The translations under genes and the position numbers were made by a program. The notes beneath the pieces were generated by a model that saw nothing but the letters and a program-made list of their open reading frames with translations, made no database searches and was not told where the DNA came from. Shown one piece after another: positions 1 to 64,000 of a DNA stretch of 64,000 nucleotides; the first letter of the stretch is position 1, and each line of letters begins with the position of its first letter. The DNA is from Luteibacter rhizovicinus (GTDB taxonomy: Bacteria > Pseudomonadota > Gammaproteobacteria > Xanthomonadales > Rhodanobacteraceae): the NCBI RefSeq assembly GCF_004342265.1, contig NZ_SMCS01000002.1:310001-374000 (forward strand), in the 5' to 3' direction.

Positions 1-2
1 TG

Positions 3-467
3 CGTGCCACCGAGCTTTATCGCGCGTGCAAGGCCACGGGCGCCGTATGCCGGCTGGAAGTCAGCGGCGGCGACGCGGCCGGGCTCAAGGAGCCGGAAGC
101 CGCGGTATACAGCCGGACACTGGAGCGGCTGGGCGTTCCCGCCGATGACCTTCTGCTCGAACCGCGCAGCATGAACACGTTCCAGAACGCCCAGTTCAGC
201 GCGCCCCTGCTGGCCGGACTGCATCCGGACCGCGTCGTACTGGTCTCGTCCGCGTTTCACCTGCGCCGCGCTTCGCTGTACTTCGCGCACTTCGCGATCG
301 AGGCCACGCCCGTGCGGGCCGACTACCTCAAATCGAGCTACGACTGGCTGCCCCAGGCGTCGAACATGTACATGGCGGATGTCGCGCTGCACGAATACAT
401 CGGCATCGCCCGCTATCGTTTCTATAACGCGATGGGCTGGAACGTCCCGCGCGTCAAGGCATCGTAA
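3..467 (+). CDS. YdcF/DUF218-family protein, 5'-truncated by window edge
   Basis: The open frame runs in from the left edge and stops at 465-467, so only the C-terminal ~154 residues are present; no start codon is in the window. Visible features fit the DUF218 (YdcF/SanA/ElyC) fold: a Gly-Gly-Asp stretch, then ARG-rich LLEPRSMNTFQNA, and the hallmark VLVSSAFHLRRA segment in which a conserved His-x-x-Arg follows a hydrophobic strand. Members of this family are inner-membrane or periplasmic proteins linked to envelope biogenesis (ElyC) or of unknown biochemistry (YdcF binds SAM). No signal or membrane segment can be judged because the N terminus is missing. The next gene starts 65 bp downstream on the same strand. 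Confidence 0.75.
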   Translation, partial: RATELYRACKATGAVCRLEVSGGDAAGLKEPEAAVYSRTLERLGVPADDLLLEPRSMNTFQNAQFSAPLLAGLHPDRVVLVSSAFHLRRASLYFAHFAIEATPVRADYLKSSYDWLPQASNMYMADVALHEYIGIARYRFYNAMGWNVPRVKAS

Positions 468-532
468 GCGCCTGCCGGATGCGGCGCACGAACGTGTCGC
501 CGTCGAAACCCATCATTCCCCCCGAGATTGCC

Positions 533-1042
533 ATGACCGCCCCACTCACTCCCATTCCTCCCTCCGGCGCCGGTGCGGTCGTCGAACCGACGGGTGCCGG
601 CCTTTTCCAGAGTCGCGTTACCGCGGGCAACCTGCACTTCATCGCCGACGAGCCGGTCGCCGATGGCGGCAACGGCACCGGCCCCGGACCGTACGATCTG
701 CTGGCCGCGGCGCTCGGCGCCTGCACGGTCATGACGCTGCGTCTGTATGCGTCGCGCAAGTCCTGGGATCTCGGCCGGCTTCGCGTCGAGGTCGTCCATA
801 CGAAGGACGCCACGCGAACGCCCGCCGACGTCTTCACGCGCACCATCGTCTTCGATCCGTCGATCGACGGGCAGCAGCGCACGCGGCTGCTCGACATCGC
901 CGACCGCTGCCCCGTTCATCGCACGCTGGAAGGCGGCGCCAGCGTGGTTACCCACGTGTCCGACGTCCTGCCGGTGCCCGTCGCCTGCGAGCCCGGAGCC
1001 CATGTAACGGATATGGAACAGGCCTGCGCCGAGACCGGCTGA
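533..1042 (+). CDS. OsmC/Ohr-family peroxidase-like protein
   Basis: 169 residues. The family reduces organic hydroperoxides with a pair of redox cysteines; here Cys64 lies in ALGACTVMTLRLYA and Cys126 in DRCPVHRTL, the expected spacing for the two catalytic cysteines. The fold signature GPGPYDLLAAALGAC is clear. The frame is open further upstream to 479, but the start at 533 is preferred because alignment-like similarity begins near it and upstream residues look untranslated. Cytoplasmic; no signal peptide. It resembles the YhfA/OsmC-like branch more than Ohr, so the exact substrate is uncertain. It faces wrbA tail-to-tail with a 4-bp gap. Confidence 0.85.
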   Translation: MTAPLTPIPPSGAGAVVEPTGAGLFQSRVTAGNLHFIADEPVADGGNGTGPGPYDLLAAALGACTVMTLRLYASRKSWDLGRLRVEVVHTKDATRTPADVFTRTIVFDPSIDGQQRTRLLDIADRCPVHRTLEGGASVVTHVSDVLPVPVACEPGAHVTDMEQACAETG

Positions 1043-1046
1043 AGAC

Positions 1047-1646
1047 TCAACCGAACAGCTTCGCCGCGACCTCGGCGATGTGCTTGCCCTGATACTTCGC
1101 GCCCGCCAGTTCGTTGGCACTCGGCTGGCGCGAACCGTCGCCTTTGGCGATCGTCGTCGCCCCGTAAGGCGCGCCACCGGTGATCTCGTCCATATTCGTC
1201 AGCCCGGCGAAGCTATACGGCAGGCCGACGATGATCAGGCCCAGATGCATCAGGTTCGTGATGATCGAGAACAGCGTCGTTTCCTGACCGCCATGCTGCG
1301 TGGCCGTGGAAGAAAAGGCCCCGCCGACCTTGCCGTTCAGTGCGCCGCGCATCCACAGGCCACCGGTCTGATCGAGGAAGTTGGCCATTTGCGACGCCAT
1401 GCGGCCATAACGGGTGCCGACGCCGACGATAATCGCGTCGTAAGTTTCCAGGTCCTCGACCTTCGCAATGGGTGCTTCCTGCTCCAGCTTGAAGTGCGAA
1501 CTTCTTGCGACCTCTTCGGGCACCAGTTCCGGCACCCGCTTGATATCGACCGTCGCGCCCGCCTCGCGCGCGCCCTCGGCGACGGCCTTCGCCATCATTT
1601 CGATATGGCCATAGGCCGAGTAATAGAGCACCAGTACTTTTGCCAT
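1047..1646 (-). CDS. wrbA: NAD(P)H:quinone oxidoreductase WrbA
   Basis: 199 residues, the normal WrbA length. WrbA is a tetrameric FMN enzyme of the flavodoxin fold that reduces quinones by two electrons, limiting redox cycling. The N terminus [16 protein letters not shown] carries the phosphate-binding loop for FMN; further signatures are [20 protein letters not shown] and [15 protein letters not shown]. The longer open frame (to 1877) encodes low-complexity Arg/Trp-rich residues ahead of this start and is not credible, so the ATG at 1646 is used. Pairing with the OsmC-family gene on the other side fits an oxidative-stress neighbourhood, but they are convergent and not one operon. Confidence 0.93.
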
Positions 1647-1822
1647 GACGGTGGACTCCGGGTGGGCCCCCAAATCTAGGCGCCCCCGGGTCAATGCGAC
1701 GTAGAAGACCGCAAAAGCATGCAGCTGGCAGCATGGACGTCCAATCCACGCGGCACGGCAAGGGAGGAACATTCCCTCCCAGGACAGTGTCCAACAGCCA
1801 TCGCATGACGACGAGGTGCCCC

Positions 1823-2110
1823 ATGCCCGTGGCATTGCTCCATCCCACCGGTACGCCGAAATCCGCTGCCATCGCACCGGCCGACCGGTTCAGGACCGCA
1901 CAGGCATGGAATGTCCTGCGAGCCGCCGCGCGCATCGAACCCGACCACGACGCCGTGCTCGCGTGGTATCGCGACGACCCCATCGTTTCGCTCGATCGCC
2001 GGACGGCGGAGGCGCTGGTCGCCGAGGGGCGGCATGACGAGGTGCTGACGTTTCTGGATGAGGTGCATGGGTTGGGTGACGGGGCGGAAATGCGCTGGTC
2101 GGCGTTCTGA
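1823..2110 (+). CDS. small protein resembling the DUF2384 (MbcA/ParS/Xre) C-terminal domain
   Basis: 95 residues from the ATG at 1823, which has a GAGG Shine-Dalgarno 6 bases upstream; an earlier in-frame ATG at 1805 lacks one. The second half ([47 protein letters not shown], shown here only as a landmark) has the pattern of the DUF2384 antitoxin domain: a helix, then a short proline/position loop, the R-TAEALVA motif and a C-terminal helix. The usual N-terminal HTH of Xre-type antitoxins is absent, and no RES or other toxin gene adjoins it. It may be a solitary antitoxin-like regulator. Family assignment is tentative. Confidence 0.6.
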
Positions 2111-2339
2111 ACCATCTCAATCCCCTCACCGTCGTCCCTGCGCAGGCAGGGACCCAGGGCGACCACGCACGCATTGACCGTATCGCGCACGATCCCGCTC
2201 CCGAAGCACGAACACCCATACCGCGAAAACCTACTGCACCGCGCTGGGCTTCTGCCTGCGCACGAGCGAAGGGTAGGTAACGTAACGACAACCGGCCTGC
2301 TCGCGCTAAAGTGCCTCATCGCAAGACAGGAACCACCCC
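2111..2339. repeat. Intergenic stretch with an inverted pair of family-C repeats
   Basis: The unit beginning ctcaccgtcgtccctgcgca at about 2128 matches copies at 30836, 40941 and 53592, and a decayed, oppositely oriented partner lies near 2232-2270 (ctgcaccgcgctgggcttct). The two halves could fold against one another. No gene is evident. The downstream part (2290-2339) must hold the ribosome-binding region of the next gene: acaggaa lies about 8-14 bases before its GTG. Confidence 0.6.
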
Positions 2340-3269
2340 GTGTCGATCGACGAAGCGCAAAACTCCGAACGCCAGGAGCGCATGACCGCCGAGCGCGCCT
2401 ACGAGCTTTTCTGGGCCGAACTGCTCGATGCCGGTGCGACCTTCGCCTGCGTCGGCACCGGATGCACCGCGCCACTCATCTGCGCCTGTCTCGATAAACC
2501 CGAACAGACCCTGCGCGTACGCCCCTACTTCCGCTCCCGCCGCATCGAAGATCACGCGGAAACGTGCGAAGTACTCCACGGCACGCGATCCGGTACACGG
2601 AAACCGGAAACGCCCACGCCCGACGTATTCGAACTGGAACGCCCCGCCGATCACTTCCGCGCTTCACCGCAACCGGGCACCCCGTCCGTACAGACCGCGC
2701 GGGAAGCTCCCGCGACGAAAAAATCGTCGGGCCTGCGCACCGGCGCCAGTCACTACTACCGCTTGTCATCCGTCGTGCAGAAGTTTCTCGAACATCGCCG
2801 CGACGGCACGCTGGCCGAAGCCACCGTCGCCATCGGCGGCGAAACGCCGACGTACGAGGCGCTGTTTCGCAATGTCTATCGGCAGAAAGTCGAGGACATA
2901 ACAGGCGTCCGCGCTATCTGGTGGGGCACCGCATACGTGCAGCGCCTGAAAAAAGAAAACGGCTACTTCATCCGTTTCACGCGCGCATTCAGAACCGGCG
3001 AGCAGGAAACCAAACCGACCATCACGCTCGGCGAGAAGCTGATCGAGGTATACCCCGTGCGCAAACTGCTACGCGCGCGGCTCGACAAGCTGATCGCGGA
3101 AACCGGCGGTTACTGCGTCGTCTTCGTCTGGGCAAAACCCTGGACACCGGCGGAAAGCGAAGCATCGTTCGTTCGCTTTTACGTGAACAACCCCGACCAC
3201 ATCGACATACGTGGTCCGGAGGTTCTCGAAGAACTGAAACAGACCTCGCGAATCGCCCGTGCCCGGTAA
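2340..3269 (+). CDS. conserved-looking protein of unknown function with possible N-terminal zinc site
   Basis: 309 residues, starting at GTG 2340. I do not recognise the family. Residues ~36-75 contain CVGTGC, a CAC pair and then RIEDHAETCEV; the spacing Cys-x4-Cys ... His-x3-Cys resembles the small zinc-binding module at the start of CoiA-like competence proteins. Residues ~85-125 are Pro/Thr-rich and probably a linker. The C-terminal ~190 residues look like a folded alpha/beta domain (VRAIWWGTAYVQRL, YCVVFVWAKPW, FYVNNPDHIDIRG). No signal peptide or membrane segment. A role in nucleic-acid handling is only a guess from the zinc-like module. Confidence 0.65.
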   Translation: MSIDEAQNSERQERMTAERAYELFWAELLDAGATFACVGTGCTAPLICACLDKPEQTLRVRPYFRSRRIEDHAETCEVLHGTRSGTRKPETPTPDVFELERPADHFRASPQPGTPSVQTAREAPATKKSSGLRTGASHYYRLSSVVQKFLEHRRDGTLAEATVAIGGETPTYEALFRNVYRQKVEDITGVRAIWWGTAYVQRLKKENGYFIRFTRAFRTGEQETKPTITLGEKLIEVYPVRKLLRARLDKLIAETGGYCVVFVWAKPWTPAESEASFVRFYVNNPDHIDIRGPEVLEELKQTSRIARAR

Positions 3270-3284
3270 CGGTATGCTTTCGTC

Positions 3285-3485
3285 ATGACGCCCAAACCGC
3301 CGAAAAAGCCCCGTCGCTGGCATCGCCTGCATTACGCGCGGCGTCCGCGCGATGCGTCGCACGACTATAACGACGCCGACTACGACGGCGGCAACGCGTC
3401 GGGCGGCCTGTATCTTCGCCACGTGATCGCCCTCGGCGCCGCGATCGTGGTTATCGTCGTGGTTGTCCGCTGGCTCATCGGCTAG
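3285..3485 (+). CDS. small single-pass membrane protein, unknown
   Basis: 66 residues starting 15 bp after the preceding stop. The N-terminal half is strongly basic and polar (PKPPKKPRRWHR) and contains an Asp/Tyr-rich patch; residues ~45-65 form one hydrophobic helix (HVIALGAAIVVIVVVVRWLIG) ending at the C terminus. This is the layout of a tail-anchored inner-membrane micropeptide. No strong Shine-Dalgarno is visible, so translation could be coupled to the upstream gene. Unrecognised family; real-gene status is moderately supported by codon pattern and position. Confidence 0.5.
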   Translation: MTPKPPKKPRRWHRLHYARRPRDASHDYNDADYDGGNASGGLYLRHVIALGAAIVVIVVVVRWLIG

Positions 3486-3585
3486 GGCATATCAGTTCCG
3501 ACTCACCCAAACGGGGGTAGGGAGCCGCGCGCAATACATGGACGATGGGTCCACCAGCACGCCGTCATGTGTGAGGACCCGCCCC

Positions 3586-4356
3586 ATGATCAGCCAGCCA
3601 CTGCCCGAGCGCACCGACTACCCGACCGTCATCGTCGATCTCGGCACACGTTCCGCCGCCTTCGATCCGCGCACCCGCCTTTCGGGCGATGCGCTGGACG
3701 AACGCGCGCATGCGACCGAAATACACCTGTCGCCCGAGGGACGATCGCAGGGCCAGGGACCGGAAGACCTGCTGTTGATCTATCGCGGCTCGCGCTCGTC
3801 GCAGGATGGAAACACGGAGAACATTTTCTTCCGTCGCCATACCGCGAACCCACGACGGATCGATGTCGCCTCGAAGCACACCGCGATCCATGCACTGGGC
3901 CACGTGCTGCTCGACACGCTCCAGGGCAGCGCCGTCGCGAACTCGCCGCTGCTGATGCATATGGCGCTGGCGCTGCGTGAACTGCTGGCCGGGCACGCGT
4001 CCGTTACGCAGGACGCCGGAGCGTTACGCGGCGGTCTCGCCGCATGGCAGGAGCGCCGGGCCATCGCCTATATGGAGGCCCGCCTGGACGAATCCTTCTC
4101 CGTAGCCGACGTGGCCGCCGAATGCAGCCTGTCGGTAAATCATTTCTCGCGCGCCTTCCGATGTAGCGTCGGCATGCCGCCACACCGATGGGTACTGCAA
4201 CGGCGGATCGCCCGGGCACGGGAACTGCTGACCGGCACCGCCCTCCCCCTTGCCGATGTAGCCCTGGCATGCGGGTTTGCCGAACAGAGCCATTTCACCC
4301 GGGTCTTCGCCCGAAGTGTCGGACTTCCGCCGGGCGCCTGGCGCCGTATGGCCTGA
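3586..4356 (+). CDS. AraC-family transcriptional regulator
   Basis: 256 residues from ATG 3586, which has GAGGA 8 bases upstream; the open frame to 3463 lacks a better start. The C-terminal ~100 residues hold two helix-turn-helix motifs typical of AraC/XylS proteins: SVADVAAECSLSVNHFSRAF and PLADVALACGFAEQSHFTRV followed by VGLPPGAWRR. The N-terminal domain (~150 residues) is a divergent sensing region without recognised ligand motif. It converges with a LysE/RhtB exporter gene 7 bp away, so the exporter is not in its operon, though it may be a target. Ligand unknown. Confidence 0.88.
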   Translation: MISQPLPERTDYPTVIVDLGTRSAAFDPRTRLSGDALDERAHATEIHLSPEGRSQGQGPEDLLLIYRGSRSSQDGNTENIFFRRHTANPRRIDVASKHTAIHALGHVLLDTLQGSAVANSPLLMHMALALRELLAGHASVTQDAGALRGGLAAWQERRAIAYMEARLDESFSVADVAAECSLSVNHFSRAFRCSVGMPPHRWVLQRRIARARELLTGTALPLADVALACGFAEQSHFTRVFARSVGLPPGAWRRMA

Positions 4357-4363
4357 CGCGCGG

Positions 4364-4993
4364 TCAGACCGCCTTGCGGCCGAAGATCAGGTGCAGGCCG
4401 AACAACGCAAAGAACACGCCCGCGCCGCCATCGATCCAGCGGCTGGCCCGCACGTAGCCCCGGCGCATGGCCGGCAGCGCGAATACGCCGGCCACCACGG
4501 CGAACCAGGCGAACGTTTCCACTGTCACCAGGGTCCACAGTCCCCAACGCGACGACGTATCGACGCTATCGCCAAGGAACGCGGAAAAGATACTGGCGAA
4601 ATACACCGCCGCCTTCGGATTGGCGAGATTGGTCAGGAGACCGCGACGCAGGGCCACGAGAGGGCTCGATCCGCGCAGGTCGACGACCGGGCCGGCTCCC
4701 GGCTGCGGCGCGCGAACGGCGCCGCGCAGCATCTGGAACGCCATCCACAGAAGATAGGCTCCGCCGCAGATCGCAATCCCCCGCTCCAGCCAGACCAACC
4801 GGTGCAGCAGCAATTGCAGGCCCAGCAGCGCCAGCGCCGCCCAGACCGCCACGCCGAGGGCGATGCCGACGACGCCGAACAGCGCTTCGCGCTTCGACCG
4901 GCTGGCGGCCAGCTGCGATACGAAGAAGAAATCGGGGCCGGGAGTAATCAGGGCCACGATGTGCACGACGGCGATAGTCAGAAAGAGATTCAT
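4364..4993 (-). CDS. LysE/RhtB-family amino-acid exporter
   Basis: 209 residues from ATG 4993 (an ATG 21 bases earlier is possible). The start MNLFLTIAVVHIVALITPGPDFFFV carries the TPGPDF signature of the RhtB branch at residues ~19-24, and about six hydrophobic helices follow, with LLTNLANPKAAVYFASIFSAF as the second conserved family segment. These proteins are inner-membrane exporters of amino acids such as threonine, homoserine or leucine, driven by the proton gradient. Substrate cannot be told from sequence. Convergent with the AraC regulator. Confidence 0.88.
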   Translation of the reverse strand: MNLFLTIAVVHIVALITPGPDFFFVSQLAASRSKREALFGVVGIALGVAVWAALALLGLQLLLHRLVWLERGIAICGGAYLLWMAFQMLRGAVRAPQPGAGPVVDLRGSSPLVALRRGLLTNLANPKAAVYFASIFSAFLGDSVDTSSRWGLWTLVTVETFAWFAVVAGVFALPAMRRGYVRASRWIDGGAGVFFALFGLHLIFGRKAV

Positions 4994-5175
4994 GGGCGAG
5001 TCCGGGGGCGACACATGAGCCTAACGTCCTGACGAGACTGAGTAAATCCTCGCCGAAACAGCAGGCCTCCACGAACCTCGCCGCGCTGCGCCTTGCCCCA
5101 CCCCGCCCCGTCCTCTACGCTGCCGCAATTTACGCGGTCACGGGGCTTTCCCCGGCCTTCTAAGGGGATTGTCTG

Positions 5176-6483
5176 ATGCTGGCTCTGCTTGGCCATGTTC
5201 TATTTGGCCTGTTCGGTTTGGCGGTGCTCGTGGGCATCGCGTTCATTTTTTCGAACAATAAGCGCGTCGTCGACTGGAAACTGGTCGCCACGGGTATCGC
5301 GCTGCAGATCTGCTTTGCGGCGATCGTGCTGAAGGTGCCGCTGGGCCGCGACGTTTTCGATGCTATCGCCACCGGCTTCGTCCGCCTGCTCGACTACGTC
5401 GACGTGGGTTCGCGCTTCATCTTCGGCAGCCTGCTCGACAGCTCGAAGTTCGGCGTGATCTTCGCGGTGAAGGTGCTCCCGACCATCGTGTTCTTCGCCG
5501 CGCTGACCGGCGTGCTGTACCACCTCGGCATCATGCAGCAGATCGTCAAGGGCATGGCCTGGGTCATCACCAAGGTGATGCGCGTGTCCGGCGCGGAAAC
5601 CACCAGCGTCTGCGCCAGCGTGTTCATCGGCCAGACCGAAGCGCCGCTGACCATCAAGCCCTATATCGAGCGCATGACCCAGGCCGAGCTCATGACCGTC
5701 ATGATCGGCGGCATGGCCCATATCGCCGGTAGCGTGATGGCCGCGTACGTGGCGATGCTCGGCGGCGACGACCCCGTGCAGCGCATGTTCTACGCCAAGC
5801 ACCTGCTCACAGCGAGCGTCATGGCCGCGCCGGCCACGATCGTGCTCGCGAAGATCCTCGTGCCCGAAACGCAGGAGCCGCTGACCCGCGGCACCGTCAA
5901 GATCGACGTCGAACGCACCACCGCCAACGTCATCGACGCGGCGGCCACGGGCGCGGGCGACGGCCTGAAGCTGGCGATGAACGTCGGCGCCATGCTGCTC
6001 GCCTTCATCGCGCTTATCGCGCTGATCAACGGTCCGGTGCAGTGGCTCGGTACCGTCGGCGGCCCCGAGGGCAGCCTCAATCACTGGCTCACCGGCTTCG
6101 TCGGCCACGACGTAAAGCTGAGCCTCGAAACCATCTTCGGCTGGGTCCTCTCGCCCATCGCATGGCTGATCGGCGTGCCCTGGCAGGATGCGACGCTGGT
6201 CGGCAGCTTCATCGGACAGAAGGTCGTCATCAACGAGTTCGTCGCTTATGCGGATCTCGCCAAGCACCTCGACGAGCTGCTGCCCCATAGCCGGTTGATC
6301 GCCACGTACGCGCTGTGCGGCTTCGCCAACTTCTCGTCGATCGCGATCCAGATCGGCGGCATCGGCGGGCTGGCACCGAATCGTCGCGCGGACCTGGCGC
6401 GCCTCGGCCTGCGCGCCGTGCTCGGCGGCTCCATCGCCACGTTCATGACCGCGACCATCGCGGGCGTGCTCGAGGGGTTCTGA
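5176..6483 (+). CDS. NupC-type concentrative nucleoside symporter
   Basis: 435 residues, slightly longer than Escherichia coli NupC. The concentrative nucleoside transporter family imports nucleosides with protons or sodium through the inner membrane. Family landmarks are KVLPTIVFFAALTGVLYHLGIMQ, SAVETTS-like GAETTSVCASVFIGQTEAPL, the GGMAHIAGSVMAAY block, GQKVVINEFVAY and the C-terminal CGFANFSSIAIQIGGIG. Ten or so hydrophobic segments are visible. A strong Shine-Dalgarno (aagggg) lies 9 bases before the ATG. Monocistronic in appearance, followed by a REPIN. Confidence 0.92.
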   Translation: MLALLGHVLFGLFGLAVLVGIAFIFSNNKRVVDWKLVATGIALQICFAAIVLKVPLGRDVFDAIATGFVRLLDYVDVGSRFIFGSLLDSSKFGVIFAVKVLPTIVFFAALTGVLYHLGIMQQIVKGMAWVITKVMRVSGAETTSVCASVFIGQTEAPLTIKPYIERMTQAELMTVMIGGMAHIAGSVMAAYVAMLGGDDPVQRMFYAKHLLTASVMAAPATIVLAKILVPETQEPLTRGTVKIDVERTTANVIDAAATGAGDGLKLAMNVGAMLLAFIALIALINGPVQWLGTVGGPEGSLNHWLTGFVGHDVKLSLETIFGWVLSPIAWLIGVPWQDATLVGSFIGQKVVINEFVAYADLAKHLDELLPHSRLIATYALCGFANFSSIAIQIGGIGGLAPNRRADLARLGLRAVLGGSIATFMTATIAGVLEGF

Positions 6484-6527
6484 GCGATTAAGTCTTAGCA
6501 GCCCGCCGCAGATTTACGGGACAGACC

Positions 6528-6666
6528 TGTGGGAGCGCGCCTGCGCGCGAAAGCCAACGTAGCGAAGATGCTATGCGTGACGTCCGCAGCCCGGGAAGCG
6601 GGCTCGCGGAGGTGAGCACCCGTCATCCTCGCCCTGTTGGCTTTCGCGCGCAGGCGCGCTCCCACA
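6528..6666. repeat. Family-A REPIN (31-bp perfect inverted repeat)
   Basis: Arms 6528-6558 and 6636-6666 are perfectly complementary over 31 bases; each arm begins tgtgggagcgcgcctgcgcg. The ~77-bp spacer is non-coding. Copies of the same core occur at 15087-15223, 61238-61369 and as a single arm near 35803-35825. Structure and sequence match REP doublets of Pseudomonas and Xanthomonadales, which are mobilised by RAYT proteins encoded elsewhere. The remainder of 6484-6730 shows no gene. Confidence 0.85.
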
Positions 6667-6730
6667 ACAGGTCGGCCTCACGGCCGCGTCCCAAGGGCAT
6701 GCCCCGCAGGTCTGCGGCGAGTTTGCGGGT

Positions 6731-8344
6731 TTAGGTTTCTATGCGGAACACATACGCATAGCGGCCTACCGGCTTAACCGGCAGCGTCAGGCGAAGTCCA
6801 TCCTTCTCCTGCGTCCATTTCACCGCCTGCCCATCGGCCAGCATCGTCACCTTCCGCACGCGATCGTCCGCGCCAACCGAACGAATCGTCAGTGCCCCAT
6901 CCGCGGGCCAGCCCAGCGCGATCGCATAGAGCACCCCATCGCGTGTCGTGAACCGGATGTCCTGCGCGGTGAATGGCCGTGCCTTGCCTTCCTGCATCGT
7001 GCCCGCGACATTGCGCGTCGGACCCTCGCCAAAAACACGCCACGGCTTCGACGCATAAATCGCGTCGCCATTGATCTTCAGCCAGCCGCCGATGGCGAGC
7101 AATGTCGTGCGCTCCTCCCCGGTAATCGAACCATCGGCACGCGGCCCGATGTTGAGCAACAGATTCCCGTTTTTGCTGACGACATCGACCAGCGTATGCA
7201 CGACGGTTTCGGGCGACTTGTACGTATCCCCTTCGACATAACTCCACGACGCATTTCCCAGCGACGTATCGGTCTGCCAGTGCGTCGGATGGATACCATC
7301 GAGCTGGCCGCGTTCGACATCCAGCGTGCCCGCACCTTCGGGAAAGGCGCCCAGCTTGTAATCGACCACGACGCCACCGCGTTTCGCACCGTCGTTGTAG
7401 TAGTAAGCCAGCAGCGGCGGCAGCGCATTGCGGAACGACGGATGCCCGATCCACCAGTCGAAGTAGATCAGATCGGGGTGATAGCGTTCGACGATCTCGG
7501 CGGTGCGCGCCGTCCAGTCGTCGAGCCACGCTTGCGACACAAACGTCCAGTCGGCCGCCAGGTCGAGGTCGCCACGCGTGGCGACGTGCGCATGCGCCGG
7601 ACCGTAGAACGCGGCATAACGTGGATCGTTCACGTCGGAATCGATCGTACGGCCGTTATCGAAGAACCAGTCGTGTTCCGCACGATGCGACGACAGCCCC
7701 AGATGCATGCCTTCGGCACGGATAGCCGCGGCCAGTTCGCCGACGATGTCGCGATGCGGACCCATCTTCATCGCCGTCCAGTCCGATAGCTGGCTGTCGT
7801 ACATCGCGAATCCATCGTGATGCTCGGCCACCGGCACCACATAGCGCGCGCCGGCTTCGCGGAAGAGCTTTGCCCAGGCGCGCGGATCGAAGCGCGGCGC
7901 CTTGAACAACGGGATCAGATCTTTGTAACCGAAACGATCCTGCGGACCATACGTCGCGATGTGATGCGCGAATTCCGGCGTACCCGGCTTGTACATATTG
8001 CGCGAATACCATTCGTTGCCGAACTGCGGCACCGCATAGATGCCCCAGTGAATGAAGATGCCGAACTTCGCATCCTCGTACCACGTCGGCGCGCGATAGC
8101 CTTGCAACGATGCCCAGTCGGCATGGAAAGGCCCTTGCGCAGCGCCGTCCGCCACCCGACCCAGCAAACGAAGACGTTCCGCATCGAACGCCTTACCCGA
8201 TTCGCGCCATGTCCGGTCGATGGCTTCGGGGTCGACCTTGCCAGCGGTGGGCGCCGTGGCCTGCGCATGCGTTGCACCGGAAAAGAACAAGGCGGCCGCT
8301 ATCAGCGCACGCAGGGAATTAGTGACCAAGGCGGGCAAGCGCAT
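6731..8344 (-). CDS. GH29 alpha-L-fucosidase, secreted
   Basis: 537 residues from ATG 8344, chosen because it opens a signal peptide (MRLPALVTNSLRALIAAALF, cleavage near ATHAQA) and because upstream codons overlap the regulator gene. GH29 enzymes remove alpha-L-fucose with retention. Landmarks: PTWYEDAKFGIFIHWGIYAVP, VPVAEHHDGFAMYDS, and DLIYFDWWIGH with the probable nucleophile Asp, then NGNLLLNIGPRADGSI. A beta-sandwich domain makes up the last ~90 residues. The start overlaps the end of the XylR-type regulator gene by 26 bp, implying co-transcription. In this locus the enzyme would remove terminal fucose from xyloglucan side chains. Confidence 0.93.
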   Translation of the reverse strand: MRLPALVTNSLRALIAAALFFSGATHAQATAPTAGKVDPEAIDRTWRESGKAFDAERLRLLGRVADGAAQGPFHADWASLQGYRAPTWYEDAKFGIFIHWGIYAVPQFGNEWYSRNMYKPGTPEFAHHIATYGPQDRFGYKDLIPLFKAPRFDPRAWAKLFREAGARYVVPVAEHHDGFAMYDSQLSDWTAMKMGPHRDIVGELAAAIRAEGMHLGLSSHRAEHDWFFDNGRTIDSDVNDPRYAAFYGPAHAHVATRGDLDLAADWTFVSQAWLDDWTARTAEIVERYHPDLIYFDWWIGHPSFRNALPPLLAYYYNDGAKRGGVVVDYKLGAFPEGAGTLDVERGQLDGIHPTHWQTDTSLGNASWSYVEGDTYKSPETVVHTLVDVVSKNGNLLLNIGPRADGSITGEERTTLLAIGGWLKINGDAIYASKPWRVFGEGPTRNVAGTMQEGKARPFTAQDIRFTTRDGVLYAIALGWPADGALTIRSVGADDRVRKVTMLADGQAVKWTQEKDGLRLTLPVKPVGRYAYVFRIET

Positions 8345-9515
8345 GCTGTTTTTCCTGATAGGACTTGGGCGTGCAGCCGAGCTCGCGGCGAAACACGGTG
8401 TAGAGGTATTGCACCGACGTAAAGCCGCAGCGCTGCGCGATATCGGCATAGCTGGTTTCGCCTGCGGCGAGCATCGACTGCGCTCGTTCGATTTTGTGAC
8501 GCAGGATTTCCTGGTGAACACTGCGTTTCAGGCCCATCCGGAAGTGTTCCTCCAGCAGCGAACGCGAAACGCCTACGTAATCGGCGACCTGCTCGGTCTT
8601 GATGCCCAGGCAACCGTATTGCCGGATGTATTGCAGTGCCCGCATCACGTGCGGGCTACGCACCGTCTGGTGCCGGCTCGACGCCGCCGCGTCGATGCCA
8701 TCGGGCGGAACGACGACGCGTGCGTCGCGCCGGTCGATGCCCTGGAGCATCCCGTGCAACCATTCGGCCGCGGTGCGCCCCATCTGCACGGTGCCCTGTC
8801 GGATCGACGTCAACGGAATGCGGCACAGCGTGCGCGCCAGCGGATCGCTGTCGATGCCGATGATCGCGATCTGCTCGGGCACGGCGATGTCGGCCATCAT
8901 GCAGGCCTGGATGACCTGCCGCGCCCGTGCATCCGTTACCGCGATCAGGCCCACGGGCTTGGGCAGGTCGCGCAGCCATGCGATCAATGCGTCGGTGGAT
9001 TCGCTCCACCCCGCCGCGCTGGTCGCATGACCGCGGTAGATGCGTGCCGGCACACCATCGCCGACCACCGTCGTTGCGAATATGCGTTCGCGTTCCTGCG
9101 CCCAGCGGCTGGACGGAAGTTCCGGCAACGAATACAGCGCGAAGTTTCGCAAACCCTGCGCTACGAGGTGGTCGTAGCCGAGGCGGATCAGCTTCGCGTT
9201 GTCCGTCGCCACATAGGGAAGATTCGCGGGATAGCGCGCCGGGTCGGCATACGAGCCGCCCACCGCGACGATCGGAATGTCGACGGTCGCCAGGGCGTCG
9301 GCCACCTGCGGGTCGTCGTAGTCGGCGATGATCCCGTCGCCGGCCCAGTCGGCCAGACCGCCCAGCCGCGCACGGAAGTCCTCCTCGAGGAACAAATCCC
9401 ATGTCACGCGGGTGGAACTCAGGTAAGCGCCCACGCCGGCGATCACCTGCCGGTCGTAAACCTTGTTGGCGTTGAAAAGAAGCGCAATACGGTGCACGCC
9501 GCCCGATCCGACCAT
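8319..9515 (-). CDS. XylR-type AraC regulator of the xyloglucan locus
   Basis: 398 residues from ATG 9515, preceded by ggga-cggaggg. The first ~260 residues form a periplasmic-binding-protein-like ligand domain (HRIALLFNANKVYDRQVIAG, then VGGSYADPARYP, VTDARARQVI, IIGIDSDPLARTL), and the last ~110 hold an AraC double HTH (LGIKTEQVADYVGVSRSLLEEHF; TSYADIAQRCGFTSVQYLYTVFRRELG). This is the XylR architecture, which binds a sugar and activates transcription. It is clearly paralogous to the xylR at 49415. It lies head-to-head with the TonB receptor operon and shares a transcript with the fucosidase, so it probably controls the whole locus. Ligand could be xylose or a xyloglucan fragment. Confidence 0.9.
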   Translation of the reverse strand: MVGSGGVHRIALLFNANKVYDRQVIAGVGAYLSSTRVTWDLFLEEDFRARLGGLADWAGDGIIADYDDPQVADALATVDIPIVAVGGSYADPARYPANLPYVATDNAKLIRLGYDHLVAQGLRNFALYSLPELPSSRWAQERERIFATTVVGDGVPARIYRGHATSAAGWSESTDALIAWLRDLPKPVGLIAVTDARARQVIQACMMADIAVPEQIAIIGIDSDPLARTLCRIPLTSIRQGTVQMGRTAAEWLHGMLQGIDRRDARVVVPPDGIDAAASSRHQTVRSPHVMRALQYIRQYGCLGIKTEQVADYVGVSRSLLEEHFRMGLKRSVHQEILRHKIERAQSMLAAGETSYADIAQRCGFTSVQYLYTVFRRELGCTPKSYQEKQHALARLGH

Positions 9516-9968
9516 CCCTCCGTCCCTTCTCCATCCGCGCCCCCGCGCGGCCATGGGGTTGAAAACTACAGGCGAAGAGGCCCGTTCAGGCACATTTGCG
9601 GCAAACGCAAACGAAGAAACGTCAATCCCGATGAGCAATTTCGTAATTGTGTGAAGAGAGGCATCGCTCCAGCATGCAGCCCAGTCGCATGCCGCCCGTC
9701 GACGAGGGGCGACGGTATGGGATCAGGAGCCAGGGGAGGCTCGTCGGGAAGCGAAACGCTGGCAAAGCGGATCGCCTCGTGGGGCGTCAGGGGTGCGGAA
9801 CAGGACACCGGATCGGGGCCGGACGTCCGTCGGAAGCCCATCGCTCTCAAGTGATGCAGGAATGGCAAGCGCGCCGAAAGGGCCGCGCGGGCATGGGTAA
9901 CTGCGGAAAACGTCCGGCGGGCACAGCCTCCCGGAATGAACGAAAATATTTCGGGGAGAGCAATAAAT
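9516..9968. promoter_or_regulatory. Divergent control region between XylR-type regulator and TonB receptor
   Basis: About 450 bp with no convincing gene; frames here are shadows. It holds three palindromic signals: TTTGC-G-GCAAA at 9595-9605, the CAATT-N4-AATTG site at 9636-9649 shared with the xylA-xylR gap, and CGAAA-ATA-TTTCG at 9941-9953 just before the receptor's ribosome-binding site. Promoters for both directions must lie here but no convincing -35/-10 pair could be fixed by eye. Confidence 0.6.
9635..9649. promoter_or_regulatory. Candidate XylR-type operator
   Basis: gcaatttcgtaattg contains the perfect inverted repeat CAATT-TCGT-AATTG. Read on the minus strand (caattacgaaatt) it matches 12 of 13 bases of the site at 49296-49308 between xylA and xylR. 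Both sites sit beside genes for paralogous XylR-type regulators, so this is the best candidate for their shared recognition sequence. Confidence 0.5.
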
Positions 9969-12788
9969 ATGAATCACCGGTCCGAACAGACCAGGGTCCA
10001 GCGCGTCGACCAACGCCTGACCGTCGCCCGCCTGTCCGCGGGTATCGCCATCGCCATCGCCCTGCTGCAGGCACCGGTGCACGCCCAGGACGCAGCGCCC
10101 GCCGGAACGCAGGCCCAGACCGCGAAACCGGATACCCAAAAGAAGAAGACCGAGGCGCAAAAAAAAGCCGAGGCAAACAAGCAGGTCGATCCCACGGCCA
10201 CGGAGCTCGGCGGGATCACCGTCACCGGCGTGCGCGCCAGCCTCCAGTCGGCGGCATCGATCAAGCAGAACGCCGACCAGATCGTCGATTCGATCGTGGC
10301 GGAAGACATCGGCAAGCTGCCCGACAGCAACGTAGCCGAAGCGCTACAACGCATTTCGGGCATCCAGATCGACCGCAACTACGGCGAAGGCAGCAGCATC
10401 GCCATTCGCGGCCTGACCCAGGTGCGCACCGAGCTCAACGGCCGCGACTCATTCACCGCCAACGGCGGCCGCGCGCTGAGCTTCGAGGATGTTCCGTCCG
10501 AACTGCTTGCCGGCATCGACGTCTACAAGAATCCCTCGGCGGAAATCATCGAAGGCGGTCTGGGCGGCACGGTGAACCTGCGCACGCACAAACCGTTCGA
10601 TTTCGAAGGCAGAAAGCTCGCCGTTACCGGCGAGTACGATTACGGCGATCTGATCAGCAAGGGCAATCCGTCCGCGTCGGGTCTCTTCAGCAACCGCTGG
10701 AACACGGACATCGGCGAATTCGGCGTGCTGCTCGACGTCGCCTATCAGAAGCATGCCTTCCGTCAGGACGTCGTCTCCACCGAACCGTTCTATCAGGTCA
10801 ATGAAGGAAGCGGCGGTCCGGACACGATCTATCCGGGCTACGCAGGCCGGACCCTCAACGTGCCGCACGGCGGTGGCGTCGGCGAAACCTACGGCGATCG
10901 CAAGCGTCTGGGCACCGCGCTGGCACTGCAATGGCGTCCGAATGCCGAGTCCGAGCTATACCTGCAGGCGCTGCGTTCGGACTATAAGTTCCAGTGGAAG
11001 GATTATGCGGTCTTCGGCTACAGCAGCGCGAACGGCATGGTTCCCCAACCCGGCGCACCGTTCCAGTTCGGTCCGAACGGCGACTTCCAGAGCGGCACGT
11101 TCAGCGGCACGACCGATGCCGGCAGCGGCGCGTACAGCGCCGGCATCCCGGTCGACTCGAACTCCAGCCTGGCGACGCGTCACTCCAAGACCACCGACAT
11201 ATCGTGGGGCGGTTCGTGGAATGCGACGAACTCGCTGACGCTGAGCACCGACTTTCAGTACATCAAAGCCACGACGGATCAGTTGCGCTACATCCTGAAC
11301 ACGCACACCACCGCACCGTCGATGTTCCAGGATATCTCCGGCGGCATTCCGGTCATCACCGTGCCGCAGGGTTCGCTCACCGATCCTTCGACCCAGCAGA
11401 TGGGTTTCGCACTCGACGATCGCGACAAGAGCAAGGGCCGCGAATTCGCATGGCGTGCCGATGCCGAATACACCTTCGACAGCAATTTCCTCCAGTCGAT
11501 GAAGTTCGGTGTGCGTACCACGGATCGCAAGGCCGACACGCAGACCACGGGCTATCGCTTCAGCTACTTAGGCAAGGACCTGTCGACGCTTCCGTCGTCC
11601 ATGTGGATCGTCAATTCGTTTAACGACTTCTTCCGCGGCAACGCGAACACCTTCGGCGAAACCATCGCACCGAACCCGGCGCTGCTCTCCGATTATCCGG
11701 GTTCGCTCACGGCCCTCGGCATCACCGCCCCGCTTACCTATAACCCGTTCCTGGCCAACCACCAGAACGAGAAGACTTACGCGGCGTACGGCGTGCTGCG
11801 CTTCGGCTGGCGCATGTGGGACATTCCGGTCGACGGCAATATCGGCATGCGCGGCGTGCGCACGAAGGTCGGCACCTCCGGTTTCATGTCCGATCCGAAC
11901 GGTAGCGGCACGTACACCCCGCTGAGCGTCAACAGCACGTACAACTCCTACCTGCCCAGCCTGAACCTCAATATTCACCTGACCGATAAGCTGCAGTGGC
12001 GTTTCGCGGCGTCGAAGGCACTGACGCGTCCGAACTTCGACCAGCTGAATCCGACGCTTTCCCTGTCCACGCCCAATGCGAGCGGCGCGAACACCTTTAC
12101 CGGTTCCGCGGGCAATCCGAACCTTCAGCCGATGAAGGCCAGGCAGTACGACACGTCGCTGGAGTGGTACTACAACCCGACCAGCATGCTGTATGGCGCG
12201 CTGTTCTATAAGAGCGTGGACGGCTTCATCGCCAACGGCGTCTTCAACGAAACCTATAACGGCCAGGTCTACCAGGTCACCCGCCCGACCAACGGCGACA
12301 ACGGCATCATCAAGGGTGCCGAAACGGGCTACCAGACCTTCTTCGATTTCCTGCCGGAGCCGTTCAATGGCCTGGGCGTGCAGGCGAACTACACCTATGT
12401 GTACAGCAAGGCGCCGAGCCCGAGCGCGACCGATACATCCGGCCGCCCGTTGCAGGTTCCCCTCGAAGGCCTGTCGAAGAACAGTTACAACTTCATCCTG
12501 ATGTACGAAAAAGGCCCGGTTTCCGCGCGCGTCGCGTACAACTGGCGTAGCCAGTGGGTGGAAACGACAGCCGGTAACGGCACGGGCAACCTGCCGATCT
12601 ACGACAAGGCATTCGGCCAGGTGGATGCATCGGTTACCTATCACGTCACCGATGCGTTCTCGCTCACCGGTGCCGCGGTCAACCTGACCAATACGAAGCG
12701 TTCGACGATCTTCGGTCTGGACTCCCGTCCACGCGATGTGCAGATCAACGATCGTCTGTTCAGTCTGAAGGCGCAGTTCACCTTCTGA
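9969..12788 (+). CDS. TonB-dependent receptor, xyloglucan oligosaccharide uptake
   Basis: 939 residues from ATG 9969, with ggggagag about 10 bases upstream (an ATG at 9936 is less well placed). Outer-membrane gated barrel: signal peptide ending PVHAQ-D, a Lys-rich linker, plug domain with the pattern GGITVTGVRASLQSAASIKQ, DSIVAEDIGKLPDSNVAEAL, NRGL-like SSIAIRGLTQVRTELNGRD and VYKNPSAEIIEGGLGGTVNL, then a ~750-residue barrel ending in aromatic ...FSLKAQFTF, as outer-membrane proteins do. The plug pattern belongs to the Xanthomonas/Caulobacter carbohydrate receptor group. First gene of the plus-strand glycosidase run; a strong hairpin follows its stop. Confidence 0.93.
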   Translation: MNHRSEQTRVQRVDQRLTVARLSAGIAIAIALLQAPVHAQDAAPAGTQAQTAKPDTQKKKTEAQKKAEANKQVDPTATELGGITVTGVRASLQSAASIKQNADQIVDSIVAEDIGKLPDSNVAEALQRISGIQIDRNYGEGSSIAIRGLTQVRTELNGRDSFTANGGRALSFEDVPSELLAGIDVYKNPSAEIIEGGLGGTVNLRTHKPFDFEGRKLAVTGEYDYGDLISKGNPSASGLFSNRWNTDIGEFGVLLDVAYQKHAFRQDVVSTEPFYQVNEGSGGPDTIYPGYAGRTLNVPHGGGVGETYGDRKRLGTALALQWRPNAESELYLQALRSDYKFQWKDYAVFGYSSANGMVPQPGAPFQFGPNGDFQSGTFSGTTDAGSGAYSAGIPVDSNSSLATRHSKTTDISWGGSWNATNSLTLSTDFQYIKATTDQLRYILNTHTTAPSMFQDISGGIPVITVPQGSLTDPSTQQMGFALDDRDKSKGREFAWRADAEYTFDSNFLQSMKFGVRTTDRKADTQTTGYRFSYLGKDLSTLPSSMWIVNSFNDFFRGNANTFGETIAPNPALLSDYPGSLTALGITAPLTYNPFLANHQNEKTYAAYGVLRFGWRMWDIPVDGNIGMRGVRTKVGTSGFMSDPNGSGTYTPLSVNSTYNSYLPSLNLNIHLTDKLQWRFAASKALTRPNFDQLNPTLSLSTPNASGANTFTGSAGNPNLQPMKARQYDTSLEWYYNPTSMLYGALFYKSVDGFIANGVFNETYNGQVYQVTRPTNGDNGIIKGAETGYQTFFDFLPEPFNGLGVQANYTYVYSKAPSPSATDTSGRPLQVPLEGLSKNSYNFILMYEKGPVSARVAYNWRSQWVETTAGNGTGNLPIYDKAFGQVDASVTYHVTDAFSLTGAAVNLTNTKRSTIFGLDSRPRDVQINDRLFSLKAQFTF

Positions 12789-12799
12789 CAATGCAGGAC

Positions 12800-12828
12800 C
12801 CGGCAGCCCGCCCCGAGCGGGCTGCCGG
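12800..12828 (+). other. Strong hairpin between TonB receptor and GH74 genes
   Basis: A perfect 12-bp stem (ccggcagcccgc / gcgggctgccgg) with a 5-base loop lies directly after the receptor stop. There is no T-run after it, so it is not a standard intrinsic terminator. Such stems often protect the 3' end of an abundant upstream message or partly attenuate read-through, which would let the receptor be made in excess over the downstream hydrolases. Confidence 0.7.
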
Positions 12829-12853
12829 CATGTAGTGGCTTACGGGGAGAAGG

Positions 12854-15067
12854 ATGGGCACGTACCGACGATGGCGGTCATGGCACAGCGCGTTGCTGAC
12901 GATAGCGGCCGGGCTGATATCGACCGGCCCGCTGTCGACCGGTGCATCCGCGCGCGATGCCGTTCCATACACATGGAACAGCGTGCGCATCGGCGGCGGC
13001 GGATACGTCAGCGGCCTTTCCTGCCACCCGCGCGTGAAAGGCCTCTGCTATGCGCGCACCGACGTCGGAGGCGCCTACCGCTGGGATGCGGCAAAGACGC
13101 GATGGATACCGCTGACCGACTGGATCGACGCGGACGATGTCAACCTGGCCGGTATCGACAGCCTCGCGTTCGATCCGTCCGACCCCGAGCGGCTCTATCT
13201 GGCCGCCGGCACCTATACAACGGAACAAGCGGGCAACGGCGCAATCCTCCGTTCCGACGATCGCGGCGCGACGTTCCAGCGCACCGACCTCCCCTTCAAG
13301 CTCGGCGGTAACGAACTGGGTCGCGGCAACGGCGAACGCTTGTCCGTGAATCCCATCGACGGTCGCCAGCTGATGTTCGGTTCGCGCGGCGCGGGTCTGT
13401 GGCGCAGCGACGACCGCGGTGCGACCTGGCGACATGTCGATAGTTTTCCCGCCGTCGCGACCGCGCCTTCCTCCACGGCGGAAAACAGTTGGCGACGGCA
13501 GTCCATCGGTATCGTGTTCACCGTCTTCGACACGTCGACCGTCTATGCCGGTGTGTCGACACGCGAGACCTCGCTGTTCGAATCCAGCGACGGCGGCAAC
13601 GCATGGCAACCGGTGCAGGGACAGCCGACAGGTCTGCGTCCTACCCATATGCGCGCCGATGGCCGTGGCGGCTGGTATCTGACTTACGGTGACGAACCGG
13701 GTCCCGACGAGATGAACGACGGCGCGATATGGCATTACGAGCCGAAGAGTCATGCGTGGACCGACGTGACGCCTATTCCGCGCGACGGCAAGCCCAGCGG
13801 CTTCGGCTGGGGCGATATCGCCGTCGACACGAAGAACCCCGACCGCCTGCTGGCCAGCACGCATGCCCACTACAAGCCTGCCGGCGATCTGCTGTTTCGC
13901 AGTACCGACGCCGGCAAGCACTGGACGGAGGTATTCGCCCGCTCCGACTTCGAGCACGACAGCGCCATCTGGACGCGCGACCACATACCGCACTGGATGA
14001 CGACGGTCGTCATCGATCCCTTCGACAGCGATCACGCGATGTTCGTCACCGGATACGGCATCTGGGCCTCGCGAAACCTGCTTGCCTTCGACAGCGGCGC
14101 GCGGGCCTCGTGGTGGTTTCAGGACGATGGTCTCGAGGAAACCGTACCGCTTGGACTGGCGAGTCCAGCCAAGGGTCCGCCGCTGATAAGTGCCGTCGGC
14201 GACCTCGACGGATTCCGCCACGACGACCTGACCCGCGCACCGCTGCAACTCGCCGGTCCGCCGCGTTACATGAATTCCGAAAGCATCGACGTCGCGGGCA
14301 ACGCGCAGGACATCGTCGTTCGCGCGGGACGCATTCGTGGCACCCCCACGACGGCACGGGCGGCCTGGTCCACCGATGGCGGACGCTCCTGGACTGCTTT
14401 CGCCAGCGAGCCCGACGACGGTGCCGGTGCGGGCACGATCGCCGTGGCGGCCGATGGCGTTGCGATGCTGTGGATGCCGGTGCAGGCGCGCACCGCATGG
14501 CTGACCGTCGATCGCGGCGCGCACTGGACACGTACCGGTGGCGTGCCGGTCAGGTCGCGCGTCTTCGCCGACCGCGTCGATCCGAAGCGCTTCTATGCGT
14601 GGTCGCCGATCGACGGCCGGCTGTATGTCAGCCGCGATGGCGGCCACGTATTCGCGGCCGTAGCCGGCGAATTCGCCGACGCGCTGGCCGCGGAAGCCGG
14701 CGAAGCATACGCCACGCCGGGCAAAGCCGGCGACTTGTGGTTCGCCAGCGCCACGGGCGGCCTCATCCACGGCGACAGCGACGGCCGGTTGATCGGCCGC
14801 GCCGCGCATATCGACATCGCCGATTCGCTGGGTTTCGGCAAATCGTCTCCCGACAGCACCACGTCCACGTTATTCGTCGCAGGCAAGCGCGACGGGAAAC
14901 GTGGCCTCTATCGCTCAACCGACGACGGTGCGAGCTGGGTAAGAATCAATGACGACACACACCAGTTCGGCCGCATCGGACACGTCACAGGCGACCCGCG
15001 CCTCTTCGGACGCGTGTATTTCGCCACGGGAGGTCGTGGGATTTTTTATGGCGATGAACACAAGTAA
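12854..15067 (+). CDS. GH74 xyloglucan-specific endo-beta-1,4-glucanase
   Basis: 737 residues; ggggagaagg immediately precedes the ATG. Signal peptide up to about GASARDA. GH74 enzymes are two seven-bladed propellers that cut the xyloglucan backbone with inversion. The family opening is present: YTWNSVRIGGGGYVSGLSCH, then ARTDVGGAYRWD with a catalytic Asp at residue 70; a second catalytic Asp is likely in FGWGDIAVD. Repeated BNR/Asp-box motifs (SDDRGATFQRT, SDDRGATWRH, STDGGRSWTA, SRDGGHVFAA, STDDGASWVR) mark the blades. It would generate the oligosaccharides imported by the upstream receptor. Confidence 0.93.
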   Translation: MGTYRRWRSWHSALLTIAAGLISTGPLSTGASARDAVPYTWNSVRIGGGGYVSGLSCHPRVKGLCYARTDVGGAYRWDAAKTRWIPLTDWIDADDVNLAGIDSLAFDPSDPERLYLAAGTYTTEQAGNGAILRSDDRGATFQRTDLPFKLGGNELGRGNGERLSVNPIDGRQLMFGSRGAGLWRSDDRGATWRHVDSFPAVATAPSSTAENSWRRQSIGIVFTVFDTSTVYAGVSTRETSLFESSDGGNAWQPVQGQPTGLRPTHMRADGRGGWYLTYGDEPGPDEMNDGAIWHYEPKSHAWTDVTPIPRDGKPSGFGWGDIAVDTKNPDRLLASTHAHYKPAGDLLFRSTDAGKHWTEVFARSDFEHDSAIWTRDHIPHWMTTVVIDPFDSDHAMFVTGYGIWASRNLLAFDSGARASWWFQDDGLEETVPLGLASPAKGPPLISAVGDLDGFRHDDLTRAPLQLAGPPRYMNSESIDVAGNAQDIVVRAGRIRGTPTTARAAWSTDGGRSWTAFASEPDDGAGAGTIAVAADGVAMLWMPVQARTAWLTVDRGAHWTRTGGVPVRSRVFADRVDPKRFYAWSPIDGRLYVSRDGGHVFAAVAGEFADALAAEAGEAYATPGKAGDLWFASATGGLIHGDSDGRLIGRAAHIDIADSLGFGKSSPDSTTSTLFVAGKRDGKRGLYRSTDDGASWVRINDDTHQFGRIGHVTGDPRLFGRVYFATGGRGIFYGDEHK

Positions 15068-15086
15068 CCGGAAGCACACCTACCTT

Positions 15087-15223
15087 GTAGGAGCCCGCTT
15101 GCGGGCGAAAGCCAACGGAGCGAGGAAGACCGATGCTCACATCGCGAGCCCGACCTTCTGGCTGCGAATGCCGCGCATATCTTCTCCGCTTCGTCGGCTT
15201 TCGCCCGCAAGCGGGCTCCTACA
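15087..15223. repeat. Family-A REPIN overlapping the acetylesterase start
   Basis: Arms 15087-15113 and 15197-15223 are perfect 27-bp complements, each containing the unit taggagcccgcttgcgggcg. Flanking bases (cacacct / aggtgtg) extend the pairing with a short bulge. The right arm is translated as part of the signal peptide of the next gene. This is a variant of the element at 6528-6666. Confidence 0.85.
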
Positions 15224-17135
15224 GGTGTGCTTGCTGCTTCTGTTGCCCCTCAGCGCCCACGCCCAACTCGACCTTCCCCTCGTCTACTCCACCGGCACCG
15301 TCCTTCAACGCGACCAGCCCATGCATGTCTGGGGCTGGTCGACACCGGGCTCGATCGTCCGCGCGACATTCGACGGCAAGAATGCCAAAGCAAAAACCGG
15401 CACCGACGGCCGCTTCGACATCGCCCTCCCCGCACACAAAGCCGGCGGCCCGTACGTTCTCGCCATCGACAACGGCAAGGAACATCGCGACATAAGCGAC
15501 GTCCTCGTCGGCGACGTCTGGCTCTGCTCCGGCCAGTCGAACATGGAATTCATGGTGTCGCAGACCCGCGATGCGGAAAACGAAATCGCGAATGGCAACG
15601 ACTCCGCGATACGTCATTTCAAAATCCCCGACTCATGGGCGCCCACCCCCGAGGATCGCCTCGCCGGTGGCGAGTGGATTGCCGCCTCACCCGCGAGCGT
15701 CGGCAAGTTCTCCGCCGCATGCTGGTTCTTCGCACGCGAGATGAAGGCAAAGAGCGGCGTAGCGCAGGGACTGGTCAACAGCACCTGGGGCGGCAGCCGC
15801 ATCGAAGCCTGGATGAATGCGGCCACGGCCGGCGTCCGCGCCGACGATGTCGCCGCGCGCATGAAAAAGATGGACGCCGACGAGCAACGGGCGACGGACG
15901 CAACGCGTCAGCGCCTTGCCCGCTGGAGCAACCCGGCGCCGCATACCGGCGCGGCATGGTCCTCGCCGGATCTCGACACGAAAGACTGGGTATCGATCAC
16001 CGTCCCGGGCTACTGGGAAACCCAGGGCTATTACGGCATGGACGGAACGGCCTGGTATCGCACCACGTTTACGCTGACCGCGCGGGAAGCGAAGCAAGGT
16101 ATCACCCTCGGCCTCGGAACCATCGACGATTCGGACACCAGCTTCGTCAACGGAACGCAGGTCGGCGAAACGAAGGCGAAATGGAACGGCGTACGCGCCT
16201 ATCGCGTCGACCCGGCGATCCTGCATGCGGGAACGAACACGATTGCCATCAAGGTCGTGGATCTCGGCGCAAACGGTGGCATCTATGGCGAGGCGAATCT
16301 GCTTTACGTCCAGCCCGAAGGCGGCGAGAAGCGTCCCCTGAAAGGGCCATGGCTGTTCCGGCCAGATACCGTCACGGTGACTGCCGCCGAAGGAAAGAAC
16401 CAGCTCGCGACACTGCTTTACAACAAGATGATCCACCCGCTCATCGGCTTCCCGCTGCGCGGCGTGCTCTGGTATCAGGGCGAAGCAAACGCCAACAAGG
16501 GCGAAGCATTGGCCTATCGCGAACAGTTCGCCGGCCTGATCGGTCAGTGGCGAGGCGAATGGAAAACACCCGGCCTGCCCGTCGTCTGGGTGCAACTGGC
16601 CAACTGGATATCCGGCAACGACACACCGGACGAAAGCCCATGGGCCGAACTGCGCGAATCGCAGTCCGCGAATCTGGCGCTGCCAGCAACCGGCGAAGCG
16701 GTCATCATCGACATCGGTAATCCGAAAGACATTCATCCGACGAACAAGCAGGACGTCGGACACCGGCTAGCGCTCGCCATGCGCCATGCCGCATTCGGCG
16801 ACATGGCACCGTGGTCGGGTCCGCGCTATCGCGATCTGAAGATCGACGGTGCCAACGCCAGCATCGGCTTCGATCTGTACGGCGGCAAGCTTGCCGTCCG
16901 TAGCGGCGACGCGCCGGCAGGTTTCGAAATCGCCGGCGCCGACCGCCGCTTCCATCCCGCCACGGCACGGATCGAAGGCGACCGCGTCATCGTTGCCAGC
17001 GGCGCCGTCTCCCATCCCGTCGCCGTGCGCTACGCGTGGAGCGACAACCCCGAACAGGCCAATCTGACGAACGGCGAAGGCCTTCCCGCGTCGCCGTTCC
17101 GCACGGAAAGCGCGACTCAACGGAGTCACCGATGA
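15168..17135 (+). CDS. secreted SGNH acetylesterase (sialate O-acetylesterase family), xyloglucan deacetylase
   Basis: 655 residues if the ATG at 15168 is used. That choice gives an n-region [10 protein letters not shown], a hydrophobic core [14 protein letters not shown] and an AHA-Q cleavage site; the frame is open upstream to 14949 but that part overlaps the GH74 gene and a repeat. The SASA/SGNH domain shows CSGQSNMEF (catalytic Ser124), [23 protein letters not shown] and [10 protein letters not shown], which carries the catalytic His. A beta-sandwich galactose-binding-like insert lies between residues ~260 and 400. In xanthomonads a related enzyme removes acetyl groups from xyloglucan. 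No clear Shine-Dalgarno; its stop overlaps the next start (ATGA). Confidence 0.82.
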
Positions 17136-18730
17136 AACGAAGCACACTGACCGGCGCGCTGCTCGTCGCACTCGCCATCTGCGGAGCGGGCTGGGCCACC
17201 GAGATGCCGCGCATGGCAAGCGAGAATGGACGCCACGCGCTGATGGTCGACGGCAAACCGTTCCTCGTGCTCGGCGCGCAGGTCAACAATTCCAGCGCGT
17301 GGCCCGCGATGCTCGACAAAGTCTGGCCTGCGATAGGCCAGATACATGCCAATACCGTGCAGGTCCCCATCGCATGGGAGCAGATCGAGCCCACCGAAGG
17401 CCGGTACGATTTCAGCTTTCTCGACACGCTGGTGACGCAGGCACGCGAGCACAATGTGCGGCTCGTGCTGCTGTGGTTCGCCACGTGGAAAAACAACGGT
17501 CCGAACTACGCACCTGCCTGGGTGAAACTGGATAACACCCGTTTCCCGCGCGTGATCAATCGCGAAGGCAAGACACTGGGATCGCTGTCGCCGCATGCTC
17601 CCGCCACGCTGGAAGCCGACCGCAAAGCCTTCGTCGAGCTGATGAAGCACCTGCGCGTTATCGACGGCGACCGCCATACCGTCATCATGATGCAGGTGGA
17701 AAACGAGTCGGGGACGTATGGCACCGATCGCGACCACTCGCCCACCGCCGACAAGCTCTTCGCCGGTGCAGTGCCCGATGCGTTGCTGAAGCGGGATGGT
17801 AAAAAACCCGGCACGTGGCAACAGGTCTACGGCGCCAACGCGGCGGAGTTCTTCCACGCGTGGTCCGTCGCGCACTTCATCGAACAGGTCGCCCATGCGG
17901 GCAAGGCGGTCTACGACCTTCCGATGTATGCCAACGCGGCCCTGCGCGATCCGTTCAAGCCCGGTCCGCCGGGTGGTTACTCCAGCGGCGGTCCCACGGA
18001 CAACGTACTTGATGTCTGGAAGGCGGCGGCGCCTTCGCTCGACCTGCTGGCACCGGATATCTATATGCCGGAGTACGACAGGTACACGGCCGTGCTCGAT
18101 CGCTACGCCCGGCCGGACAACGCACTGTTCGTCGCCGAAACCGGCAACGCGAAACCGTATGCACGCTATATATTCGCGGCGCTCGGCAAACGCGGCATCG
18201 GCTTCTCGCCATTCGGCATGGACTTCACAGGCTATGCGAACTACCCGCTCGGCGCGCGCAAAGTCGATAGCGAAACGATCGATGCGTTCGCGGACAACTA
18301 CAAACTGATCGGACCCCTCGCCGGCGTACTCGCCGAGCTGTCGTGGCAAGGCAAGGTCTGGGGTGTCGCCGAGCCCGTCGACCGGCATACCCAGGATATC
18401 GATCTCGGCGACTGGTCCGCGCACATCGGCTACGGCCAGCCGCAGTTCGGTGTCGATCCGGCACCCGGCAATGCCGAGCCCGTCGGTGGCGTGCTGATCG
18501 GCCAGATCGGCAAGGACGAATACCTCGTCACAGGCCGCCACGCACGCGTGAACTTCGGGAACGGGAAAGCAAACCCCGGGCGCAATTTCATTCTTGCGCG
18601 CGTCGAGGAAGGTCATTACGAGAACGGACGCTGGATCTTCGATCGCCTGTGGAATGGCGACCAGACCGACTACGGCCTCAACTTCACCGACGTGCCGCAG
18701 GTGCTGCACGTCAAACTCGCTACGTTCTGA
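17132..18730 (+). CDS. GH35 beta-galactosidase, secreted
   Basis: 532 residues. The start ATG overlaps the stop of the acetylesterase by 4 bases, indicating translational coupling; it opens a signal peptide ending near GWATE. GH35 enzymes release beta-galactose with retention. Acid/base Glu192 lies in MMQVENESG and nucleophile Glu336 in [25 protein letters not shown] is another family block. The C-terminal ~130 residues match the DUF5597-like end of GanA-type proteins ([17 protein letters not shown]). In this locus the substrate is expected to be galactose on xyloglucan side chains, exposed after defucosylation. Confidence 0.92.
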
Positions 18731-18741
18731 AGGAAGTCACG

Positions 18742-21255
18742 ATGCTGAAGAAAGCACTTACCGTCGCGCTATTGACGGGACTCGCCGCGAGTTCGGTGTT
18801 CGCACGGATCGCCGCCGTCGACGACACGGCAGTCGATCAGCGTGTCGACGCCATGCTCGGCAAACTGACTCTCGAACAGAAGGTATCGCTGCTCGGCGGC
18901 GTGGAGAATTTCTACGTGCGCCCGGTTCCCGCGATCGGGCTGCCGCGACTTACGATGTCCGACGGCCCGTTCGGAGTTCGCGCGCCCGGCCCGTCGACGG
19001 CGTATGCGGCAGGCATCGGCCTTGCCGCGAGCTTCGACCCTGAATTAGCCCAACGCGTCGGCACGGCCATGGGCCGCGATGCGCGCGCCCGGGGCGTGCA
19101 CTTCCTGCTCGGCCCTGGCGTGAATCTTTATCGCGCACCGCAGAACGGTCGCAACATGGAGTACTACGGCGAAGATCCGCTGCTGGCCGGAAAGATCGCC
19201 GTCGGGCTCATCAAGGGCGTGCAGGGCGAAGGCGTCGTCGCCACCGTGAAACATTTCGCGGCGAACAACTCAGAATACGACCGCCGCCACCTCGACACCC
19301 TTATCGACGAGCGCACTCTGCGCGAACTCTATCTTCCCGCCTTCGAAATGGCCGTCAAGGAAGGTCATGTCGGTGCGGTGATGACCAGCTACAACCTCGT
19401 CAACGGCGATTATCTTTCCGAGAACCAACCCATCAGCCACGACATCCTCAAGGGCGAATGGGGTTTCCGCGGCTTGTTGATGTCCGACTGGGAGGCCACG
19501 CACGACGGCGTCAAGGCGTTCAACGCCGGCCTCGATCTGGAGATGCCGGCCGCCACCGCCATGAAACCGGAGACGATACTTCCCGCGCTGCGCGATGGCC
19601 GTCTGACCGACGCCGCTCTGGACGATAAGGTCCGCCGCATCCTGCGCACCGCCGCGCGCTTCGGTTTCCTCGACCGGGACCAGAAAGATGCGGCGTTGCC
19701 CCTGTTCGATCCCGAGAACAATAAGGCAGCGCTGGACGCCGCACGCGAAGCACTCGTATTGCTGAAGAACGACAAGGTCCTGCCGCTCGACGCAAACACG
19801 ATCCGCACGATCGCTGTCATCGGGCCGGCCGCGCATCCGGGCAACGCCAGCGCGGGCGGCAGCTCGCATATCGACACGTTCCGCACGCAAAGCATCCTGA
19901 CCGGCCTGACCGATCGCCTGGGTGGCAAGGTCCGTGTGCTCTACGCCCGCGGCCTGCCCTCGCCCGAACAGGTCTTCAAGCAGGAAGCGTTCGTCACCGC
20001 GGATGGCTCGCCGGGGCTGAAGCGCGAGACCTTCGCCAATGCAAACTTCAACGGCAAGCCGTCGGCCAGCGACGTGGACGGCAAGATCGACCAGTGGAAG
20101 CCGGAACTGTGGACGACGCCCGCCGTCGACCGGACCAGCATCCGTTGGAGCGGCCGCTTCGTACCGAAGACGTCCGGCCGTTTTCTGTTCCTGACCGCGG
20201 CCGCGAGCAAGGACACTTACGTTCTCTACATCGACGGCAAACCGGTCACGACACAGCCGGAACGCGAAGGTCAGGCGCCGCTTTACGCGACCGTCGACCT
20301 CAAGGCCGGCAAGGCTGTCGATGTCCGCCTCGATTACAGGCCCGACGTCAGCTATAGCCGCATGGGTCTGGGCGTGGTGTCGCTCGACGATCTGATCTCG
20401 GCCGATGCACGCAAGATCGCGGCTTCGGCCGATGCCGCGGTCGTGGCCGTCGGTTTCGATCCCACTTCGGAAAGCGAAGCCTACGACCGCACTTTCGATC
20501 TGCCATGGGGCCAGGAAGCCCTGATCGAAGCGGTGGCGAAGGCCAATCCCAAAACCATCGTCACCGTCACGTCCGGTGGTGCGTACGCCACGGATCGCTG
20601 GCTCGGCAAGGTGCCGGCGCTGTTGCAGAACTGGTATCCCGGACAGGAAGGGGGCCAGGCCATCGCGGAAGTCCTCTTTGGCGACCGCGCGCCCGAAGGC
20701 AAGCTGCCCATCAGTTTCGAACATCGCTTCGCCGACAACCCCGTGCACGACTTCTACGACGCGCCCGCGCATCCGGCCGGCACCAACCCCACGGTGAAGT
20801 ACGGCGAAGGCGTGTTCCTCGGTTATCGCTGGTATACGAGCAATCCACGCAAGGCCCAGCCGCTTTATGCCTTCGGCTACGGCCTGACGTATACGACGTT
20901 CCGCTTCGCCAATCTGAAGCTGTCCGCGACACAGGCTCATGCGGACGACAGCATCACCGTCGATGTCGACGTCACCAATACCGGCTCGCGCAACGGTGCC
21001 AACGTGGTGCAGGTCTATGTCGGCGATCCGTCGGCGAAGGTCGCCCGCCCCGCGAAGGAGCTCAAGGCATTCGAGAAAGTACGGCTGGCACCAGGTCAGA
21101 CGCGCCATGTCTCGCTGACCCTCGACCGCCGCGCCTTCGCCTATTACGACGTGCATCGCCACGACTGGCAGATCGACGCGGGCCGCTTCAAGGTCTATGT
21201 CGGCGACGCCTCGGACCATACGCCGCTCGCGGCCGACCTGACGCTCGGGAACTGA
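18742..21255 (+). CDS. GH3 beta-glucosidase with PA14 insert, secreted
   Basis: 837 residues, 11 bp after GH35, with aggaag upstream. Signal peptide MLKKALTVALLTGLAASSVF ending near ARI. Domain order: GH3 TIM barrel (~30-310) with GPGVNLYRAPQNGRNMEYYGEDP, VKHFAANN and nucleophile Asp249 in LLMSDWEATHDG; alpha/beta sandwich split by a PA14 domain (~430-565); C-terminal fibronectin-III-like domain with FGYGLTYTTFRF. GH3 enzymes of this type hydrolyse terminal beta-glucosyl bonds, so it would degrade the unsubstituted backbone glucose of xyloglucan oligomers. PA14 inserts usually contribute to substrate pocket shape. Stop and next start are separated by 2 bp. Confidence 0.92.
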   Translation: MLKKALTVALLTGLAASSVFARIAAVDDTAVDQRVDAMLGKLTLEQKVSLLGGVENFYVRPVPAIGLPRLTMSDGPFGVRAPGPSTAYAAGIGLAASFDPELAQRVGTAMGRDARARGVHFLLGPGVNLYRAPQNGRNMEYYGEDPLLAGKIAVGLIKGVQGEGVVATVKHFAANNSEYDRRHLDTLIDERTLRELYLPAFEMAVKEGHVGAVMTSYNLVNGDYLSENQPISHDILKGEWGFRGLLMSDWEATHDGVKAFNAGLDLEMPAATAMKPETILPALRDGRLTDAALDDKVRRILRTAARFGFLDRDQKDAALPLFDPENNKAALDAAREALVLLKNDKVLPLDANTIRTIAVIGPAAHPGNASAGGSSHIDTFRTQSILTGLTDRLGGKVRVLYARGLPSPEQVFKQEAFVTADGSPGLKRETFANANFNGKPSASDVDGKIDQWKPELWTTPAVDRTSIRWSGRFVPKTSGRFLFLTAAASKDTYVLYIDGKPVTTQPEREGQAPLYATVDLKAGKAVDVRLDYRPDVSYSRMGLGVVSLDDLISADARKIAASADAAVVAVGFDPTSESEAYDRTFDLPWGQEALIEAVAKANPKTIVTVTSGGAYATDRWLGKVPALLQNWYPGQEGGQAIAEVLFGDRAPEGKLPISFEHRFADNPVHDFYDAPAHPAGTNPTVKYGEGVFLGYRWYTSNPRKAQPLYAFGYGLTYTTFRFANLKLSATQAHADDSITVDVDVTNTGSRNGANVVQVYVGDPSAKVARPAKELKAFEKVRLAPGQTRHVSLTLDRRAFAYYDVHRHDWQIDAGRFKVYVGDASDHTPLAADLTLGN

Positions 21256-21257
21256 TC

Positions 21258-24110
21258 ATGAAGTCCACCACACTCGCTTCCCTGCTTCTCACGCCGCTCG
21301 CCGCCGCTTTGCTTGCCAGTTGTTCGTCGTCGCCATCGGCCCATGCCACGACACCGGTCAGCCACGCGACGCGCATCGCGGACGGTGCGGTCGTCGCCGT
21401 CGATCGCTCGACACAGAAGGTACGCCTGCAGCTCGTATCTCCGAAGATCGTGCATGTCACGGTCGCGCCGGACGGCAACTTCGATCTGCCCGCCAGCCTG
21501 ATGGCGGTCAAAACCGGCGGCGACGGATCGTTCTCGCTCGACGAGTCCGGCGATGACGTCGTGCTGAAGACGTCGGCCCTCGAAGCCCATGTCTCCACGA
21601 AGGATGGTGCCGTCCGCTTTACCGATGCGCAGGGCAAACCCATCCTTGCCGAGCGCGCCGGCGGCCGCACCTTTGCGCAGACGACCGTCGAAGGCAAGCC
21701 GTTCGTCGCGATTCGCCAGCGTTTCGAATCGCCCGACGACGAGGCGTTCTACGGACTGGGTCAGCACCAGAACCGCCAGATGAATTACAAGGGCGAGGAC
21801 GTCGAACTCGCCCAGCACAATATGGATGCCGGCATTCCGTTCGTCGTCTCCACCCGCAATTACGGTCTGCTGTGGGACAACAATTCGATCACGCGCTTCG
21901 GCGATCCGCGCGAGTATCCGCTGGCCGGCCAGACGCTGAAGTTTTACGACGCGGACGGTAAGGAAGGTGGACTGACCGCCCGTTACTACACGGGCGACAC
22001 GCTGAAGGCGACGCGCGTCGAGCGCGAGGTCAACTACGCCTACATCAAGGACCTGACGACTTGGCCGGCCGAACCGACCGCGAAGAAGACCGACCGGGTC
22101 GTCTGGGAAGGTTCATTCGAAACCGTGTCCTCCGGCGAACAGAAATTCCGGCTGTACTCGTCCAGCTACGCGAAGGTCACCATCGACGGCAAGGTCGTAT
22201 ACGACGACTGGCGTCAGAACTGGAATCCCTGGTACCACAACATCCGTCTGCCGATGGAAACCGGCACGAAGCACACGATCAAGATCGAGTGGAAGCCGAA
22301 CGAAGGCTATATCGCGCTCTACCATCTCGACCCGCAGCCGGACGCGGAACAGCGCGATCTCTCGATGTATTCCGAGGTAGGTCATGCGGTCGACTACTAT
22401 TTCGTCGCCGGCTCGAATCTCGACGATGTCGTTTCCGGTTACCGGACGATCACGGGCAAGGCGACGATGCTGCCGCGCTGGGCATACGGCTTCTGGCAGA
22501 GCCGCGAACGCTACAAGACGCAGAAGGAAATCGTCGACACCGCGACACGCTATCGCAAGCTGGGCCTGCCACTGGACAACATCGTCGAGGACTGGAGCTA
22601 CTGGCCCGAGAACGCGTGGGGCTCGCACGAGTTCGATGCGGCACGCTTCCCCGACCCGAAGGGCATGATGAAACAGCTGCACGACATGCACGTGCAGCTG
22701 ATGATTTCCGTGTGGCCGAAGTTCTATCCGGAAACGAAGAACTACAAGGAACTGGACGCCAAGGGCTACATCTATCGCCGCAACGTCGAAAAGGGCGAGC
22801 GCGACTGGATCGGCACCGGTTACCTCAACGCCATCTACGACCCGTATGCGAAGGAAGCGCGCGACATCTACTGGCGGCAGATGCAGGAGAACCTCGGCGT
22901 GCTGGGCATCGACGGGTGGTGGCTCGACGCTTCCGAGCCCGACATTCATTCGAACCTCGACATCGCCGAACGCAAGCTGCGCATGGGACCGACCGCTCAG
23001 GGTCCGGGCGCCGCGTTCTTCAATTCCTATCCGCTGGTCCATACGACCGGCGTCTATGAAGGCCAGCGTGCCAGTGCGCCGGATCGTCGCGTATTCATCC
23101 TCACGCGTTCGTCGTTCGCCGGCCAGCAGCGCAATGCCGCCGCCACATGGAGCGGCGATGTGGTGTCGCGCTGGAGCAACCTGCACGATCAGATATCGGC
23201 GGGCGTGAATTTCTCGCTGTCGGGCATTCCGAACTGGACGACCGATATCGGCGGCTTCGCGCTGGAACCGCGTTACGAGAAACCCGGTGCGGCCGATCTG
23301 AAGGAATGGCGGGAACTCAATCTCCGCTGGTTCCAGTTCGGCACGTTCACTCCGCTGTTCCGCTCGCACGGCCAGTTTCCGTACCGCGAAATTTTCAATC
23401 TCGCGCCGAAAGGTTCGGACGTTTACGAATCCCTTGCGTGGTACGACCGTCTCCGTTATCGCCTGATGCCGTACATCTACACCCTGGCCGGCGATATCTG
23501 GCAGGACGACGGCACCATCATGCGTGGCCTGGTCATGGATTTCCCGAACGATACGAAGGTGCGCACGATCGACGACGAGTTCATGTTCGGCCCGGCCTTC
23601 CTGGTCGCACCGGTGCATGAGTACGGTGCGCGCAGCCGTATGGTCTATCTGCCGGCCGGTTCGGATTGGTACGACTTCCAGACGGGCAAGCGCCATGCCG
23701 GCGGCACGACCATCGATGCCGACGCACCGCTCAACCGCATGCCGCTGTTCGTTCGTGCCGGCGCCATCGTTCCGGTCGGCCCGGCGATCCAGTACACCGG
23801 CCAGAAGCCCGACGCGCCAATCACGGTCTATGTCTACCCCGGACGCAACGGCAGTTTCTCGTTGTACGAGGACGAGGGGACGAACTATGGCTATGAGAAG
23901 AATGCGTCCAGCCACATTCCCCTTACGTACGACGACGCAAGCCATACGCTTCACATAGGTGAACGCCAGGGCAGTTTCCCCGGCATGGTGGAGAAGCGGC
24001 GGTTCCGCGTGCGGCAACTTGGGGAAAACGCGCGTCCCGGCGTGGACTTCGAGGCAAAGGCCGATAAGGAAGTGGAATACACGGGGCAGGCGGTGACGAT
24101 CCAGCTCTGA
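21258..24110 (+). CDS. GH31 alpha-xylosidase with PA14 insert, lipoprotein
   Basis: 950 residues. The start opens a lipoprotein signal with lipobox L-A-S-C, lipidated Cys22. GH31 barrel with an inserted PA14 domain (~275-375; VVWEGSFETVSSGEQKFRLY ... NEGYIALYHLDP). Nucleophile Asp557 is in GIDGWWLDASEPDIHSN and the acid/base Asp634 in TWSGDVVSRW. The combination of XylS-type catalytic block and PA14 is that of Cellvibrio japonicus Xyl31A, which removes the non-reducing-end alpha-xylose from xyloglucan oligosaccharides. Lipidation would hold it at the inner or outer membrane in the periplasm. Last enzyme of the locus; dusB follows in another functional context. Confidence 0.93.
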   Translation: MKSTTLASLLLTPLAAALLASCSSSPSAHATTPVSHATRIADGAVVAVDRSTQKVRLQLVSPKIVHVTVAPDGNFDLPASLMAVKTGGDGSFSLDESGDDVVLKTSALEAHVSTKDGAVRFTDAQGKPILAERAGGRTFAQTTVEGKPFVAIRQRFESPDDEAFYGLGQHQNRQMNYKGEDVELAQHNMDAGIPFVVSTRNYGLLWDNNSITRFGDPREYPLAGQTLKFYDADGKEGGLTARYYTGDTLKATRVEREVNYAYIKDLTTWPAEPTAKKTDRVVWEGSFETVSSGEQKFRLYSSSYAKVTIDGKVVYDDWRQNWNPWYHNIRLPMETGTKHTIKIEWKPNEGYIALYHLDPQPDAEQRDLSMYSEVGHAVDYYFVAGSNLDDVVSGYRTITGKATMLPRWAYGFWQSRERYKTQKEIVDTATRYRKLGLPLDNIVEDWSYWPENAWGSHEFDAARFPDPKGMMKQLHDMHVQLMISVWPKFYPETKNYKELDAKGYIYRRNVEKGERDWIGTGYLNAIYDPYAKEARDIYWRQMQENLGVLGIDGWWLDASEPDIHSNLDIAERKLRMGPTAQGPGAAFFNSYPLVHTTGVYEGQRASAPDRRVFILTRSSFAGQQRNAAATWSGDVVSRWSNLHDQISAGVNFSLSGIPNWTTDIGGFALEPRYEKPGAADLKEWRELNLRWFQFGTFTPLFRSHGQFPYREIFNLAPKGSDVYESLAWYDRLRYRLMPYIYTLAGDIWQDDGTIMRGLVMDFPNDTKVRTIDDEFMFGPAFLVAPVHEYGARSRMVYLPAGSDWYDFQTGKRHAGGTTIDADAPLNRMPLFVRAGAIVPVGPAIQYTGQKPDAPITVYVYPGRNGSFSLYEDEGTNYGYEKNASSHIPLTYDDASHTLHIGERQGSFPGMVEKRRFRVRQLGENARPGVDFEAKADKEVEYTGQAVTIQL

Positions 24111-24151
24111 TGTGCCACCGAGGTGGCCCCCGCATGCCCGGGGGGCCTAAA

Positions 24152-25147
24152 ATGCCCCCCATGCACATCGGCCCCTACCCGATCGCGCCTGCCGTGGTGC
24201 TCGCACCCATGGCCGGCGTCACCGACAAGCCCTTCCGCCTGCTCTGCAAGCGGATGGGCGCCGGGCTGGCCGTGTCCGAAATGACCACTGCCGATCCGCG
24301 CCTGTGGCAGACCCGTAAATCCCTGCATCGCATGGATCATGTCGGCGAGCCGGAGCCGGTCAGCGTCCAGATCGCGGGCTACGACCCGGGCATGCTGGCC
24401 GACGCCGCGCGCTACAACGTCGACAACGGCGCGCAGATCGTCGATATCAACATGGGCTGCCCGGCGAAGAAGGTGTGCAATGTCTGGTCCGGTTCGGCGC
24501 TGCTGCAGGACGAACCGCTGGTCGCACGCATCCTCAAGGCCGTCGTTACCGCCGTGGACGTGCCGGTCACACTGAAGATCCGTACCGGCTGGGATCGCGA
24601 CAACCGCAATGCCCTGACCATCGCGCGCATCGCCGAAGACTCGGGTATCGCCGCGCTGGCCGTGCACGGCCGCACGCGCGCCGATAAGTACGAAGGCGAA
24701 GCGGAGTACGACACGATTGCCGCGGTGAAGGCTGCGGTGCGCATTCCGGTCATGGCCAACGGCGACGTCACCACGCCCGAACAGGCACGCCATGTGCTCG
24801 CCGTCACCGGTGCGGATGCCGTCATGGTCGGTCGCGGGGCGCAGGGCCGGCCGTGGATTTTCCGTGAAATCGCGCATTACCTGGCGACTGGCGAAACATT
24901 GCCCGAGCCCGATGCCGACGAGGTATGCGCCATCCTGTGCGCGCATCTCGAACATCTTTATGCGTTCTATGGCGAACTGCAGGGCGTGCGCATCGCGCGT
25001 AAGCACCTTGGGTGGTATGCGAAGGATCGCGCGGAGAACGCGGCATTCCGCGCGGTGGTCAATCGCGCCGATACCGCCGATGCGCAGTTGCGGCTGACGC
25101 GTGAATACTTTGCGGCGCTGGCGGCTGGGACGGCGCTGGCGGCTTAG
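24152..25147 (+). CDS. dusB: tRNA-dihydrouridine synthase B
   Basis: 331 residues from ATG 24152, with gggg about 8 bases upstream; ATG 24161 is an alternative. The FMN enzyme reduces uridine to dihydrouridine in tRNA. Signatures are VLAPMAGVTDKPFRLLCKRMGAG at the N terminus, DINMGCPAKKVCNVWSGSALL with the catalytic Cys following KKV, VHGRTRADKYEG, and the FMN phosphate site ANGDVTTPEQA ... DAVMVGRGAQGRPWIF. Length and motifs fit DusB rather than DusA or DusC. In many proteobacteria fis follows dusB; here a REPIN and a molybdoenzyme gene follow, so that linkage is absent. Confidence 0.92.
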   Translation: MPPMHIGPYPIAPAVVLAPMAGVTDKPFRLLCKRMGAGLAVSEMTTADPRLWQTRKSLHRMDHVGEPEPVSVQIAGYDPGMLADAARYNVDNGAQIVDINMGCPAKKVCNVWSGSALLQDEPLVARILKAVVTAVDVPVTLKIRTGWDRDNRNALTIARIAEDSGIAALAVHGRTRADKYEGEAEYDTIAAVKAAVRIPVMANGDVTTPEQARHVLAVTGADAVMVGRGAQGRPWIFREIAHYLATGETLPEPDADEVCAILCAHLEHLYAFYGELQGVRIARKHLGWYAKDRAENAAFRAVVNRADTADAQLRLTREYFAALAAGTALAA

Positions 25148-25207
25148 GTGGCACGGATGGCGTCAACTGCCTGTCACCGTCCTCCCTTTCTTCACCGTCA
25201 TGCATTC

Positions 25208-25371
25208 CCTCACCGTCATTCCGGCGTACGCCGGAATCCGCAGCGATAGTGTATGCCTGGCGATGTACTTGCCGTGCTGCGCAATGCAAAACAAGAGCGA
25301 GAACATGGGCGGATGGCGACAACCGATTGGGCGGCTGCGGATTCCGGCGTGCGCCGGAATGACGGTGAGGG
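25208..25371. repeat. Family-B REPIN-like inverted pair
   Basis: Left unit around 25208-25245 (ctcaccgtcattccggcgta) and right unit around 25333-25371 (ttccggcgtgcgccggaatg) are inverted, each itself containing a small palindrome (ttccggcg..cgccggaa). Same architecture at 31252-31404, 41331-41481, 42109-42254 and 53723-53866. The remaining 25372-25597 is G-rich non-coding sequence ahead of the molybdoenzyme gene, with no feature I can assign. Confidence 0.75.
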
Positions 25372-25597
25372 GCGCGGTGACGGTGAGGGAGTGGTGTCGG
25401 CGGGGAAGGAATAATGGCGAGCGGAAAAGGTGACGGTAAGGTGAGTGGTTGCGGTAAGGAAGTTACGAGCGGGAGAGGCAGTGAATCCGATCGCTAAAGC
25501 CACAGGTCGGTGCCTGCTGCCTTGACGTCGCCATGAAGCTTCCTCACGCCAACGGGCGTACCATTCGCAAATGCGCACAGGCACGGCGAGGCGACCC

Positions 25598-27913
25598 ATG
25601 ACCGACGAAACGAAAGTCCCCGGCATCGAAGACTATGAAGGCGCGGCTGGCGGCTGGGGCGCTCTTGGCGCCGTAGCGAAAGCGATCAGTGGCCAGATGG
25701 CCATCGCCCGCGAATCCATCGCGCTGCACAAGGTCAACCAGCCGACCGGTTTCGACTGCCCCGGCTGCGCATGGCCCGATCCGAAGCACACCTCGTCGTT
25801 CGAATTCTGCGAAAACGGCGCCAAGGCGGTGTCCTGGGAAGCGACCGCCAAACGGGTGAAACCGGAATTTTTTGCGAAGAATCCGGTCTCGGCCCTGTGG
25901 AACCTGACCGACTACGCGCTGGAAGGTCTCGGCCGCCTGACCCATCCCATGGTCTACGACCGCGCCACGGACACCTACATTCCCATCGCATGGGACGCGG
26001 CGTTCGAACGGATCGGTACGGCGCTGCGCGCCCTGCCCGACCCGGACATGGCGGAGTTCTATACCTCCGGTCGCGCATCGAACGAGGCCGCCTTCCTGTA
26101 TCAGCTTTTCGTACGCGAATTCGGCACCAACAATTTCCCCGACTGCTCGAATATGTGTCACGAGGCGACCAGCGTCGGCCTTCCCACATCGATCGGTGTC
26201 GGCAAGGGTACCGTCACGCTCGACGATTTCGACCACTGCGATGCGATCTTCTGCATCGGTCACAACCCCGGCACCAACCATCCCCGCATGCTTACGACGC
26301 TACGCGAAGCGTCGCTGCGCGGCGTGCCCATCGTCGTACTCAATCCATTGTCCGAGCGCGGTCTGGAACGCTTCACTTCGCCACAGCACCCGGCGGAAAT
26401 GCTTACCGGCCGCTCGGTCCGCATTGCGTCGACGTATTACAAGCTGAAAATCGGCGGCGACGTCGCGGTGCTGAAGGGCATGATGAAATTCCTGCTCGAC
26501 GCCGACGCGGAGAATCTGGCGGCCGGCGGCGAAGGTGTCATCGACCGCGATTTCATCGCGACGCATACGACGGGTTTCGATGCGCTATGCGACGACGTGC
26601 GCGCTACGTCGTGGGATGCGATCGAATTCAAATCCGGCCTCACCCGCACCGAAGTGGAAACCGCCGGAGCCATTTACGCCGAGGCCAAACGCGTGATCGT
26701 CTGCTACGGCATGGGCATCACGCAGCACGCGCACGGCACCGAGAACGTCCAGCAGATCGCGAACCTGTTGCTGATGCGCGGCAATATCGGCCGCGAAGGC
26801 GCCGGCATCTGCCCACTGCGCGGCCATAGCAACGTGCAGGGCGACCGCACCGTCGGCATCACCGAGAAACCGAACGAGGCCCTCAACGAGGGACTTCGCC
26901 GCACCTATGGCTTCGAGCCACCGATCGCGCACGGGCACGATGCCGTCGAAGCGGTACGCGCCATCCGCGACGGACGTTCGAAGGCACTGATCTGTCTGGG
27001 CGGCAACCTTGCCGTCGCCATGCCCGATACGAAAGAGACCTTCGAAGCGATGCGCGGACTGGATCTGGCCGTGCATATCGCCACGAAACTCAATCGTTCG
27101 CACCTGATCCTGGCAAAGGAATCGCTGATCCTTCCCTGCCTCGGCCGTACCGAATTGGACGAACAGGCCACCGGTACGCAATCGGTTACCGTGGAAGATT
27201 CGATGTCGATGGTGCATGCCTCGGCGGGCAGTCTGAAGCCCGCATCGGAGCATCTGCGCTCCGAGCCCTGGATCGTCGCCGGCATGGCGAAAGCGGCGCT
27301 GCCGCATACGAAGGTCGACTGGGATCGTCTGGTCGGCAACTACGATTTCATCCGCGACGATATCGAAAAAGTGTTTCCGATCTTCGCGCAGTTCAACGAA
27401 CGGGTACGCGAGCCTGGCGGATTCCGTCTGCATATCGCAGCGTCGGAACGCGAGTGGGCCACGCCGGACAAGCGAGCGCACTTCCTCATCGCACGCGGCC
27501 TCGACGAGGATGCGGCGGTCGACGAGGGCGGCCTCATGCTGACGACGGTCCGCTCGCACGATCAGTACAACACCACCATTTATGCCCTGAACGATCGCTA
27601 CCGCGGCGTCAGCGGGCGACGCGACGTTGTATTCATGCATGCGAACGATCTCGCCGCGCGCGGACTGAAGCAAGGCGACCGTATCGACGTCGTCGCCACC
27701 GGACCGAACGCACAGGATGGCAAGGTACGCGCGGTACGCGGATTCATCGCCGTCGCTTTCGATATCGCGGAAGGCGCCGTGGCGATGTACTACCCGGAAG
27801 GCAATGCGCTTATCGCGCTGGAATCGCACGATCGCAAATCCGGCACTCCCGCCTATAAGTCGGTACCCGTGATGATCAGCGCAAGCAGCGCGAAGGCGGC
27901 ACGTGCGGTCTAA
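25598..27913 (+). CDS. FdhF/YdeP-family molybdopterin oxidoreductase
   Basis: 771 residues from ATG 25598 (gcgagg upstream). The YdeP branch of formate-dehydrogenase-like molybdoenzymes is cytoplasmic, with a bis-MGD cofactor. Seen: FDCPGCAWPDPKHT near the N terminus, GRASNEAAFLYQLFVREFGTNN, SNMCHEATSVGL, IGHNPGTNHPRML, and a C-terminal MGD-binding domain (TTVRSHDQYNTTIYALNDRYRGVSGRRDVVF). There is no twin-arginine signal. In E. coli YdeP is tied to acid resistance; natural substrate is unknown. The FdhD gene overlaps its 3' end by 11 bp, and MoeA/MobA genes lie opposite, consistent with a molybdenum-cofactor enzyme and its maturation set. Confidence 0.9.
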   Translation: MTDETKVPGIEDYEGAAGGWGALGAVAKAISGQMAIARESIALHKVNQPTGFDCPGCAWPDPKHTSSFEFCENGAKAVSWEATAKRVKPEFFAKNPVSALWNLTDYALEGLGRLTHPMVYDRATDTYIPIAWDAAFERIGTALRALPDPDMAEFYTSGRASNEAAFLYQLFVREFGTNNFPDCSNMCHEATSVGLPTSIGVGKGTVTLDDFDHCDAIFCIGHNPGTNHPRMLTTLREASLRGVPIVVLNPLSERGLERFTSPQHPAEMLTGRSVRIASTYYKLKIGGDVAVLKGMMKFLLDADAENLAAGGEGVIDRDFIATHTTGFDALCDDVRATSWDAIEFKSGLTRTEVETAGAIYAEAKRVIVCYGMGITQHAHGTENVQQIANLLLMRGNIGREGAGICPLRGHSNVQGDRTVGITEKPNEALNEGLRRTYGFEPPIAHGHDAVEAVRAIRDGRSKALICLGGNLAVAMPDTKETFEAMRGLDLAVHIATKLNRSHLILAKESLILPCLGRTELDEQATGTQSVTVEDSMSMVHASAGSLKPASEHLRSEPWIVAGMAKAALPHTKVDWDRLVGNYDFIRDDIEKVFPIFAQFNERVREPGGFRLHIAASEREWATPDKRAHFLIARGLDEDAAVDEGGLMLTTVRSHDQYNTTIYALNDRYRGVSGRRDVVFMHANDLAARGLKQGDRIDVVATGPNAQDGKVRAVRGFIAVAFDIAEGAVAMYYPEGNALIALESHDRKSGTPAYKSVPVMISASSAKAARAV

Positions 27914-28697
27914 ACAAACCAGGCACAAGGGAAGCGCGAAGCGTCCGGTCATTCGCGTCGAAGCGGGTATCGCGACGTCCACGGAGGATTACCTCGCCGA
28001 AGAGGTACCTGTCGCCATGCATTTCAACGGCACGCCGTATGCCGTGATGATGACGACGCCGGCGGATCTGGAAGACTTCGCTTACGGCTTCGCACTGACC
28101 GAACGCGGACTGGCGAAGGTCGACGATGTCGAAGTGTCCGAGTCGCTGGAAGGCATCGTCATCGACATCCGCGGCGACGTACGGGACACACGTTCGCCCC
28201 GCGACATGCCGGGGCGCAGCGGCTGCGGCATCTGCGGCAGCCGCGAACTGGAAGACATCGTGCGGCATCCGGAGCCGGTAGGCGAAGGCATCAGCATCCA
28301 TGCCACGACCGTGGAACGCGCACTGGAAGAACTGCGCGATCGCCAGCCGATCAACACCGTGACGGGGTCGGTGCATGCGGCGGCCTGGATCGACGCGCAG
28401 GGCACCGTCATTCTCGTGCGTGAAGACGTCGGGCGGCACAATGCGCTCGACAAGCTGATCGGCGCCATGCGTTGCGGCGGAGTCGACCCCACCCTTGGCT
28501 TCGCGGTCATTACCAGCCGCGCCAGCTACGAGATGGTGACGAAAGCCGCCACCGCCGGCATTGCCATCGTGGCGGCGATCTCGGCGCCCACCGCGCTGGC
28601 CGTGCATCTGGCCGATGCCTGCAATGTCACGCTGCTGGGATTCGCGCGACCGGGGCGGTTCGTAATGTACGCGCACGAGCGTCGCGTACGCTGTTAG
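27903..28697 (+). CDS. fdhD: formate dehydrogenase sulfurtransferase FdhD
   Basis: 264 residues from GTG 27903, overlapping the end of the molybdoenzyme gene. FdhD passes sulfur from IscS to the molybdenum cofactor before it enters formate-dehydrogenase-type enzymes. The active CxxC is in GRSGCGICGSRELEDI at ~residues 101-104 region; other family blocks are YLAEEVPVAMHFNGTPYAVMMTTPADLEDFAYGFALTE and REDVGRHNALDKLIG. The coupling to the YdeP-type gene argues that this protein matures that enzyme. It converges with the small moeA-mobA operon protein, with one base between the stops. Confidence 0.93.
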   Translation: MRSKQTRHKGSAKRPVIRVEAGIATSTEDYLAEEVPVAMHFNGTPYAVMMTTPADLEDFAYGFALTERGLAKVDDVEVSESLEGIVIDIRGDVRDTRSPRDMPGRSGCGICGSRELEDIVRHPEPVGEGISIHATTVERALEELRDRQPINTVTGSVHAAAWIDAQGTVILVREDVGRHNALDKLIGAMRCGGVDPTLGFAVITSRASYEMVTKAATAGIAIVAAISAPTALAVHLADACNVTLLGFARPGRFVMYAHERRVRC

Positions 28698-28698
28698 G

Positions 28699-29040
28699 TC
28701 AGACGTTGCGCCGGCGACGTGCGCTGTCTTTCACGTCCACGTCGAAAAGTATGCGCATGGCGTCGATGCCCCCGGTCGGCACATCGAAGATGAGTCCTTC
28801 CTTGCTCGGCAACCGCGAGGCCAGCTCGCGCACTTCGGCGTCCGGCAGGTCGATGCGCCAGTCGGCGGCCTGTCCGTCCAGTCGACACGTCCGGCCTTCG
28901 TGCAGGCTGACCGCGTAGCGCATCAGGAAGAGCGACCCGAATGCGGTGGTGCCGATGATCGACACGCCGCCCAGCAATTCGGACAGCTCGTCCTCATCGA
29001 TGCGCAGACGCACTGTGTGACCTTGCAGCTGCACTCTCAT
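28699..29040 (-). CDS. small conserved protein of molybdenum-cofactor operon (DUF7009-like)
   Basis: 113 residues from ATG 29040, whose ATGA overlaps the mobA stop, so it is the last gene of moeA-mobA. The N terminus MRVQLQGHTVRLRIDEDELSEL and the run LPSKEGLIFDVPTGGIDAMRILFDVDVKD suggest a beta-rich cytoplasmic protein; the opening looks like DUF7009 proteins, which I know only by pattern, so the label is tentative. The C terminus is very basic (ARRRRNV). Function unknown; the operon position suggests a part in molybdenum cofactor use. Confidence 0.7.
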   Translation of the reverse strand: MRVQLQGHTVRLRIDEDELSELLGGVSIIGTTAFGSLFLMRYAVSLHEGRTCRLDGQAADWRIDLPDAEVRELASRLPSKEGLIFDVPTGGIDAMRILFDVDVKDSARRRRNV

Positions 29041-29576
29041 AGGCTGGCCTCGTTCCATTCGTCGGGAGTATTGCAGTTACGCAGGGCGCGCGTGTCCGTC
29101 GCGTCGACGGGCAGTCCGGCGACACCCAGTCGCCGTTGCAAACCACCGATCGAACAATCGCGACCGGGGTGGGACACCATGTCGGCAAGTACGTCGCGCG
29201 TATGCGCGTCCAGCCGCATGCGCATTGGCAGGGGGTGTGCGATCCAGCACGCACATGCCTCGTCCGTGGCCAGCAGCAATGGCGCCAGCCATTCTGGCGT
29301 CAGTTCCGGCATGTCCACGGGAACGATCAGCAGTTCGCCGTCGTCCAGCACGTCGGCGACGCTGGCCAGTCCGCCAACGGGTCCGGCATCCGGCCAGCGG
29401 TCGGGAATGCCGTTGTACTGGGGACGGTTACCGCTGATGACGACCTTCGCCACGCCAGTCGCGAACAATATGTCGCGCATGTGCTCGATGAGCGGATGCC
29501 CGTGCCACGCCAGCATCGCCTTGTCGGTTCCCATGCGGGACGATCGGCCACCGGCGAGCACGATGCCGGCGGTCAA
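29037..29576 (-). CDS. mobA: molybdenum cofactor guanylyltransferase MobA
   Basis: 179 residues. MobA joins GMP to molybdopterin, forming the MGD cofactor needed by the facing YdeP-type enzyme. The nucleotidyltransferase signature GIVLAGGRSSRMGTDKAML is at residues 4-22, followed by PDAGPVGGLASVADVL and the metal-binding LIVPVDMPELTPEWL; the C-terminal NCNTPDEW is typical. Start and stop overlap its neighbours by 4 bases each, so the three genes are translationally coupled. Confidence 0.93.
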   Translation of the reverse strand: MTAGIVLAGGRSSRMGTDKAMLAWHGHPLIEHMRDILFATGVAKVVISGNRPQYNGIPDRWPDAGPVGGLASVADVLDDGELLIVPVDMPELTPEWLAPLLLATDEACACWIAHPLPMRMRLDAHTRDVLADMVSHPGRDCSIGGLQRRLGVAGLPVDATDTRALRNCNTPDEWNEASL

Positions 29577-30772
29577 GGCGAATGGCCGGCATCGAGGGGA
29601 TACGCGTCCGCCATGTTGCCGTCCGCGCTACTCAGCGACAGCCACACTTGCGCCTGTGTAAAGGGCAGCATGCGGTAAGCCGTCTGGCGACCGACCGGAC
29701 GTGCGCGCAGCCGCGCGCCGTCGTCGCTGAAGAGATTCGCTAGTACGAAATGACGCAAGCCTTCGCGCAGATCCGGTGTTTCGTCCGACAGCACTCGCAG
29801 CGGCCGCTCGGAAGACAGGCCGAGCATCGTCCGTATGAGTGGGGCGACAAAGAAGCGCATGCCGACGGCCACCGCCATGGGATTGCCCGGCAATGCCATG
29901 AGCAGCGGCCCGTTCGCCAGGCGCGCCGCGAGCAGCGGCTTACCCGGGCGAATCGCTACTTTATGGAACAACGTACGTGCGCCGAGTGCGGCCATCGCCG
30001 CGGGCAGGAAGTCGTAACGCCCCGCGGATACCGCGCCTGTCGTCACGACGAGGTCGACGTGCCGGTCCAGTGCACGCGCGAGCGAAGCGCCGAAGGGTAT
30101 GACGTCGTCGCCGACGGTATCGCACTGGACCACGTGCGCTCCGCACGAGGTAAGCGCCGCACGCAGGAAGGGCCCATTGGAGTTATGGATCGAGCCGGGA
30201 GTGAGTATTCCGGCACCCGCGTGGAGTTCCTTTCCCGTGCAGATGATCGCGACGCGCGGTTGACGGCGGACCGTGGCTTCGTCGATGCCCAGCGCGGCCA
30301 GCAACATCAGGGCGGCGGCATCGATCTTCCGGCCGGCCGGGAGCGCGGGTTCGTCGTGTGCGATGTCGTCGCCCGCTTTGCGGACGTGTTGTCCGCGTAC
30401 CGTATCGTCCAGAAGACGAATGGTGTCGCCTTCGCGTTCGATGCGTTCGACTGGCACGACGGTATCGAATCCGTCGGGCATGCGCGCACCGGTCGCGATT
30501 TCGCAACTGTCGGCGCCGGTTTGTTCCAGCGTGACGTCGCCGGCGGCTTGCATGCCACGTACCGTATGGATGCTGCCTTTCGACAGCGCGGCAGTGCCTG
30601 CGCGCAAGGCATATCCGTCCATCGCGGCGTTGTCGAAAGCGGGAAGCCGCATGGTGCTGGCGATGTCGCTGGCGAGTACGCGGCCCAAGGCATCGGCAAT
30701 GGCGACCCGCTCGGTGTCGAGCGGCTGCGTTTCGGCAAGCAGGGTGGCCAGCGCGTCTTCATAGGAAATCAT
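29573..30772 (-). CDS. moeA: molybdopterin molybdotransferase MoeA
   Basis: 399 residues from ATG 30772; the longer frame to 30841 runs into a repeat. MoeA inserts molybdate into adenylylated molybdopterin. Landmarks: the domain III MogA-like fold with TGKELHAGAGILTPGSIHNSNGPFL and TTGAVSAGRYDFLPAAM, plus KVAIRPGKPLLAARLANGPLLMALPGNPMAVAVGM. The N-terminal block ALGRVLASDIASTMRLPAFDNAAMDGYALRAG is also diagnostic. First gene of the minus-strand operon with mobA; upstream lies the large repeat cluster, so its promoter is likely inside or next to that repeat DNA. Confidence 0.93.
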   Translation of the reverse strand: MISYEDALATLLAETQPLDTERVAIADALGRVLASDIASTMRLPAFDNAAMDGYALRAGTAALSKGSIHTVRGMQAAGDVTLEQTGADSCEIATGARMPDGFDTVVPVERIEREGDTIRLLDDTVRGQHVRKAGDDIAHDEPALPAGRKIDAAALMLLAALGIDEATVRRQPRVAIICTGKELHAGAGILTPGSIHNSNGPFLRAALTSCGAHVVQCDTVGDDVIPFGASLARALDRHVDLVVTTGAVSAGRYDFLPAAMAALGARTLFHKVAIRPGKPLLAARLANGPLLMALPGNPMAVAVGMRFFVAPLIRTMLGLSSERPLRVLSDETPDLREGLRHFVLANLFSDDGARLRARPVGRQTAYRMLPFTQAQVWLSLSSADGNMADAYPLDAGHSP

Positions 30773-30942
30773 GTGGGAAGCGTAGCGCACGAGGCGGTGC
30801 TGCAGGAGCGATGGAACCGGCGGCGCATCCCGCCCCCTCACCGTCGTCCCTGCGCAGGCAGGGACTCAGTGCGGTGCATCGGGTTGTCGCGATCACGCTC
30901 GATCAGCTCTTCAAAGCGTTGCGACGTGCGAGGGTGAGGCAG

Positions 30943-31139
30943 GGAGCTCGCCGTCCCCCACGTCGAGGCCACGTCGGGCGGTCGCTGCGCGACCCGGGTG
31001 GCCGGGCGGGGCTCGGTGAGCGGGCTTCCTGCCCGCACACCGAGGAAGGGGCGTCCTGCCCCTTCCCCCCCTGCGGGGCCTTATCCGCCCGGCCACCCTC
31101 GCCCTCCTACCGGCCTCGACGTGGGGGACGGCGAGCGCC
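30943..31139. repeat. Long-stem structured element, copy A
   Basis: Terminal arms 30943-30970 and 31112-31139 pair over 28 bp with one mismatch. Inside are a small hairpin (ggtcgc-tgc-gcgacc near 30980), a 14-bp inner stem (gggtggccgggcgg / ccgcccggccaccc), a hairpin with outer stem ctcggtg/caccgag (31012-31018 with 31038-31044) and inner gcgggc-ttcct-gcccgc, and a hairpin ggaaggggc-gtcct-gccccttcc. On the minus strand the two main loops read AGGAA and AGGAC. Confidence 0.8.
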
Positions 31140-31251
31140 TTCGGATGGTGGGGGAATATTGGGGTTAAGAGCCGCGTGCGGTGCAATACCTTCCGCGCTT
31201 CGCATGCGCATGTCGGGGAACGCGCCTCGCTTCATTCGGTACTCATCTTCC

Positions 31252-31404
31252 TCACCGTCACCCCGGCGTACGCCGGGGTCCGCAGCGACCACGTGGGGCA
31301 AGATCCAACGCTGAGGTTTTCGCTTGAAAGCGGCCATCGCCCTCGCGACCACCGACCACCTCGCCGCGGATTCCGGCGTGCGCCGGAATGACGGTGAGGG
31401 GGCG
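31252..31404. repeat. Family-B REPIN-like inverted pair
   Basis: Left unit with ccccggcgtacgccggggtc and right unit with ttccggcgtgcgccggaatg, separated by a ~90-bp spacer that is almost identical to the spacer in the copies at 41331-41481 and 53723-53866 (it includes caacgctgaggttttcgctt). Confidence 0.8.
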
Positions 31405-31453
31405 GGAGTTCCCGGTGATAGCTGGGTTCAAACATGGCATTCGGCGCCACCAC

Positions 31454-31479
31454 AAAAAAAAGGGCACCCGAAGGCGCCC
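31454..31479 (-). terminator. Intrinsic terminator of the EF-G paralogue gene
   Basis: On the minus strand gggcgcc-ttcg-ggtgccc is followed by eight T residues. It lies 6 bp after the stop codon of the minus-strand EF-G gene. Confidence 0.92.
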
Positions 31480-31485
31480 CCATCT

Positions 31486-33561
31486 TCATGCCGACCGTCT
31501 CGCCGGCGGGACCGATTGCTGCGATTGCGCAGGGCGATAGGCCGCGAATGCCACCGTGGCGGATGCCCGGCCCTGGCTCAACGAGCGCAGCGAGGTCGTG
31601 TATCCGTCCAGTTGCGCCAGCGGAACTTCGGCTTCGATTTCCGTCCGGCCCGCTTCTTCGACGAGGCCGATGACCTGCCCACCGCGACGCTGCAGATCGC
31701 CGAGTACATCGCCGACCGCGGTGCCCGGCGCACTGACGGACACCCGCATGACGGGTTCCAGCAGTACTGTACCGGTGGCCTCCAGCGCGGCGCGAACGCC
31801 TAGCTGGGCGGCACGGTGGAAGGCCATCTCGCTCGAATCCACCGCGTGGAATTGACCGTCCAGCACCGTGACCCGCGCACCCACCACGGGATACCCGCGC
31901 GGACCTTCCTGCAAGGCGGAGAGGATGCCTTTCTCCACGGCTGCCTGGAACGCCTTCGGAATGACGCCGCCTGTCGTGCGATCGTCGACGACGTTGCCGC
32001 CGTCCTCATGCGGTGCGACGGACAGGACGACGCGCGCGAACTGGCCGCTGCCGCCGGTCTGTTTGGCGACCTTGCCTTCGACGGCGCCCGAGTCGCGCGC
32101 TGGCGTTTCCTGATACGCCACGCGCGGCGATCCGGTGCGCACCGCAACATCCCATTCGCGTCGCAGGCGCTCGACCATCACTTCCAGGTGTAATTCGCCC
32201 ATGCCCCATACGAGCGTTTCGCCCGTTTCGGGATCGGTGCCTACGCGGAAGGACGGGTCTTCCTGGGCAAGGCGGGCCAGGCCGTTGCCAAGACGCAGCA
32301 GGTCGGCGGAGCGTTCGGGCGATAGCCGCCACGCGAGCACGGCGGGTTGCGCCTCGATAGCTTCGAGACGAAGGCGATGGTCGGTGGCCGTGAGCGTTTC
32401 GCCTGTCGCGACGTCTTTCCATCCGGCGATGGCCACGATGTCGCCAGCTTCGGCGACTTCGATGGCTTCGGTGTCTTCCGCGCGCAGCACGGCCAGCCGG
32501 CCGATGCGTTGCACGCGGTCGTTGCCGCTGCGCCATACCTGGTCGCCGACGTGCAGCTTGCCCGCATACAGACGGATGAACGCGAGCGGGCCATGCGCCT
32601 GGTTGACGACTTTGAAGACGAGCGCGGCCAGTGGCGCGTCCGCATCGGGCGCGACCATGGTGTCGCCATCGTCGGTATGCGCGACGACGGCCGGACGGTC
32701 CAGTGGCGACGGCAGGTACGCGACGAACGCGTCCAGCAACGGTTCGATACCGACGTTCTTGAATGCCGAGCCGGGTAGCACGGGCGAGCCGCGGCCCGCC
32801 AGCGTCGCGCGGCGCAGTGCAGCCATCAGCATGCCTGCGTCTACGGGGCGTTCTTCCAGCCAGGCTTCCAGCAATACGTCGTCATGCTCCGCTACCGCGG
32901 CAATCAGCGTCTGGCGTTCGGAAGCGTGCAGCGCGGCCTCGTCGGCCGACCACGCGACGACCTCGGGTTGTCCCGATGCATCCCAACGCCATGTGCGTTC
33001 GCCGACGATGTCGACGAGCGCGATCATCTGCTCGTTTTCGATCAACGGACGCGCGACTGCCCACGGATTGGCGCCGAGCCGCTCGCGCATCTGCACGAGG
33101 ACGGCGTCGAAATCCGCACCGGGACGGTCCATCTTGTTGATGAAGGCGATCAGCGGCACGCCATGCCGGCGCGCCTGGCGCCACACGGTTTCGGACTGCG
33201 GCTGTACGCCGGCGACTGCCGAGAACACGGCAACGGCGCCGTCGAGGACGCGCAGCGAGCGCTCTACTTCGATGGCGAAATCGATGTGTCCGGGTGTGTC
33301 GATAAGCGTCAGCCGATGCATGGCCTGCCCTTCGGGCGTCCAGGCAGCCTGCACCGCCGCGGCACCGATGGTGATGCCTCGTTCGCGTTCCAGTTCCATG
33401 TGGTCGGTGGTCGTTGCGCCGTCGTGGACTTCGCCGGTGCGATGGATCGCGCCGGCCTTCCACAACAGGCGTTCGGTCAACGTGGTTTTGCCGGCGTCGA
33501 CGTGGGCAATGATGCCGAGGTTGCGACGACGTTCGACGGGGATGACTTGGCGGGTACTCAT
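31486..33561 (-). CDS. elongation factor G paralogue (translational GTPase)
   Basis: 691 residues. The N-terminal GTPase domain has G1 AHVDAGKTTLTERLL, switch ERERGITI, G3 DTPGHIDF, G4 NKMDRPG and G5 in PGSAFKN; domains II-V follow, with YQETPARDSGAVEGKVAKQTGGSGQFARV in domain IV and an EF-G fold C terminus. It is too diverged, and not in a str operon (no rpsL, rpsG or tuf nearby), to be the main FusA. Candidates are an EF-G2-like factor or a ribosome-protection-type GTPase. Its 330-nt leader contains two small ORFs, a terminator and a further hairpin, suggesting it is made on demand, for example when ribosomes stall. Confidence 0.85.
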   Translation of the reverse strand: MSTRQVIPVERRRNLGIIAHVDAGKTTLTERLLWKAGAIHRTGEVHDGATTTDHMELERERGITIGAAAVQAAWTPEGQAMHRLTLIDTPGHIDFAIEVERSLRVLDGAVAVFSAVAGVQPQSETVWRQARRHGVPLIAFINKMDRPGADFDAVLVQMRERLGANPWAVARPLIENEQMIALVDIVGERTWRWDASGQPEVVAWSADEAALHASERQTLIAAVAEHDDVLLEAWLEERPVDAGMLMAALRRATLAGRGSPVLPGSAFKNVGIEPLLDAFVAYLPSPLDRPAVVAHTDDGDTMVAPDADAPLAALVFKVVNQAHGPLAFIRLYAGKLHVGDQVWRSGNDRVQRIGRLAVLRAEDTEAIEVAEAGDIVAIAGWKDVATGETLTATDHRLRLEAIEAQPAVLAWRLSPERSADLLRLGNGLARLAQEDPSFRVGTDPETGETLVWGMGELHLEVMVERLRREWDVAVRTGSPRVAYQETPARDSGAVEGKVAKQTGGSGQFARVVLSVAPHEDGGNVVDDRTTGGVIPKAFQAAVEKGILSALQEGPRGYPVVGARVTVLDGQFHAVDSSEMAFHRAAQLGVRAALEATGTVLLEPVMRVSVSAPGTAVGDVLGDLQRRGGQVIGLVEEAGRTEIEAEVPLAQLDGYTTSLRSLSQGRASATVAFAAYRPAQSQQSVPPARRSA

Positions 33562-33586
33562 GGTGACGTGTATTCCTGTTACGAAA

Positions 33587-33653
33587 CGCCAGGGGCTGGT
33601 TCGTGCAAGGGAGAGCGAGATCGACCCGTTCAGCTGACTCGTGGCCCCTGGCG
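33587..33653 (-). promoter_or_regulatory. Hairpin in the EF-G paralogue leader
   Basis: Arms 33587-33596 and 33644-33653 (cgccaggggc / gcccctggcg) form a perfect 10-bp stem between the 9-residue leader ORF and the EF-G start. The distal arm also shares a ggggc/gcccc complement with the end of the leader ORF (about 33668-33674), so two alternative foldings are possible. Confidence 0.5.
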
Positions 33654-33661
33654 GGTAACGG

Positions 33662-33691
33662 TCAGCAGTGGGGCTCGCGATGGTTTTTCAT
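33662..33691 (-). CDS. possible 9-residue leader peptide
   Basis: ATG at 33691 with ggag about 10 bases upstream encodes MKNHREPHC and a TGA stop. It lies after the leader terminator and before the 10-bp hairpin and EF-G gene. Very short, so support rests on the ribosome-binding site and on position only. It would fit ribosome-stalling control of the downstream translational GTPase. Confidence 0.35.
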   Translation of the reverse strand: MKNHREPHC

Positions 33692-33715
33692 GGCACGTGT
33701 GCTCCGGTGAAAGGC

Positions 33716-33742
33716 AAAAAAAAAGCACCCTTTCGGGTGCTT
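33716..33742 (-). terminator. Intrinsic terminator inside the EF-G leader
   Basis: On the minus strand aaagcaccc-gaaa-gggtgc is followed by nine T residues. It sits about 155 bp upstream of the EF-G start, after a small ORF and its promoter, with no other minus-strand gene to terminate; that placement is expected of a transcription attenuator. Confidence 0.8.
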
Positions 33743-33771
33743 TGGATGAACGGACGATAGCGACGGATGGA

Positions 33772-33870
33772 TTATCCGTTCGTATCGCCCCGCTGCAGAC
33801 GCACGCACCCGCGATGCGCCTGCAAAGCAGGCGACCTGTCGTGGATCAGTATGTGCATCACGCGGATCAT
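33772..33870 (-). CDS. possible 32-residue leader peptide upstream of attenuator
   Basis: ATG 33870 to TAA 33772-33774 on the minus strand encodes MIRVMHILIHDRSPALQAHR followed by a dozen more residues. An aaagga element lies about 12 bases upstream, a weak spacing. Its stop is about 30 bases before the terminator hairpin, so ribosome progress through it could decide whether the hairpin forms. No similarity recognised. Confidence 0.35.
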   Translation of the reverse strand: MIRVMHILIHDRSPALQAHRGCVRLQRGDTNG

Positions 33871-33899
33871 GTTCGTTCGGTGTCCTTTGGTTGCCGCGC

Positions 33900-33928
33900 A
33901 GGCTACGCCTGTCGCGACAAGGTTTCAA
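33900..33928 (-). promoter_or_regulatory. Candidate sigma-70 promoter of the EF-G leader
   Basis: On the minus strand TTGAAA (33928-33923), a 17-bp spacer and TAGCCT (33905-33900). It would start transcription near 33893, about 20 bases before the small leader ORF. Confidence 0.4.
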
Positions 33929-34024
33929 CGTGACCCATCAGATCGGGTTGGGCGCACTTCTTTTCAAGACCCGGCCGCCCGGCCGGGCTAAGCTGGCTCC
34001 CACGCGAATGAATGAGACACCCGC

Positions 34025-34732
34025 ATGCCCCTTTTCTCCCGGTCTCCCCTCGCCTTCGGCATCCTGCTCAGCTTTGCCGCCGCTTTTGTCGACACGATCG
34101 GTTTCGTCGCGCTTTTCGAGCTGTTCACGGCCCATGTCACGGGCAACTTCATCGTTATCGGTGCCACGCTGATCGGCCATCACGGCGGCCTGGCCATGAA
34201 GCTGCTGGCGTTGCCGGTGTTCGTCGTTTCCGTCGTCGTCACGACGCTTGCGGTGCGCGCGCTGGAACATCGCGGCCGGCAGACGCTCGGCTGGCTGCTG
34301 GCCGCGCAGATCGTCCTGCTCTGCGTGTTCATGGCGTCGGGCATGCACTTTGCGCCCATTGTCGATGCGGATGCATGGAGTACGGCCGTGACGGGACTGA
34401 TCGCCGTCGCCGCCATGGGCATCCAGAACGCCGGTTCGCGCATCGTCTTTCCGACCATCGCGCCGACCACGGTCATGACGGGCAATGTGACCCAGGTCGT
34501 CGTGGATCTCACCGACCTGTCCCGGCGCGGCACCGATGCGGATCTGACCGGTGCACGCATGCGTCTGGGCAAGATGCTGCCGGCGGTACTGGCATTCGCG
34601 ATGGGGTCGCTCACCGCGGCGCTGCTGTGGCAACGGGCCGGGTTTGCCTGCGTCGCGCTGGCTATCGCCGCACTGGTCGTGGCTTTCTTCGTGGCGCCAG
34701 CCGGACAGCCCGCGCCGGCGCACTCGCCGTAA
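34025..34732 (+). CDS. YoaK/DUF1275-family membrane protein
   Basis: 235 residues, about six hydrophobic helices. DUF1275 signatures are present: AAAFVDTIGFVALFELFTAHVTGNFIVIG near the N terminus (the F-TGN motif) and GIQNAGSRIVFPTIAPTTVMTGNVTQVVVDL in the middle. Inner-membrane location; biochemical role of the family is not established. Separate from the EF-G gene behind it (divergent) and followed 84 bp later by an aldo/keto reductase gene. Confidence 0.88.
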   Translation: MPLFSRSPLAFGILLSFAAAFVDTIGFVALFELFTAHVTGNFIVIGATLIGHHGGLAMKLLALPVFVVSVVVTTLAVRALEHRGRQTLGWLLAAQIVLLCVFMASGMHFAPIVDADAWSTAVTGLIAVAAMGIQNAGSRIVFPTIAPTTVMTGNVTQVVVDLTDLSRRGTDADLTGARMRLGKMLPAVLAFAMGSLTAALLWQRAGFACVALAIAALVVAFFVAPAGQPAPAHSP

Positions 34733-34816
34733 TGCGGTCCCATCGGTATAGCTGGCGCGATCGTCCGGATCGGCACATCATTCGAGACCTTCGTTCGTTC
34801 TTATGAAGGCTGCTCG

Positions 34817-35797
34817 ATGGAATACGTAAAACTCGGCCATACCGGTCTCGATGTCTCTCGCCTCGTCCTCGGTTGCATGACTTACGGTGTGCCCGATCGC
34901 GGCAGTCACCCATGGACGCTGGATGAAGATGCCAGCCGGCCGCTGATCCGCAAAGCCGTGGATCTGGGCATCAATTTCTTCGATACCGCAAATTCCTACT
35001 CCGACGGTACGTCGGAAGAAATCGTGGGACGTGCGTTGAGGGATTTCGCGCGACGCGACGAAGTCGTGATCGCCACCAAGACGTTCTTCCCGATGCACAA
35101 GGGACCGAATGGCGGCGGTCTGTCGCGCAAGGCGATCCTTCATTCGATCGACGCGAGCCTCGAACGGCTCGGCACCGACTATGTCGACCTATTGCAGATT
35201 CATCGCTTCGATCCGACGACGCCTATCGAGGAAACGCTGGAAGCGCTGCACGATGTCGTGAAAGCCGGCAAAGCGCGTTACATCGGTGCATCGTCGATGT
35301 TCGCGTGGCAGTTCGCGCGGATGGTCTATACCTCGCGCATGAATGGCTGGACGGAATTCGTCAGCATGCAGAACCATCTGAACCTCATCCAGCGCGAGGA
35401 AGAGCGCGAGATGCTTCCGTTCTGCGAAGACGAAGGTATCGCGGTACTGCCGTGGAGTCCGTTGGCGCGCGGTCGCCTGACCCGCGACGCGGACACCACC
35501 AGTGCGCGGCAGAACACCGATAACTACGGCGGCACGTTGTACAACGGCGCGGTGGAATCCGATCGCGCGGTGATCGGGGCGGTGGCGCGGGTCGCGGCCA
35601 ATCGGGGCGTGCCTCGTGCGCAGATCGCGTTGGCCTGGGTCATGAACAAGCCCGAGGTCACCGCGCCGATCGTCGGCGCATCGAAGCCGCAGCACCTCGA
35701 CGATGCGGTCGCGGCGCTGGAGATCGCGCTTTCACCGGAGGAAATAGCAACGCTGGAAGCGGCGTACCTGCCGCATCCGGTGGCGGGTTTCGAGTAG
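34817..35797 (+). CDS. aldo/keto reductase
   Basis: 326 residues; gaagg lies 7 bases before the ATG. NADPH-dependent TIM-barrel reductase. Catalytic tetrad appears as Asp and Tyr in FFDTANSYSDGTSEE, Lys in VVIATKTFFP and His in LLQIHRFDPTTP; the NADPH site is IVGASKPQHLDDAV near the C terminus. The subgroup resembles YhdN/AKR11-AKR14 type proteins. Physiological substrate unknown. Monocistronic; a single family-A REP arm follows the stop. Confidence 0.93.
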   Translation: MEYVKLGHTGLDVSRLVLGCMTYGVPDRGSHPWTLDEDASRPLIRKAVDLGINFFDTANSYSDGTSEEIVGRALRDFARRDEVVIATKTFFPMHKGPNGGGLSRKAILHSIDASLERLGTDYVDLLQIHRFDPTTPIEETLEALHDVVKAGKARYIGASSMFAWQFARMVYTSRMNGWTEFVSMQNHLNLIQREEEREMLPFCEDEGIAVLPWSPLARGRLTRDADTTSARQNTDNYGGTLYNGAVESDRAVIGAVARVAANRGVPRAQIALAWVMNKPEVTAPIVGASKPQHLDDAVAALEIALSPEEIATLEAAYLPHPVAGFE

Positions 35798-35802
35798 TCG
35801 AA

Positions 35803-35825
35803 ACCCGCAGGCGCGCTCCCACAGA
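35803..35825. repeat. Solitary family-A REP arm
   Basis: ccgcaggcgcgctcccacag just after the aldo/keto reductase stop matches the right arm of the REPINs at 6636-6666 and 61341-61369. No partner arm is present before the CHAD gene. Confidence 0.65.
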
Positions 35826-35873
35826 AAGCTCATAGAGCAACATGCTCGCGTCCTTTACCCCTAACATCGACAA

Positions 35874-36680
35874 ATGCCCGCCGACACCCCAGACCTTGGC
35901 CTCCTTCTCGCCGACCTCGCCGCCAATCAGGCGCGTGCGCTCGCGCGTGCCCTTGGCCGGTCGAAAGACCGGCACAAGGCGATTCACGAGGCACGAAAGG
36001 CCGTACGCCGCCTTCGCGCCGTACTGAACATCGGCCTGGCCAGGTTCGACGACGATGCAAGCGCCATCGACCGGGGACTGCGCGCACTGGGACGCGGCCT
36101 GTCCACCCTGCGCGACTCACATGTCGCCGTGGTCACGGGAAAAACCCTCGTCGGCGAAGCCAAACCCGCAGAACGTGCGGCATGGGACGCCGCCATCGCG
36201 GCGCTCGAAGCGCGCCGCGACGGCATGCTCGGCGAAGCGCTCCGGCTCGATCCCGAATTTCGCCGGCGCATCGCGCGCGTGCAGCGAGCCGCCGAAGCTA
36301 TCGCCGCGCTCCCCTGGAAACGGGTAAAGAAGAAGCATGTCCGGGACGCGCTGGCACTCAGTGCCCGGCGAGCCCACCGCGCCGCCGAAAGGGCGCAGGA
36401 GGAAGGCTCGCCCGTGACGATCCATAGCTGGCGCCGCCGCGTGCGCCGGGAGCGCCTTCAGTTGCAGGCACTCCAGTCGATGCACAAACGCTCGGGCGTG
36501 CATATCGAAGGCGTCGTCGAACACACCGGTTCCATTCGCAAGCTCATGCGTACGGCCGACCGCCTTGGTTGGCAGCAAGACCTGCGCCTGCTGAAGAACG
36601 GCCTGCGCGCGACGCATACCGAGATCGACGAGGCCGTACTCGCCACGATTCGTAGCGCCGTCGCCTCCGCTCGCCCCTGA
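35874..36680 (+). CDS. CHAD-domain protein
   Basis: 268 residues. The conserved histidine alpha-helical domain binds polyphosphate. Helical bundle with the pattern KAIHEARKAVRRLRAVLNI (His followed by basic residues) near residues 40-58, RGLSTLRDSHVAV, and the second half HSWRRRVRRERLQLQALQSM ... LMRTADRLGWQQDLRLL. Many Arg and His residues suit an anionic polymer ligand. No CYTH or PPK gene adjoins it. No clear Shine-Dalgarno; the ATG at 35874 is the first that gives the full domain. Confidence 0.88.
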   Translation: MPADTPDLGLLLADLAANQARALARALGRSKDRHKAIHEARKAVRRLRAVLNIGLARFDDDASAIDRGLRALGRGLSTLRDSHVAVVTGKTLVGEAKPAERAAWDAAIAALEARRDGMLGEALRLDPEFRRRIARVQRAAEAIAALPWKRVKKKHVRDALALSARRAHRAAERAQEEGSPVTIHSWRRRVRRERLQLQALQSMHKRSGVHIEGVVEHTGSIRKLMRTADRLGWQQDLRLLKNGLRATHTEIDEAVLATIRSAVASARP

Positions 36681-36756
36681 AACCATCTCTCTTCCCTGCG
36701 AGAACGTTTGACTTCGGACGTCCGGACGGCTAACTTTCGCGTCGTCAGCGGTCTTT

Positions 36757-36780
36757 ATCTTTGTATTCGAATATAGAGAT
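36757..36780. promoter_or_regulatory. SAM-cycle operator candidate, metE site
   Basis: 24-bp palindrome of the form ATC-N5-AT-N4-AT-N5-GAT, here extended to ctttatct / agataaag (36753-36784) around a perfect tattcgaata centre. Equivalent sites precede metK, ahcY and metF. It lies immediately 5' of the cobalamin aptamer, so probably at the metE promoter. Confidence 0.6.
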
Positions 36781-36955
36781 AAAGCTAAGAGGGAAGCCGG
36801 TGGGAATCCGGCGCTGCCCCGCAGCGGTATGTGGAAACGAACTCGTCAGGGGCTTCGAAGCCCCGGCACTGGACCGGATCGGTCCGGGAAGCGGCGAACC
36901 AGGTGGTGCGCATGCGCACCGTGTCCACGAGCCCGAAGACCTGCCGCCGACCGAA
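36775..36955 (+). ncRNA. Cobalamin (B12) riboswitch upstream of metE
   Basis: The conserved aptamer elements occur in order: aagagggaagccggtgggaa, atccggcgctgccccgc, and the B12 box in gcccgaagacctgccg (36931-36946). Binding of adenosylcobalamin is expected to switch off the B12-independent methionine synthase. About 215 nt separate the B12 box from the start codon and contain further stems. Confidence 0.93.
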
Positions 36956-36956
36956 G

Positions 36957-37081
36957 GCGCGAGCGACCGTCATGGGTTGCACGCGCCTGGTCCGACCTGG
37001 GTTCGCGTTTCCGTTTCCGAAACGCTACCGGTTCGCCCGCGGGGGCGAAGGTCGACGGTCAGTCCGCCATGACGCTCGCGC
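36957..37081 (+). promoter_or_regulatory. Structured expression platform between B12 aptamer and metE
   Basis: Arms 36957-36975 and 37067-37081 pair over 15-16 bases around a 3-nt bulge (gtcatgg with ccatgac, gcgcgagc with gctcgcgc). Within lie gcgtttc/gaaacgc and ttcgccc/gggcgaa stems, and cgctc-ttca-gagcg follows at about 37088-37101. No T-run is present, so control is more likely through RBS access or Rho than an intrinsic terminator. Confidence 0.55.
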
Positions 37082-37171
37082 TTGTCTCGCTCTTCAGAGC
37101 GGGACACACGGGCGCGCGTCGCGACGGTATGGCCGCCCTTCCCTCCTCTTTGCCACGAAGAGGATGCACTC

Positions 37172-39463
37172 ATGCCACACGTTACCTACCTTGGATTTCC
37201 CCGCATCGGCCGGCGCCGCGAACTGAAACGCGCGCTGGAAAGTCACTGGCGCGGCGAAAGCTCCGCCACCGAACTACTCGATACCGCACGCGACCTGCGT
37301 CATCGCCACTGGGCGCTTGCCCGGGAAGCCGGCGCGGACAGCGTGCCGGTGAACGATTTCTCGCTTTACGACCACGTACTTGATACCGCGGTGCTGCTCG
37401 ATGCGATCCCCGATCGTTATCGCGCACTGGATGCCGCCGATCCTCTCGCCGCCTATTTCGCCATGGCGCGCGGCGTGCAGACGGCTTCGGTGGATCTTCC
37501 CGCGCTTGAAATGACGAAGTGGTTCGATACGAACTACCACTACCTCGTGCCCGAACTGTCGACCGGACAGCGATTCGCTGCGCGTACGGACAAGCTGATC
37601 GGCGAATTCCGCGAAGCCACCGCCGCCGGCCATCTCGGCCGGCCGGTCGTGCTGGGCCCGATATCGTTCCTGCGGCTGGCCAAGACCACCGACGGCAGCG
37701 ATGCACTGGCGTTGCTCGATGCGATTCTGCCCGCGTATGTCGACGTGCTGACGGCGCTGGCCGCCGAGGGCGCCGCATGGGTACAGATCGACGAACCTTG
37801 CCTGGCGCTCGATCTGGACGACACGGCACGCGATGCCTATCGACATGCCTATGCCACGCTCGCGGCAGCCAACGGCCCGCGCATTCTGCTCGCTACTTAT
37901 TTCGCGGCACTGGACGATAACCTTCCCCTCGCCGTTTCGCTGCCGGTCGCCGGCCTGCACGTCGATCTGGTTCGCGCGCCGGAGCAGCTCGAAGCCGTCG
38001 CCCAGGCATTGCCCACCGATCGCGTGCTTTCGGCCGGTGTCGTGGATGGCCGCAACATCTGGCTAAGCGACCCGGGCAAGGTCATGGGGCAACTACGCGC
38101 GCTGTCGGCGCGTATCGCCGACGACCGCCTGTGGGTCGCCACGTCGTGCTCGCTGCTGCACGTTCCCATCGACCTTACCGGCGAAAACGACCTGCGCTCC
38201 TCGTTGCGCGACTGGCTGTCCTTTGCCCGGCAGAAAATCGCCGAACTACGCCGCTACGCCGATGCGCTCGCGGGCGACCCCGATGCGATGAATGCTCTCG
38301 CAAGACAAAGCGAACGCGTGGCGACGCGCGCGAAATCCAGCGACGTGGTCCGCGTCGACGTCCGCGCGCGCCTGCGCCAGCTGACGCCGCAGGCAGCACA
38401 GCGTCGGTCGGGTTATTCCAGTCGCGTCGTGTCCCAGCGCGAACGCTTCGGCCTGCCGGAACTTCCGACGACCACCATCGGTTCGTTTCCGCAGACGCAG
38501 GAGTTGCGCAAGGCGCGCTCGGCCTACCGCGCCGGCAAGCTCGACACGGCAACCTACGAAGCCGTGCTGCGCGACGACATCACGCGCGCCGTACGTTTTC
38601 AGGAAAGCATCGGCATCGACGTGCTCGTCCACGGCGAGCCCGAACGCAACGACATGGTCGAATACTTCGGCGAACAACTCGACGGTTACGCCTTCACGGC
38701 CAATGGCTGGGTTCAGAGCTACGGTTCGCGCTGCGTAAAACCGCCGGTGATCTACGGCGACGTCGCACGCCCGGAACCGATGACCGTGCGTTGGTCCGCA
38801 TACGCGCAGTCGCTGACCCAGCGCCCCATGAAAGGCATGCTCACCGGCCCGGTGACGATGCTGCAATGGTCCTTCGTACGCGACGACCTGCCACGCGAAG
38901 AAGTGTGCCGGCAGATTGCACTGGCGCTGCGCGACGAAGTGCACGACCTGGAAGCCGCCGGCATCGGCATCATCCAGATCGACGAACCCGCGCTGCGCGA
39001 AGGACTGCCACTGCGTCGCGCCGAGTGGGCGAACTATCTGGGCTGGGCCGTACACGCCTTCCGCATCGCGGCCGGCGGCGTCAGCGACGCCACGCAGATC
39101 CACACCCATATGTGCTACTCGGAGTTCAACGACATCATCGAATCCGTCGCCGCGATGGACGCCGATGTCATTTCCATCGAAACCAGCCGGTCGCGCATGG
39201 AACTGCTCGATGCCTTCACCCGCTTCCGCTACCCCAACGGCATCGGTCCCGGCGTCTACGACATCCATTCCCCCCGCATCCCCAGCGAAGACGAAATGGC
39301 CGACCTGCTGACCAAGGCGCTGGCTGTCCTGCGCCCCGACCAGCTATGGGTAAACCCCGACTGCGGCCTGAAAACCCGCGGCTGGCCCGAGGTGGAATCG
39401 GCCCTGAAAGCCATGGTCTCGGCGGCGGAGAGACTGAGGGCACGCGTCCGGGCGGCGGCGTAA
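37172..39463 (+). CDS. metE: cobalamin-independent methionine synthase
   Basis: 763 residues from ATG 37172, with aagagga upstream; the frame open to 37082 is leader RNA. MetE transfers the methyl group from 5-methyltetrahydrofolate (triglutamate) to homocysteine. N-terminal half begins THVTYLGFPRIG-like MPHVTYLGFPRIGRRRELK; the C-terminal catalytic barrel has TTTIGSFPQTQELRKARSAY, the HGEPERNDMVEYFGEQL block, QIDEPALREGLP, and zinc ligands in IHTHMCYSEFNDII and VNPDCGLKTRGW. Presence of a B12 riboswitch implies the organism also has a B12-dependent MetH or imports cobalamin. metK follows 170 bp later. Confidence 0.96.
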   Translation: MPHVTYLGFPRIGRRRELKRALESHWRGESSATELLDTARDLRHRHWALAREAGADSVPVNDFSLYDHVLDTAVLLDAIPDRYRALDAADPLAAYFAMARGVQTASVDLPALEMTKWFDTNYHYLVPELSTGQRFAARTDKLIGEFREATAAGHLGRPVVLGPISFLRLAKTTDGSDALALLDAILPAYVDVLTALAAEGAAWVQIDEPCLALDLDDTARDAYRHAYATLAAANGPRILLATYFAALDDNLPLAVSLPVAGLHVDLVRAPEQLEAVAQALPTDRVLSAGVVDGRNIWLSDPGKVMGQLRALSARIADDRLWVATSCSLLHVPIDLTGENDLRSSLRDWLSFARQKIAELRRYADALAGDPDAMNALARQSERVATRAKSSDVVRVDVRARLRQLTPQAAQRRSGYSSRVVSQRERFGLPELPTTTIGSFPQTQELRKARSAYRAGKLDTATYEAVLRDDITRAVRFQESIGIDVLVHGEPERNDMVEYFGEQLDGYAFTANGWVQSYGSRCVKPPVIYGDVARPEPMTVRWSAYAQSLTQRPMKGMLTGPVTMLQWSFVRDDLPREEVCRQIALALRDEVHDLEAAGIGIIQIDEPALREGLPLRRAEWANYLGWAVHAFRIAAGGVSDATQIHTHMCYSEFNDIIESVAAMDADVISIETSRSRMELLDAFTRFRYPNGIGPGVYDIHSPRIPSEDEMADLLTKALAVLRPDQLWVNPDCGLKTRGWPEVESALKAMVSAAERLRARVRAAA

Positions 39464-39597
39464 TCTTCGTGTGCAGGAGTGCCCTGGCGCGCTCCTGCAC
39501 ACGTTTTCTGTCTGAATATCACGCAACCGTCAGGGAGGCGCGATAGGCTTGGACTGCAAAACCGCCAAGGGCCGTGTATCATAGCCCGCCCCCATTC

Positions 39598-39621
39598 ATC
39601 TCTTTATCCGTAAAGAAGGAT
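39598..39621. promoter_or_regulatory. SAM-cycle operator candidate, metK site
   Basis: Same 24-bp framework as the metE, ahcY and metF sites (right end GGAT in place of AGAT). It ends 11 bp before the metK ATG, and a tatatc hexamer overlaps its end at 39621-39626. Either it lies downstream of the promoter as a roadblock site, or transcription begins at the start codon. Confidence 0.55.
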
Positions 39622-39632
39622 ATATCACCGCG

Positions 39633-40847
39633 ATGAGCAGCTACCTCTTCACCTCCGAGTCGGTCTCCGAAGGCCATCCGGACAAAATCGCCGACCAGAT
39701 CTCCGACGCCGTTCTGGACGCCATCCTGGCCCAGGATTCGCGTGCACGCGTGGCCTGCGAGACGCTGGTGAAGACCGGCGTGGCCATCGTCGCCGGCGAA
39801 ATCACCACCAGCGCCTGGATCGACCTCGAAGCCCTGACCCGCAAGGTCATCCTCGACATCGGCTACGACAGCTCCGAAGTCGGTTTCGACGGCGAGACCT
39901 GCGGCGTGCTGAACCTGATCGGCAAGCAGTCCCCGGACATCAACCAGGGTGTCGACCGCAAGAAGCCGGAAGAACAGGGCGCGGGCGACCAGGGCCTGAT
40001 GTTCGGTTACGCGACGAACGAAACCAACGAATACATGCCGGCGGCGATCCACTACGCGCATCGCCTCGTCGAGCAGCAGACCAAGGTCCGCAAAAAGAAG
40101 AACAGCCCGCTGCCGTGGCTGCGCCCGGACGCGAAGAGCCAGGTCACCCTGCGTTATGAAGACGGCAAGGCCGTCGCCATCGACGCCGTCGTGCTTTCCA
40201 CCCAGCACGATCCGGGCGTGAAGCAGAAGGACCTGATCGAAGGCGTGCGCGAGCTGATCCTGAAGCCCGTGCTGCCGGCGAAGCTCCTGCACAAGGGCAC
40301 CAAGTTCCACATCAACCCGACCGGCAAGTTCGTGATCGGCGGCCCCGTGGGCGACTGCGGCCTGACCGGTCGCAAGATCATCGTCGACACCTACGGCGGC
40401 TGGGCCCGTCACGGTGGTGGCGCGTTCTCCGGCAAGGATCCGTCGAAGGTCGACCGTTCGGCTGCCTACGCGGCTCGCTACGTGGCGAAGAACATCGTCG
40501 CCGCCGGCCTCGCCGATCGTTGCGAAATCCAGGTCAGCTACGCCATCGGCGTCGCCGAACCGACCTCGATTTCGGTCACGACGTTCGGCACCGGCAAGAT
40601 CTCCGACGAGAAGATCGAAAAGCTGATCCGCAAGCACTTCGACCTGCGCCCGTACGGCATCATCAAGATGCTCGACCTGGTGCACCCGATGTACCAGCCG
40701 ACGGCATCCAACGGCCACTTCGGCCGCACCCCGTACGACATCACGGACGCGAACGGCAACACGTTCACCGCGTTCTCGTGGGAGAAGACGGATAAGGCCG
40801 ATGCGCTGCGTGAGGCTGCTGGTCTTGGTGTTGCGAAGCGTAAGTAA
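39633..40847 (+). CDS. metK: S-adenosylmethionine synthetase
   Basis: 404 residues. Makes SAM from methionine and ATP. Diagnostic sequences: [24 protein letters not shown] at the N terminus, the ATP-site hexapeptide [16 protein letters not shown], and the phosphate loop [36 protein letters not shown]... and the GHFGR segment near the C terminus are also conserved. Directly after metE on the same strand but with its own upstream operator-like site; a strong terminator follows. Weak Shine-Dalgarno (aagga, 12 bases upstream). Confidence 0.97.
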
Positions 40848-40872
40848 TTCGCTTCGGACAGTGCGATATAGA

Positions 40873-40901
40873 ACGGGCGCCGCGAGGCGCCCGTTTTTTT
40901 T
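40873..40901 (+). terminator. Intrinsic terminator of metK
   Basis: acgggcgcc-gcga-ggcgcccgt stem followed by eight T residues, 26 bp after the metK stop. Confidence 0.93.
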
Positions 40902-40939
40902 GCGCGCGCGTCGAACGATTCAACACCGAGAGAAACATG

Positions 40940-41481
40940 CCCCCTCACCGTCGTCCCTGTGCAGGCTTCGGACCCAGTGCGGTGCAATGGGTTGTCGCGA
41001 ATACGCTCGATCAGCTCTTCGGAGCGTTGCGACGTGCGAAGGTGAGGCAAGGAGCTCGCCGTCCCCCACGTCGAGGCCACGTCGGGCGGTCGCTGCGCGA
41101 CCCGGGTGGCCGGGCGGGGCTTCGTGAGCGGGCTTCCTGCCCGCGCACGAAGGAAGGGGCCTTATCCGCCCGGCCACCCTCGCCCTCCTACCGGCCTCGA
41201 CGTGGGGGACGGCGAGCTCCTTCGGATGGTGGGGGAATTTTGGGGTTAAGAGCCGCGTGCGGTGCAATACCTTCCGCGCTTCGCATGCGTATGTCGGCGA
41301 ACGCGCCTCGCTTCATTCGGTGCTCATCTTCCTCACCGTCATTCCGGCGTACGCCGGGGTCCGCAGCGACCACGTCAGGCAAGCTCCAACGCTGAGGTTT
41401 TCGCTTGAAAGCGGCCATCGCCCTCGCGACCACCGACCACCTCGCCGCGGATTCCGGCGTGCGCCGGAATGACGGTAAGGG
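40940..41481. repeat. Mosaic repeat cluster, copy B
   Basis: Same order as 30835-31404: family-C unit, long-stem element (41051-41220), shared linker including gccgcgtgcggtgcaatacc, and family-B pair (41331-41481). Differences from copy A are scattered substitutions plus a ~27-bp deletion within the long-stem element that removes its second hairpin between two gggg runs. No gene here. Confidence 0.85.
41051..41220. repeat. Long-stem structured element, copy B
   Basis: Terminal arms 41051-41078 and 41193-41220 are perfect 28-bp complements (30 bp with flanking aa/tt). The hairpin corresponding to ctcggtg/caccgag in copy A is here cttcgtg/cacgaag (41120-41126 with 41146-41152), two pairs exchanged on both sides. 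The second AGGA-loop hairpin is deleted. Confidence 0.8.
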
Positions 41482-41589
41482 ATGGTGTGGCCTCATCGCA
41501 TTCTCAAATAATTACCACGCATTTTTCGGAATAATCGGATGGTTGCGTGGGTGACGGGTTGCGATGCTTGCCGAGCCGTCGACTCCTTT

Positions 41590-41775
41590 GACGGCCGGGC
41601 GTCGAAACCCGATTCGCTTATAGACCACGCAGGTCGACTTACGTCGCCTGCGTTCACTCCCGCGTGTTTACGGCGGGCGTGTCGGGCAGGCTTCGGCCTG
41701 GCCGGGTTTTGGTCTAGGCGACCGGTTTCGACCCCGACACGTCCGCCACCTCGCGCATCGCGGGTGGCGGCTCTT
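41590..41775 (+). promoter_or_regulatory. Hairpin-rich 5' region of a small gene
   Basis: Contains a 9-bp perfect stem cgtgtcggg / cccgacacg (41678-41686 with 41733-41741) enclosing smaller stems (ggtctaggcgacc), and a second hairpin ccgccacc / ggtggcgg (41743-41770) with cgcg/cgcg inside. It ends about 20 bp before the ATG at 41795. Likely a structured 5' UTR; no known riboswitch class was recognised. Confidence 0.45.
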
Positions 41776-41794
41776 CGGTCACATGGAGCCGTGT

Positions 41795-42076
41795 ATGTCC
41801 TCTCCCTTCCCCGATCTGATCTCTTCCTGTCCCGTGTGTCGCGGCGATCTCGCGCTTTCCGTGGATGAGTTGCACGATGCTGCGCAGGTGCGGCTTACCG
41901 CATCGGCCGCGATCTTGAGTCAGCTAGCGCTTTCGACACACACCGATTTCGATGCGACGTCGATGTCGCAGGCCATGATGGCCGTGCGGCGACTGGTCGA
42001 TGAAGCGGCGGAGTTTGTCGTGGCGATCTGGCGCGAAAAAGGGTGTGTCGCCGATACCTCGGTTCAAGCTGCCTGA
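41795..42076 (+). CDS. small cytoplasmic protein, unknown, with CxxC
   Basis: 93 residues from ATG 41795, with ggag 6 bases upstream (ATG 41783 is less likely). The N terminus has SSCPVCRGDL, a possible metal or redox CxxC; the rest looks helical (RLTASAAILSQLALSTHTDF, SQAMMAVRRLVDEAAEFVVAIW). No signal peptide or membrane helix. Family not recognised. It stands alone between repeat clusters, behind an unusual structured leader. Confidence 0.6.
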   Translation: MSSPFPDLISSCPVCRGDLALSVDELHDAAQVRLTASAAILSQLALSTHTDFDATSMSQAMMAVRRLVDEAAEFVVAIWREKGCVADTSVQAA

Positions 42077-42108
42077 CTCGAGCGATAAAAAGCGAAGGTC
42101 TCCACTCG

Positions 42109-42254
42109 CCCTCACTGTCGTTCCGGCGCACGCCGGAACCCGCAGCGAGGCGGTCGGTGGTCGCGACGGCAATGGTCGCTAACTCTCAGCGTTCGAGCTT
42201 GCCCCACGTGGTCGCTGCGGACCCCGGCGTACGCCGGGGTAACGGTGAGGGGGT
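42109..42254. repeat. Family-B REPIN-like pair, inverted orientation
   Basis: Unit with ttccggcgcacgccggaacc at about 42120 and unit ggaccccggcgtacgccggg near 42220, with the central spacer reading as the reverse complement of the spacer in the other copies (ccccacgtggtcgctgcgga). The following stretch to 42532 has a family-C unit in reverse at 42362-42402 and a perfect 16-bp palindrome (42345-42360), but no gene. Confidence 0.75.
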
Positions 42255-42344
42255 GGCGGCGGTTCGCGCGCAGGTCACGGTAGGCCTTGTGTAGAAGTGC
42301 GCTTGAGCGCGATGTCCTCAGGGCCGCAGGAAGTGCTGAATCAC

Positions 42345-42402
42345 GGTTATCGCGATAACCCACTGCACCGCACTGGGTTCCTGCCTGCGCAGGAACGACG
42401 GT
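42345..42402. repeat. Perfect palindrome plus reverse family-C unit
   Basis: ggttatcgcgataacc (42345-42360) is fully self-complementary and is followed by the reverse complement of the family-C unit (ctgcaccgcactgggttcct). It may be an isolated protein-binding palindrome or the decayed partner of a C-type pair. Beyond it, 42440-42485 resembles the flank of the long-stem element at 53929 but lacks the element. Confidence 0.5.
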
Positions 42403-42532
42403 GATGGGGAGGCAGCGCGAGGCGCCATCAGCGTTGCGCTTCGCTCTCCATGCTCATGACCTCAGCGTTCGGTGGAACCCGCCGGCCCGAATTGCAACGC
42501 TCTTCTAGCAACACGGCGCAAAGCGCAGCCGA

Positions 42533-43678
42533 TCAAGCGTTCCGATTAGACCCAGACAACACATCAACCCAAACAGCCAACACCAGAATCACACCCTTAA
42601 TAATCATCTGCCACGAGTTATCGACATCCATCAACTGCATGCCGCTATCGAGACTGGCCATCACCAACGCACCGATCAGCGCGCCGTAAACCGTACCCGA
42701 ACCGCCACGCATCGACGTACCGCCGATAAAGCAGGCGGAGATAGCGTCAAGCTCGCCACCCGTACCCGCCGACGGCGAACCCGACCCCGTGCGCGCCACC
42801 GTGATAATGCCCGCGAAGGCGCACATCAAACCCATGATCGCGAACACGGCCAGCTTCACGCCCGCCACATTGACGCCGGAAAGCCGCGTGGCTTCCATAT
42901 TGCCGCCCACCGCGTAGATGTGGCGACCGAACACCGTCTGCGTGGCGATATACGAGAACACGGCGAGCAGCGCGAGCAGGATCATCACCGGGATGGGAAT
43001 GCCGTCGGCATCGTTCAGCATGTGAACGAAGGCACCGATGAACACGCCGATGGCGACCACTTTCGCCACATCGATCCAGAGCGCGCCCTGCTGAAGACCG
43101 AGCTTCGCGCGGCGCACGCGGCGACGCGCGGTCAGTGCCACCAGAGCGAGGAAGATCAGGCCGCCGATGTAGATCGACAACCGCGGCGGCACGAAGCCCT
43201 GCCCCAGCGCCACCAGATCGTCGGGTACCGGCGCGATGGTCTGGCTGTCGGTGAGATAAAGCACCAGACCGCGAAACGCGAGCATGCCACCCAGGCCGAC
43301 GATGAAGGACGGCACGCGCATCTTCGTAACGACGAAGCCGTTGAATGCGCCTATGGCAAGACCGAGCAGCAGCACCACACCGATCGCCGACCAGGTGCCC
43401 CATCCGTGATTGACAGCCAGGATCGCTACGACGCCGCCGAGCAGGCCAAGCATCGAACCGATGGACAGATCGATTTCACCGGCGATGATCACGAACACCA
43501 TGCCGCACGCGAGCATGCCGGTGATCGCCATCTGCCGGAACAGGTTCGACAGATTATTGGGCGTGACGAAGATGCCGTTCGTCTTGATGTGAAAAAAGAG
43601 CCAGATCACCGCGACGGCAAGAAGCAGCGCGAGGATCTTGTAGCGGACGAACAGTTGCTGCACTTGCTGGGCTTGCAT
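42533..43678 (-). CDS. xylH: xylose ABC transporter permease XylH
   Basis: 381 residues. Inner-membrane channel of the high-affinity xylose importer, with about ten hydrophobic helices. Family blocks: FIKTNGIFVTPNNLSNLFRQMAITGMLACGMVFVIIAGEIDLSIGS near the N terminus, MRVPSFIVGLGGMLAFRGL, GRHIYAVGGNMEATRLSGVNV (the EAA-like loop contacting the ATPase), and GGTSMRGGSGTVYGALIGALVM. Last gene of xylA-xylB-xylF-xylG-xylH; 42 bp after xylG. Confidence 0.94.
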   Translation of the reverse strand: MQAQQVQQLFVRYKILALLLAVAVIWLFFHIKTNGIFVTPNNLSNLFRQMAITGMLACGMVFVIIAGEIDLSIGSMLGLLGGVVAILAVNHGWGTWSAIGVVLLLGLAIGAFNGFVVTKMRVPSFIVGLGGMLAFRGLVLYLTDSQTIAPVPDDLVALGQGFVPPRLSIYIGGLIFLALVALTARRRVRRAKLGLQQGALWIDVAKVVAIGVFIGAFVHMLNDADGIPIPVMILLALLAVFSYIATQTVFGRHIYAVGGNMEATRLSGVNVAGVKLAVFAIMGLMCAFAGIITVARTGSGSPSAGTGGELDAISACFIGGTSMRGGSGTVYGALIGALVMASLDSGMQLMDVDNSWQMIIKGVILVLAVWVDVLSGSNRNA

Positions 43679-43720
43679 GTTGGCTTCCCTGAAAACGCGG
43701 AATGGGATTCTTGTTTTTTG

Positions 43721-45265
43721 TCAGGCGGCGTTCGGTGTCGCAGCCGCGCTGTCGATGGCGGCGGCGAGCACCTGCTCCTGGGTCAGCCCGACGTTCGGGA
43801 AGTTACCCTTGAGCTTGCCCTCGCCCATCACCAGCACGCGGTCGCTTACGCCGAGCACTTCGGGCATTTCGGACGAGACCATGATGATCGACACGCCCTT
43901 CGCGGCGAGTTCGAACATCAATGTGTAGATATCGAACTTCGATCCGACGTCGACGCCACGCGTGGGCTCGTCGAGGATCAGCACCTTCGGGTTGGGCAAC
44001 AGCATCTTGGTCAGCACGGCTTTCTGCTGGTTGCCGCCGGACAGGCCGGCGATGGCCAGCTCCGGGCTGGCTGTCTTCACACGCAGACGCTTGATCTCGG
44101 CTTCGACGGTCTGCAATTCGGCGGCGCGATCGATGCGGCCGGCATGCGAATAATGCTGAAGCGTGGCCAGCGTGATGTTGTCGCCAACGCCAAGCAGCGG
44201 AACGATGCCCTGGCGCTTGCGATCTTCCGGTACCAGCGAGAGCCCTGCGCGAATCGCCTGCTGTGGCGACGTTACCTTGATCGGCTTGCCCTCGAGCACC
44301 AGCTCGGCCGTGGAACGGCCCGGATACGCGCCGAAGATTGCCGATACCAGTTCGGTACGCCCTGCGCCTACCAGACCCGCGATGCCAAGAATCTCGCCGC
44401 GCCGCAGTTCGAACGACACATCGTCGACGCGCTTGCGGTTCGGATTGGCGACATCCCAGCACGTCACGTGGCGGGCTTCGAAGATCACCTCGCCCACGTG
44501 GTGTTCGCTCTTCGGGAACAGGTTGTCGATTTCGCGACCGACCATTGCCGTGATGATCGAATGCGTCGTCATCTCGCTCATCGGCTTGGTGAGGATGTGC
44601 TTGCCGTCGCGGATCACGGTCACCGTATCGCAGACACGCGCGACCTCTTCCAGCTTGTGCGAGATATACACGCACGCCACGCCTTCGCGCTTCAGGTCTT
44701 CGATGATCGACAGCAGCGTGTCGGTTTCGCTGGAGGTCAGCGACGACGACGGTTCGTCCAGAATCAGCAGGCGCGCGTTCTTCGCAAGCGCCTTGGCGAT
44801 TTCGAACAGTTGCTGGTAACCGCCGCCGTAGTTGCTGACCGGTGCGGCCACGTTGACGCCTTTCAGCTTCAGCCGCGCGAGCAGCGCGTCGGCCTTGGCG
44901 TACATGGCGTCGTAATCCATCAGTCCGCCGAACTTGCGGATCTCGTTGCCGAGGAAGATGTTCTCGGCAACGGATAGCTGGGGTACCAGCATCAGTTCCT
45001 GGTGGATGATGACGATGCCGGCTTTCTCGCTGTCGCGCACGGAGTACGCATGCAACGGCTTGCCGTCCCACAGGATCTCGCCTTCCCACGTGCCGTAAGG
45101 ATAGACACCGGAGAGGACTTTCATCAGCGTGGATTTGCCCGCGCCGTTTTCGCCACACAGACCGACGCACTCGCCGGGCCGCACGGCCAGATTGATGCCA
45201 TTGAGCGCGCGCACGCCGGAGAACTCCTTGACGATATCGCGCATCTCGAACAGGTACTCGCTCAC
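43721..45265 (-). CDS. xylG: xylose ABC transporter ATPase XylG
   Basis: 514 residues from GTG 45265, with gaggga-g upstream; the start matches the length of E. coli XylG (513). Two ABC cassettes: Walker [13 protein letters not shown] and signature region [14 protein letters not shown] with [12 protein letters not shown] in the first; second cassette has degenerate Walker [12 protein letters not shown], as in the sugar-ATPase family, with [15 protein letters not shown] and [15 protein letters not shown]. Energises xylose import with XylF and XylH. Confidence 0.94.
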
Positions 45266-45282
45266 TCCCACTCCCTCGTCAT

Positions 45283-45313
45283 GGAGAAACCCCGCCTCCC
45301 CGGCGGGGTTTCC
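45283..45313 (-). other. Hairpin between xylF and xylG
   Basis: An 11-bp perfect stem (gaaaccccgcc / ggcggggtttc, 45286-45296 with 45302-45312) and five-base loop. In the direction of the operon no T-run follows, so read-through is expected; a T-run exists only on the opposite strand. Typical of 3'-end protection of a binding-protein message. Confidence 0.65.
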
Positions 45314-45349
45314 CATTTTTACCAGCCGGCCGCGTTTGGTGCGCCGGTT

Positions 45350-46363
45350 TTACAGGCCTAGCTGAGCCTTCGTGTAGAAGCCGTCTTTTACGACGACGTC
45401 CGCGTTGGCCTTGGTCAGCAGCGTCGGCGTCAGCAGGATCGTATCGACATCTTTCTTTCCGTTGTTGAGCTTGCTGGTGTACTTCGGCGTTTCGCCCTTG
45501 GCCAGCTGAACCGAGAGTTCGGCCGCGTCGGTGGCGATCTGCTTGATGGGCTTGTACACGGTCATCGTCTGCGTACCGGCGATGACACGCTTCACGCCAG
45601 CCAGGTCGGCATCCTGACCGGACACCGCGACCTTGCCGGCCAGCTTCTGGCCTTCCAGTGCCTGGATGGCGCCGCCCGCCGTGCCGTCATTGGAAGCGAC
45701 GATGCCCTGGATGTTGTTCTTGTTGGCGGTGAGTGCGTTCTCGACGATCTTCAGCGCATTGGCGGCGAGCCACTCGTTGGTCCACTGCTGGCCGACGATC
45801 TTGATATCGCCCTTGTCGATCAACGGCTGCAACACCTTCATCTGGCCCTGGCGAAGGATCTTGGCGTTGTTGTCGGTGGGAGCGCCGCCAAGCAGGAAGT
45901 AATTGCCCTTCGGCGCCGCGTTGACGACACCCTGCGCCTGCATCTCGCCGACTTTCTCGTTATCGAACGAGATATAGGCGTCGACGTCGGCACCTAGGAT
46001 CAGGCGGTCGTAGGAAATGACCTTGATGCCGGCCTTCTGGGCCTGGGCGATCACGTTGGTGAGCGTCTTGGCGTTGAACGGCACGATGACCAGTACGTCG
46101 ACTTTCTGGGCGATCAGGTTTTCGATCTGGGACTGCTGCTTCGCTTCGTTGCCGTCGGCGGAGCTGACTTTTACCGTGGCGCCCTTGGCTTTGGCCGCAG
46201 CGATGAAGTAGTCGCGGTCGCGGGTCCAGCGCTCTACGCGCAGATCGTCGATAGAGAAGCCGATAACCGGCGCTTCCTTGCTGGCGTGGGCCTGCGGCGT
46301 GGCGAACATGCCCGCGGCAATCATGGAAACGGCAAGCAATGTGTGTAATGCCTTGTGCTTCAT
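45350..46363 (-). CDS. xylF: periplasmic xylose-binding protein XylF
   Basis: 337 residues with signal peptide (MKHKALHTLLAVSMIAAGMF, cleavage near AHA-S). Two-lobed sugar-binding protein: PVIGFSIDDLRVERWTRDRDYFI, DVLVIVPFNAKTL, VISYDRLILGADVDAYISFDNEKVG, and ASNDGTAGGAIQALEGQKLAGKVAVSGQDAD. These match XylF of E. coli. Delivers xylose to XylH; upstream of it is xylB, 26 bp away. The stop is followed by the protective hairpin. Confidence 0.95.
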   Translation of the reverse strand: MKHKALHTLLAVSMIAAGMFATPQAHASKEAPVIGFSIDDLRVERWTRDRDYFIAAAKAKGATVKVSSADGNEAKQQSQIENLIAQKVDVLVIVPFNAKTLTNVIAQAQKAGIKVISYDRLILGADVDAYISFDNEKVGEMQAQGVVNAAPKGNYFLLGGAPTDNNAKILRQGQMKVLQPLIDKGDIKIVGQQWTNEWLAANALKIVENALTANKNNIQGIVASNDGTAGGAIQALEGQKLAGKVAVSGQDADLAGVKRVIAGTQTMTVYKPIKQIATDAAELSVQLAKGETPKYTSKLNNGKKDVDTILLTPTLLTKANADVVVKDGFYTKAQLGL

Positions 46364-46389
46364 GGTCTCTCCTTAGCTCTGGTCGCCCT

Positions 46390-47892
46390 TCAGGATGGGC
46401 GGATGTCGGCGCCGTTGGCGACGTCAGAAAAGATAGGCTTCAACTGCTTGTACAAGCGGCGGAACAAAGGGTGGCGGGTTTCGCGGAAATAAGCATGACG
46501 CGCTGCATCGGGCTCGCGAACGGCCAGACGCCCGGGCATCGGGCAGACCTGGTCGAGCGTAGCACCTGGCTCGGCGGCCAGGTGTGCAAGGCGCGCGGCG
46601 CCCAGCGCGGGGCCAACTTCACCGCCCCGGCGCAGGACGAGCGGCTTGCCCAGGATGTCAGCAAGCATCTGCGTCCAGTAGGCGCTACGCGATCCGCCGC
46701 CGATGACGGTGATCTCGTCGGCGACGAGGCCCGTGGATTCCACGGCGAGAAGGCCGTCCAGAAGGCCAAGGCCCACGCCTTCCAGCGTTGCGTTGACCAG
46801 ATCGGTCCGCTCGGTGTCCGGTCCCAGACCGGTGAACGAACCTCGCGCATGCGCATCGTTGTGCGGCGTACGTTCGCCCGTGAGGTAGGGAAGGAACATC
46901 GGGCCGTCTTCACGCAGCCCGGCGGATTCGCCATCGGCCAGCAGGGACGGCACGTCCGCGTAACCGGTAAGGCGCGCGGTGAAATCGAGGCAACTGGCGG
47001 CGTTGAGCATTACCGACATCAGGTGCCAGGTGTCCGGCAACGCATGACAGAAGCTGTGCACCGCCTGTTCGGGACGGGAACGAAAACCGTCGGAAACGGC
47101 GAAGTACACGCCGGACGTTCCCAGCGAGAGCATCGCCTGACCATGGCGCACGATGCCCACACCCACGGCACCGGCGGCGTTGTCGCCACCGCCGGCGGCC
47201 ACCGGCACGGCGTCGATGCCCCAGCGCTCGGCGACGTCGCGACGCAGACGGCCGCTCGCCTGACTGCCTTCGCGGACTTCGGGCATGTTCGCGCGCGTAA
47301 GACCGGTGGCGGCAAGCATCTCGTCGCTCCACTGCCGGCGCGCCACGTCCAGCCAGAGCGTGCCTGCGGCATCGGATGCGTCGGTGACGTAGTCGCCAGT
47401 CATCAGCAGACGCAGATAATCTTTCGGCAGCAGGACTTTCGCGACACGATCGAAAACGCCGGACTCGTGCTTGCGCACCCACGCGAGCTTGGGCGCCGTG
47501 AAACCTGGCATGGCCAGGTTTCCGGTAATGTCGCGAAAATGCGGAACGCGTTCCAGTTCCGCGCATTCGATATCGGAACGCCCGTCGTTCCACAGGATGG
47601 CCGGACGAAGCACGCGGTCGGCGCTGTCCAGCAACGTGGCGCCGTGCATCTGGCCGCTAAGACCGATACCGGAGACGCGGCGGCGACCGATGCCCGCGCG
47701 TTCCGCGGCACGCAACGCTTCGCCGACCGCCGCCTCCGTCGCCGCCCACCACGACGCGGGGTCTTGCTCGGACCATCGCGGCCGTGGATGGGATACGTCC
47801 AGCGGACTGGACGCCGTGGCGCGCACGTCGCCTTCCTCGTCGATCAGTACGGCCTTGACGGACGATGTGCCCAGATCGATACCCAGAAACAT
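46390..47892 (-). CDS. xylB: xylulokinase
   Basis: 500 residues from ATG 47892; a start 36 bp upstream is possible but lacks a better ribosome-binding site. FGGY kinase that phosphorylates D-xylulose. Seen: MFLGIDLGTSSVKAVLIDE, SGIGLSGQMHGATLLD, ILWNDGRSDIEC, and the FGGY C-terminal GGGSRSAYWTQMLADILGKPL. Catalytic Asp is expected in AAGGGDNAAGAVGVG. Second gene of the xylose operon after xylA. Confidence 0.94.
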   Translation of the reverse strand: MFLGIDLGTSSVKAVLIDEEGDVRATASSPLDVSHPRPRWSEQDPASWWAATEAAVGEALRAAERAGIGRRRVSGIGLSGQMHGATLLDSADRVLRPAILWNDGRSDIECAELERVPHFRDITGNLAMPGFTAPKLAWVRKHESGVFDRVAKVLLPKDYLRLLMTGDYVTDASDAAGTLWLDVARRQWSDEMLAATGLTRANMPEVREGSQASGRLRRDVAERWGIDAVPVAAGGGDNAAGAVGVGIVRHGQAMLSLGTSGVYFAVSDGFRSRPEQAVHSFCHALPDTWHLMSVMLNAASCLDFTARLTGYADVPSLLADGESAGLREDGPMFLPYLTGERTPHNDAHARGSFTGLGPDTERTDLVNATLEGVGLGLLDGLLAVESTGLVADEITVIGGGSRSAYWTQMLADILGKPLVLRRGGEVGPALGAARLAHLAAEPGATLDQVCPMPGRLAVREPDAARHAYFRETRHPLFRRLYKQLKPIFSDVANGADIRPS

Positions 47893-47920
47893 ATGACTGT
47901 CCGTATCCCTGTCGAGCGGA

Positions 47921-49237
47921 TCAACCATAAATATAGCGGTTGACGATGTTTTCAAGCAGTTCCTGTTCGCCCGACCGGTGGTTCGGATGGATATTGCGCA
48001 AGACTGCATCGTCGGCCATGGAGGCCAGACTGAAGCCACCGTCGAGGATTTTGCGACCGAACGTACCGTCCCATCCCGCATAGCGCCTGGCCTTCAGCTC
48101 GGCCAGCGTGTCGCGTTCGATCATCTTCACGGCACGTTCCAGGCCGAGCGCCAGCGCATCGATCGCGCCGATGTGCCCATGGAACAGGTCGGCCGGATCG
48201 GAACTCTGACGGCGCACCTTGGTATCGAAGTTGAAACCGCCGGACGTAAAACCGCCAGCGCGCAGGATTTCGTAGATCACCAGCGTGAGTTCCTCGACGC
48301 TGTTCGGGAACTGATCGGTATCCCAGCCGTTCTGCGGATCGCCGCGGTTGGCGTCGATGCTGCCGAAGACGCCCAGCGCGATCGACGTGGCGACCTCGTG
48401 CTGGAACGAATGACCGGCGAGCGTGGCGTGGTTGGCTTCCAGATTCGTCTTCACCTCGTTTTCGAGGCCGAACTCCTTGAGGAAACCGTAGACCGTCGCG
48501 GTGTCGTAGTCGTACTGGTGCTTCGTAGGTTCCTGCGGCTTCGGCTCGATCAGGATCAGTCCGTCGAAACCGATCTTGTACTTATGCTCGATGACCATCT
48601 GGAAGAACCTACCGAGTTGCGCGCGCTCGCGCTTGAGATCGGTATTGAGCAGCGTGTCGTAACCTTCGCGACCACCCCACAGTACATAGTTGGCGCCGCC
48701 CAGACGCAGCGTGGCATCCATCGCGTTACGCACCTGAGTGGCCGCGTAAGCGAACACGTCCGGCTGCGGGTTGGTCGCGGCGCCGGCCGCATAACGCGGA
48801 TGGCTGAACACGTTGGCGGTGCCCCAGAGCAGCTTCATGCCCGTCGTGGCCTGCTTGGCCTCGAGCACGTCGACCATCTCGGCGAGGTTCTTCTGGTACT
48901 CGCCCAGGCTATTGCCTTCGGGCGCGATATCGGTGTCGTGGAACGTGTAGTAAGGCGTGCCCAGTCGCGAAAAGAAGTCGAACGCGGCATCGGCCTTCAG
49001 GCGCGCCTGGGCCATCGGATCGCCCGCCTGTTGCCAGGGACGTTCGAAGGTGCCGGCACCGAATACGTCCGAGCCCGGCCACACGAAGGTATGCCAGTAA
49101 CAGACGGCAAGACGCAGGTGTTCGGCCATGGTCTTGCCCAACAGCTTCTTGCTGGGATCGTAGTGATGGAACGCGAGCGGGTTGTCCGATCCGGTTCCTT
49201 CGAAGCGGATCTTCGGGATGGCGTCGAAGTAAGACAT
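47921..49237 (-). CDS. xylA: xylose isomerase
   Basis: 438 residues. Converts D-xylose to D-xylulose. Class II isomerase: catalytic His100 and Asp103 in [13 protein letters not shown], metal ligands in [17 protein letters not shown] (Glu near 231), [17 protein letters not shown], and [24 protein letters not shown]. First gene of the operon, divergent from xylR; the 177-bp gap holds the shared operator candidate. Confidence 0.96.
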
Positions 49238-49295
49238 GGCAGTCCTTGGGTGCTAGACGAATAGCCAAGATGCTGACGACGGGACTTCTGGCGGG

Positions 49296-49308
49296 CAATT
49301 GCGAAATT
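49296..49308. promoter_or_regulatory. Candidate XylR operator between xylA and xylR
   Basis: caattgcgaaatt, within ggcaattgcgaaattcgcc (an imperfect palindrome), matches 12 of 13 bases of the reverse complement of 9636-9648. It lies 59 bp upstream of the xylA start and 107 bp upstream of xylR. Confidence 0.5.
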
Positions 49309-49414
49309 CGCCAGTCCGATGATCTTTTTCATTGCCGCGCTGCGTCATGAGGGGCGGATGACCTCGTGCTAGCGTGAGCGACCGGCAAGCCGCCAGGTCT
49401 TCCCTTCGAGAGTC

Positions 49415-50593
49415 ATGGCCCCGCATCGCATCGCGCTGTTGTTCAACGCCAACAAGGTGTACGACCGGCAGGTCATCGCGGGTATTGGCCAGTATCTGAA
49501 CTCCACTCGCGTGGAATGGGACCTCTTCATGGAAGAGGATTTCCGTTGCCGCATGCGCGATATCCATCGCTGGCAGGGCGACGGCATCATTGCCGACTTC
49601 GACGATCCGGACGCCACCGACGCCCTGTGCAATCTGACAATGCCGGTGGTCGCGGTCGGCGGGTCGTATCACGATGCTGCCGCCTATCCCGTCAACACGC
49701 CGTATATCGCCACCGATAACGCGAAGCTGGTGCGCCTGGCCTACGATCACCTGATCGAGCAGGGCTTGCAGCGTTTTGCTTTTTACGGCCTGCCGCCCAA
49801 CCCACGCAGTCGCTGGGCGCTGGAGCGCGAAGGTGCCTTCGAACGCATTCTCGCCGCGGACGGCATGGAGAGCACGGTCTACCGCGGTTCGCCCACCAGC
49901 GCGGGCGGCTGGGGCCATGCGGTAGAGGAACTGGTCGCGTGGCTGCGTTCGCTGCCCAAGCCGATCGGTATCGTCGCGGCGACCGACGCGCGTGCACGGC
50001 AGCTTTTGCAGGCCTGCGTGATCGGTGAAATTTCCGTGCCCGAACAGGTCGCCATCGTCGGCATCGACAACGATCCGATGGCGCAGTTGCTTACGCGCAT
50101 TCCGCTGACGTCGGTGATCCAGGGTGCCGAGGAAATGGGGCGCACCGCTGCGCATCTCCTGCATCAGATGCTGCGCGGCGCCACTTGCGCGGACACGCGG
50201 GTACTGGTGCCGCCGGTCGGCATCAACGTGCAGGCGTCGAGCAAGCACCAGCCGGTGAAGAGCCCGCACGTCATGCGCGCCAGCCATTACATTCGCCAGT
50301 ACGCCTGTCTTGGCATCAAGACCGAACAGGTGGCCGACTATGTCGGCATTTCGCGCACGGTGCTCGAAGAACATTTCAAGCGCGAACTGAAGCAGACCGT
50401 GCACCAGGCCATCCTGCAGCACAAACTCGAAACGGCGCGCGAACTGCTCGCCGGATCGACGACACCGCTCACGGATATCGCCGTGCGCTGCGGCTTCACC
50501 TCGTTGCAGTACATGTATGCCGTGTTCCGCCGCGAATACGATTGCACGCCCAGGCAGTATCACGAAGCCCACCGCCAGATCATCCCCAGCTAG
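49415..50593 (+). CDS. xylR: xylose operon regulator XylR
   Basis: 392 residues. Same architecture as the regulator at 8319-9515: periplasmic-binding-like sensor (HRIALLFNANKVYDRQVIAG, VAVGGSYHDAAAYPVNTP, IVGIDNDPMAQLL) and C-terminal AraC double HTH (LGIKTEQVADYVGISRTVLEEHFK; PLTDIAVRCGFTSLQYMYAVFRREYD). E. coli XylR is activated by xylose and turns on the xyl genes. Its position opposite xylA and before galM identifies it with good confidence as the xylose sensor. Confidence 0.93.
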   Translation: MAPHRIALLFNANKVYDRQVIAGIGQYLNSTRVEWDLFMEEDFRCRMRDIHRWQGDGIIADFDDPDATDALCNLTMPVVAVGGSYHDAAAYPVNTPYIATDNAKLVRLAYDHLIEQGLQRFAFYGLPPNPRSRWALEREGAFERILAADGMESTVYRGSPTSAGGWGHAVEELVAWLRSLPKPIGIVAATDARARQLLQACVIGEISVPEQVAIVGIDNDPMAQLLTRIPLTSVIQGAEEMGRTAAHLLHQMLRGATCADTRVLVPPVGINVQASSKHQPVKSPHVMRASHYIRQYACLGIKTEQVADYVGISRTVLEEHFKRELKQTVHQAILQHKLETARELLAGSTTPLTDIAVRCGFTSLQYMYAVFRREYDCTPRQYHEAHRQIIPS

Positions 50594-50607
50594 CACGGAA
50601 GCGATCC

Positions 50608-51681
50608 ATGAACGCCATTACTCCCGCCCGACAATGGGGCGCGCTGCCAGACGGCCGTATCGCGCATCGCTGGACTCTGCGCAACGACAGCGGCATGGCG
50701 GTCGACATCAGCGATCTCGGCGGTACCCTGCTTTCCTGGCAGGCGCCGGATCGTCAGGGCCGCTTCGGCGATGTGCTGCTGGGTCACGCCACGCCGGGCG
50801 ACTATCTGCATGCGACGGCGTATATGGGTGCTCTCATCGGGCGCTGGGCGAACCGTATCCGCGATGGCCGCTTCGAGCTGGATAACGTGCCCTACCGGCT
50901 GGACCGGAACGACGGCCCGAATCACCTGCACGGTGGACTGGACGGTTTTCACCACAGGTTGTGGGAGGTCGAGGCGTCGATCGGCGAACTGCACCTGCGT
51001 CTGGTATCGCCCGAGGGCGAAGGTGGATTCCCCGGCGAACTGAGCGTGGAGGTGACGTATCGCCTCGACGACGACGGCACGCTGGAAATCGCATACACCG
51101 CTCACACCGATGCGGCCACGCCGGTGAACCTGACGTCGCACCCCTATTTCAATCTCAACGACCGTCGTGGCGACATCCGCGACCACATGCTTCGCATCGA
51201 CGCGGATGCGTTCCTGGCGACCGACGCGGGCGGTATCCCGTACCGGCGCCAGCCCGTCGCGGGCTCGGCTTTCGATTTCCGCGACGCGGCACCCATCGGC
51301 GCGCGCCTGCTCTGGCCGGACGATCAGCTGAAGATCGCCGGCGGCTTCGACCATTGCTATGTTCTTTCTGAGAGCAGTCTGCCTGAGAGCCGCCTGACTG
51401 GCGAGCACGCGCCGCTGCGCGAGGTAGCCGTCGTGGCCGATCCGGCCAGCGGCCGGCACCTGACTGTTTCGACGGATCAACCCGGCCTGCAGTTCTACAG
51501 CGGCCAGAAACTGGGCGGCACCGGCCGCCGCGAAGGCGGCCATTACGAGGCTTTTTCCGGCTTCGCGCTGGAGGCCCAGGCCTTCCCGGACCAGATCAAC
51601 GGACCCGACGACGCCGCGGTGGTCCTCCGGCCGGGGGCGGTTTATCGGCAGACCACGCAGTACAGGCTCGGCGTCGACTGA
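50608..51681 (+). CDS. galM: aldose 1-epimerase (mutarotase)
   Basis: 357 residues, 14 bp after xylR. GalM fold interconverts alpha and beta anomers of free aldoses. Catalytic His lies in NLTSHPYFNLND and the catalytic Glu in FALEAQAFPDQIN; substrate blocks GRWANRIRDGRFEL, NHLHGGLDGFHHRLWEV and DQPGLQFYSGQ are present. Its linkage to xylR suggests it serves xylose import, supplying the anomer used by XylA. The symbol is by family; specificity is not proved. Confidence 0.9.
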   Translation: MNAITPARQWGALPDGRIAHRWTLRNDSGMAVDISDLGGTLLSWQAPDRQGRFGDVLLGHATPGDYLHATAYMGALIGRWANRIRDGRFELDNVPYRLDRNDGPNHLHGGLDGFHHRLWEVEASIGELHLRLVSPEGEGGFPGELSVEVTYRLDDDGTLEIAYTAHTDAATPVNLTSHPYFNLNDRRGDIRDHMLRIDADAFLATDAGGIPYRRQPVAGSAFDFRDAAPIGARLLWPDDQLKIAGGFDHCYVLSESSLPESRLTGEHAPLREVAVVADPASGRHLTVSTDQPGLQFYSGQKLGGTGRREGGHYEAFSGFALEAQAFPDQINGPDDAAVVLRPGAVYRQTTQYRLGVD

Positions 51682-51705
51682 GGAGCAGTCCGCTACACTA
51701 GGGGG

Positions 51706-53574
51706 ATGTCTCTTATCCAACTCATCCACGTCGACTACAGCATCGGCGGCCCCCTCCTGCTCGAACAGGTCGATCTTTCGATCGAACCGAACGAGCGCGT
51801 GTGTATCGTCGGCCGTAACGGCGCCGGCAAATCGACCCTGCTCAAGCTCATCGCGGGTGAGATTCACCCCGACGACGGCGAGATCCGGGTCCAGGGCGGC
51901 ACGCGCATCGCGCGTCTGACCCAGGAAGTCCCCCAGGGCACCGCCGGCAGCGTCTTCGACGTCGTGGCCGAAGGCCTGGGCGAACTGGGTCACCTGCTCG
52001 CCCGCTACCACCACCTGCTGGCCGAAGGCGATTTCGACGCACTTGGCGACGTGCAGAGCCAGATCGAAGCACAGAACGCGTGGGATCTGGACGCGCGCGT
52101 GCAGCGGATCGTGGAAGAACTGGAACTGCCGGAAACGGCCGACTTCGCCGATCTGTCAGGCGGCATGAAGCGTCGCGTGCTGATGGGCCAGGCCCTCGTG
52201 CGCGCGCCCGACTTGCTGCTGCTGGACGAACCGACCAACCACCTGGATATCGAAGCGATCGCGTGGCTCGAAGATTTCCTCAAGAACTTCGGCGGCAGCA
52301 TCATCTTCATCACCCATGACCGCAGCTTCCTGCGTTCGCTTGCCACCCGCATCGTCGAAATCGACCGCGGCAATGTCACCAGTTGGCCGGGTGATTACGA
52401 AAATTACCTGCGTCGCCGCGAAGAGCGCCTGCATGCCGAGTCGCAGGCCAATGCACTGTTCGACAAGAAGCTGGCGCAGGAAGAAGTCTGGATTCGCCAG
52501 GGCATCAAGGCACGCCGCACCCGCAACGAGGGCCGCGTCCGTGCACTGAAGGACCTTCGCAACGAACGCTCCGAGCGCCGCGAGGTCACCGGTACGGCGA
52601 AGATCACACTGGCGAACGCACAGTCTGGCGGTCGCAAGGTTGTGGACGCGAAGCACGTCACGCAGGCGTATGGCGGCCGCACGCTGTTGCGCGATCTTTC
52701 CACCACGATCATGCGCGGCGATCGCGTTGGCATCATCGGTCCGAACGGCGCGGGCAAGAGTACGTTGCTGAAAATCCTGCTGGGCGAGCTGAAGCCGCAG
52801 GAAGGCGAGGTGACGCTCGGCACGGGGCTGGAGATCGCCTATTTCGACCAGCATCGTTCGACGCTGGACGATAGCCTGAATGCGCTGGACAACGTGGCCG
52901 AAGGCCGCGAGTACATCGAACTCAACGGCACGCGCAAACACATCATCGGCTACCTGCAGGATTTCCTGTTCTCGCCGGAACGCGCACGCGCACCCATCAC
53001 CCGCCTGTCGGGCGGCGAACGCAATCGCCTGCTGTTGGCGAAGCTGTTCGCACAGCCGTCCAACCTGTTGGTGATGGATGAACCGACCAACGATCTGGAC
53101 ATCGAAACGCTGGAGCTGCTCGAAGAACTGCTCGGCGAATACAGCGGCACGCTGCTGCTCGTTTCGCATGACCGTGCGTTCATCGACAACGTTGTTTCGA
53201 GCACGCTGGTGCTGGAAGGCGATGGCGTCGTCGGCGAATACATCGGCGGCTATAACGACTGGGTACGTCAGCGCCCGGCTGCCGCAGCCGCGATGGCGCG
53301 CGCGTCGAAAGCCCAGCTGCCAGCGACATCCACTCCGGCTCCCGCCCCCGCGAAGCGCAAGCTGAGTTTCAAGGAACAGCGCGAACTCGACCTGCTTCCC
53401 GAGAAGCTGGAGACGCTGGAAAAGGACATCGCCACGCGTACCGACGCGATGAATGCACCCGGCTATTTCCAGCAGGACAATGCGGTGATCGTTCGTAACA
53501 ACGAAGCCATCGCGAAGCTGCAAGCCGAGCTGGATGCGGCCTATAAGCGCTGGGAAGAACTAGAAAACGGTTGA
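51706..53574 (+). CDS. uup: ABC-F ATPase Uup
   Basis: 622 residues. Cytoplasmic ABC-F protein with two nucleotide-binding cassettes and no membrane domain: Walker [13 protein letters not shown] and [12 protein letters not shown], signatures LSGGMKRRVLM and LSGGERNRLLL, Walker B LLLLDEPTNHLD and LLVMDEPTNDLD. The C-terminal ~70 residues form a coiled coil (FKEQRELDLLPEKLETLEKD) which marks Uup, a DNA-binding and ribosome-associated factor limiting transposon excision in E. coli. Immediately after galM but functionally unrelated. Confidence 0.92.
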   Translation: MSLIQLIHVDYSIGGPLLLEQVDLSIEPNERVCIVGRNGAGKSTLLKLIAGEIHPDDGEIRVQGGTRIARLTQEVPQGTAGSVFDVVAEGLGELGHLLARYHHLLAEGDFDALGDVQSQIEAQNAWDLDARVQRIVEELELPETADFADLSGGMKRRVLMGQALVRAPDLLLLDEPTNHLDIEAIAWLEDFLKNFGGSIIFITHDRSFLRSLATRIVEIDRGNVTSWPGDYENYLRRREERLHAESQANALFDKKLAQEEVWIRQGIKARRTRNEGRVRALKDLRNERSERREVTGTAKITLANAQSGGRKVVDAKHVTQAYGGRTLLRDLSTTIMRGDRVGIIGPNGAGKSTLLKILLGELKPQEGEVTLGTGLEIAYFDQHRSTLDDSLNALDNVAEGREYIELNGTRKHIIGYLQDFLFSPERARAPITRLSGGERNRLLLAKLFAQPSNLLVMDEPTNDLDIETLELLEELLGEYSGTLLLVSHDRAFIDNVVSSTLVLEGDGVVGEYIGGYNDWVRQRPAAAAAMARASKAQLPATSTPAPAPAKRKLSFKEQRELDLLPEKLETLEKDIATRTDAMNAPGYFQQDNAVIVRNNEAIAKLQAELDAAYKRWEELENG

Positions 53575-54177
53575 CGCTGAAGCGCTGACACCCCCTCACC
53601 GTCGTCCCTGCGCAGGCTTCGGACCCAGTGCGGTGCATTGGGTTGTCGCGACTACGCTCGATCAGATCTTCGGAGCGTCGCGACGGGCGAGGCAAGGAGC
53701 TCGCCCCTTAGCCTTATCTTCCTCACCGTCACGCCGGGGTCCGCAGCGACCACGTGGGGCAAGATCCAACGCTGAGGTTTTCGCTTGAAAGCGGCCATCG
53801 CCCTCGCGACAACCGACCACCTCGCCGCGGATTCCGGCGTGCGCCGGAATGACGGTGAGGGGTGAGGGGAACTGAGGGGCCGTCAGCGGTTCGCTTTGCT
53901 CGTCACACCCATTGCCTCACCGCTCGGCGGAACCAGCCGGCCCCCTCGCCGGGCCCGGTAGGAGGGCGAGGCTGGTCGGGCGGGTAGGCCCCGAAGGGGG
54001 AAGGGGCAGGACGCCCCTTCCTTCGTGCGCGGGCAGGAAGCCCGCTCACGAAGCCCCGCCAGTCCACCCGCGTCGCGCAGCGACCGCCCGACGTGGGCCC
54101 GGCGAGGGGGCCGGCTGGTTCCACCCAACGCCACAACACACCGCGACGCTCTTCCGGCGAAAGCTGGTCAAAACCAA
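53575..54177. repeat. Mosaic repeat cluster, copies C and D
   Basis: 53592-53866 is a shortened copy of the A/B clusters: the family-C unit and gaggcaaggagctcgcc are kept, then the long-stem element and part of the linker are missing, and the family-B pair follows. A separate long-stem element in reverse orientation lies at 53929-54122. No gene is present between uup and ppc. Confidence 0.8.
53929..54122. repeat. Long-stem structured element, copy D (reverse orientation)
   Basis: Terminal arms 53929-53956 and 54095-54122 are perfect 28-bp complements but differ from copy B at 8 of 28 positions, every change being matched on the opposite arm. The core is the reverse complement of copies A and B. 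On this strand the hairpin loops read AGGAC (54008-54012, stem ggaaggggc) and AGGAA (54035-54039, stem gcgggc). Confidence 0.8.
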
Positions 54178-56883
54178 TCAACCAGTATTCTGCAACCCCT
54201 GCGACACACCATTCACGCACGCGACCAGCGCTTTCAACAATCCATCGTCCTGACCGCCCGTGGCACGCCAGCGCCTCAGCAAATCGACCTGCAGCAAACT
54301 CATGGGATCGACATACGGATTGCGCAGGCGAATGGATGTAGCCAGACGCGGATCGTCCGCCAGCAATTCATCGGCACCCTTCAGCTTCAGCACCCAACGT
54401 ACCGTGCGCTCGAATTCATCGCGGATCATCGGGAAGAATGTGGTGTGGCGTTCGCCGGCAAGTTGCGAGAACGCTTCGGCAATGGCCAGATCGGCTTTTG
54501 CCAGAATCATTTCCACATCGTCCAGCATGGTCGAGAAGAACGGCCAGTCGTGCGCCATGTCGACCAGCGCCTGCTCGCCACATTCTTTCGATACCTCGTC
54601 CAGAGCGCTGCCTAATCCATACCAGCCAGTCAGCACCGCACGGCATTGCGTCCAGGCAAATACCCAGGGAATCGCACGGAGATCTTCTACACCTTTCATG
54701 CTGCGACGACGCGCCGGACGCGAACCCAGCGTCATGCGTTCGATCACATCGATTGGCGTGGCACCACGGAAGTACTCGACGAAACCTTCCGTATCGACGA
54801 ATGCGCGATACGCCACGCGACTGCGATCGGATAACCGCGCCATCGTCTCTTTCCACTGCGGCTCGCGCTTTTCTTCGATGCGCGGTCGCAGCGAGGCACG
54901 CAACACAGCACCCAGCGTCTGTTCCAGGTTACGCACGGCCAGTGCGCGAATACCGTATTTTCGGTGGATGACTTCACCCTGCTCCGTTACGCGAAGCACG
55001 CCGCCGACCGAACCGCGTGGCGATGCCATGAGCGCGGGGGTGATGCGCGAACCGCCACGGCTGGCCGAGCCGCCGCGGCCATGGAAGAACCCGAGCCGGA
55101 TGCCGGCGCCATGCGCCACTTCCAGCATTTCCACTTGCGCACGTTGCAGGCTCCAGCGCGATGCGACGGTGCCGCCATCCTTGCCGCTGTCCGAGTAGCC
55201 GAGCATGACCCACTGCCGATCGCCGCGCGCTTTCAGGTGATCGCGATAGACCGGATCGTCCAGCAGTGCCTGCAATGTTTCGGGGCCGCCTTTCAGATCG
55301 TCGATGGTTTCGAACAGCGGCGCGACGTCGAGGGGAACGCGGCCGTTTTCGAGCAAGCCGCCGCGACGCGCGAGCGCGAGGACGGCGAGGACGTCGGCTG
55401 CCGTTTCGGCCATGCTGATGATGTACAGGCCTGTCGCTTCGCTGCCGTAGCGTTTGCGCGAGTCGGCGAGCGTGGCGAAAACGTCGCGCAGCATGGTCGC
55501 CGCTTCGTTGTCTTCGCCTGCGACGAAGCTGCGTTCGCCGCTGGCATAGGGGCGCAGGGTGGCGACGCGGCGTGCGGTGTCGCGCTGCGCCCAGTCGTCT
55601 TCACCGAGCAGCGCCGCGAGCGCTTCGTCGTGTACCCGCGCATCCTGACGGACATCCAGGCGTGCAAGATGGAAGCCGAACGTGCGCGCGCGCCACAACA
55701 GGCGGCGAACGGCGTATGCACCGGCGTGTTCGCCACAGTGAGCCGCGAGGCTTTTTTCTACCAGCGCGATGTCGTCGATGAACTCATCGGCGGACGCGTA
55801 TGCGTCGTCCTGTTCGTGCCGGGTTGCGTCGATGCGTGCGCTTACGAAGGCGAGGAAGCAGCGGTATGGCATGTCCGCGTGACGTGGACGGATGTGTGCG
55901 GCGGTGTCGGGAAGACGTTCGCGATAGTCTTCCAGACGGCGCACCAGCTTCTCGTCGAGATCGACGCGGTCTTCGGTCTGACTGAGCAGACGCGCCAGTT
56001 CGCCGAGGTCTTCTCCGTAGCGTTCCAGCACCAGCGAGCGCTGCGCGGATAGGCTGGCCGCGATCGTTTCGGCGCCGACATTCGGATTGCCGTCCATATC
56101 GCCGCCGACCCAGGTGGCGAAACGCAGCAGTCGCGGCGGGACGATGCCTTCGCCATAGGTTTCGCCCAGCGCCTGCTGCAAGGCTTCGTACAACGCGGGC
56201 AGCACGCGATAGATGGGACGGGCGATATAGAAACCGACGTGGTCGAATTCGTCCTGCACGCTCGGACGCACCGGTGACGCTTCGGCGGTTTGCCAGCCCG
56301 CGGACAGCGCCATCAGGATGCGCGCGTCGTCGTCGCGCAGTTCCTGCGGCGTACGTGTCGGATCGAATTCGTCTACCAGTGCGCGGACGATTTCCTGCTC
56401 TTTCTCCAGCAGCGAACGTCGTACCGCTTCGGTCGGGTGGGCCGTGAATACCGGTTCGACATCCAGCCTGCCGAGCAGCGCCACGAGTTCGTCGCGACCG
56501 ACGCCTTCGCGCTTCAGCCGCGCCAGCACGGCGGCCAGCGACTCCGGCTGCGGCGACGAGCCTTCGCGCTGGTAGTCGCGGCGGCGCCGGATGCGATGTA
56601 CGCGCTCGGCGGTATTCACCGCCTGGAAATAAGTGGCGAAGGCACGGGCGAGCGCTTCGGCTCCGGCCGCATCCAGGCCGGTCAGTGGCTTTGCCAGGGC
56701 CTCGACGGCTTCGCCGCTGCGGCGGCGCTGGATGGCGGCGGTGCGGACGTGTTCCACCTGTTCGAAGAATGCCTGCCCGCCCTGCTCGGCCAGCATCTGT
56801 CCGACGAGGGCCCCTAAACGGCGTACATCCTCGCGTAGCGGGCCGTCGTGGGGGAGGAATTCAGCGTCGCGTGCGGCTTCCAT
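54178..56883 (-). CDS. ppc: phosphoenolpyruvate carboxylase
   Basis: 901 residues. Carboxylates phosphoenolpyruvate to oxaloacetate to refill the TCA cycle. Catalytic His lies in [17 protein letters not shown], and the active-site blocks [34 protein letters not shown] and [14 protein letters not shown] are intact; the C terminus ends [24 protein letters not shown] ... [10 protein letters not shown], the typical tail. Divergent from ahcY; its 5' end overlaps nothing, but the ahcY operator lies 52 bp upstream of its start. Confidence 0.96.
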
Positions 56884-56934
56884 CGGGATCTCGTCTGCAT
56901 GGATCGAACCCCGAGAGTACCGAAACCGACGTTC

Positions 56935-56958
56935 ATCCGCTCATGGCGATTAAGAGAT
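56935..56958. promoter_or_regulatory. SAM-cycle operator candidate, ahcY site
   Basis: 24-bp site with the same ATC ... AT ... AT ... GAT framework as at metE, metK and metF. A consensus -10 hexamer TATAAT (56958-56963) overlaps its last base, so the site covers the spacer and -35 of the ahcY promoter; occupation would block RNA polymerase. Confidence 0.6.
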
Positions 56959-56963
56959 ATAAT
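56958..56963 (+). promoter_or_regulatory. -10 element of the ahcY promoter
   Basis: Perfect TATAAT hexamer, about 17 bp upstream of the SAH aptamer. No good -35 is visible, which would suit an activator-dependent or extended promoter. Confidence 0.55.
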
Positions 56964-56979
56964 CGGCGTCCGTTTTGCC

Positions 56980-57060
56980 CGCCGAGGGGCGCTGCGACCG
57001 TTGGGGCTTTCATGCTTACCACCGGCCAGGCTCGGCGCGGCGTGTTCGACAACGGCGCCC
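56980..57060 (+). ncRNA. SAH riboswitch upstream of ahcY
   Basis: Conserved core visible as gccgaggggcgctgcgacc, then gccaggctcggcg, then aacggcgccc. P1 pairs cgccgag (56980-56986) with ctcggcg, and ggcgcc near 56987 pairs with ggcgccc at 57054-57060 as the downstream helix/pseudoknot. SAH riboswitches switch on the SAH hydrolase gene when S-adenosylhomocysteine accumulates. Confidence 0.92.
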
Positions 57061-57084
57061 CCGTGACCATCCGGAGCTACGCCA

Positions 57085-58515
57085 ATGAACGCCGTCACCC
57101 AAGACAACGTGACCCACGATTACAACGTCCGCGATATTTCGCAGGCCGCCCTCGGCCGCCGCCGCATCCGCATGGCGGAAGAGGAAATGCCGGGCCTGAT
57201 GCAGATCCGTGCCCGCTACTCGAAGGAAAAGCCGCTTCAGGGCGTGCGTCTTTCGGGTTCGCTGCATGTCACCAAGGAAACCGCGGTCCTCGCCGAAACG
57301 CTGCGCGAACTCGGCGCATCGGTTCGCTGGGCTTCGTGCAACATCTTCTCGACGCAGGACGACGTCGCCGCGGCCATGGCCGCCGGTGGCCTGCCGGTGT
57401 TCGCCTGGAAGGGCGAGTCGCTGGAAGAGTACTGGGACTGCACGCTCGACATGCTGACCCATCCGGGCGAGACCGGCCCGCAGCTGATCGTCGACGATGG
57501 CGGCGACGCCACGCTGCTGATCCACAAGGGTCTGGAACTCGAGCAGGGTTCGGACTGGGTGAACAGCCCGGGTGCGAACCACGAGGAACAGGTCATCAAG
57601 GACCTGCTGAAGCGCGTCGCGAAAGAGCGCCCGGGCTTCTGGACGAAGGTCGCGGCCGAATGGCGCGGCGTGTCCGAAGAAACGACGACCGGCGTGCACC
57701 GTCTTTACCAGCTGGCCGAAGCCGGCAAGCTGCTGGTGCCCGCGATCAACGTCAACGACTCGGTCACGAAGAGCAAGTTCGATAACCTCTACGGTTGCCG
57801 CGAGTCGCTGGCCGATGGCATCAAGCGCGCTACCGACCTGATGGTCGCCGGCAAGGTCGCGGTCGTCTGCGGCTACGGCGACGTGGGCAAGGGTTGCGCC
57901 CATTCGCTGAAGGGCTTCGGCGCACGCGTCATCGTGACGGAAATCGATCCGATCAACGCCCTGCAGGCGGCGATGGAAGGCTTCCAGGTCACGACGATCG
58001 AAGAAACCCTGGGCACCGCCGACATCTATGTCACCACCACGGGCAACAAGGACATCATCACGCTGGAACACATGGCGGCGATGAAGAACAACGCCCTGGT
58101 CTGCAACATCGGCCACTTCGACAACGAAATCCAGATCGATCGCCTGAACACGGCGAAGGACGTCTCCCGCGAGACGATCAAGCCGCAGGTCGACCGTTAC
58201 ACGTTCGCTTCGGGCCGCGCCATCTACATGCTGGCCGAAGGCCGTCTGGTGAACCTCGGTTGCGCCCATGGCCACCCGAGCTTCGTGATGTCGAACAGCT
58301 TCTCGAACCAGACGCTCGCGCAGATCGATCTGTGGGCGAACAAGGATCTCTACGAGAAGTCGGTCTATCGCCTGCCGAAGAAGCTCGACGAAGAAGTCGC
58401 GCGCCTGCATCTGGAGCAGATCGGCGTGAAGCTGACGAAGCTGACGCCGGAACAGGCCGAATACATCGGCGTGCCGGTCGAAGGTCCGTACAAGCCGGAT
58501 CATTATCGTTATTGA
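57085..58515 (+). CDS. ahcY: S-adenosylhomocysteine hydrolase
   Basis: 476 residues; ggag 8 bases before the ATG. Splits SAH into adenosine and homocysteine, renewing the methyl cycle. N-terminal [38 protein letters not shown]-binding loop [17 protein letters not shown], catalytic KGCRE-like [20 protein letters not shown], and C-terminal [12 protein letters not shown] are diagnostic; a ~40-residue insertion typical of proteobacterial and eukaryotic-type longer enzymes is present (~150-190). Followed by an intrinsic terminator, then metF. Confidence 0.97.
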
Positions 58516-58535
58516 TCGGTAGCGGTATCGGAACG

Positions 58536-58566
58536 AAAAAGGGTGGCCTTCGGGCCGCCCTTTTTA
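58536..58566 (+). terminator. Intrinsic terminator of ahcY
   Basis: gggtggcc-ttcg-ggccgccc (one G-T pair) followed by ttttt, 21 bp after the stop; a preceding aaaaa run makes it potentially two-directional. Confidence 0.9.
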
Positions 58567-58585
58567 TTTGCCGTACACATCATGC

Positions 58586-58609
58586 ATCTTTTCATCTCGA
58601 TTGAAAGAT
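58586..58609. promoter_or_regulatory. SAM-cycle operator candidate, metF site
   Basis: 24-bp site of the same framework (atctttt ... tgaaagat). A TATACT hexamer at 58611-58616 starts one base after it, so the site covers the -35/spacer of the metF promoter and the predicted 5' UTR is only about 25 nt. Confidence 0.6.
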
Positions 58610-58646
58610 ATATACTCGGAGCCAACATCCAGCCGGTTCCCTCGCC

Positions 58647-59471
58647 ATGCCCGCCATCAGCTTCGAATTCTTTCCGCCGAAGACCGACGAACAGCGGGCT
58701 CAGCTCGATACCACCGTACGCAAGCTCAAGTCCCATGCGCCCGACTACGTGTCGGTGACGTTCGGGGCGGGCGGATCGACGCTTAGCTATACCGACGAGA
58801 CGGTGAAACGTCTGCGCTCCGAGCATGCCCTCAGCGTCGCACCGCACCTGAGCTGTATGGGCGGCACGCGGGCCGAGATCGCGGCCCTGCTCGATACCTA
58901 CCGCGAAACCGGTTGCCGCCGCATCGTGGCACTGCGCGGCGACCTGCCGTCGGGCATGGCGTCGCCCGGCGACTTCCGCTACGCGGCGGAGCTGGTCAGC
59001 TTTATCCGCAAGCACAGCGGCGACCACTTCCATGTGGAAGTGGCGGCGTATCCGGAGACTCATCCGCAGGCGGAAAACGCGCTGAAGGACATGCAGCACT
59101 TCAAGACGAAAGTCGACGCGGGTGCGAACGGCGCGATCACGCAGTACTTTTTCAATGCCGATGCGTACTTCCGCTTCGTGGACGATGCAACGAAGCTTGG
59201 CGTGAACATTCCCATCGTGCCGGGCATCATGCCGATCGCGAATTTCAGCCAGTTGCAGCGTTTCTCGGAAGCGTGCGGCGCGGAGATCCCGCGCTGGATC
59301 GTGAAGCGGATGCAGGCCCATGGCGACAATGCGGCGGCGATTCGCGAACTGGCGGCCGACGTGGTGGCCGAGCTGTGCCGGCGGTTGCTGGATGGCGGGG
59401 CGCCGGGGCTGCATTTTTATACGATCAATCGGGCGCGTTCCACGACGAGTGTGTTGGAGCGGTTGGGGTAA
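58647..59471 (+). CDS. metF: methylenetetrahydrofolate reductase
   Basis: 274 residues. FAD enzyme that makes 5-methyltetrahydrofolate, the methyl donor for MetE. Family blocks: SFEFFPPKTDEQRAQL at the N terminus with the catalytic Glu, SVTFGAGGSTLSYT, PHLSCMGGTRAEIA, RIVALRGDLPSG, and ITQYFFNADAYFRFVDDA. MPIANFSQLQRFSE and the C-terminal GAPGLHFYTINRA are conserved. Not in one operon with ahcY because a terminator separates them, but it carries the same operator-like site. Confidence 0.96.
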   Translation: MPAISFEFFPPKTDEQRAQLDTTVRKLKSHAPDYVSVTFGAGGSTLSYTDETVKRLRSEHALSVAPHLSCMGGTRAEIAALLDTYRETGCRRIVALRGDLPSGMASPGDFRYAAELVSFIRKHSGDHFHVEVAAYPETHPQAENALKDMQHFKTKVDAGANGAITQYFFNADAYFRFVDDATKLGVNIPIVPGIMPIANFSQLQRFSEACGAEIPRWIVKRMQAHGDNAAAIRELAADVVAELCRRLLDGGAPGLHFYTINRARSTTSVLERLG

Positions 59472-59499
59472 GACCCCGCTTTTTCGTACGTGATCGCTC

Positions 59500-59610
59500 T
59501 AGGTTCCTGCCTGCGCAGGAACGACGAAGAGGGGCTGAGAGCGACGCCGGCCCCCCCCACTTATCCACCCCGGATCGTCATTCCTGTGCAGGCAGGAATC
59601 CAGTGCGGTG
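59500..59610. repeat. Family-C inverted pair
   Basis: ggttcctgcctgcgcaggaa at 59502 and the opposing unit tcattcctgtgcaggcagga near 59580, followed by atccagtgcggtgcagcctg. Degenerate relatives of the units at 2128, 30836, 40941 and 53592. Non-coding gap between metF and the secreted protein gene. Confidence 0.65.
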
Positions 59611-59718
59611 CAGCCTGTTTTCGCGAGACGGTGCTACACGCTTCAAAACCGTGATCCACCGCGCGTGCCATTCACGCCCGATCCGATAGTCTCCGCCAGC
59701 TACCCTTGGCGAGACATC

Positions 59719-60237
59719 GTGACCACCCTCCTCCGCGCCACTTTCGTCATCGTCCTGCTCTGCGCGCCGGCCATTGCTCTCGCCCAGAACCCCATCCGCC
59801 GCTGCATCGGCACCAACGGTCAGCCGGTTTTCACCGACCAGCCCTGTTCGGCAATGAACGCTACCGCGGCCGTGCCGGCGCCGACGGGCACCCCTGCGGG
59901 AAACTCGTCCAGCGCGCAGCCGCCGTTGCCCATGCTTTGCGCCAAACACGTCGCCGACCTGCGGCAAGTCATCGTCGACGCCTTCGCGACGAGGGAGGCG
60001 AACCGGATCGGCGGAGTGGTGCTGTGGGATGGGTACGGGTCCAAAAGCGCCGTGGCCGATATCCAGGTCATCGGCGCCATGCTGCGCCAGCCGCTGGTTT
60101 CCGTAGGTGGCGCCGGCGAGGACGCCGACTCGGCATCCGAGATCGCGGTGACCACGTCGGATGCCGGCGGCAGCCGGACGTCGCGGTTCGGGATCGTCCG
60201 GCAAGCGGGCTGCCTCTGGCTTCGGCCACCGGACTGA
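59719..60237 (+). CDS. secreted DUF4124-like protein, unknown function
   Basis: 172 residues from GTG 59719. This start opens a signal peptide (VTTLLRATFVIVLLCAPAIA, cleavage near ALA-Q). Just after it, PIRRCIGTNGQPVFTDQPCS has the Cys-x-G-x-x-G-x-x-x-F-x-D-x-P-C pattern of DUF4124, common in xanthomonad periplasmic proteins. A Pro/Ser linker follows and then a ~100-residue domain with two further cysteines (LCAKHVADLRQVI and RQAGCLWLRP), likely disulfide-forming in the periplasm. Function unknown. ilvE follows after 56 bp. Confidence 0.75.
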   Translation: MTTLLRATFVIVLLCAPAIALAQNPIRRCIGTNGQPVFTDQPCSAMNATAAVPAPTGTPAGNSSSAQPPLPMLCAKHVADLRQVIVDAFATREANRIGGVVLWDGYGSKSAVADIQVIGAMLRQPLVSVGGAGEDADSASEIAVTTSDAGGSRTSRFGIVRQAGCLWLRPPD

Positions 60238-60293
60238 GGGTGCCGCGCCAACCGTGTCGGGCTATTATGGGCGGTCACCTGGAGACCCCCCTC

Positions 60294-61211
60294 ATGTCGC
60301 AGAACTACCCCGAATGGATCTGGCAGAACGGCGAGATCAAGCCGTGGCGCGATGCCACCGTGCATGTCATGGCCCATGCCCTCCATTATGGTTCCTCGGT
60401 TTTCGAAGGCATCCGTAGCTATGCGACGCCCGACGGCGCAGCGATTTTCCGGCTCACGGATCACCTGAAGCGTCTGTACCTCTCGGCGAAGATCTACGAC
60501 ATCGAGATCCCCTACACCATCGACGAGCTGGCCGCGGCCTGCCGCGATGTGGTGAAGAAGAACGACCTGCTCGCGGCGTATCTGCGCCCCGTGGCGTTCC
60601 GCGGTCTCGGCGGTTTCGGCCTGTCGGCCGAATGCCCGACCGATGTCGCCGTGGCGACCTGGCCGATGGGCCCGTACCTCGGACCCGAGGCCCTGGAAAA
60701 CGGCATCGACGCCTGCGTGTCGAGCTGGCAGCGGTTCGCGCCCAACACCATTCCGGCCGGCGCCAAGGCGGGCGGCAACTATCTCTCCGGTCAGCTGATC
60801 GCGCGCGAAGCGCGTCGCCTTGGCTTCGGTGAAGGTATTGCGCTGGCTTCCACGGGTCTGCTCAGCGAAGGCGCGGGCGAGAACCTGTTCCTGGTATTCG
60901 ACGGCGTCCTGCACACCACACCGGCCAGCGCGTCCATCCTTGCCGGCATCACGCGCAACACGCTGATCACGCTGGCGCGCGAGGAAGGCCTGGAAGTGGT
61001 CGAGCGCGACCTGCCGCGCGAGTACCTCTATCTGGCGGACGAGATCCTGATGTGCGGCACGGCGGCGGAAGTCACGCCGATCCGCTCGGTCGACGGCAAG
61101 CAGGTCGGCAGCGGCAAGGCCGGTCCAATCACGCGCCGTCTGCAGGAGCGGTTCTTCGGGCTATTCACCGGCGAGACGAAGGATCGCTGGGGCTGGCTCG
61201 AAAAGCTCTGA
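60294..61211 (+). CDS. ilvE: branched-chain amino-acid aminotransferase
   Basis: 305 residues from ATG 60294, with ggag 9 bases upstream; the frame open far upstream is shadowed by the preceding gene. Fold-type IV PLP enzyme that performs the last step of valine, leucine and isoleucine synthesis. Catalytic Lys lies in IPAGAKAGGNYLSGQLIARE; HALHYGSSVFEGIRSYATPDG, STGLLSEGAGENLFLVFDG and CGTAAEVTPIRSVDGKQVGSG are the PLP and substrate blocks. Length and motifs fit group I IlvE. Confidence 0.94.
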   Translation: MSQNYPEWIWQNGEIKPWRDATVHVMAHALHYGSSVFEGIRSYATPDGAAIFRLTDHLKRLYLSAKIYDIEIPYTIDELAAACRDVVKKNDLLAAYLRPVAFRGLGGFGLSAECPTDVAVATWPMGPYLGPEALENGIDACVSSWQRFAPNTIPAGAKAGGNYLSGQLIAREARRLGFGEGIALASTGLLSEGAGENLFLVFDGVLHTTPASASILAGITRNTLITLAREEGLEVVERDLPREYLYLADEILMCGTAAEVTPIRSVDGKQVGSGKAGPITRRLQERFFGLFTGETKDRWGWLEKL

Positions 61212-61237
61212 TCGAATGCGCAGGCGCGGCTCTCTGC

Positions 61238-61369
61238 GGGAGCGCGCCTGCGCGCGAAAGCCTACGTTGCATTGAAGCAGCACATGGCATTCGCAGTTGG
61301 AAACACGAGCTCGCGATGCAAGTTCCCGGCTTCACCGCTCCGTAGGCTTTCGCGCGCAGGCGCGCTCCC
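61238..61369. repeat. Family-A REPIN (29-bp perfect arms)
   Basis: Arms 61238-61266 and 61341-61369 are exact complements, sharing gggagcgcgcctgcgcgcga with the copy at 6528-6666. It fills the gap between the convergent ilvE and histidine-kinase genes; no terminator with a T-run was seen there, so the REPIN may serve that purpose. Confidence 0.85.
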
Positions 61370-61434
61370 ACAGGTTCATAGCTTCGCCGTTTCATAGGTT
61401 TGCACCCACGATAAGGGGGAAACCGCGCAGTTTT

Positions 61435-62721
61435 TTACCGGAAATCGATGGTCGACACCGCGCCCGCCATATCCGGCCGGGGGCGTAGCGATACGTCCCA
61501 GTCGTACAGCTCGCACAGGCGACGCACGATCGCGAGGCCCAGACCCGCACCGCCGCCGGCAGCCCCTTCACCGCGAATGCCTCGCTGGAAGAGCTTTTCG
61601 GCGTCTTCGGGCTTGATGCCCGGTCCCGTGTCGAGCACGTCGATGCGGCCGTCGATCACGTGTACGGTGACCTTGCCCTGCATCGTGTACTTGATGGCAT
61701 TGCCGATGAGATTGGTCAGCGCGACGGACAGCACCGACGCAGGTGCGTTGACGGTGACGGTATCGCCGACGATCAGCTCGATATCGATGGACTTGCCGCC
61801 TATCTGCGGACGTTGGCTCTCGATGACATCGGCCGCGACCCTGGCCACATCGGTGCTTTCGCCGCGCGTCGGTCCACGGCGCTCGGCACGCGACAGCAGC
61901 AGCAGCGCCTCGATCAGTTCGGTGGCCTGACGCGAGGCCCGCTCGATGCGCTTCAGGCGCTCGCGCAGCTTGTCGGTCAGGTCGGGCGAACCCTGCAGCA
62001 GCTCGGTCGTACTGGCGATAACAGCCAATGGCGTGCGCAGTTCGTGGCTGACGTCGGAGTTGAATTCGCGATCCCGCTCGACGACCGCGGTCAGCCGCGT
62101 CGCGTATTCGTCCAGCGCCTGGGCCAGCTGACCGACCTCGTCGTCCGCGAAGTGCGGCGCAAGCGGCTCCGCCTTGCCGATCTTGCGGAAATCGCGCAGG
62201 CGCTTCGCCAGTTCGGTGACGGGCTTGAGTACCTTGCGCGACAGCCAGAAACCCAGCGCCAGCGATAGCAGGCCGAACAGAAACACGGCGCCGATGACGC
62301 TGATGAGCAACTGCTGCTTACCCAGCTCTTCGCGCGAGGCGTCGTAACGCAGGAAGCTGATGATGCCCTTGTCGCGATAGACCGCCAGTTTGTAGTGACG
62401 ACGCTGCGCGGTCTCGGGATCGACCTCGTAAATGTCGTGCACGCCGGTGTCCAGCGCCTGCCACGGAAGCGGCGCCTTGTAGAGCGTGCGATCGCTGAGG
62501 ACACTGGCGGTGAGCAGCTTCGACGCAATGGGCTCGCCAGGATGCGCGACGACCTGCTCGTTCGCGTAGCGGGCATCGTCCAGCAAGCTGGCGTTGACGA
62601 GCTGGTCTTCGACGCGCTCGCGGATATTGAGCGCCGCGACCGCGAACAGCGCACTCAGGCCGAAGCCAAAGAGCGCGAACGAGACGATCAGGCGGAAACG
62701 AAGCTTACGTCTGGACCGCAT
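61435..62721 (-). CDS. sensor histidine kinase of an OmpR-type two-component system
   Basis: 428 residues from ATG 62721, which overlaps the response-regulator 3' end by 17 bp (a start at 62745 is also open). Two membrane helices (~10-35 and ~150-172) flank a ~110-residue periplasmic domain; HAMP follows, then the phosphoacceptor His in DREFNSDVSHELRTPLAVI, N-box TNLIGNAIKYT, DTGPGIKPED and GGGAGLGLAIVRRL for ATP binding. The pairing and sequence resemble ColS/PhoQ-type kinases of xanthomonads, which sense envelope or metal stress; the signal is not determinable here. Confidence 0.9.
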   Translation of the reverse strand: MRSRRKLRFRLIVSFALFGFGLSALFAVAALNIRERVEDQLVNASLLDDARYANEQVVAHPGEPIASKLLTASVLSDRTLYKAPLPWQALDTGVHDIYEVDPETAQRRHYKLAVYRDKGIISFLRYDASREELGKQQLLISVIGAVFLFGLLSLALGFWLSRKVLKPVTELAKRLRDFRKIGKAEPLAPHFADDEVGQLAQALDEYATRLTAVVERDREFNSDVSHELRTPLAVIASTTELLQGSPDLTDKLRERLKRIERASRQATELIEALLLLSRAERRGPTRGESTDVARVAADVIESQRPQIGGKSIDIELIVGDTVTVNAPASVLSVALTNLIGNAIKYTMQGKVTVHVIDGRIDVLDTGPGIKPEDAEKLFQRGIRGEGAAGGGAGLGLAIVRRLCELYDWDVSLRPRPDMAGAVSTIDFR

Positions 62722-63391
62722 CCGGATCGACCATGCGGTATCCAATACCGTGACGCGTGTGGATGAGCGGCTTCTCGAACGGCTTGTCTATCGCCGCGCG
62801 TAGACCATGGATATGGACGCGCAGCGAGTCGCTGTCCGGCAGTTCCTCGCCCCAGACGCGTTGTTCCAGGTCCTGCCGGGTAACCACCGACGGGCTGGCC
62901 TCCATCAGGGCCTGAAGGAGCTTGAGACCGATGGGATTGAGCTGGATCGACTTGCCCTCGCGGTTCACCGTCAGGGTGTCGAGGTTGTACGTGAGGCCAT
63001 CGACCTTCAGTACCCGGCTCTGCGGCCCCTTGCCGCGACGCGCCAGCACTTCCAGGCGGGCCGCCAGTTCCTGCAGCGCGAAGGGCTTGGTCATGTAGTC
63101 GTCCGCGCCCGACTCGAAGCCGGTGAGCTTCTGCTCCAGCGCGTCGCGCGCGGTCAGCATCAGCACCGGGGTCTGCTTGTGGGCTTCGTGCCGGAGCTTG
63201 CGCGCCACGTCGAGGCCGTCCATGCCGGGCAGCGTCAGGTCCAGCACGATGACGTCGAAGTCGTGGACCACGGCCAGATGCAGGCCGGTCACGCCGTCGC
63301 CGGCGAAATCAACCACATGGCCACGGTCTTCGAGGTAATCGCCGATGTTGGTGGCGATGTCGTTGTTGTCTTCGATCACCAGTACGCGCAT
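62705..63391 (-). CDS. OmpR-family response regulator, ColR-like
   Basis: 228 residues. Receiver domain with acidic pocket EDN at residues 7-9, phosphorylated Asp in FDVIVLDLTLPGMDGLD (~Asp51), Thr in LMLTARD and Lys in YMTKPFALQE; the C-terminal winged helix has VTRQDLEQRVWGEELPDSDSLRVHIHGLRAAIDKPF and HTRHGIGYRM. The sequence closely recalls Xanthomonas ColR, tied to membrane integrity and virulence, but orthology was not tested. First gene of a two-gene operon with the kinase; the 250-bp upstream gap contains inverted repeats. Confidence 0.92.
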   Translation of the reverse strand: MRVLVIEDNNDIATNIGDYLEDRGHVVDFAGDGVTGLHLAVVHDFDVIVLDLTLPGMDGLDVARKLRHEAHKQTPVLMLTARDALEQKLTGFESGADDYMTKPFALQELAARLEVLARRGKGPQSRVLKVDGLTYNLDTLTVNREGKSIQLNPIGLKLLQALMEASPSVVTRQDLEQRVWGEELPDSDSLRVHIHGLRAAIDKPFEKPLIHTRHGIGYRMVDPDAVQT

Positions 63392-63493
63392 GCGGCACTC
63401 CGTGGATGGCTTTGGATTCGCGGGGGCCAGTGCCCCGTATCGAGAGCATAGAGTCTAGTGTGAAGAGTGAGAATAGCGTCGTAACGTCTCAAT

Positions 63494-63526
63494 CTTTCTT
63501 TGACTCCGCTCCTCGGGACAAAGAAA
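63494..63526. promoter_or_regulatory. Inverted repeat ahead of the ColR-like operon
   Basis: ctttctttg and caaagaaag are perfect 9-bp complements separated by about 16 bp, roughly 105-135 bp upstream of the response-regulator start. It could be a self-binding site of the regulator or part of the adjoining terminator region. Confidence 0.4.
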
Positions 63527-63563
63527 GGCCCAGACCAGACTCTCGTCTGCCCTGGGCCCAAGC
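63527..63563 (-). terminator. Terminator-like hairpin after rimK
   Basis: On the minus strand ggcccag / ctgggcc with an inner cagac-gaga-gtctg stem is followed by tttcttt. It lies about 75 bp after the rimK stop, in the right orientation for it. Confidence 0.6.
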
Positions 63564-63638
63564 TACTGCCCCGATACCATAAGCCCGCGCGCGGATTCAC
63601 AGTAGGACACGTATAAACCAGGACCGTTTAAATCGCTG

Positions 63639-64000
63639 TTAATGCCCTGCTTTCGCCTTGCGGCGGCGCTTCGGCTCGGGCGACGGACGCTCGGCAACCC
63701 GGGTTTCGCAGTGCGCCACGATGGCGCCGGCCACGTCGACGCCGGTGCTTTTCTCGATGCCTTCCAGGCCCGGCGACGCGTTCACTTCCAGTAGCAGGGG
63801 GCCCCGGGAGGACCGCAGCAGGTCCACGCCAGCCACTTCCAGACCCAGCGCCGAGGCGGCGTGAATGGCCACCGTGCGCTCGTCGTCGGTCAGTTCGACC
63901 GCCGTGGCGCTGCCGCCACGATGGAGATTGGCCCGGAACTCGCCCGGGGCCGAGGAACGCTGCATGGAGGCCACGACCTGGTCGCCGACAACAAAGCAGC
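63639..64000 (-). CDS. rimK: RimK-type ATP-grasp glutamate ligase, 3' part only
   Basis: The frame enters from the right edge; ~120 C-terminal residues are present and no start is in the window. RimK adds glutamates to the C terminus of ribosomal protein S6. Seen: [27 protein letters not shown] (ATP-grasp loop with Arg), [22 protein letters not shown] and the metal-binding [23 protein letters not shown]. The tail ([15 protein letters not shown]) is a short basic extension. Closely related ATP-grasp ligases of other substrates are possible, but the block order is RimK-like. Confidence 0.88.

Follow-up and report, generated by a model that had tools for sequence, protein, structure and literature searches.

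The element that occurs three times in the window (the whole stretch of 64,000 nucleotides of Luteibacter rhizovicinus DNA that was analysed) has a core which, read on the minus strand and judged by sequence models, is a divergent relative of the Rfam motif TwoAYGGAY (RF01731, clan CL00106). The best explanation, which we regard as probable, is that it represents a divergent branch of TwoAYGGAY, namely, an intergenic palindrome that spreads as DNA and that, if transcribed, would form a hairpin pair for RsmA/CsrA; the binding, the transcription, and the mode of movement are what we infer. The earlier note on this DNA had stated that no named RNA or repeat family known to its author fits. That statement can no longer be upheld because RF01731 is related on the opposite strand, though copy D itself scores none, and for the same reason a novel unnamed RNA family was rejected.

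The relationship to TwoAYGGAY

The core model, R2, matched 16 of 30 RF01731 loci at the same site (weakest E-value 0.018, the model E-values being rough owing to a short calibration), and all 16 matches were on the opposite strand. In the other 14 loci R2 had no match at the site, and this counts against the relationship. When element loci were scanned with RF01731, sub-threshold matches of 33.0 to 38.1 bits (threshold 43) were obtained at 8 of 45 distinct loci, 8 of 8 on the minus strand, and RsmW, which belongs to the same clan CL00106, gave two sub-threshold matches at locus L093; the E-value limits for these scans were 1, 0.5, and 2. Locus L020 acts as a bridge as it scored 158.5 bits with R1, the model of the own-genome copies, and 38.1 bits with RF01731. 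Thus, the homology runs through intermediates on a consistent strand, as seen at the 16 of 30 sites and at L020. The RF01731 gathering threshold (43 bits) was not reached, and a scan of the window at gathering gave only cobalamin, C4, and SAH. Copy D had no RF01731 match even at E-values up to 10 and the L. rhizovicinus genome had none at E ≤ 0.001.

Copies A and D have, on one strand, a long closing stem that holds two adjacent hairpins with GGA loops, and copy B is one hairpin short. The AYGGAY hexaloop is absent from the own-genome copies, which carry AGGAA and AGGAC pentaloops, and a minority of the relatives carry AYGGAY, at loop 1 in 15 of 129 and at loop 2 in 26 of 129. Tandem G.A pairs, a feature of the element described below, were seen in 1 of 37 RF01731 hairpins parsed and this counts against the relationship. 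RF01731 likewise occurs in multiple copies, since 11 of its 23 positive genomes have at least 3 matches, and some of these form close inverted pairs. TwoAYGGAY has been linked to CsrA in a paper by Gardner and Eldai. In the part of that paper that was available (PMC4333381) TwoAYGGAY is proposed to bind CsrA and its closing stem is described as poorly conserved. The available parts of the literature, including PMC3733652, PMC4333381, PMC2864571, and PMC11701678, contained no printed account of TwoAYGGAY as a dispersed repeat or as lacking wobble.

Copies, compensation, and the informative strand

Table 1. Positions in the window of the three copies, their apical loops, and a locus without the element
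Feature	Position	Strand	Description
Copy A	30943..31139	+	Stem type 1, complete (terminal stem and three hairpins); one stem position unpaired
Copy B	41051..41220	+	Stem type 1; internal deletion of ~27 nt, hairpin 2 gone
Copy D	53929..54122	-	Stem type 2, complete
Copy A, apical loop 1	31026..31030	-	AGGAA on minus strand
Copy A, apical loop 2	31053..31057	-	AGGAC on minus strand
Copy B, apical loop 1	41134..41138	-	AGGAA on minus strand; loop 2 deleted
Copy D, apical loop 1	54035..54039	+	AGGAA; the minus strand of D is the plus strand of the window
Copy D, apical loop 2	54008..54012	+	AGGAC on plus strand of the window
Element-less remnant	53694..53705	+	Left flank of type 1 followed by no more than the outer part of the left stem arm (AAGGAGCTCGCC) and by right-hand sequence

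All three copies reported earlier were present at their coordinates (Table 1), but three was an undercount. Twelve complete copies occur in the genome, together with L013, which is truncated at a contig end, and the decayed L015. The 12 fall into three stem types, which are type 1 (A and B), type 2 (D and seven more), and type 3 (L003 and L004). As had been claimed, B and D have different bases at 8 of the 28 positions in each arm of the terminal stem, the 8 positions being the same in both arms and all of them compensated; the exchange of two pairs in the inner hairpin is also real (alignment columns 74/102 and 75/101). With one pair of copies compared in each case, B differs from L003 at 9 stem positions and D from type 3 at 11, all of them compensated. 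One unpaired stem position was found in 5 of the 12 copies and a bulge in one. In an alignment of the 12 copies, from which L013 and L015 were omitted, 98.2% of cells pair and two-sided changes occur at 19 pairs, compared to an average of 11.7 in 500 shuffles, none of which reached 19, and to 0-2 when the arms were slid. The folds of copies A and D were much more stable than those of their shuffles, with z of -11.4 and -10.6, respectively, and 0 of 200 shuffles were equally good; the fold of B was computed without shuffles and z is therefore given for A and D only. The multi-hairpin units are about 170-200 bp long in L. rhizovicinus and roughly 100-245 bp among units overall, and GTAG (minus strand) and CGTC strings are found at the core edges of the own-genome copies.

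The observation that the stems keep their pairing while their sequence drifts holds far beyond L. rhizovicinus because the wider alignment has 1318 two-sided cells and a covariation score of 0.636 as against 0.148 when shuffled. It had been concluded from the window that the fold and not the sequence is kept. This is so for the stem pairing, but the loop sequence is kept as well since A(N)GGA is present on the minus strand in 126 of 129 cores for one loop and in 113 of 129 for the other, and in both together in 112 of the 129 distinct cores. Where both loops contain GGA, as in 122 of 129 cores, the two triplets are separated by 26-29 nt. These counts, like most given here, are from alignment A4, which has 100 chosen loci in 136 rows, after 7 identical rows were removed to leave 129. 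The consensus for CsrA/RsmA is A(N)GGA including the optional N, and the element thus has it in at least two hairpin loops.

The wobble expected of an RNA stem is nearly missing. In an alignment made with MAFFT and RNAalifold, one-sided versus two-sided changes numbered 34 versus 627 on the plus strand and 35 versus 630 on the minus strand, while 6S RNA analysed as a control by the same method had 122 versus 240. A model-fitted alignment of 136 rows gave 15 versus 1398, but the 6S control was not model-fitted and the like-for-like figure is 34 versus 627. The stem covariation is therefore large and almost purely Watson-Crick, and the wobble-tolerant stem evolution expected of a CsrA/RsmA-binding RNA was not found. 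Since compensation almost purely by Watson-Crick pairs is how a DNA palindrome behaves, and DNA palindromes can yield strong two-sided covariation, compensation alone is no proof of an RNA or of selection at the RNA level. Thus, the earlier short list of a structured RNA, a hairpin-mobile DNA element, or both was right, but compensation with so little wobble cannot be taken as proof of the RNA. The same pattern would also result, with no need for selection on the fold, if the arms were kept alike during replication by template switching or by conversion of one arm to the other, the latter being a case that the earlier note itself had named as refuting its reading. The scarcity of one-sided changes, the half-changed states among the own-genome type-2 copies, and the element-less loci with part of the left arm, which fit a hairpin deletion, agree with such a mutational origin; it is nevertheless improbable because it leaves the A(N)GGA loops, their 26-29 nt spacing, and the all-or-none exchange of tandem G.A pairs unexplained.

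The strand-specific face of the element lies on the minus strand, and the earlier reader had taken it in the reverse orientation. We base this choice of strand on the loop rule and on the occurrence of tandem G.A pairs and not on wobble. In 36 of 129 cores tandem G.A pairs, always 5'-GA/GA on the minus strand, replace two Watson-Crick pairs, and in 91 of 129 the loop of hairpin 3 is GNA on the minus strand, the common form being c(UNCG)g in plus-strand reading. Both tandem G.A pairs and the GNA loop are stable in DNA. Wobble in the MAFFT and RNAalifold alignment was GT 74/AC 41 on the plus strand (a single column pair contributing 44 of these GT) and GT 41/AC 40 on the minus strand and does not favour the minus strand, while model-based counts from 129 rows were 18 for the plus and 61 for the minus strand, and 12 and 22 from 61 representatives, a weak strand preference. 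A tally of GT 177/AC 69 from alignment A2 was discounted and ascribed to distant rows out of register.

Genomic setting and mode of spread

Relatives occur in 71 of 250 genomes of the order, in 53 of 147 of the family, and in 26 of 369 of the class, nine regions of the distant class-level matches being inspected. There are often several per genome, often as inverted pairs, and within one genus the copy number ranges from 2 to at least 15. Gene context was read with a simple GC3-based ORF caller and not a gene finder. By this caller, the upstream gene points into the element on its plus strand in 73 of the 93 cases with a called gene, convergent genes flank the element in 46 of 84 placements, and in tandem-gene contexts the element faces one way 18 times and the other 13 times, so no strand is consistently transcribed. 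No promoter was identified by eye. The placement just past gene ends, together with the UNCG-like third hairpin, could suggest a plus-strand 3'-UTR RNA or a terminator, but we consider this very improbable. Between convergent genes both strands are equally 3', the tandem contexts are 18 versus 13, the tandem G.A pairs would read C.U/U.C on the plus strand, and in none of the three window copies is the stem directly followed by a T-run.

The element was gained at the D locus. In six same-genus genomes the two gene matches flanking this locus are 19-104 bp apart with no element between them; these are the six read of 22 other same-genus genomes, and in the remainder the gap is about 130-360 bp (four genomes) or wider (twelve genomes). 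Collections of plasmids and phages had no match to copy D. A search for a mobilising enzyme gave no R2 element match (E ≤ 0.05) in 30 Y1_Tnp loci with flanks of up to 1.5 kb, these being 30 of the 42 Y1 hits listed, from element-bearing genomes. Mobilisation by the Y1 genes of those genomes is therefore unsupported, and so is mobilisation by the Y1 transposase of L. rhizovicinus since its gene is flanked, as judged by eye, by ordinary REPs. Copies flanking a Y1 (HUH) transposase gene, as in the RAYT/TIRYT type, were thus not found. That inverted pairs are the ends of one coding transposon is also unsupported because the ORFs between the pairs at six loci are of no common kind: L165 has none, L176 has one like methionyl-tRNA synthetase, and those of L105, L174, L175, and L177 are dissimilar in our judgement.

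Could the element be DNA only, its folded single strand or cruciform being recognised and its loops bound by a single-strand recombinase or transposase, with any RNA a by-product? The attC sites of integrons are a parallel for recognition of a folded strand, and REPs with TnpA-REP are another. The very few wobble pairs, the tandem G.A pairs and the minus-strand GNA loop of hairpin 3, the lack of strand bias relative to tandem genes, the spread in copy number within one genus, and the gain at the D locus are all as expected from such an element. However, both loops match the CsrA/RsmA consensus including the optional N, and no Y1 transposase gene was found adjoining an element, whether the own Y1 gene or those at the 30 loci, and we find it rather doubtful that DNA is the whole explanation.

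In the explanation that we prefer, the divergent TwoAYGGAY branch, a non-coding repeat would multiply as DNA in intergenic regions, singly or as inverted pairs, and would be interspersed with other repeats, among them REPs of the CGTC and GTAG types. The long closing stem, read on the minus strand, encloses the two A(N)GGA-loop hairpins, and upon read-through from a gene the minus-strand RNA may present paired sites for one RsmA/CsrA dimer, and the copies would then act as scattered predicted RsmA/CsrA binding sites or decoys. A bolder proposal, which we put forward tentatively, is that TwoAYGGAY and the elements related to it are, rather than sRNA genes, mobile DNA palindromes with an RsmA/CsrA decoy, in which the same hairpins would spread as single-stranded DNA and, when transcribed, form a bivalent trap, so that the copy number would tune a global regulator. 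What is gained is that an unnamed repeat is now placed in a family and that an unexplained Rfam motif now takes in a large number of repeats scattered between the genes of Xanthomonadales and other gamma-proteobacteria. Since the covariation here lacks the wobble intermediates of a normal RNA, it becomes possible to test the old question of whether TwoAYGGAY is an RNA or a mobile DNA hairpin or combines the two.

Comparison with known systems

RNAs that sequester CsrA/RsmA are single-locus sRNA genes. The element has in common with CsrB/C, RsmX/Y/Z, and RsmW the paired A(N)GGA-loop hairpins but differs from them in that it is repeated and dispersed, shows very little wobble, and had no promoter that could be identified by eye. 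In the part of the REP literature that was available (Di Nocera 2013, PMC3733652), REPs are described as 20-40 bp long with a GTAG or CGTC tag; REPs, BIMEs, and TIRtrons as dispersed palindromes, often in inverted pairs, lying mostly 3' of genes, in intervals whose neighbouring genes are convergent or unidirectional; and many TIR elements of the Stenotrophomonas families as dimers or clusters. The element shares with these the palindromic dispersal, the inverted pairs, and the placement at gene ends, but its units are longer, contain several hairpins, and have loops that are conserved, a transposase was not found adjoining them, and it is not a 20-40 bp stem-loop with an unpaired GTAG or CGTC tag. 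With TwoAYGGAY it shares the long closing stem, the two inner GGA-loop hairpins, the occurrence in gamma-Proteobacteria, and the multi-copy state, and it differs by adding inside the long stem a third hairpin, UNCG/GNA, and an extra helix that are absent from the RF01731 consensus.

Copies in the Luteibacter genome

The three copies of the element (A, B and D) are present in the window as described in the earlier note, but its count of three falls short for the genome, where BLAST found 12 complete copies, a further copy truncated by a contig end and a decayed one. The complete copies show three stem types around a nearly invariant core, type 1 being A and B, type 2 D and seven others, and type 3 loci L003 and L004. 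It had been claimed that the stems of B and D differ at 8 of 28 positions and that all differences are compensated, and the same 8 positions are indeed altered on both arms. Likewise, B and D differ from type 3 at 9 and 11 positions, respectively, identical on both arms. The 12-copy alignment has two-sided changes in 19 pairs and 98.2% of cells paired, which was matched by 0 of 500 shuffles; the stem flaws are a single unpaired position in five copies and a bulge in one. A and D are predicted to fold with energies between -167 and -168 kcal/mol (z about -11, 200 shuffles). Copy B is a deletion derivative without the second hairpin, and the copies are intermingled with other interspersed repeats in a mosaic arrangement. 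At one site in the window and at L054, L061 and L071, all that is present of the element is the outer portion of the left stem arm, with right-flank sequence after it; these element-less sites resemble either hairpin deletions or empty sites.

Positions of the element and of nearby features (window coordinates unless a locus is named)
Feature	Position	Strand	Remark
Copy A	30943-31139	+	
Copy B	41051-41220	+	3' of SAM synthetase gene
Copy D	53929-54122	-	
Element-less site	53694-53705		
Cobalamin riboswitch	36732-36962		above Rfam threshold
C4 antisense RNA	41666-41753	+	above Rfam threshold
Small ORF following C4 RNA	from ~41797		by eye
SAH riboswitch	56978-57067		above Rfam threshold
cspA thermoregulator matches flanking element, L136	464-791, 1764-2067		72.7 and 69 bits, threshold 78
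Short relative L056	C1:649346		~110 nt

Spread and pairing across genomes

When Xanthomonadales genomes were searched with covariance models, as the earlier note had proposed, a model of the 12 copies (R1) matched in 53/147 genomes of the family and a core-only model of 35 diverse cores (R2) in 71/250 genomes of the order; R2 also matched in 26/369 genomes of the class (E <= 1e-5). Several matches per genome are common, the per-genome maxima for R2 being lower bounds. Dyella, Rhodanobacter, [Pseudomonas] boreopolis and a Luteibacter MAG are among the matches listed in a pattern scan of named genomes. In 17 R1 matches inspected, the order of parts common to other genera is a long stem or helix, a TCC-loop arm, a TCC-loop hairpin, a third hairpin and a CCTTnTC-like tail. 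Inverted pairs are frequent, with a start-to-start spacing of roughly 230 to 1100 bp. In the short relatives L056, L057 and L059 (~110 nt) the core edges CCACGTCGCGC ... GCTCCTAC are retained and most of a long stem is paired, but the two GGA hairpins are missing; stem and flank can thus occur without the core. A neighbouring long hairpin of the GTTACTTTTCTTTGC...GCAAAGAAAAGTAAC type, followed by AAAGAGAAGGGCACCCC-like sequence, lies beside many of loci L079-L097, L168, L170, L175 and L212-L230.

The claim that stem pairing is kept while sequence changes extends to 129 distinct cores, in which two-sided changes occur at 40 of 41 pairs and total 1318 cells, and the covariation score is 0.636 against 0.148 when shuffled and at most 0.108 with the arms slid. 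A model-fitted alignment of 61 representatives (<85% identity) has 2228 Watson-Crick, 12 G-T, 22 A-C and 119 other cells. In 6S RNA, the control (30 loci, same order), wobble makes up 231/1565 pairs (14.8%). For the element, aligned likewise by MAFFT and RNAalifold, the figures are 74/2081 for the plus strand (3.6%, 44 from one column pair) and 41/2135 for the minus strand (1.9%). Simple wobble tallies by strand disagree between these and the model-fitted alignments. One-sided versus two-sided changes number 34 vs 627 (plus) and 35 vs 630 (minus) in the element and 122 vs 240 in 6S. The CGTC REPs of the same genome, a small DNA-palindrome control (n=29), have 222 Watson-Crick, 5 G-T and 3 A-C pairs. 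Since wobble is scarce and one-sided changes are few, pairing in the element is near Watson-Crick strictness, like that of DNA palindromes. The cause could be selection on a DNA fold, arm-to-arm copying, selection on both RNA strands, or a mix, and arm-to-arm conversion may be the source of the stem compensation. We consider it probable that the stems are maintained at the DNA level.

Genomic surroundings

Of 107 element places scored with a simple ORF caller, 3 fall within a called ORF. Upstream genes are directed into the element in 73/93 cases and downstream genes back toward it in 65/90, and convergent contexts make up 46/84 of those fully called. Between tandem genes the element's orientations number 18 vs 13, so neither strand is clearly favoured. 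Copy D is flanked by converging genes for PEP carboxylase and an ABC transporter-type ATPase, the latter by our reading ABC-F. At this locus in six same-genus genomes inspected, the element is absent and the gene pair is matched with 19-104 bp in between; therefore, either this lineage acquired D or all six have lost it. In favour of a DNA element are its repeat nature, its scarce wobble, a gain at D and the absence of strand bias, and it is very likely a dispersed DNA repeat. A mobilising enzyme was not found: R2 has no match at 30 Y1_Tnp loci with up to 1.5 kb of flanks, and the genome's own Y1 gene has ordinary REPs on either side. At the same-genus locus L020 an above-threshold C4 RNA lies near the element, with sub-threshold c4-a1b1 and isrK matches.

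Conserved loops and the relation to TwoAYGGAY

In contrast to the stems, the loops are constant in sequence across the 129 distinct cores. On the minus strand, opposite to the orientation of the earlier note, A(N)GGA occupies loop 1 in 126/129, loop 2 in 113/129 and both in 112/129, with 26-29 nt from GGA to GGA; the A(N)GGA/CANGGANG consensus of CsrA/RsmA sites has the same optional N. Loop 3 is (C)GNA(G) on this strand, that is UNCG on the plus strand, in 91/129. In most cores hairpin 1 contains two Watson-Crick pairs or, in their place, a tandem 5'-GA/GA mismatch (36/129, always in the same order), which would be stable on the minus strand only. Because of the loops and the tandem G.A pairs, we assign the element to the minus strand.

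An Rfam scan of relatives gave sub-threshold TwoAYGGAY (RF01731) matches in 8/45 distinct loci, 8/8 on the minus strand, and a sub-threshold match at one locus to RsmW, which is also in clan CL00106. RF01731 itself was positive in 23 of 369 class genomes, 15 above cut-off, and among the best 7 candidates per genome it had at least 3 matches in 11 genomes, including close inverted pairs. R2 matches the same site in 16/30 RF01731 loci, on the opposite strand in 16/16, and so the earlier view that no named RNA or repeat family fits has to be revised. Parsed RF01731 hairpins (n=37) are nearly wobble-free (270 Watson-Crick, 1 G-U, 1 A-C, 4 G.A, 20 other). Copy D has no RF01731 score and the window no RF01731 match at gathering score, and hence the window copies form a divergent branch and are not formal members. 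That the element is a relative of TwoAYGGAY we regard as very likely.

Whether it is an RNA, mobile DNA or both is most likely answered by combining the readings: it would be an intergenic palindrome, mobile now or in the past, whose minus strand, if transcribed, would offer a putative bivalent RsmA/CsrA site. Binding in the cell is a tentative prediction, with chances a little short of even. The element follows the plan of the RF01731 consensus, in which a long outer stem encloses two hairpins whose loops are of the CAUGGAUG type. The type of TwoAYGGAY in Rfam is cis-regulatory; a paper of 2010 lists it, from human gut, gamma-Proteobacteria and Clostridiales, as likely to be an RNA and unlikely to be a cis-regulatory one (PMC2864571), and another paper proposes that it binds CsrA (PMC4333381). 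The A(N)GGA loop rule with its optional N, over a far wider set, supports that proposal.
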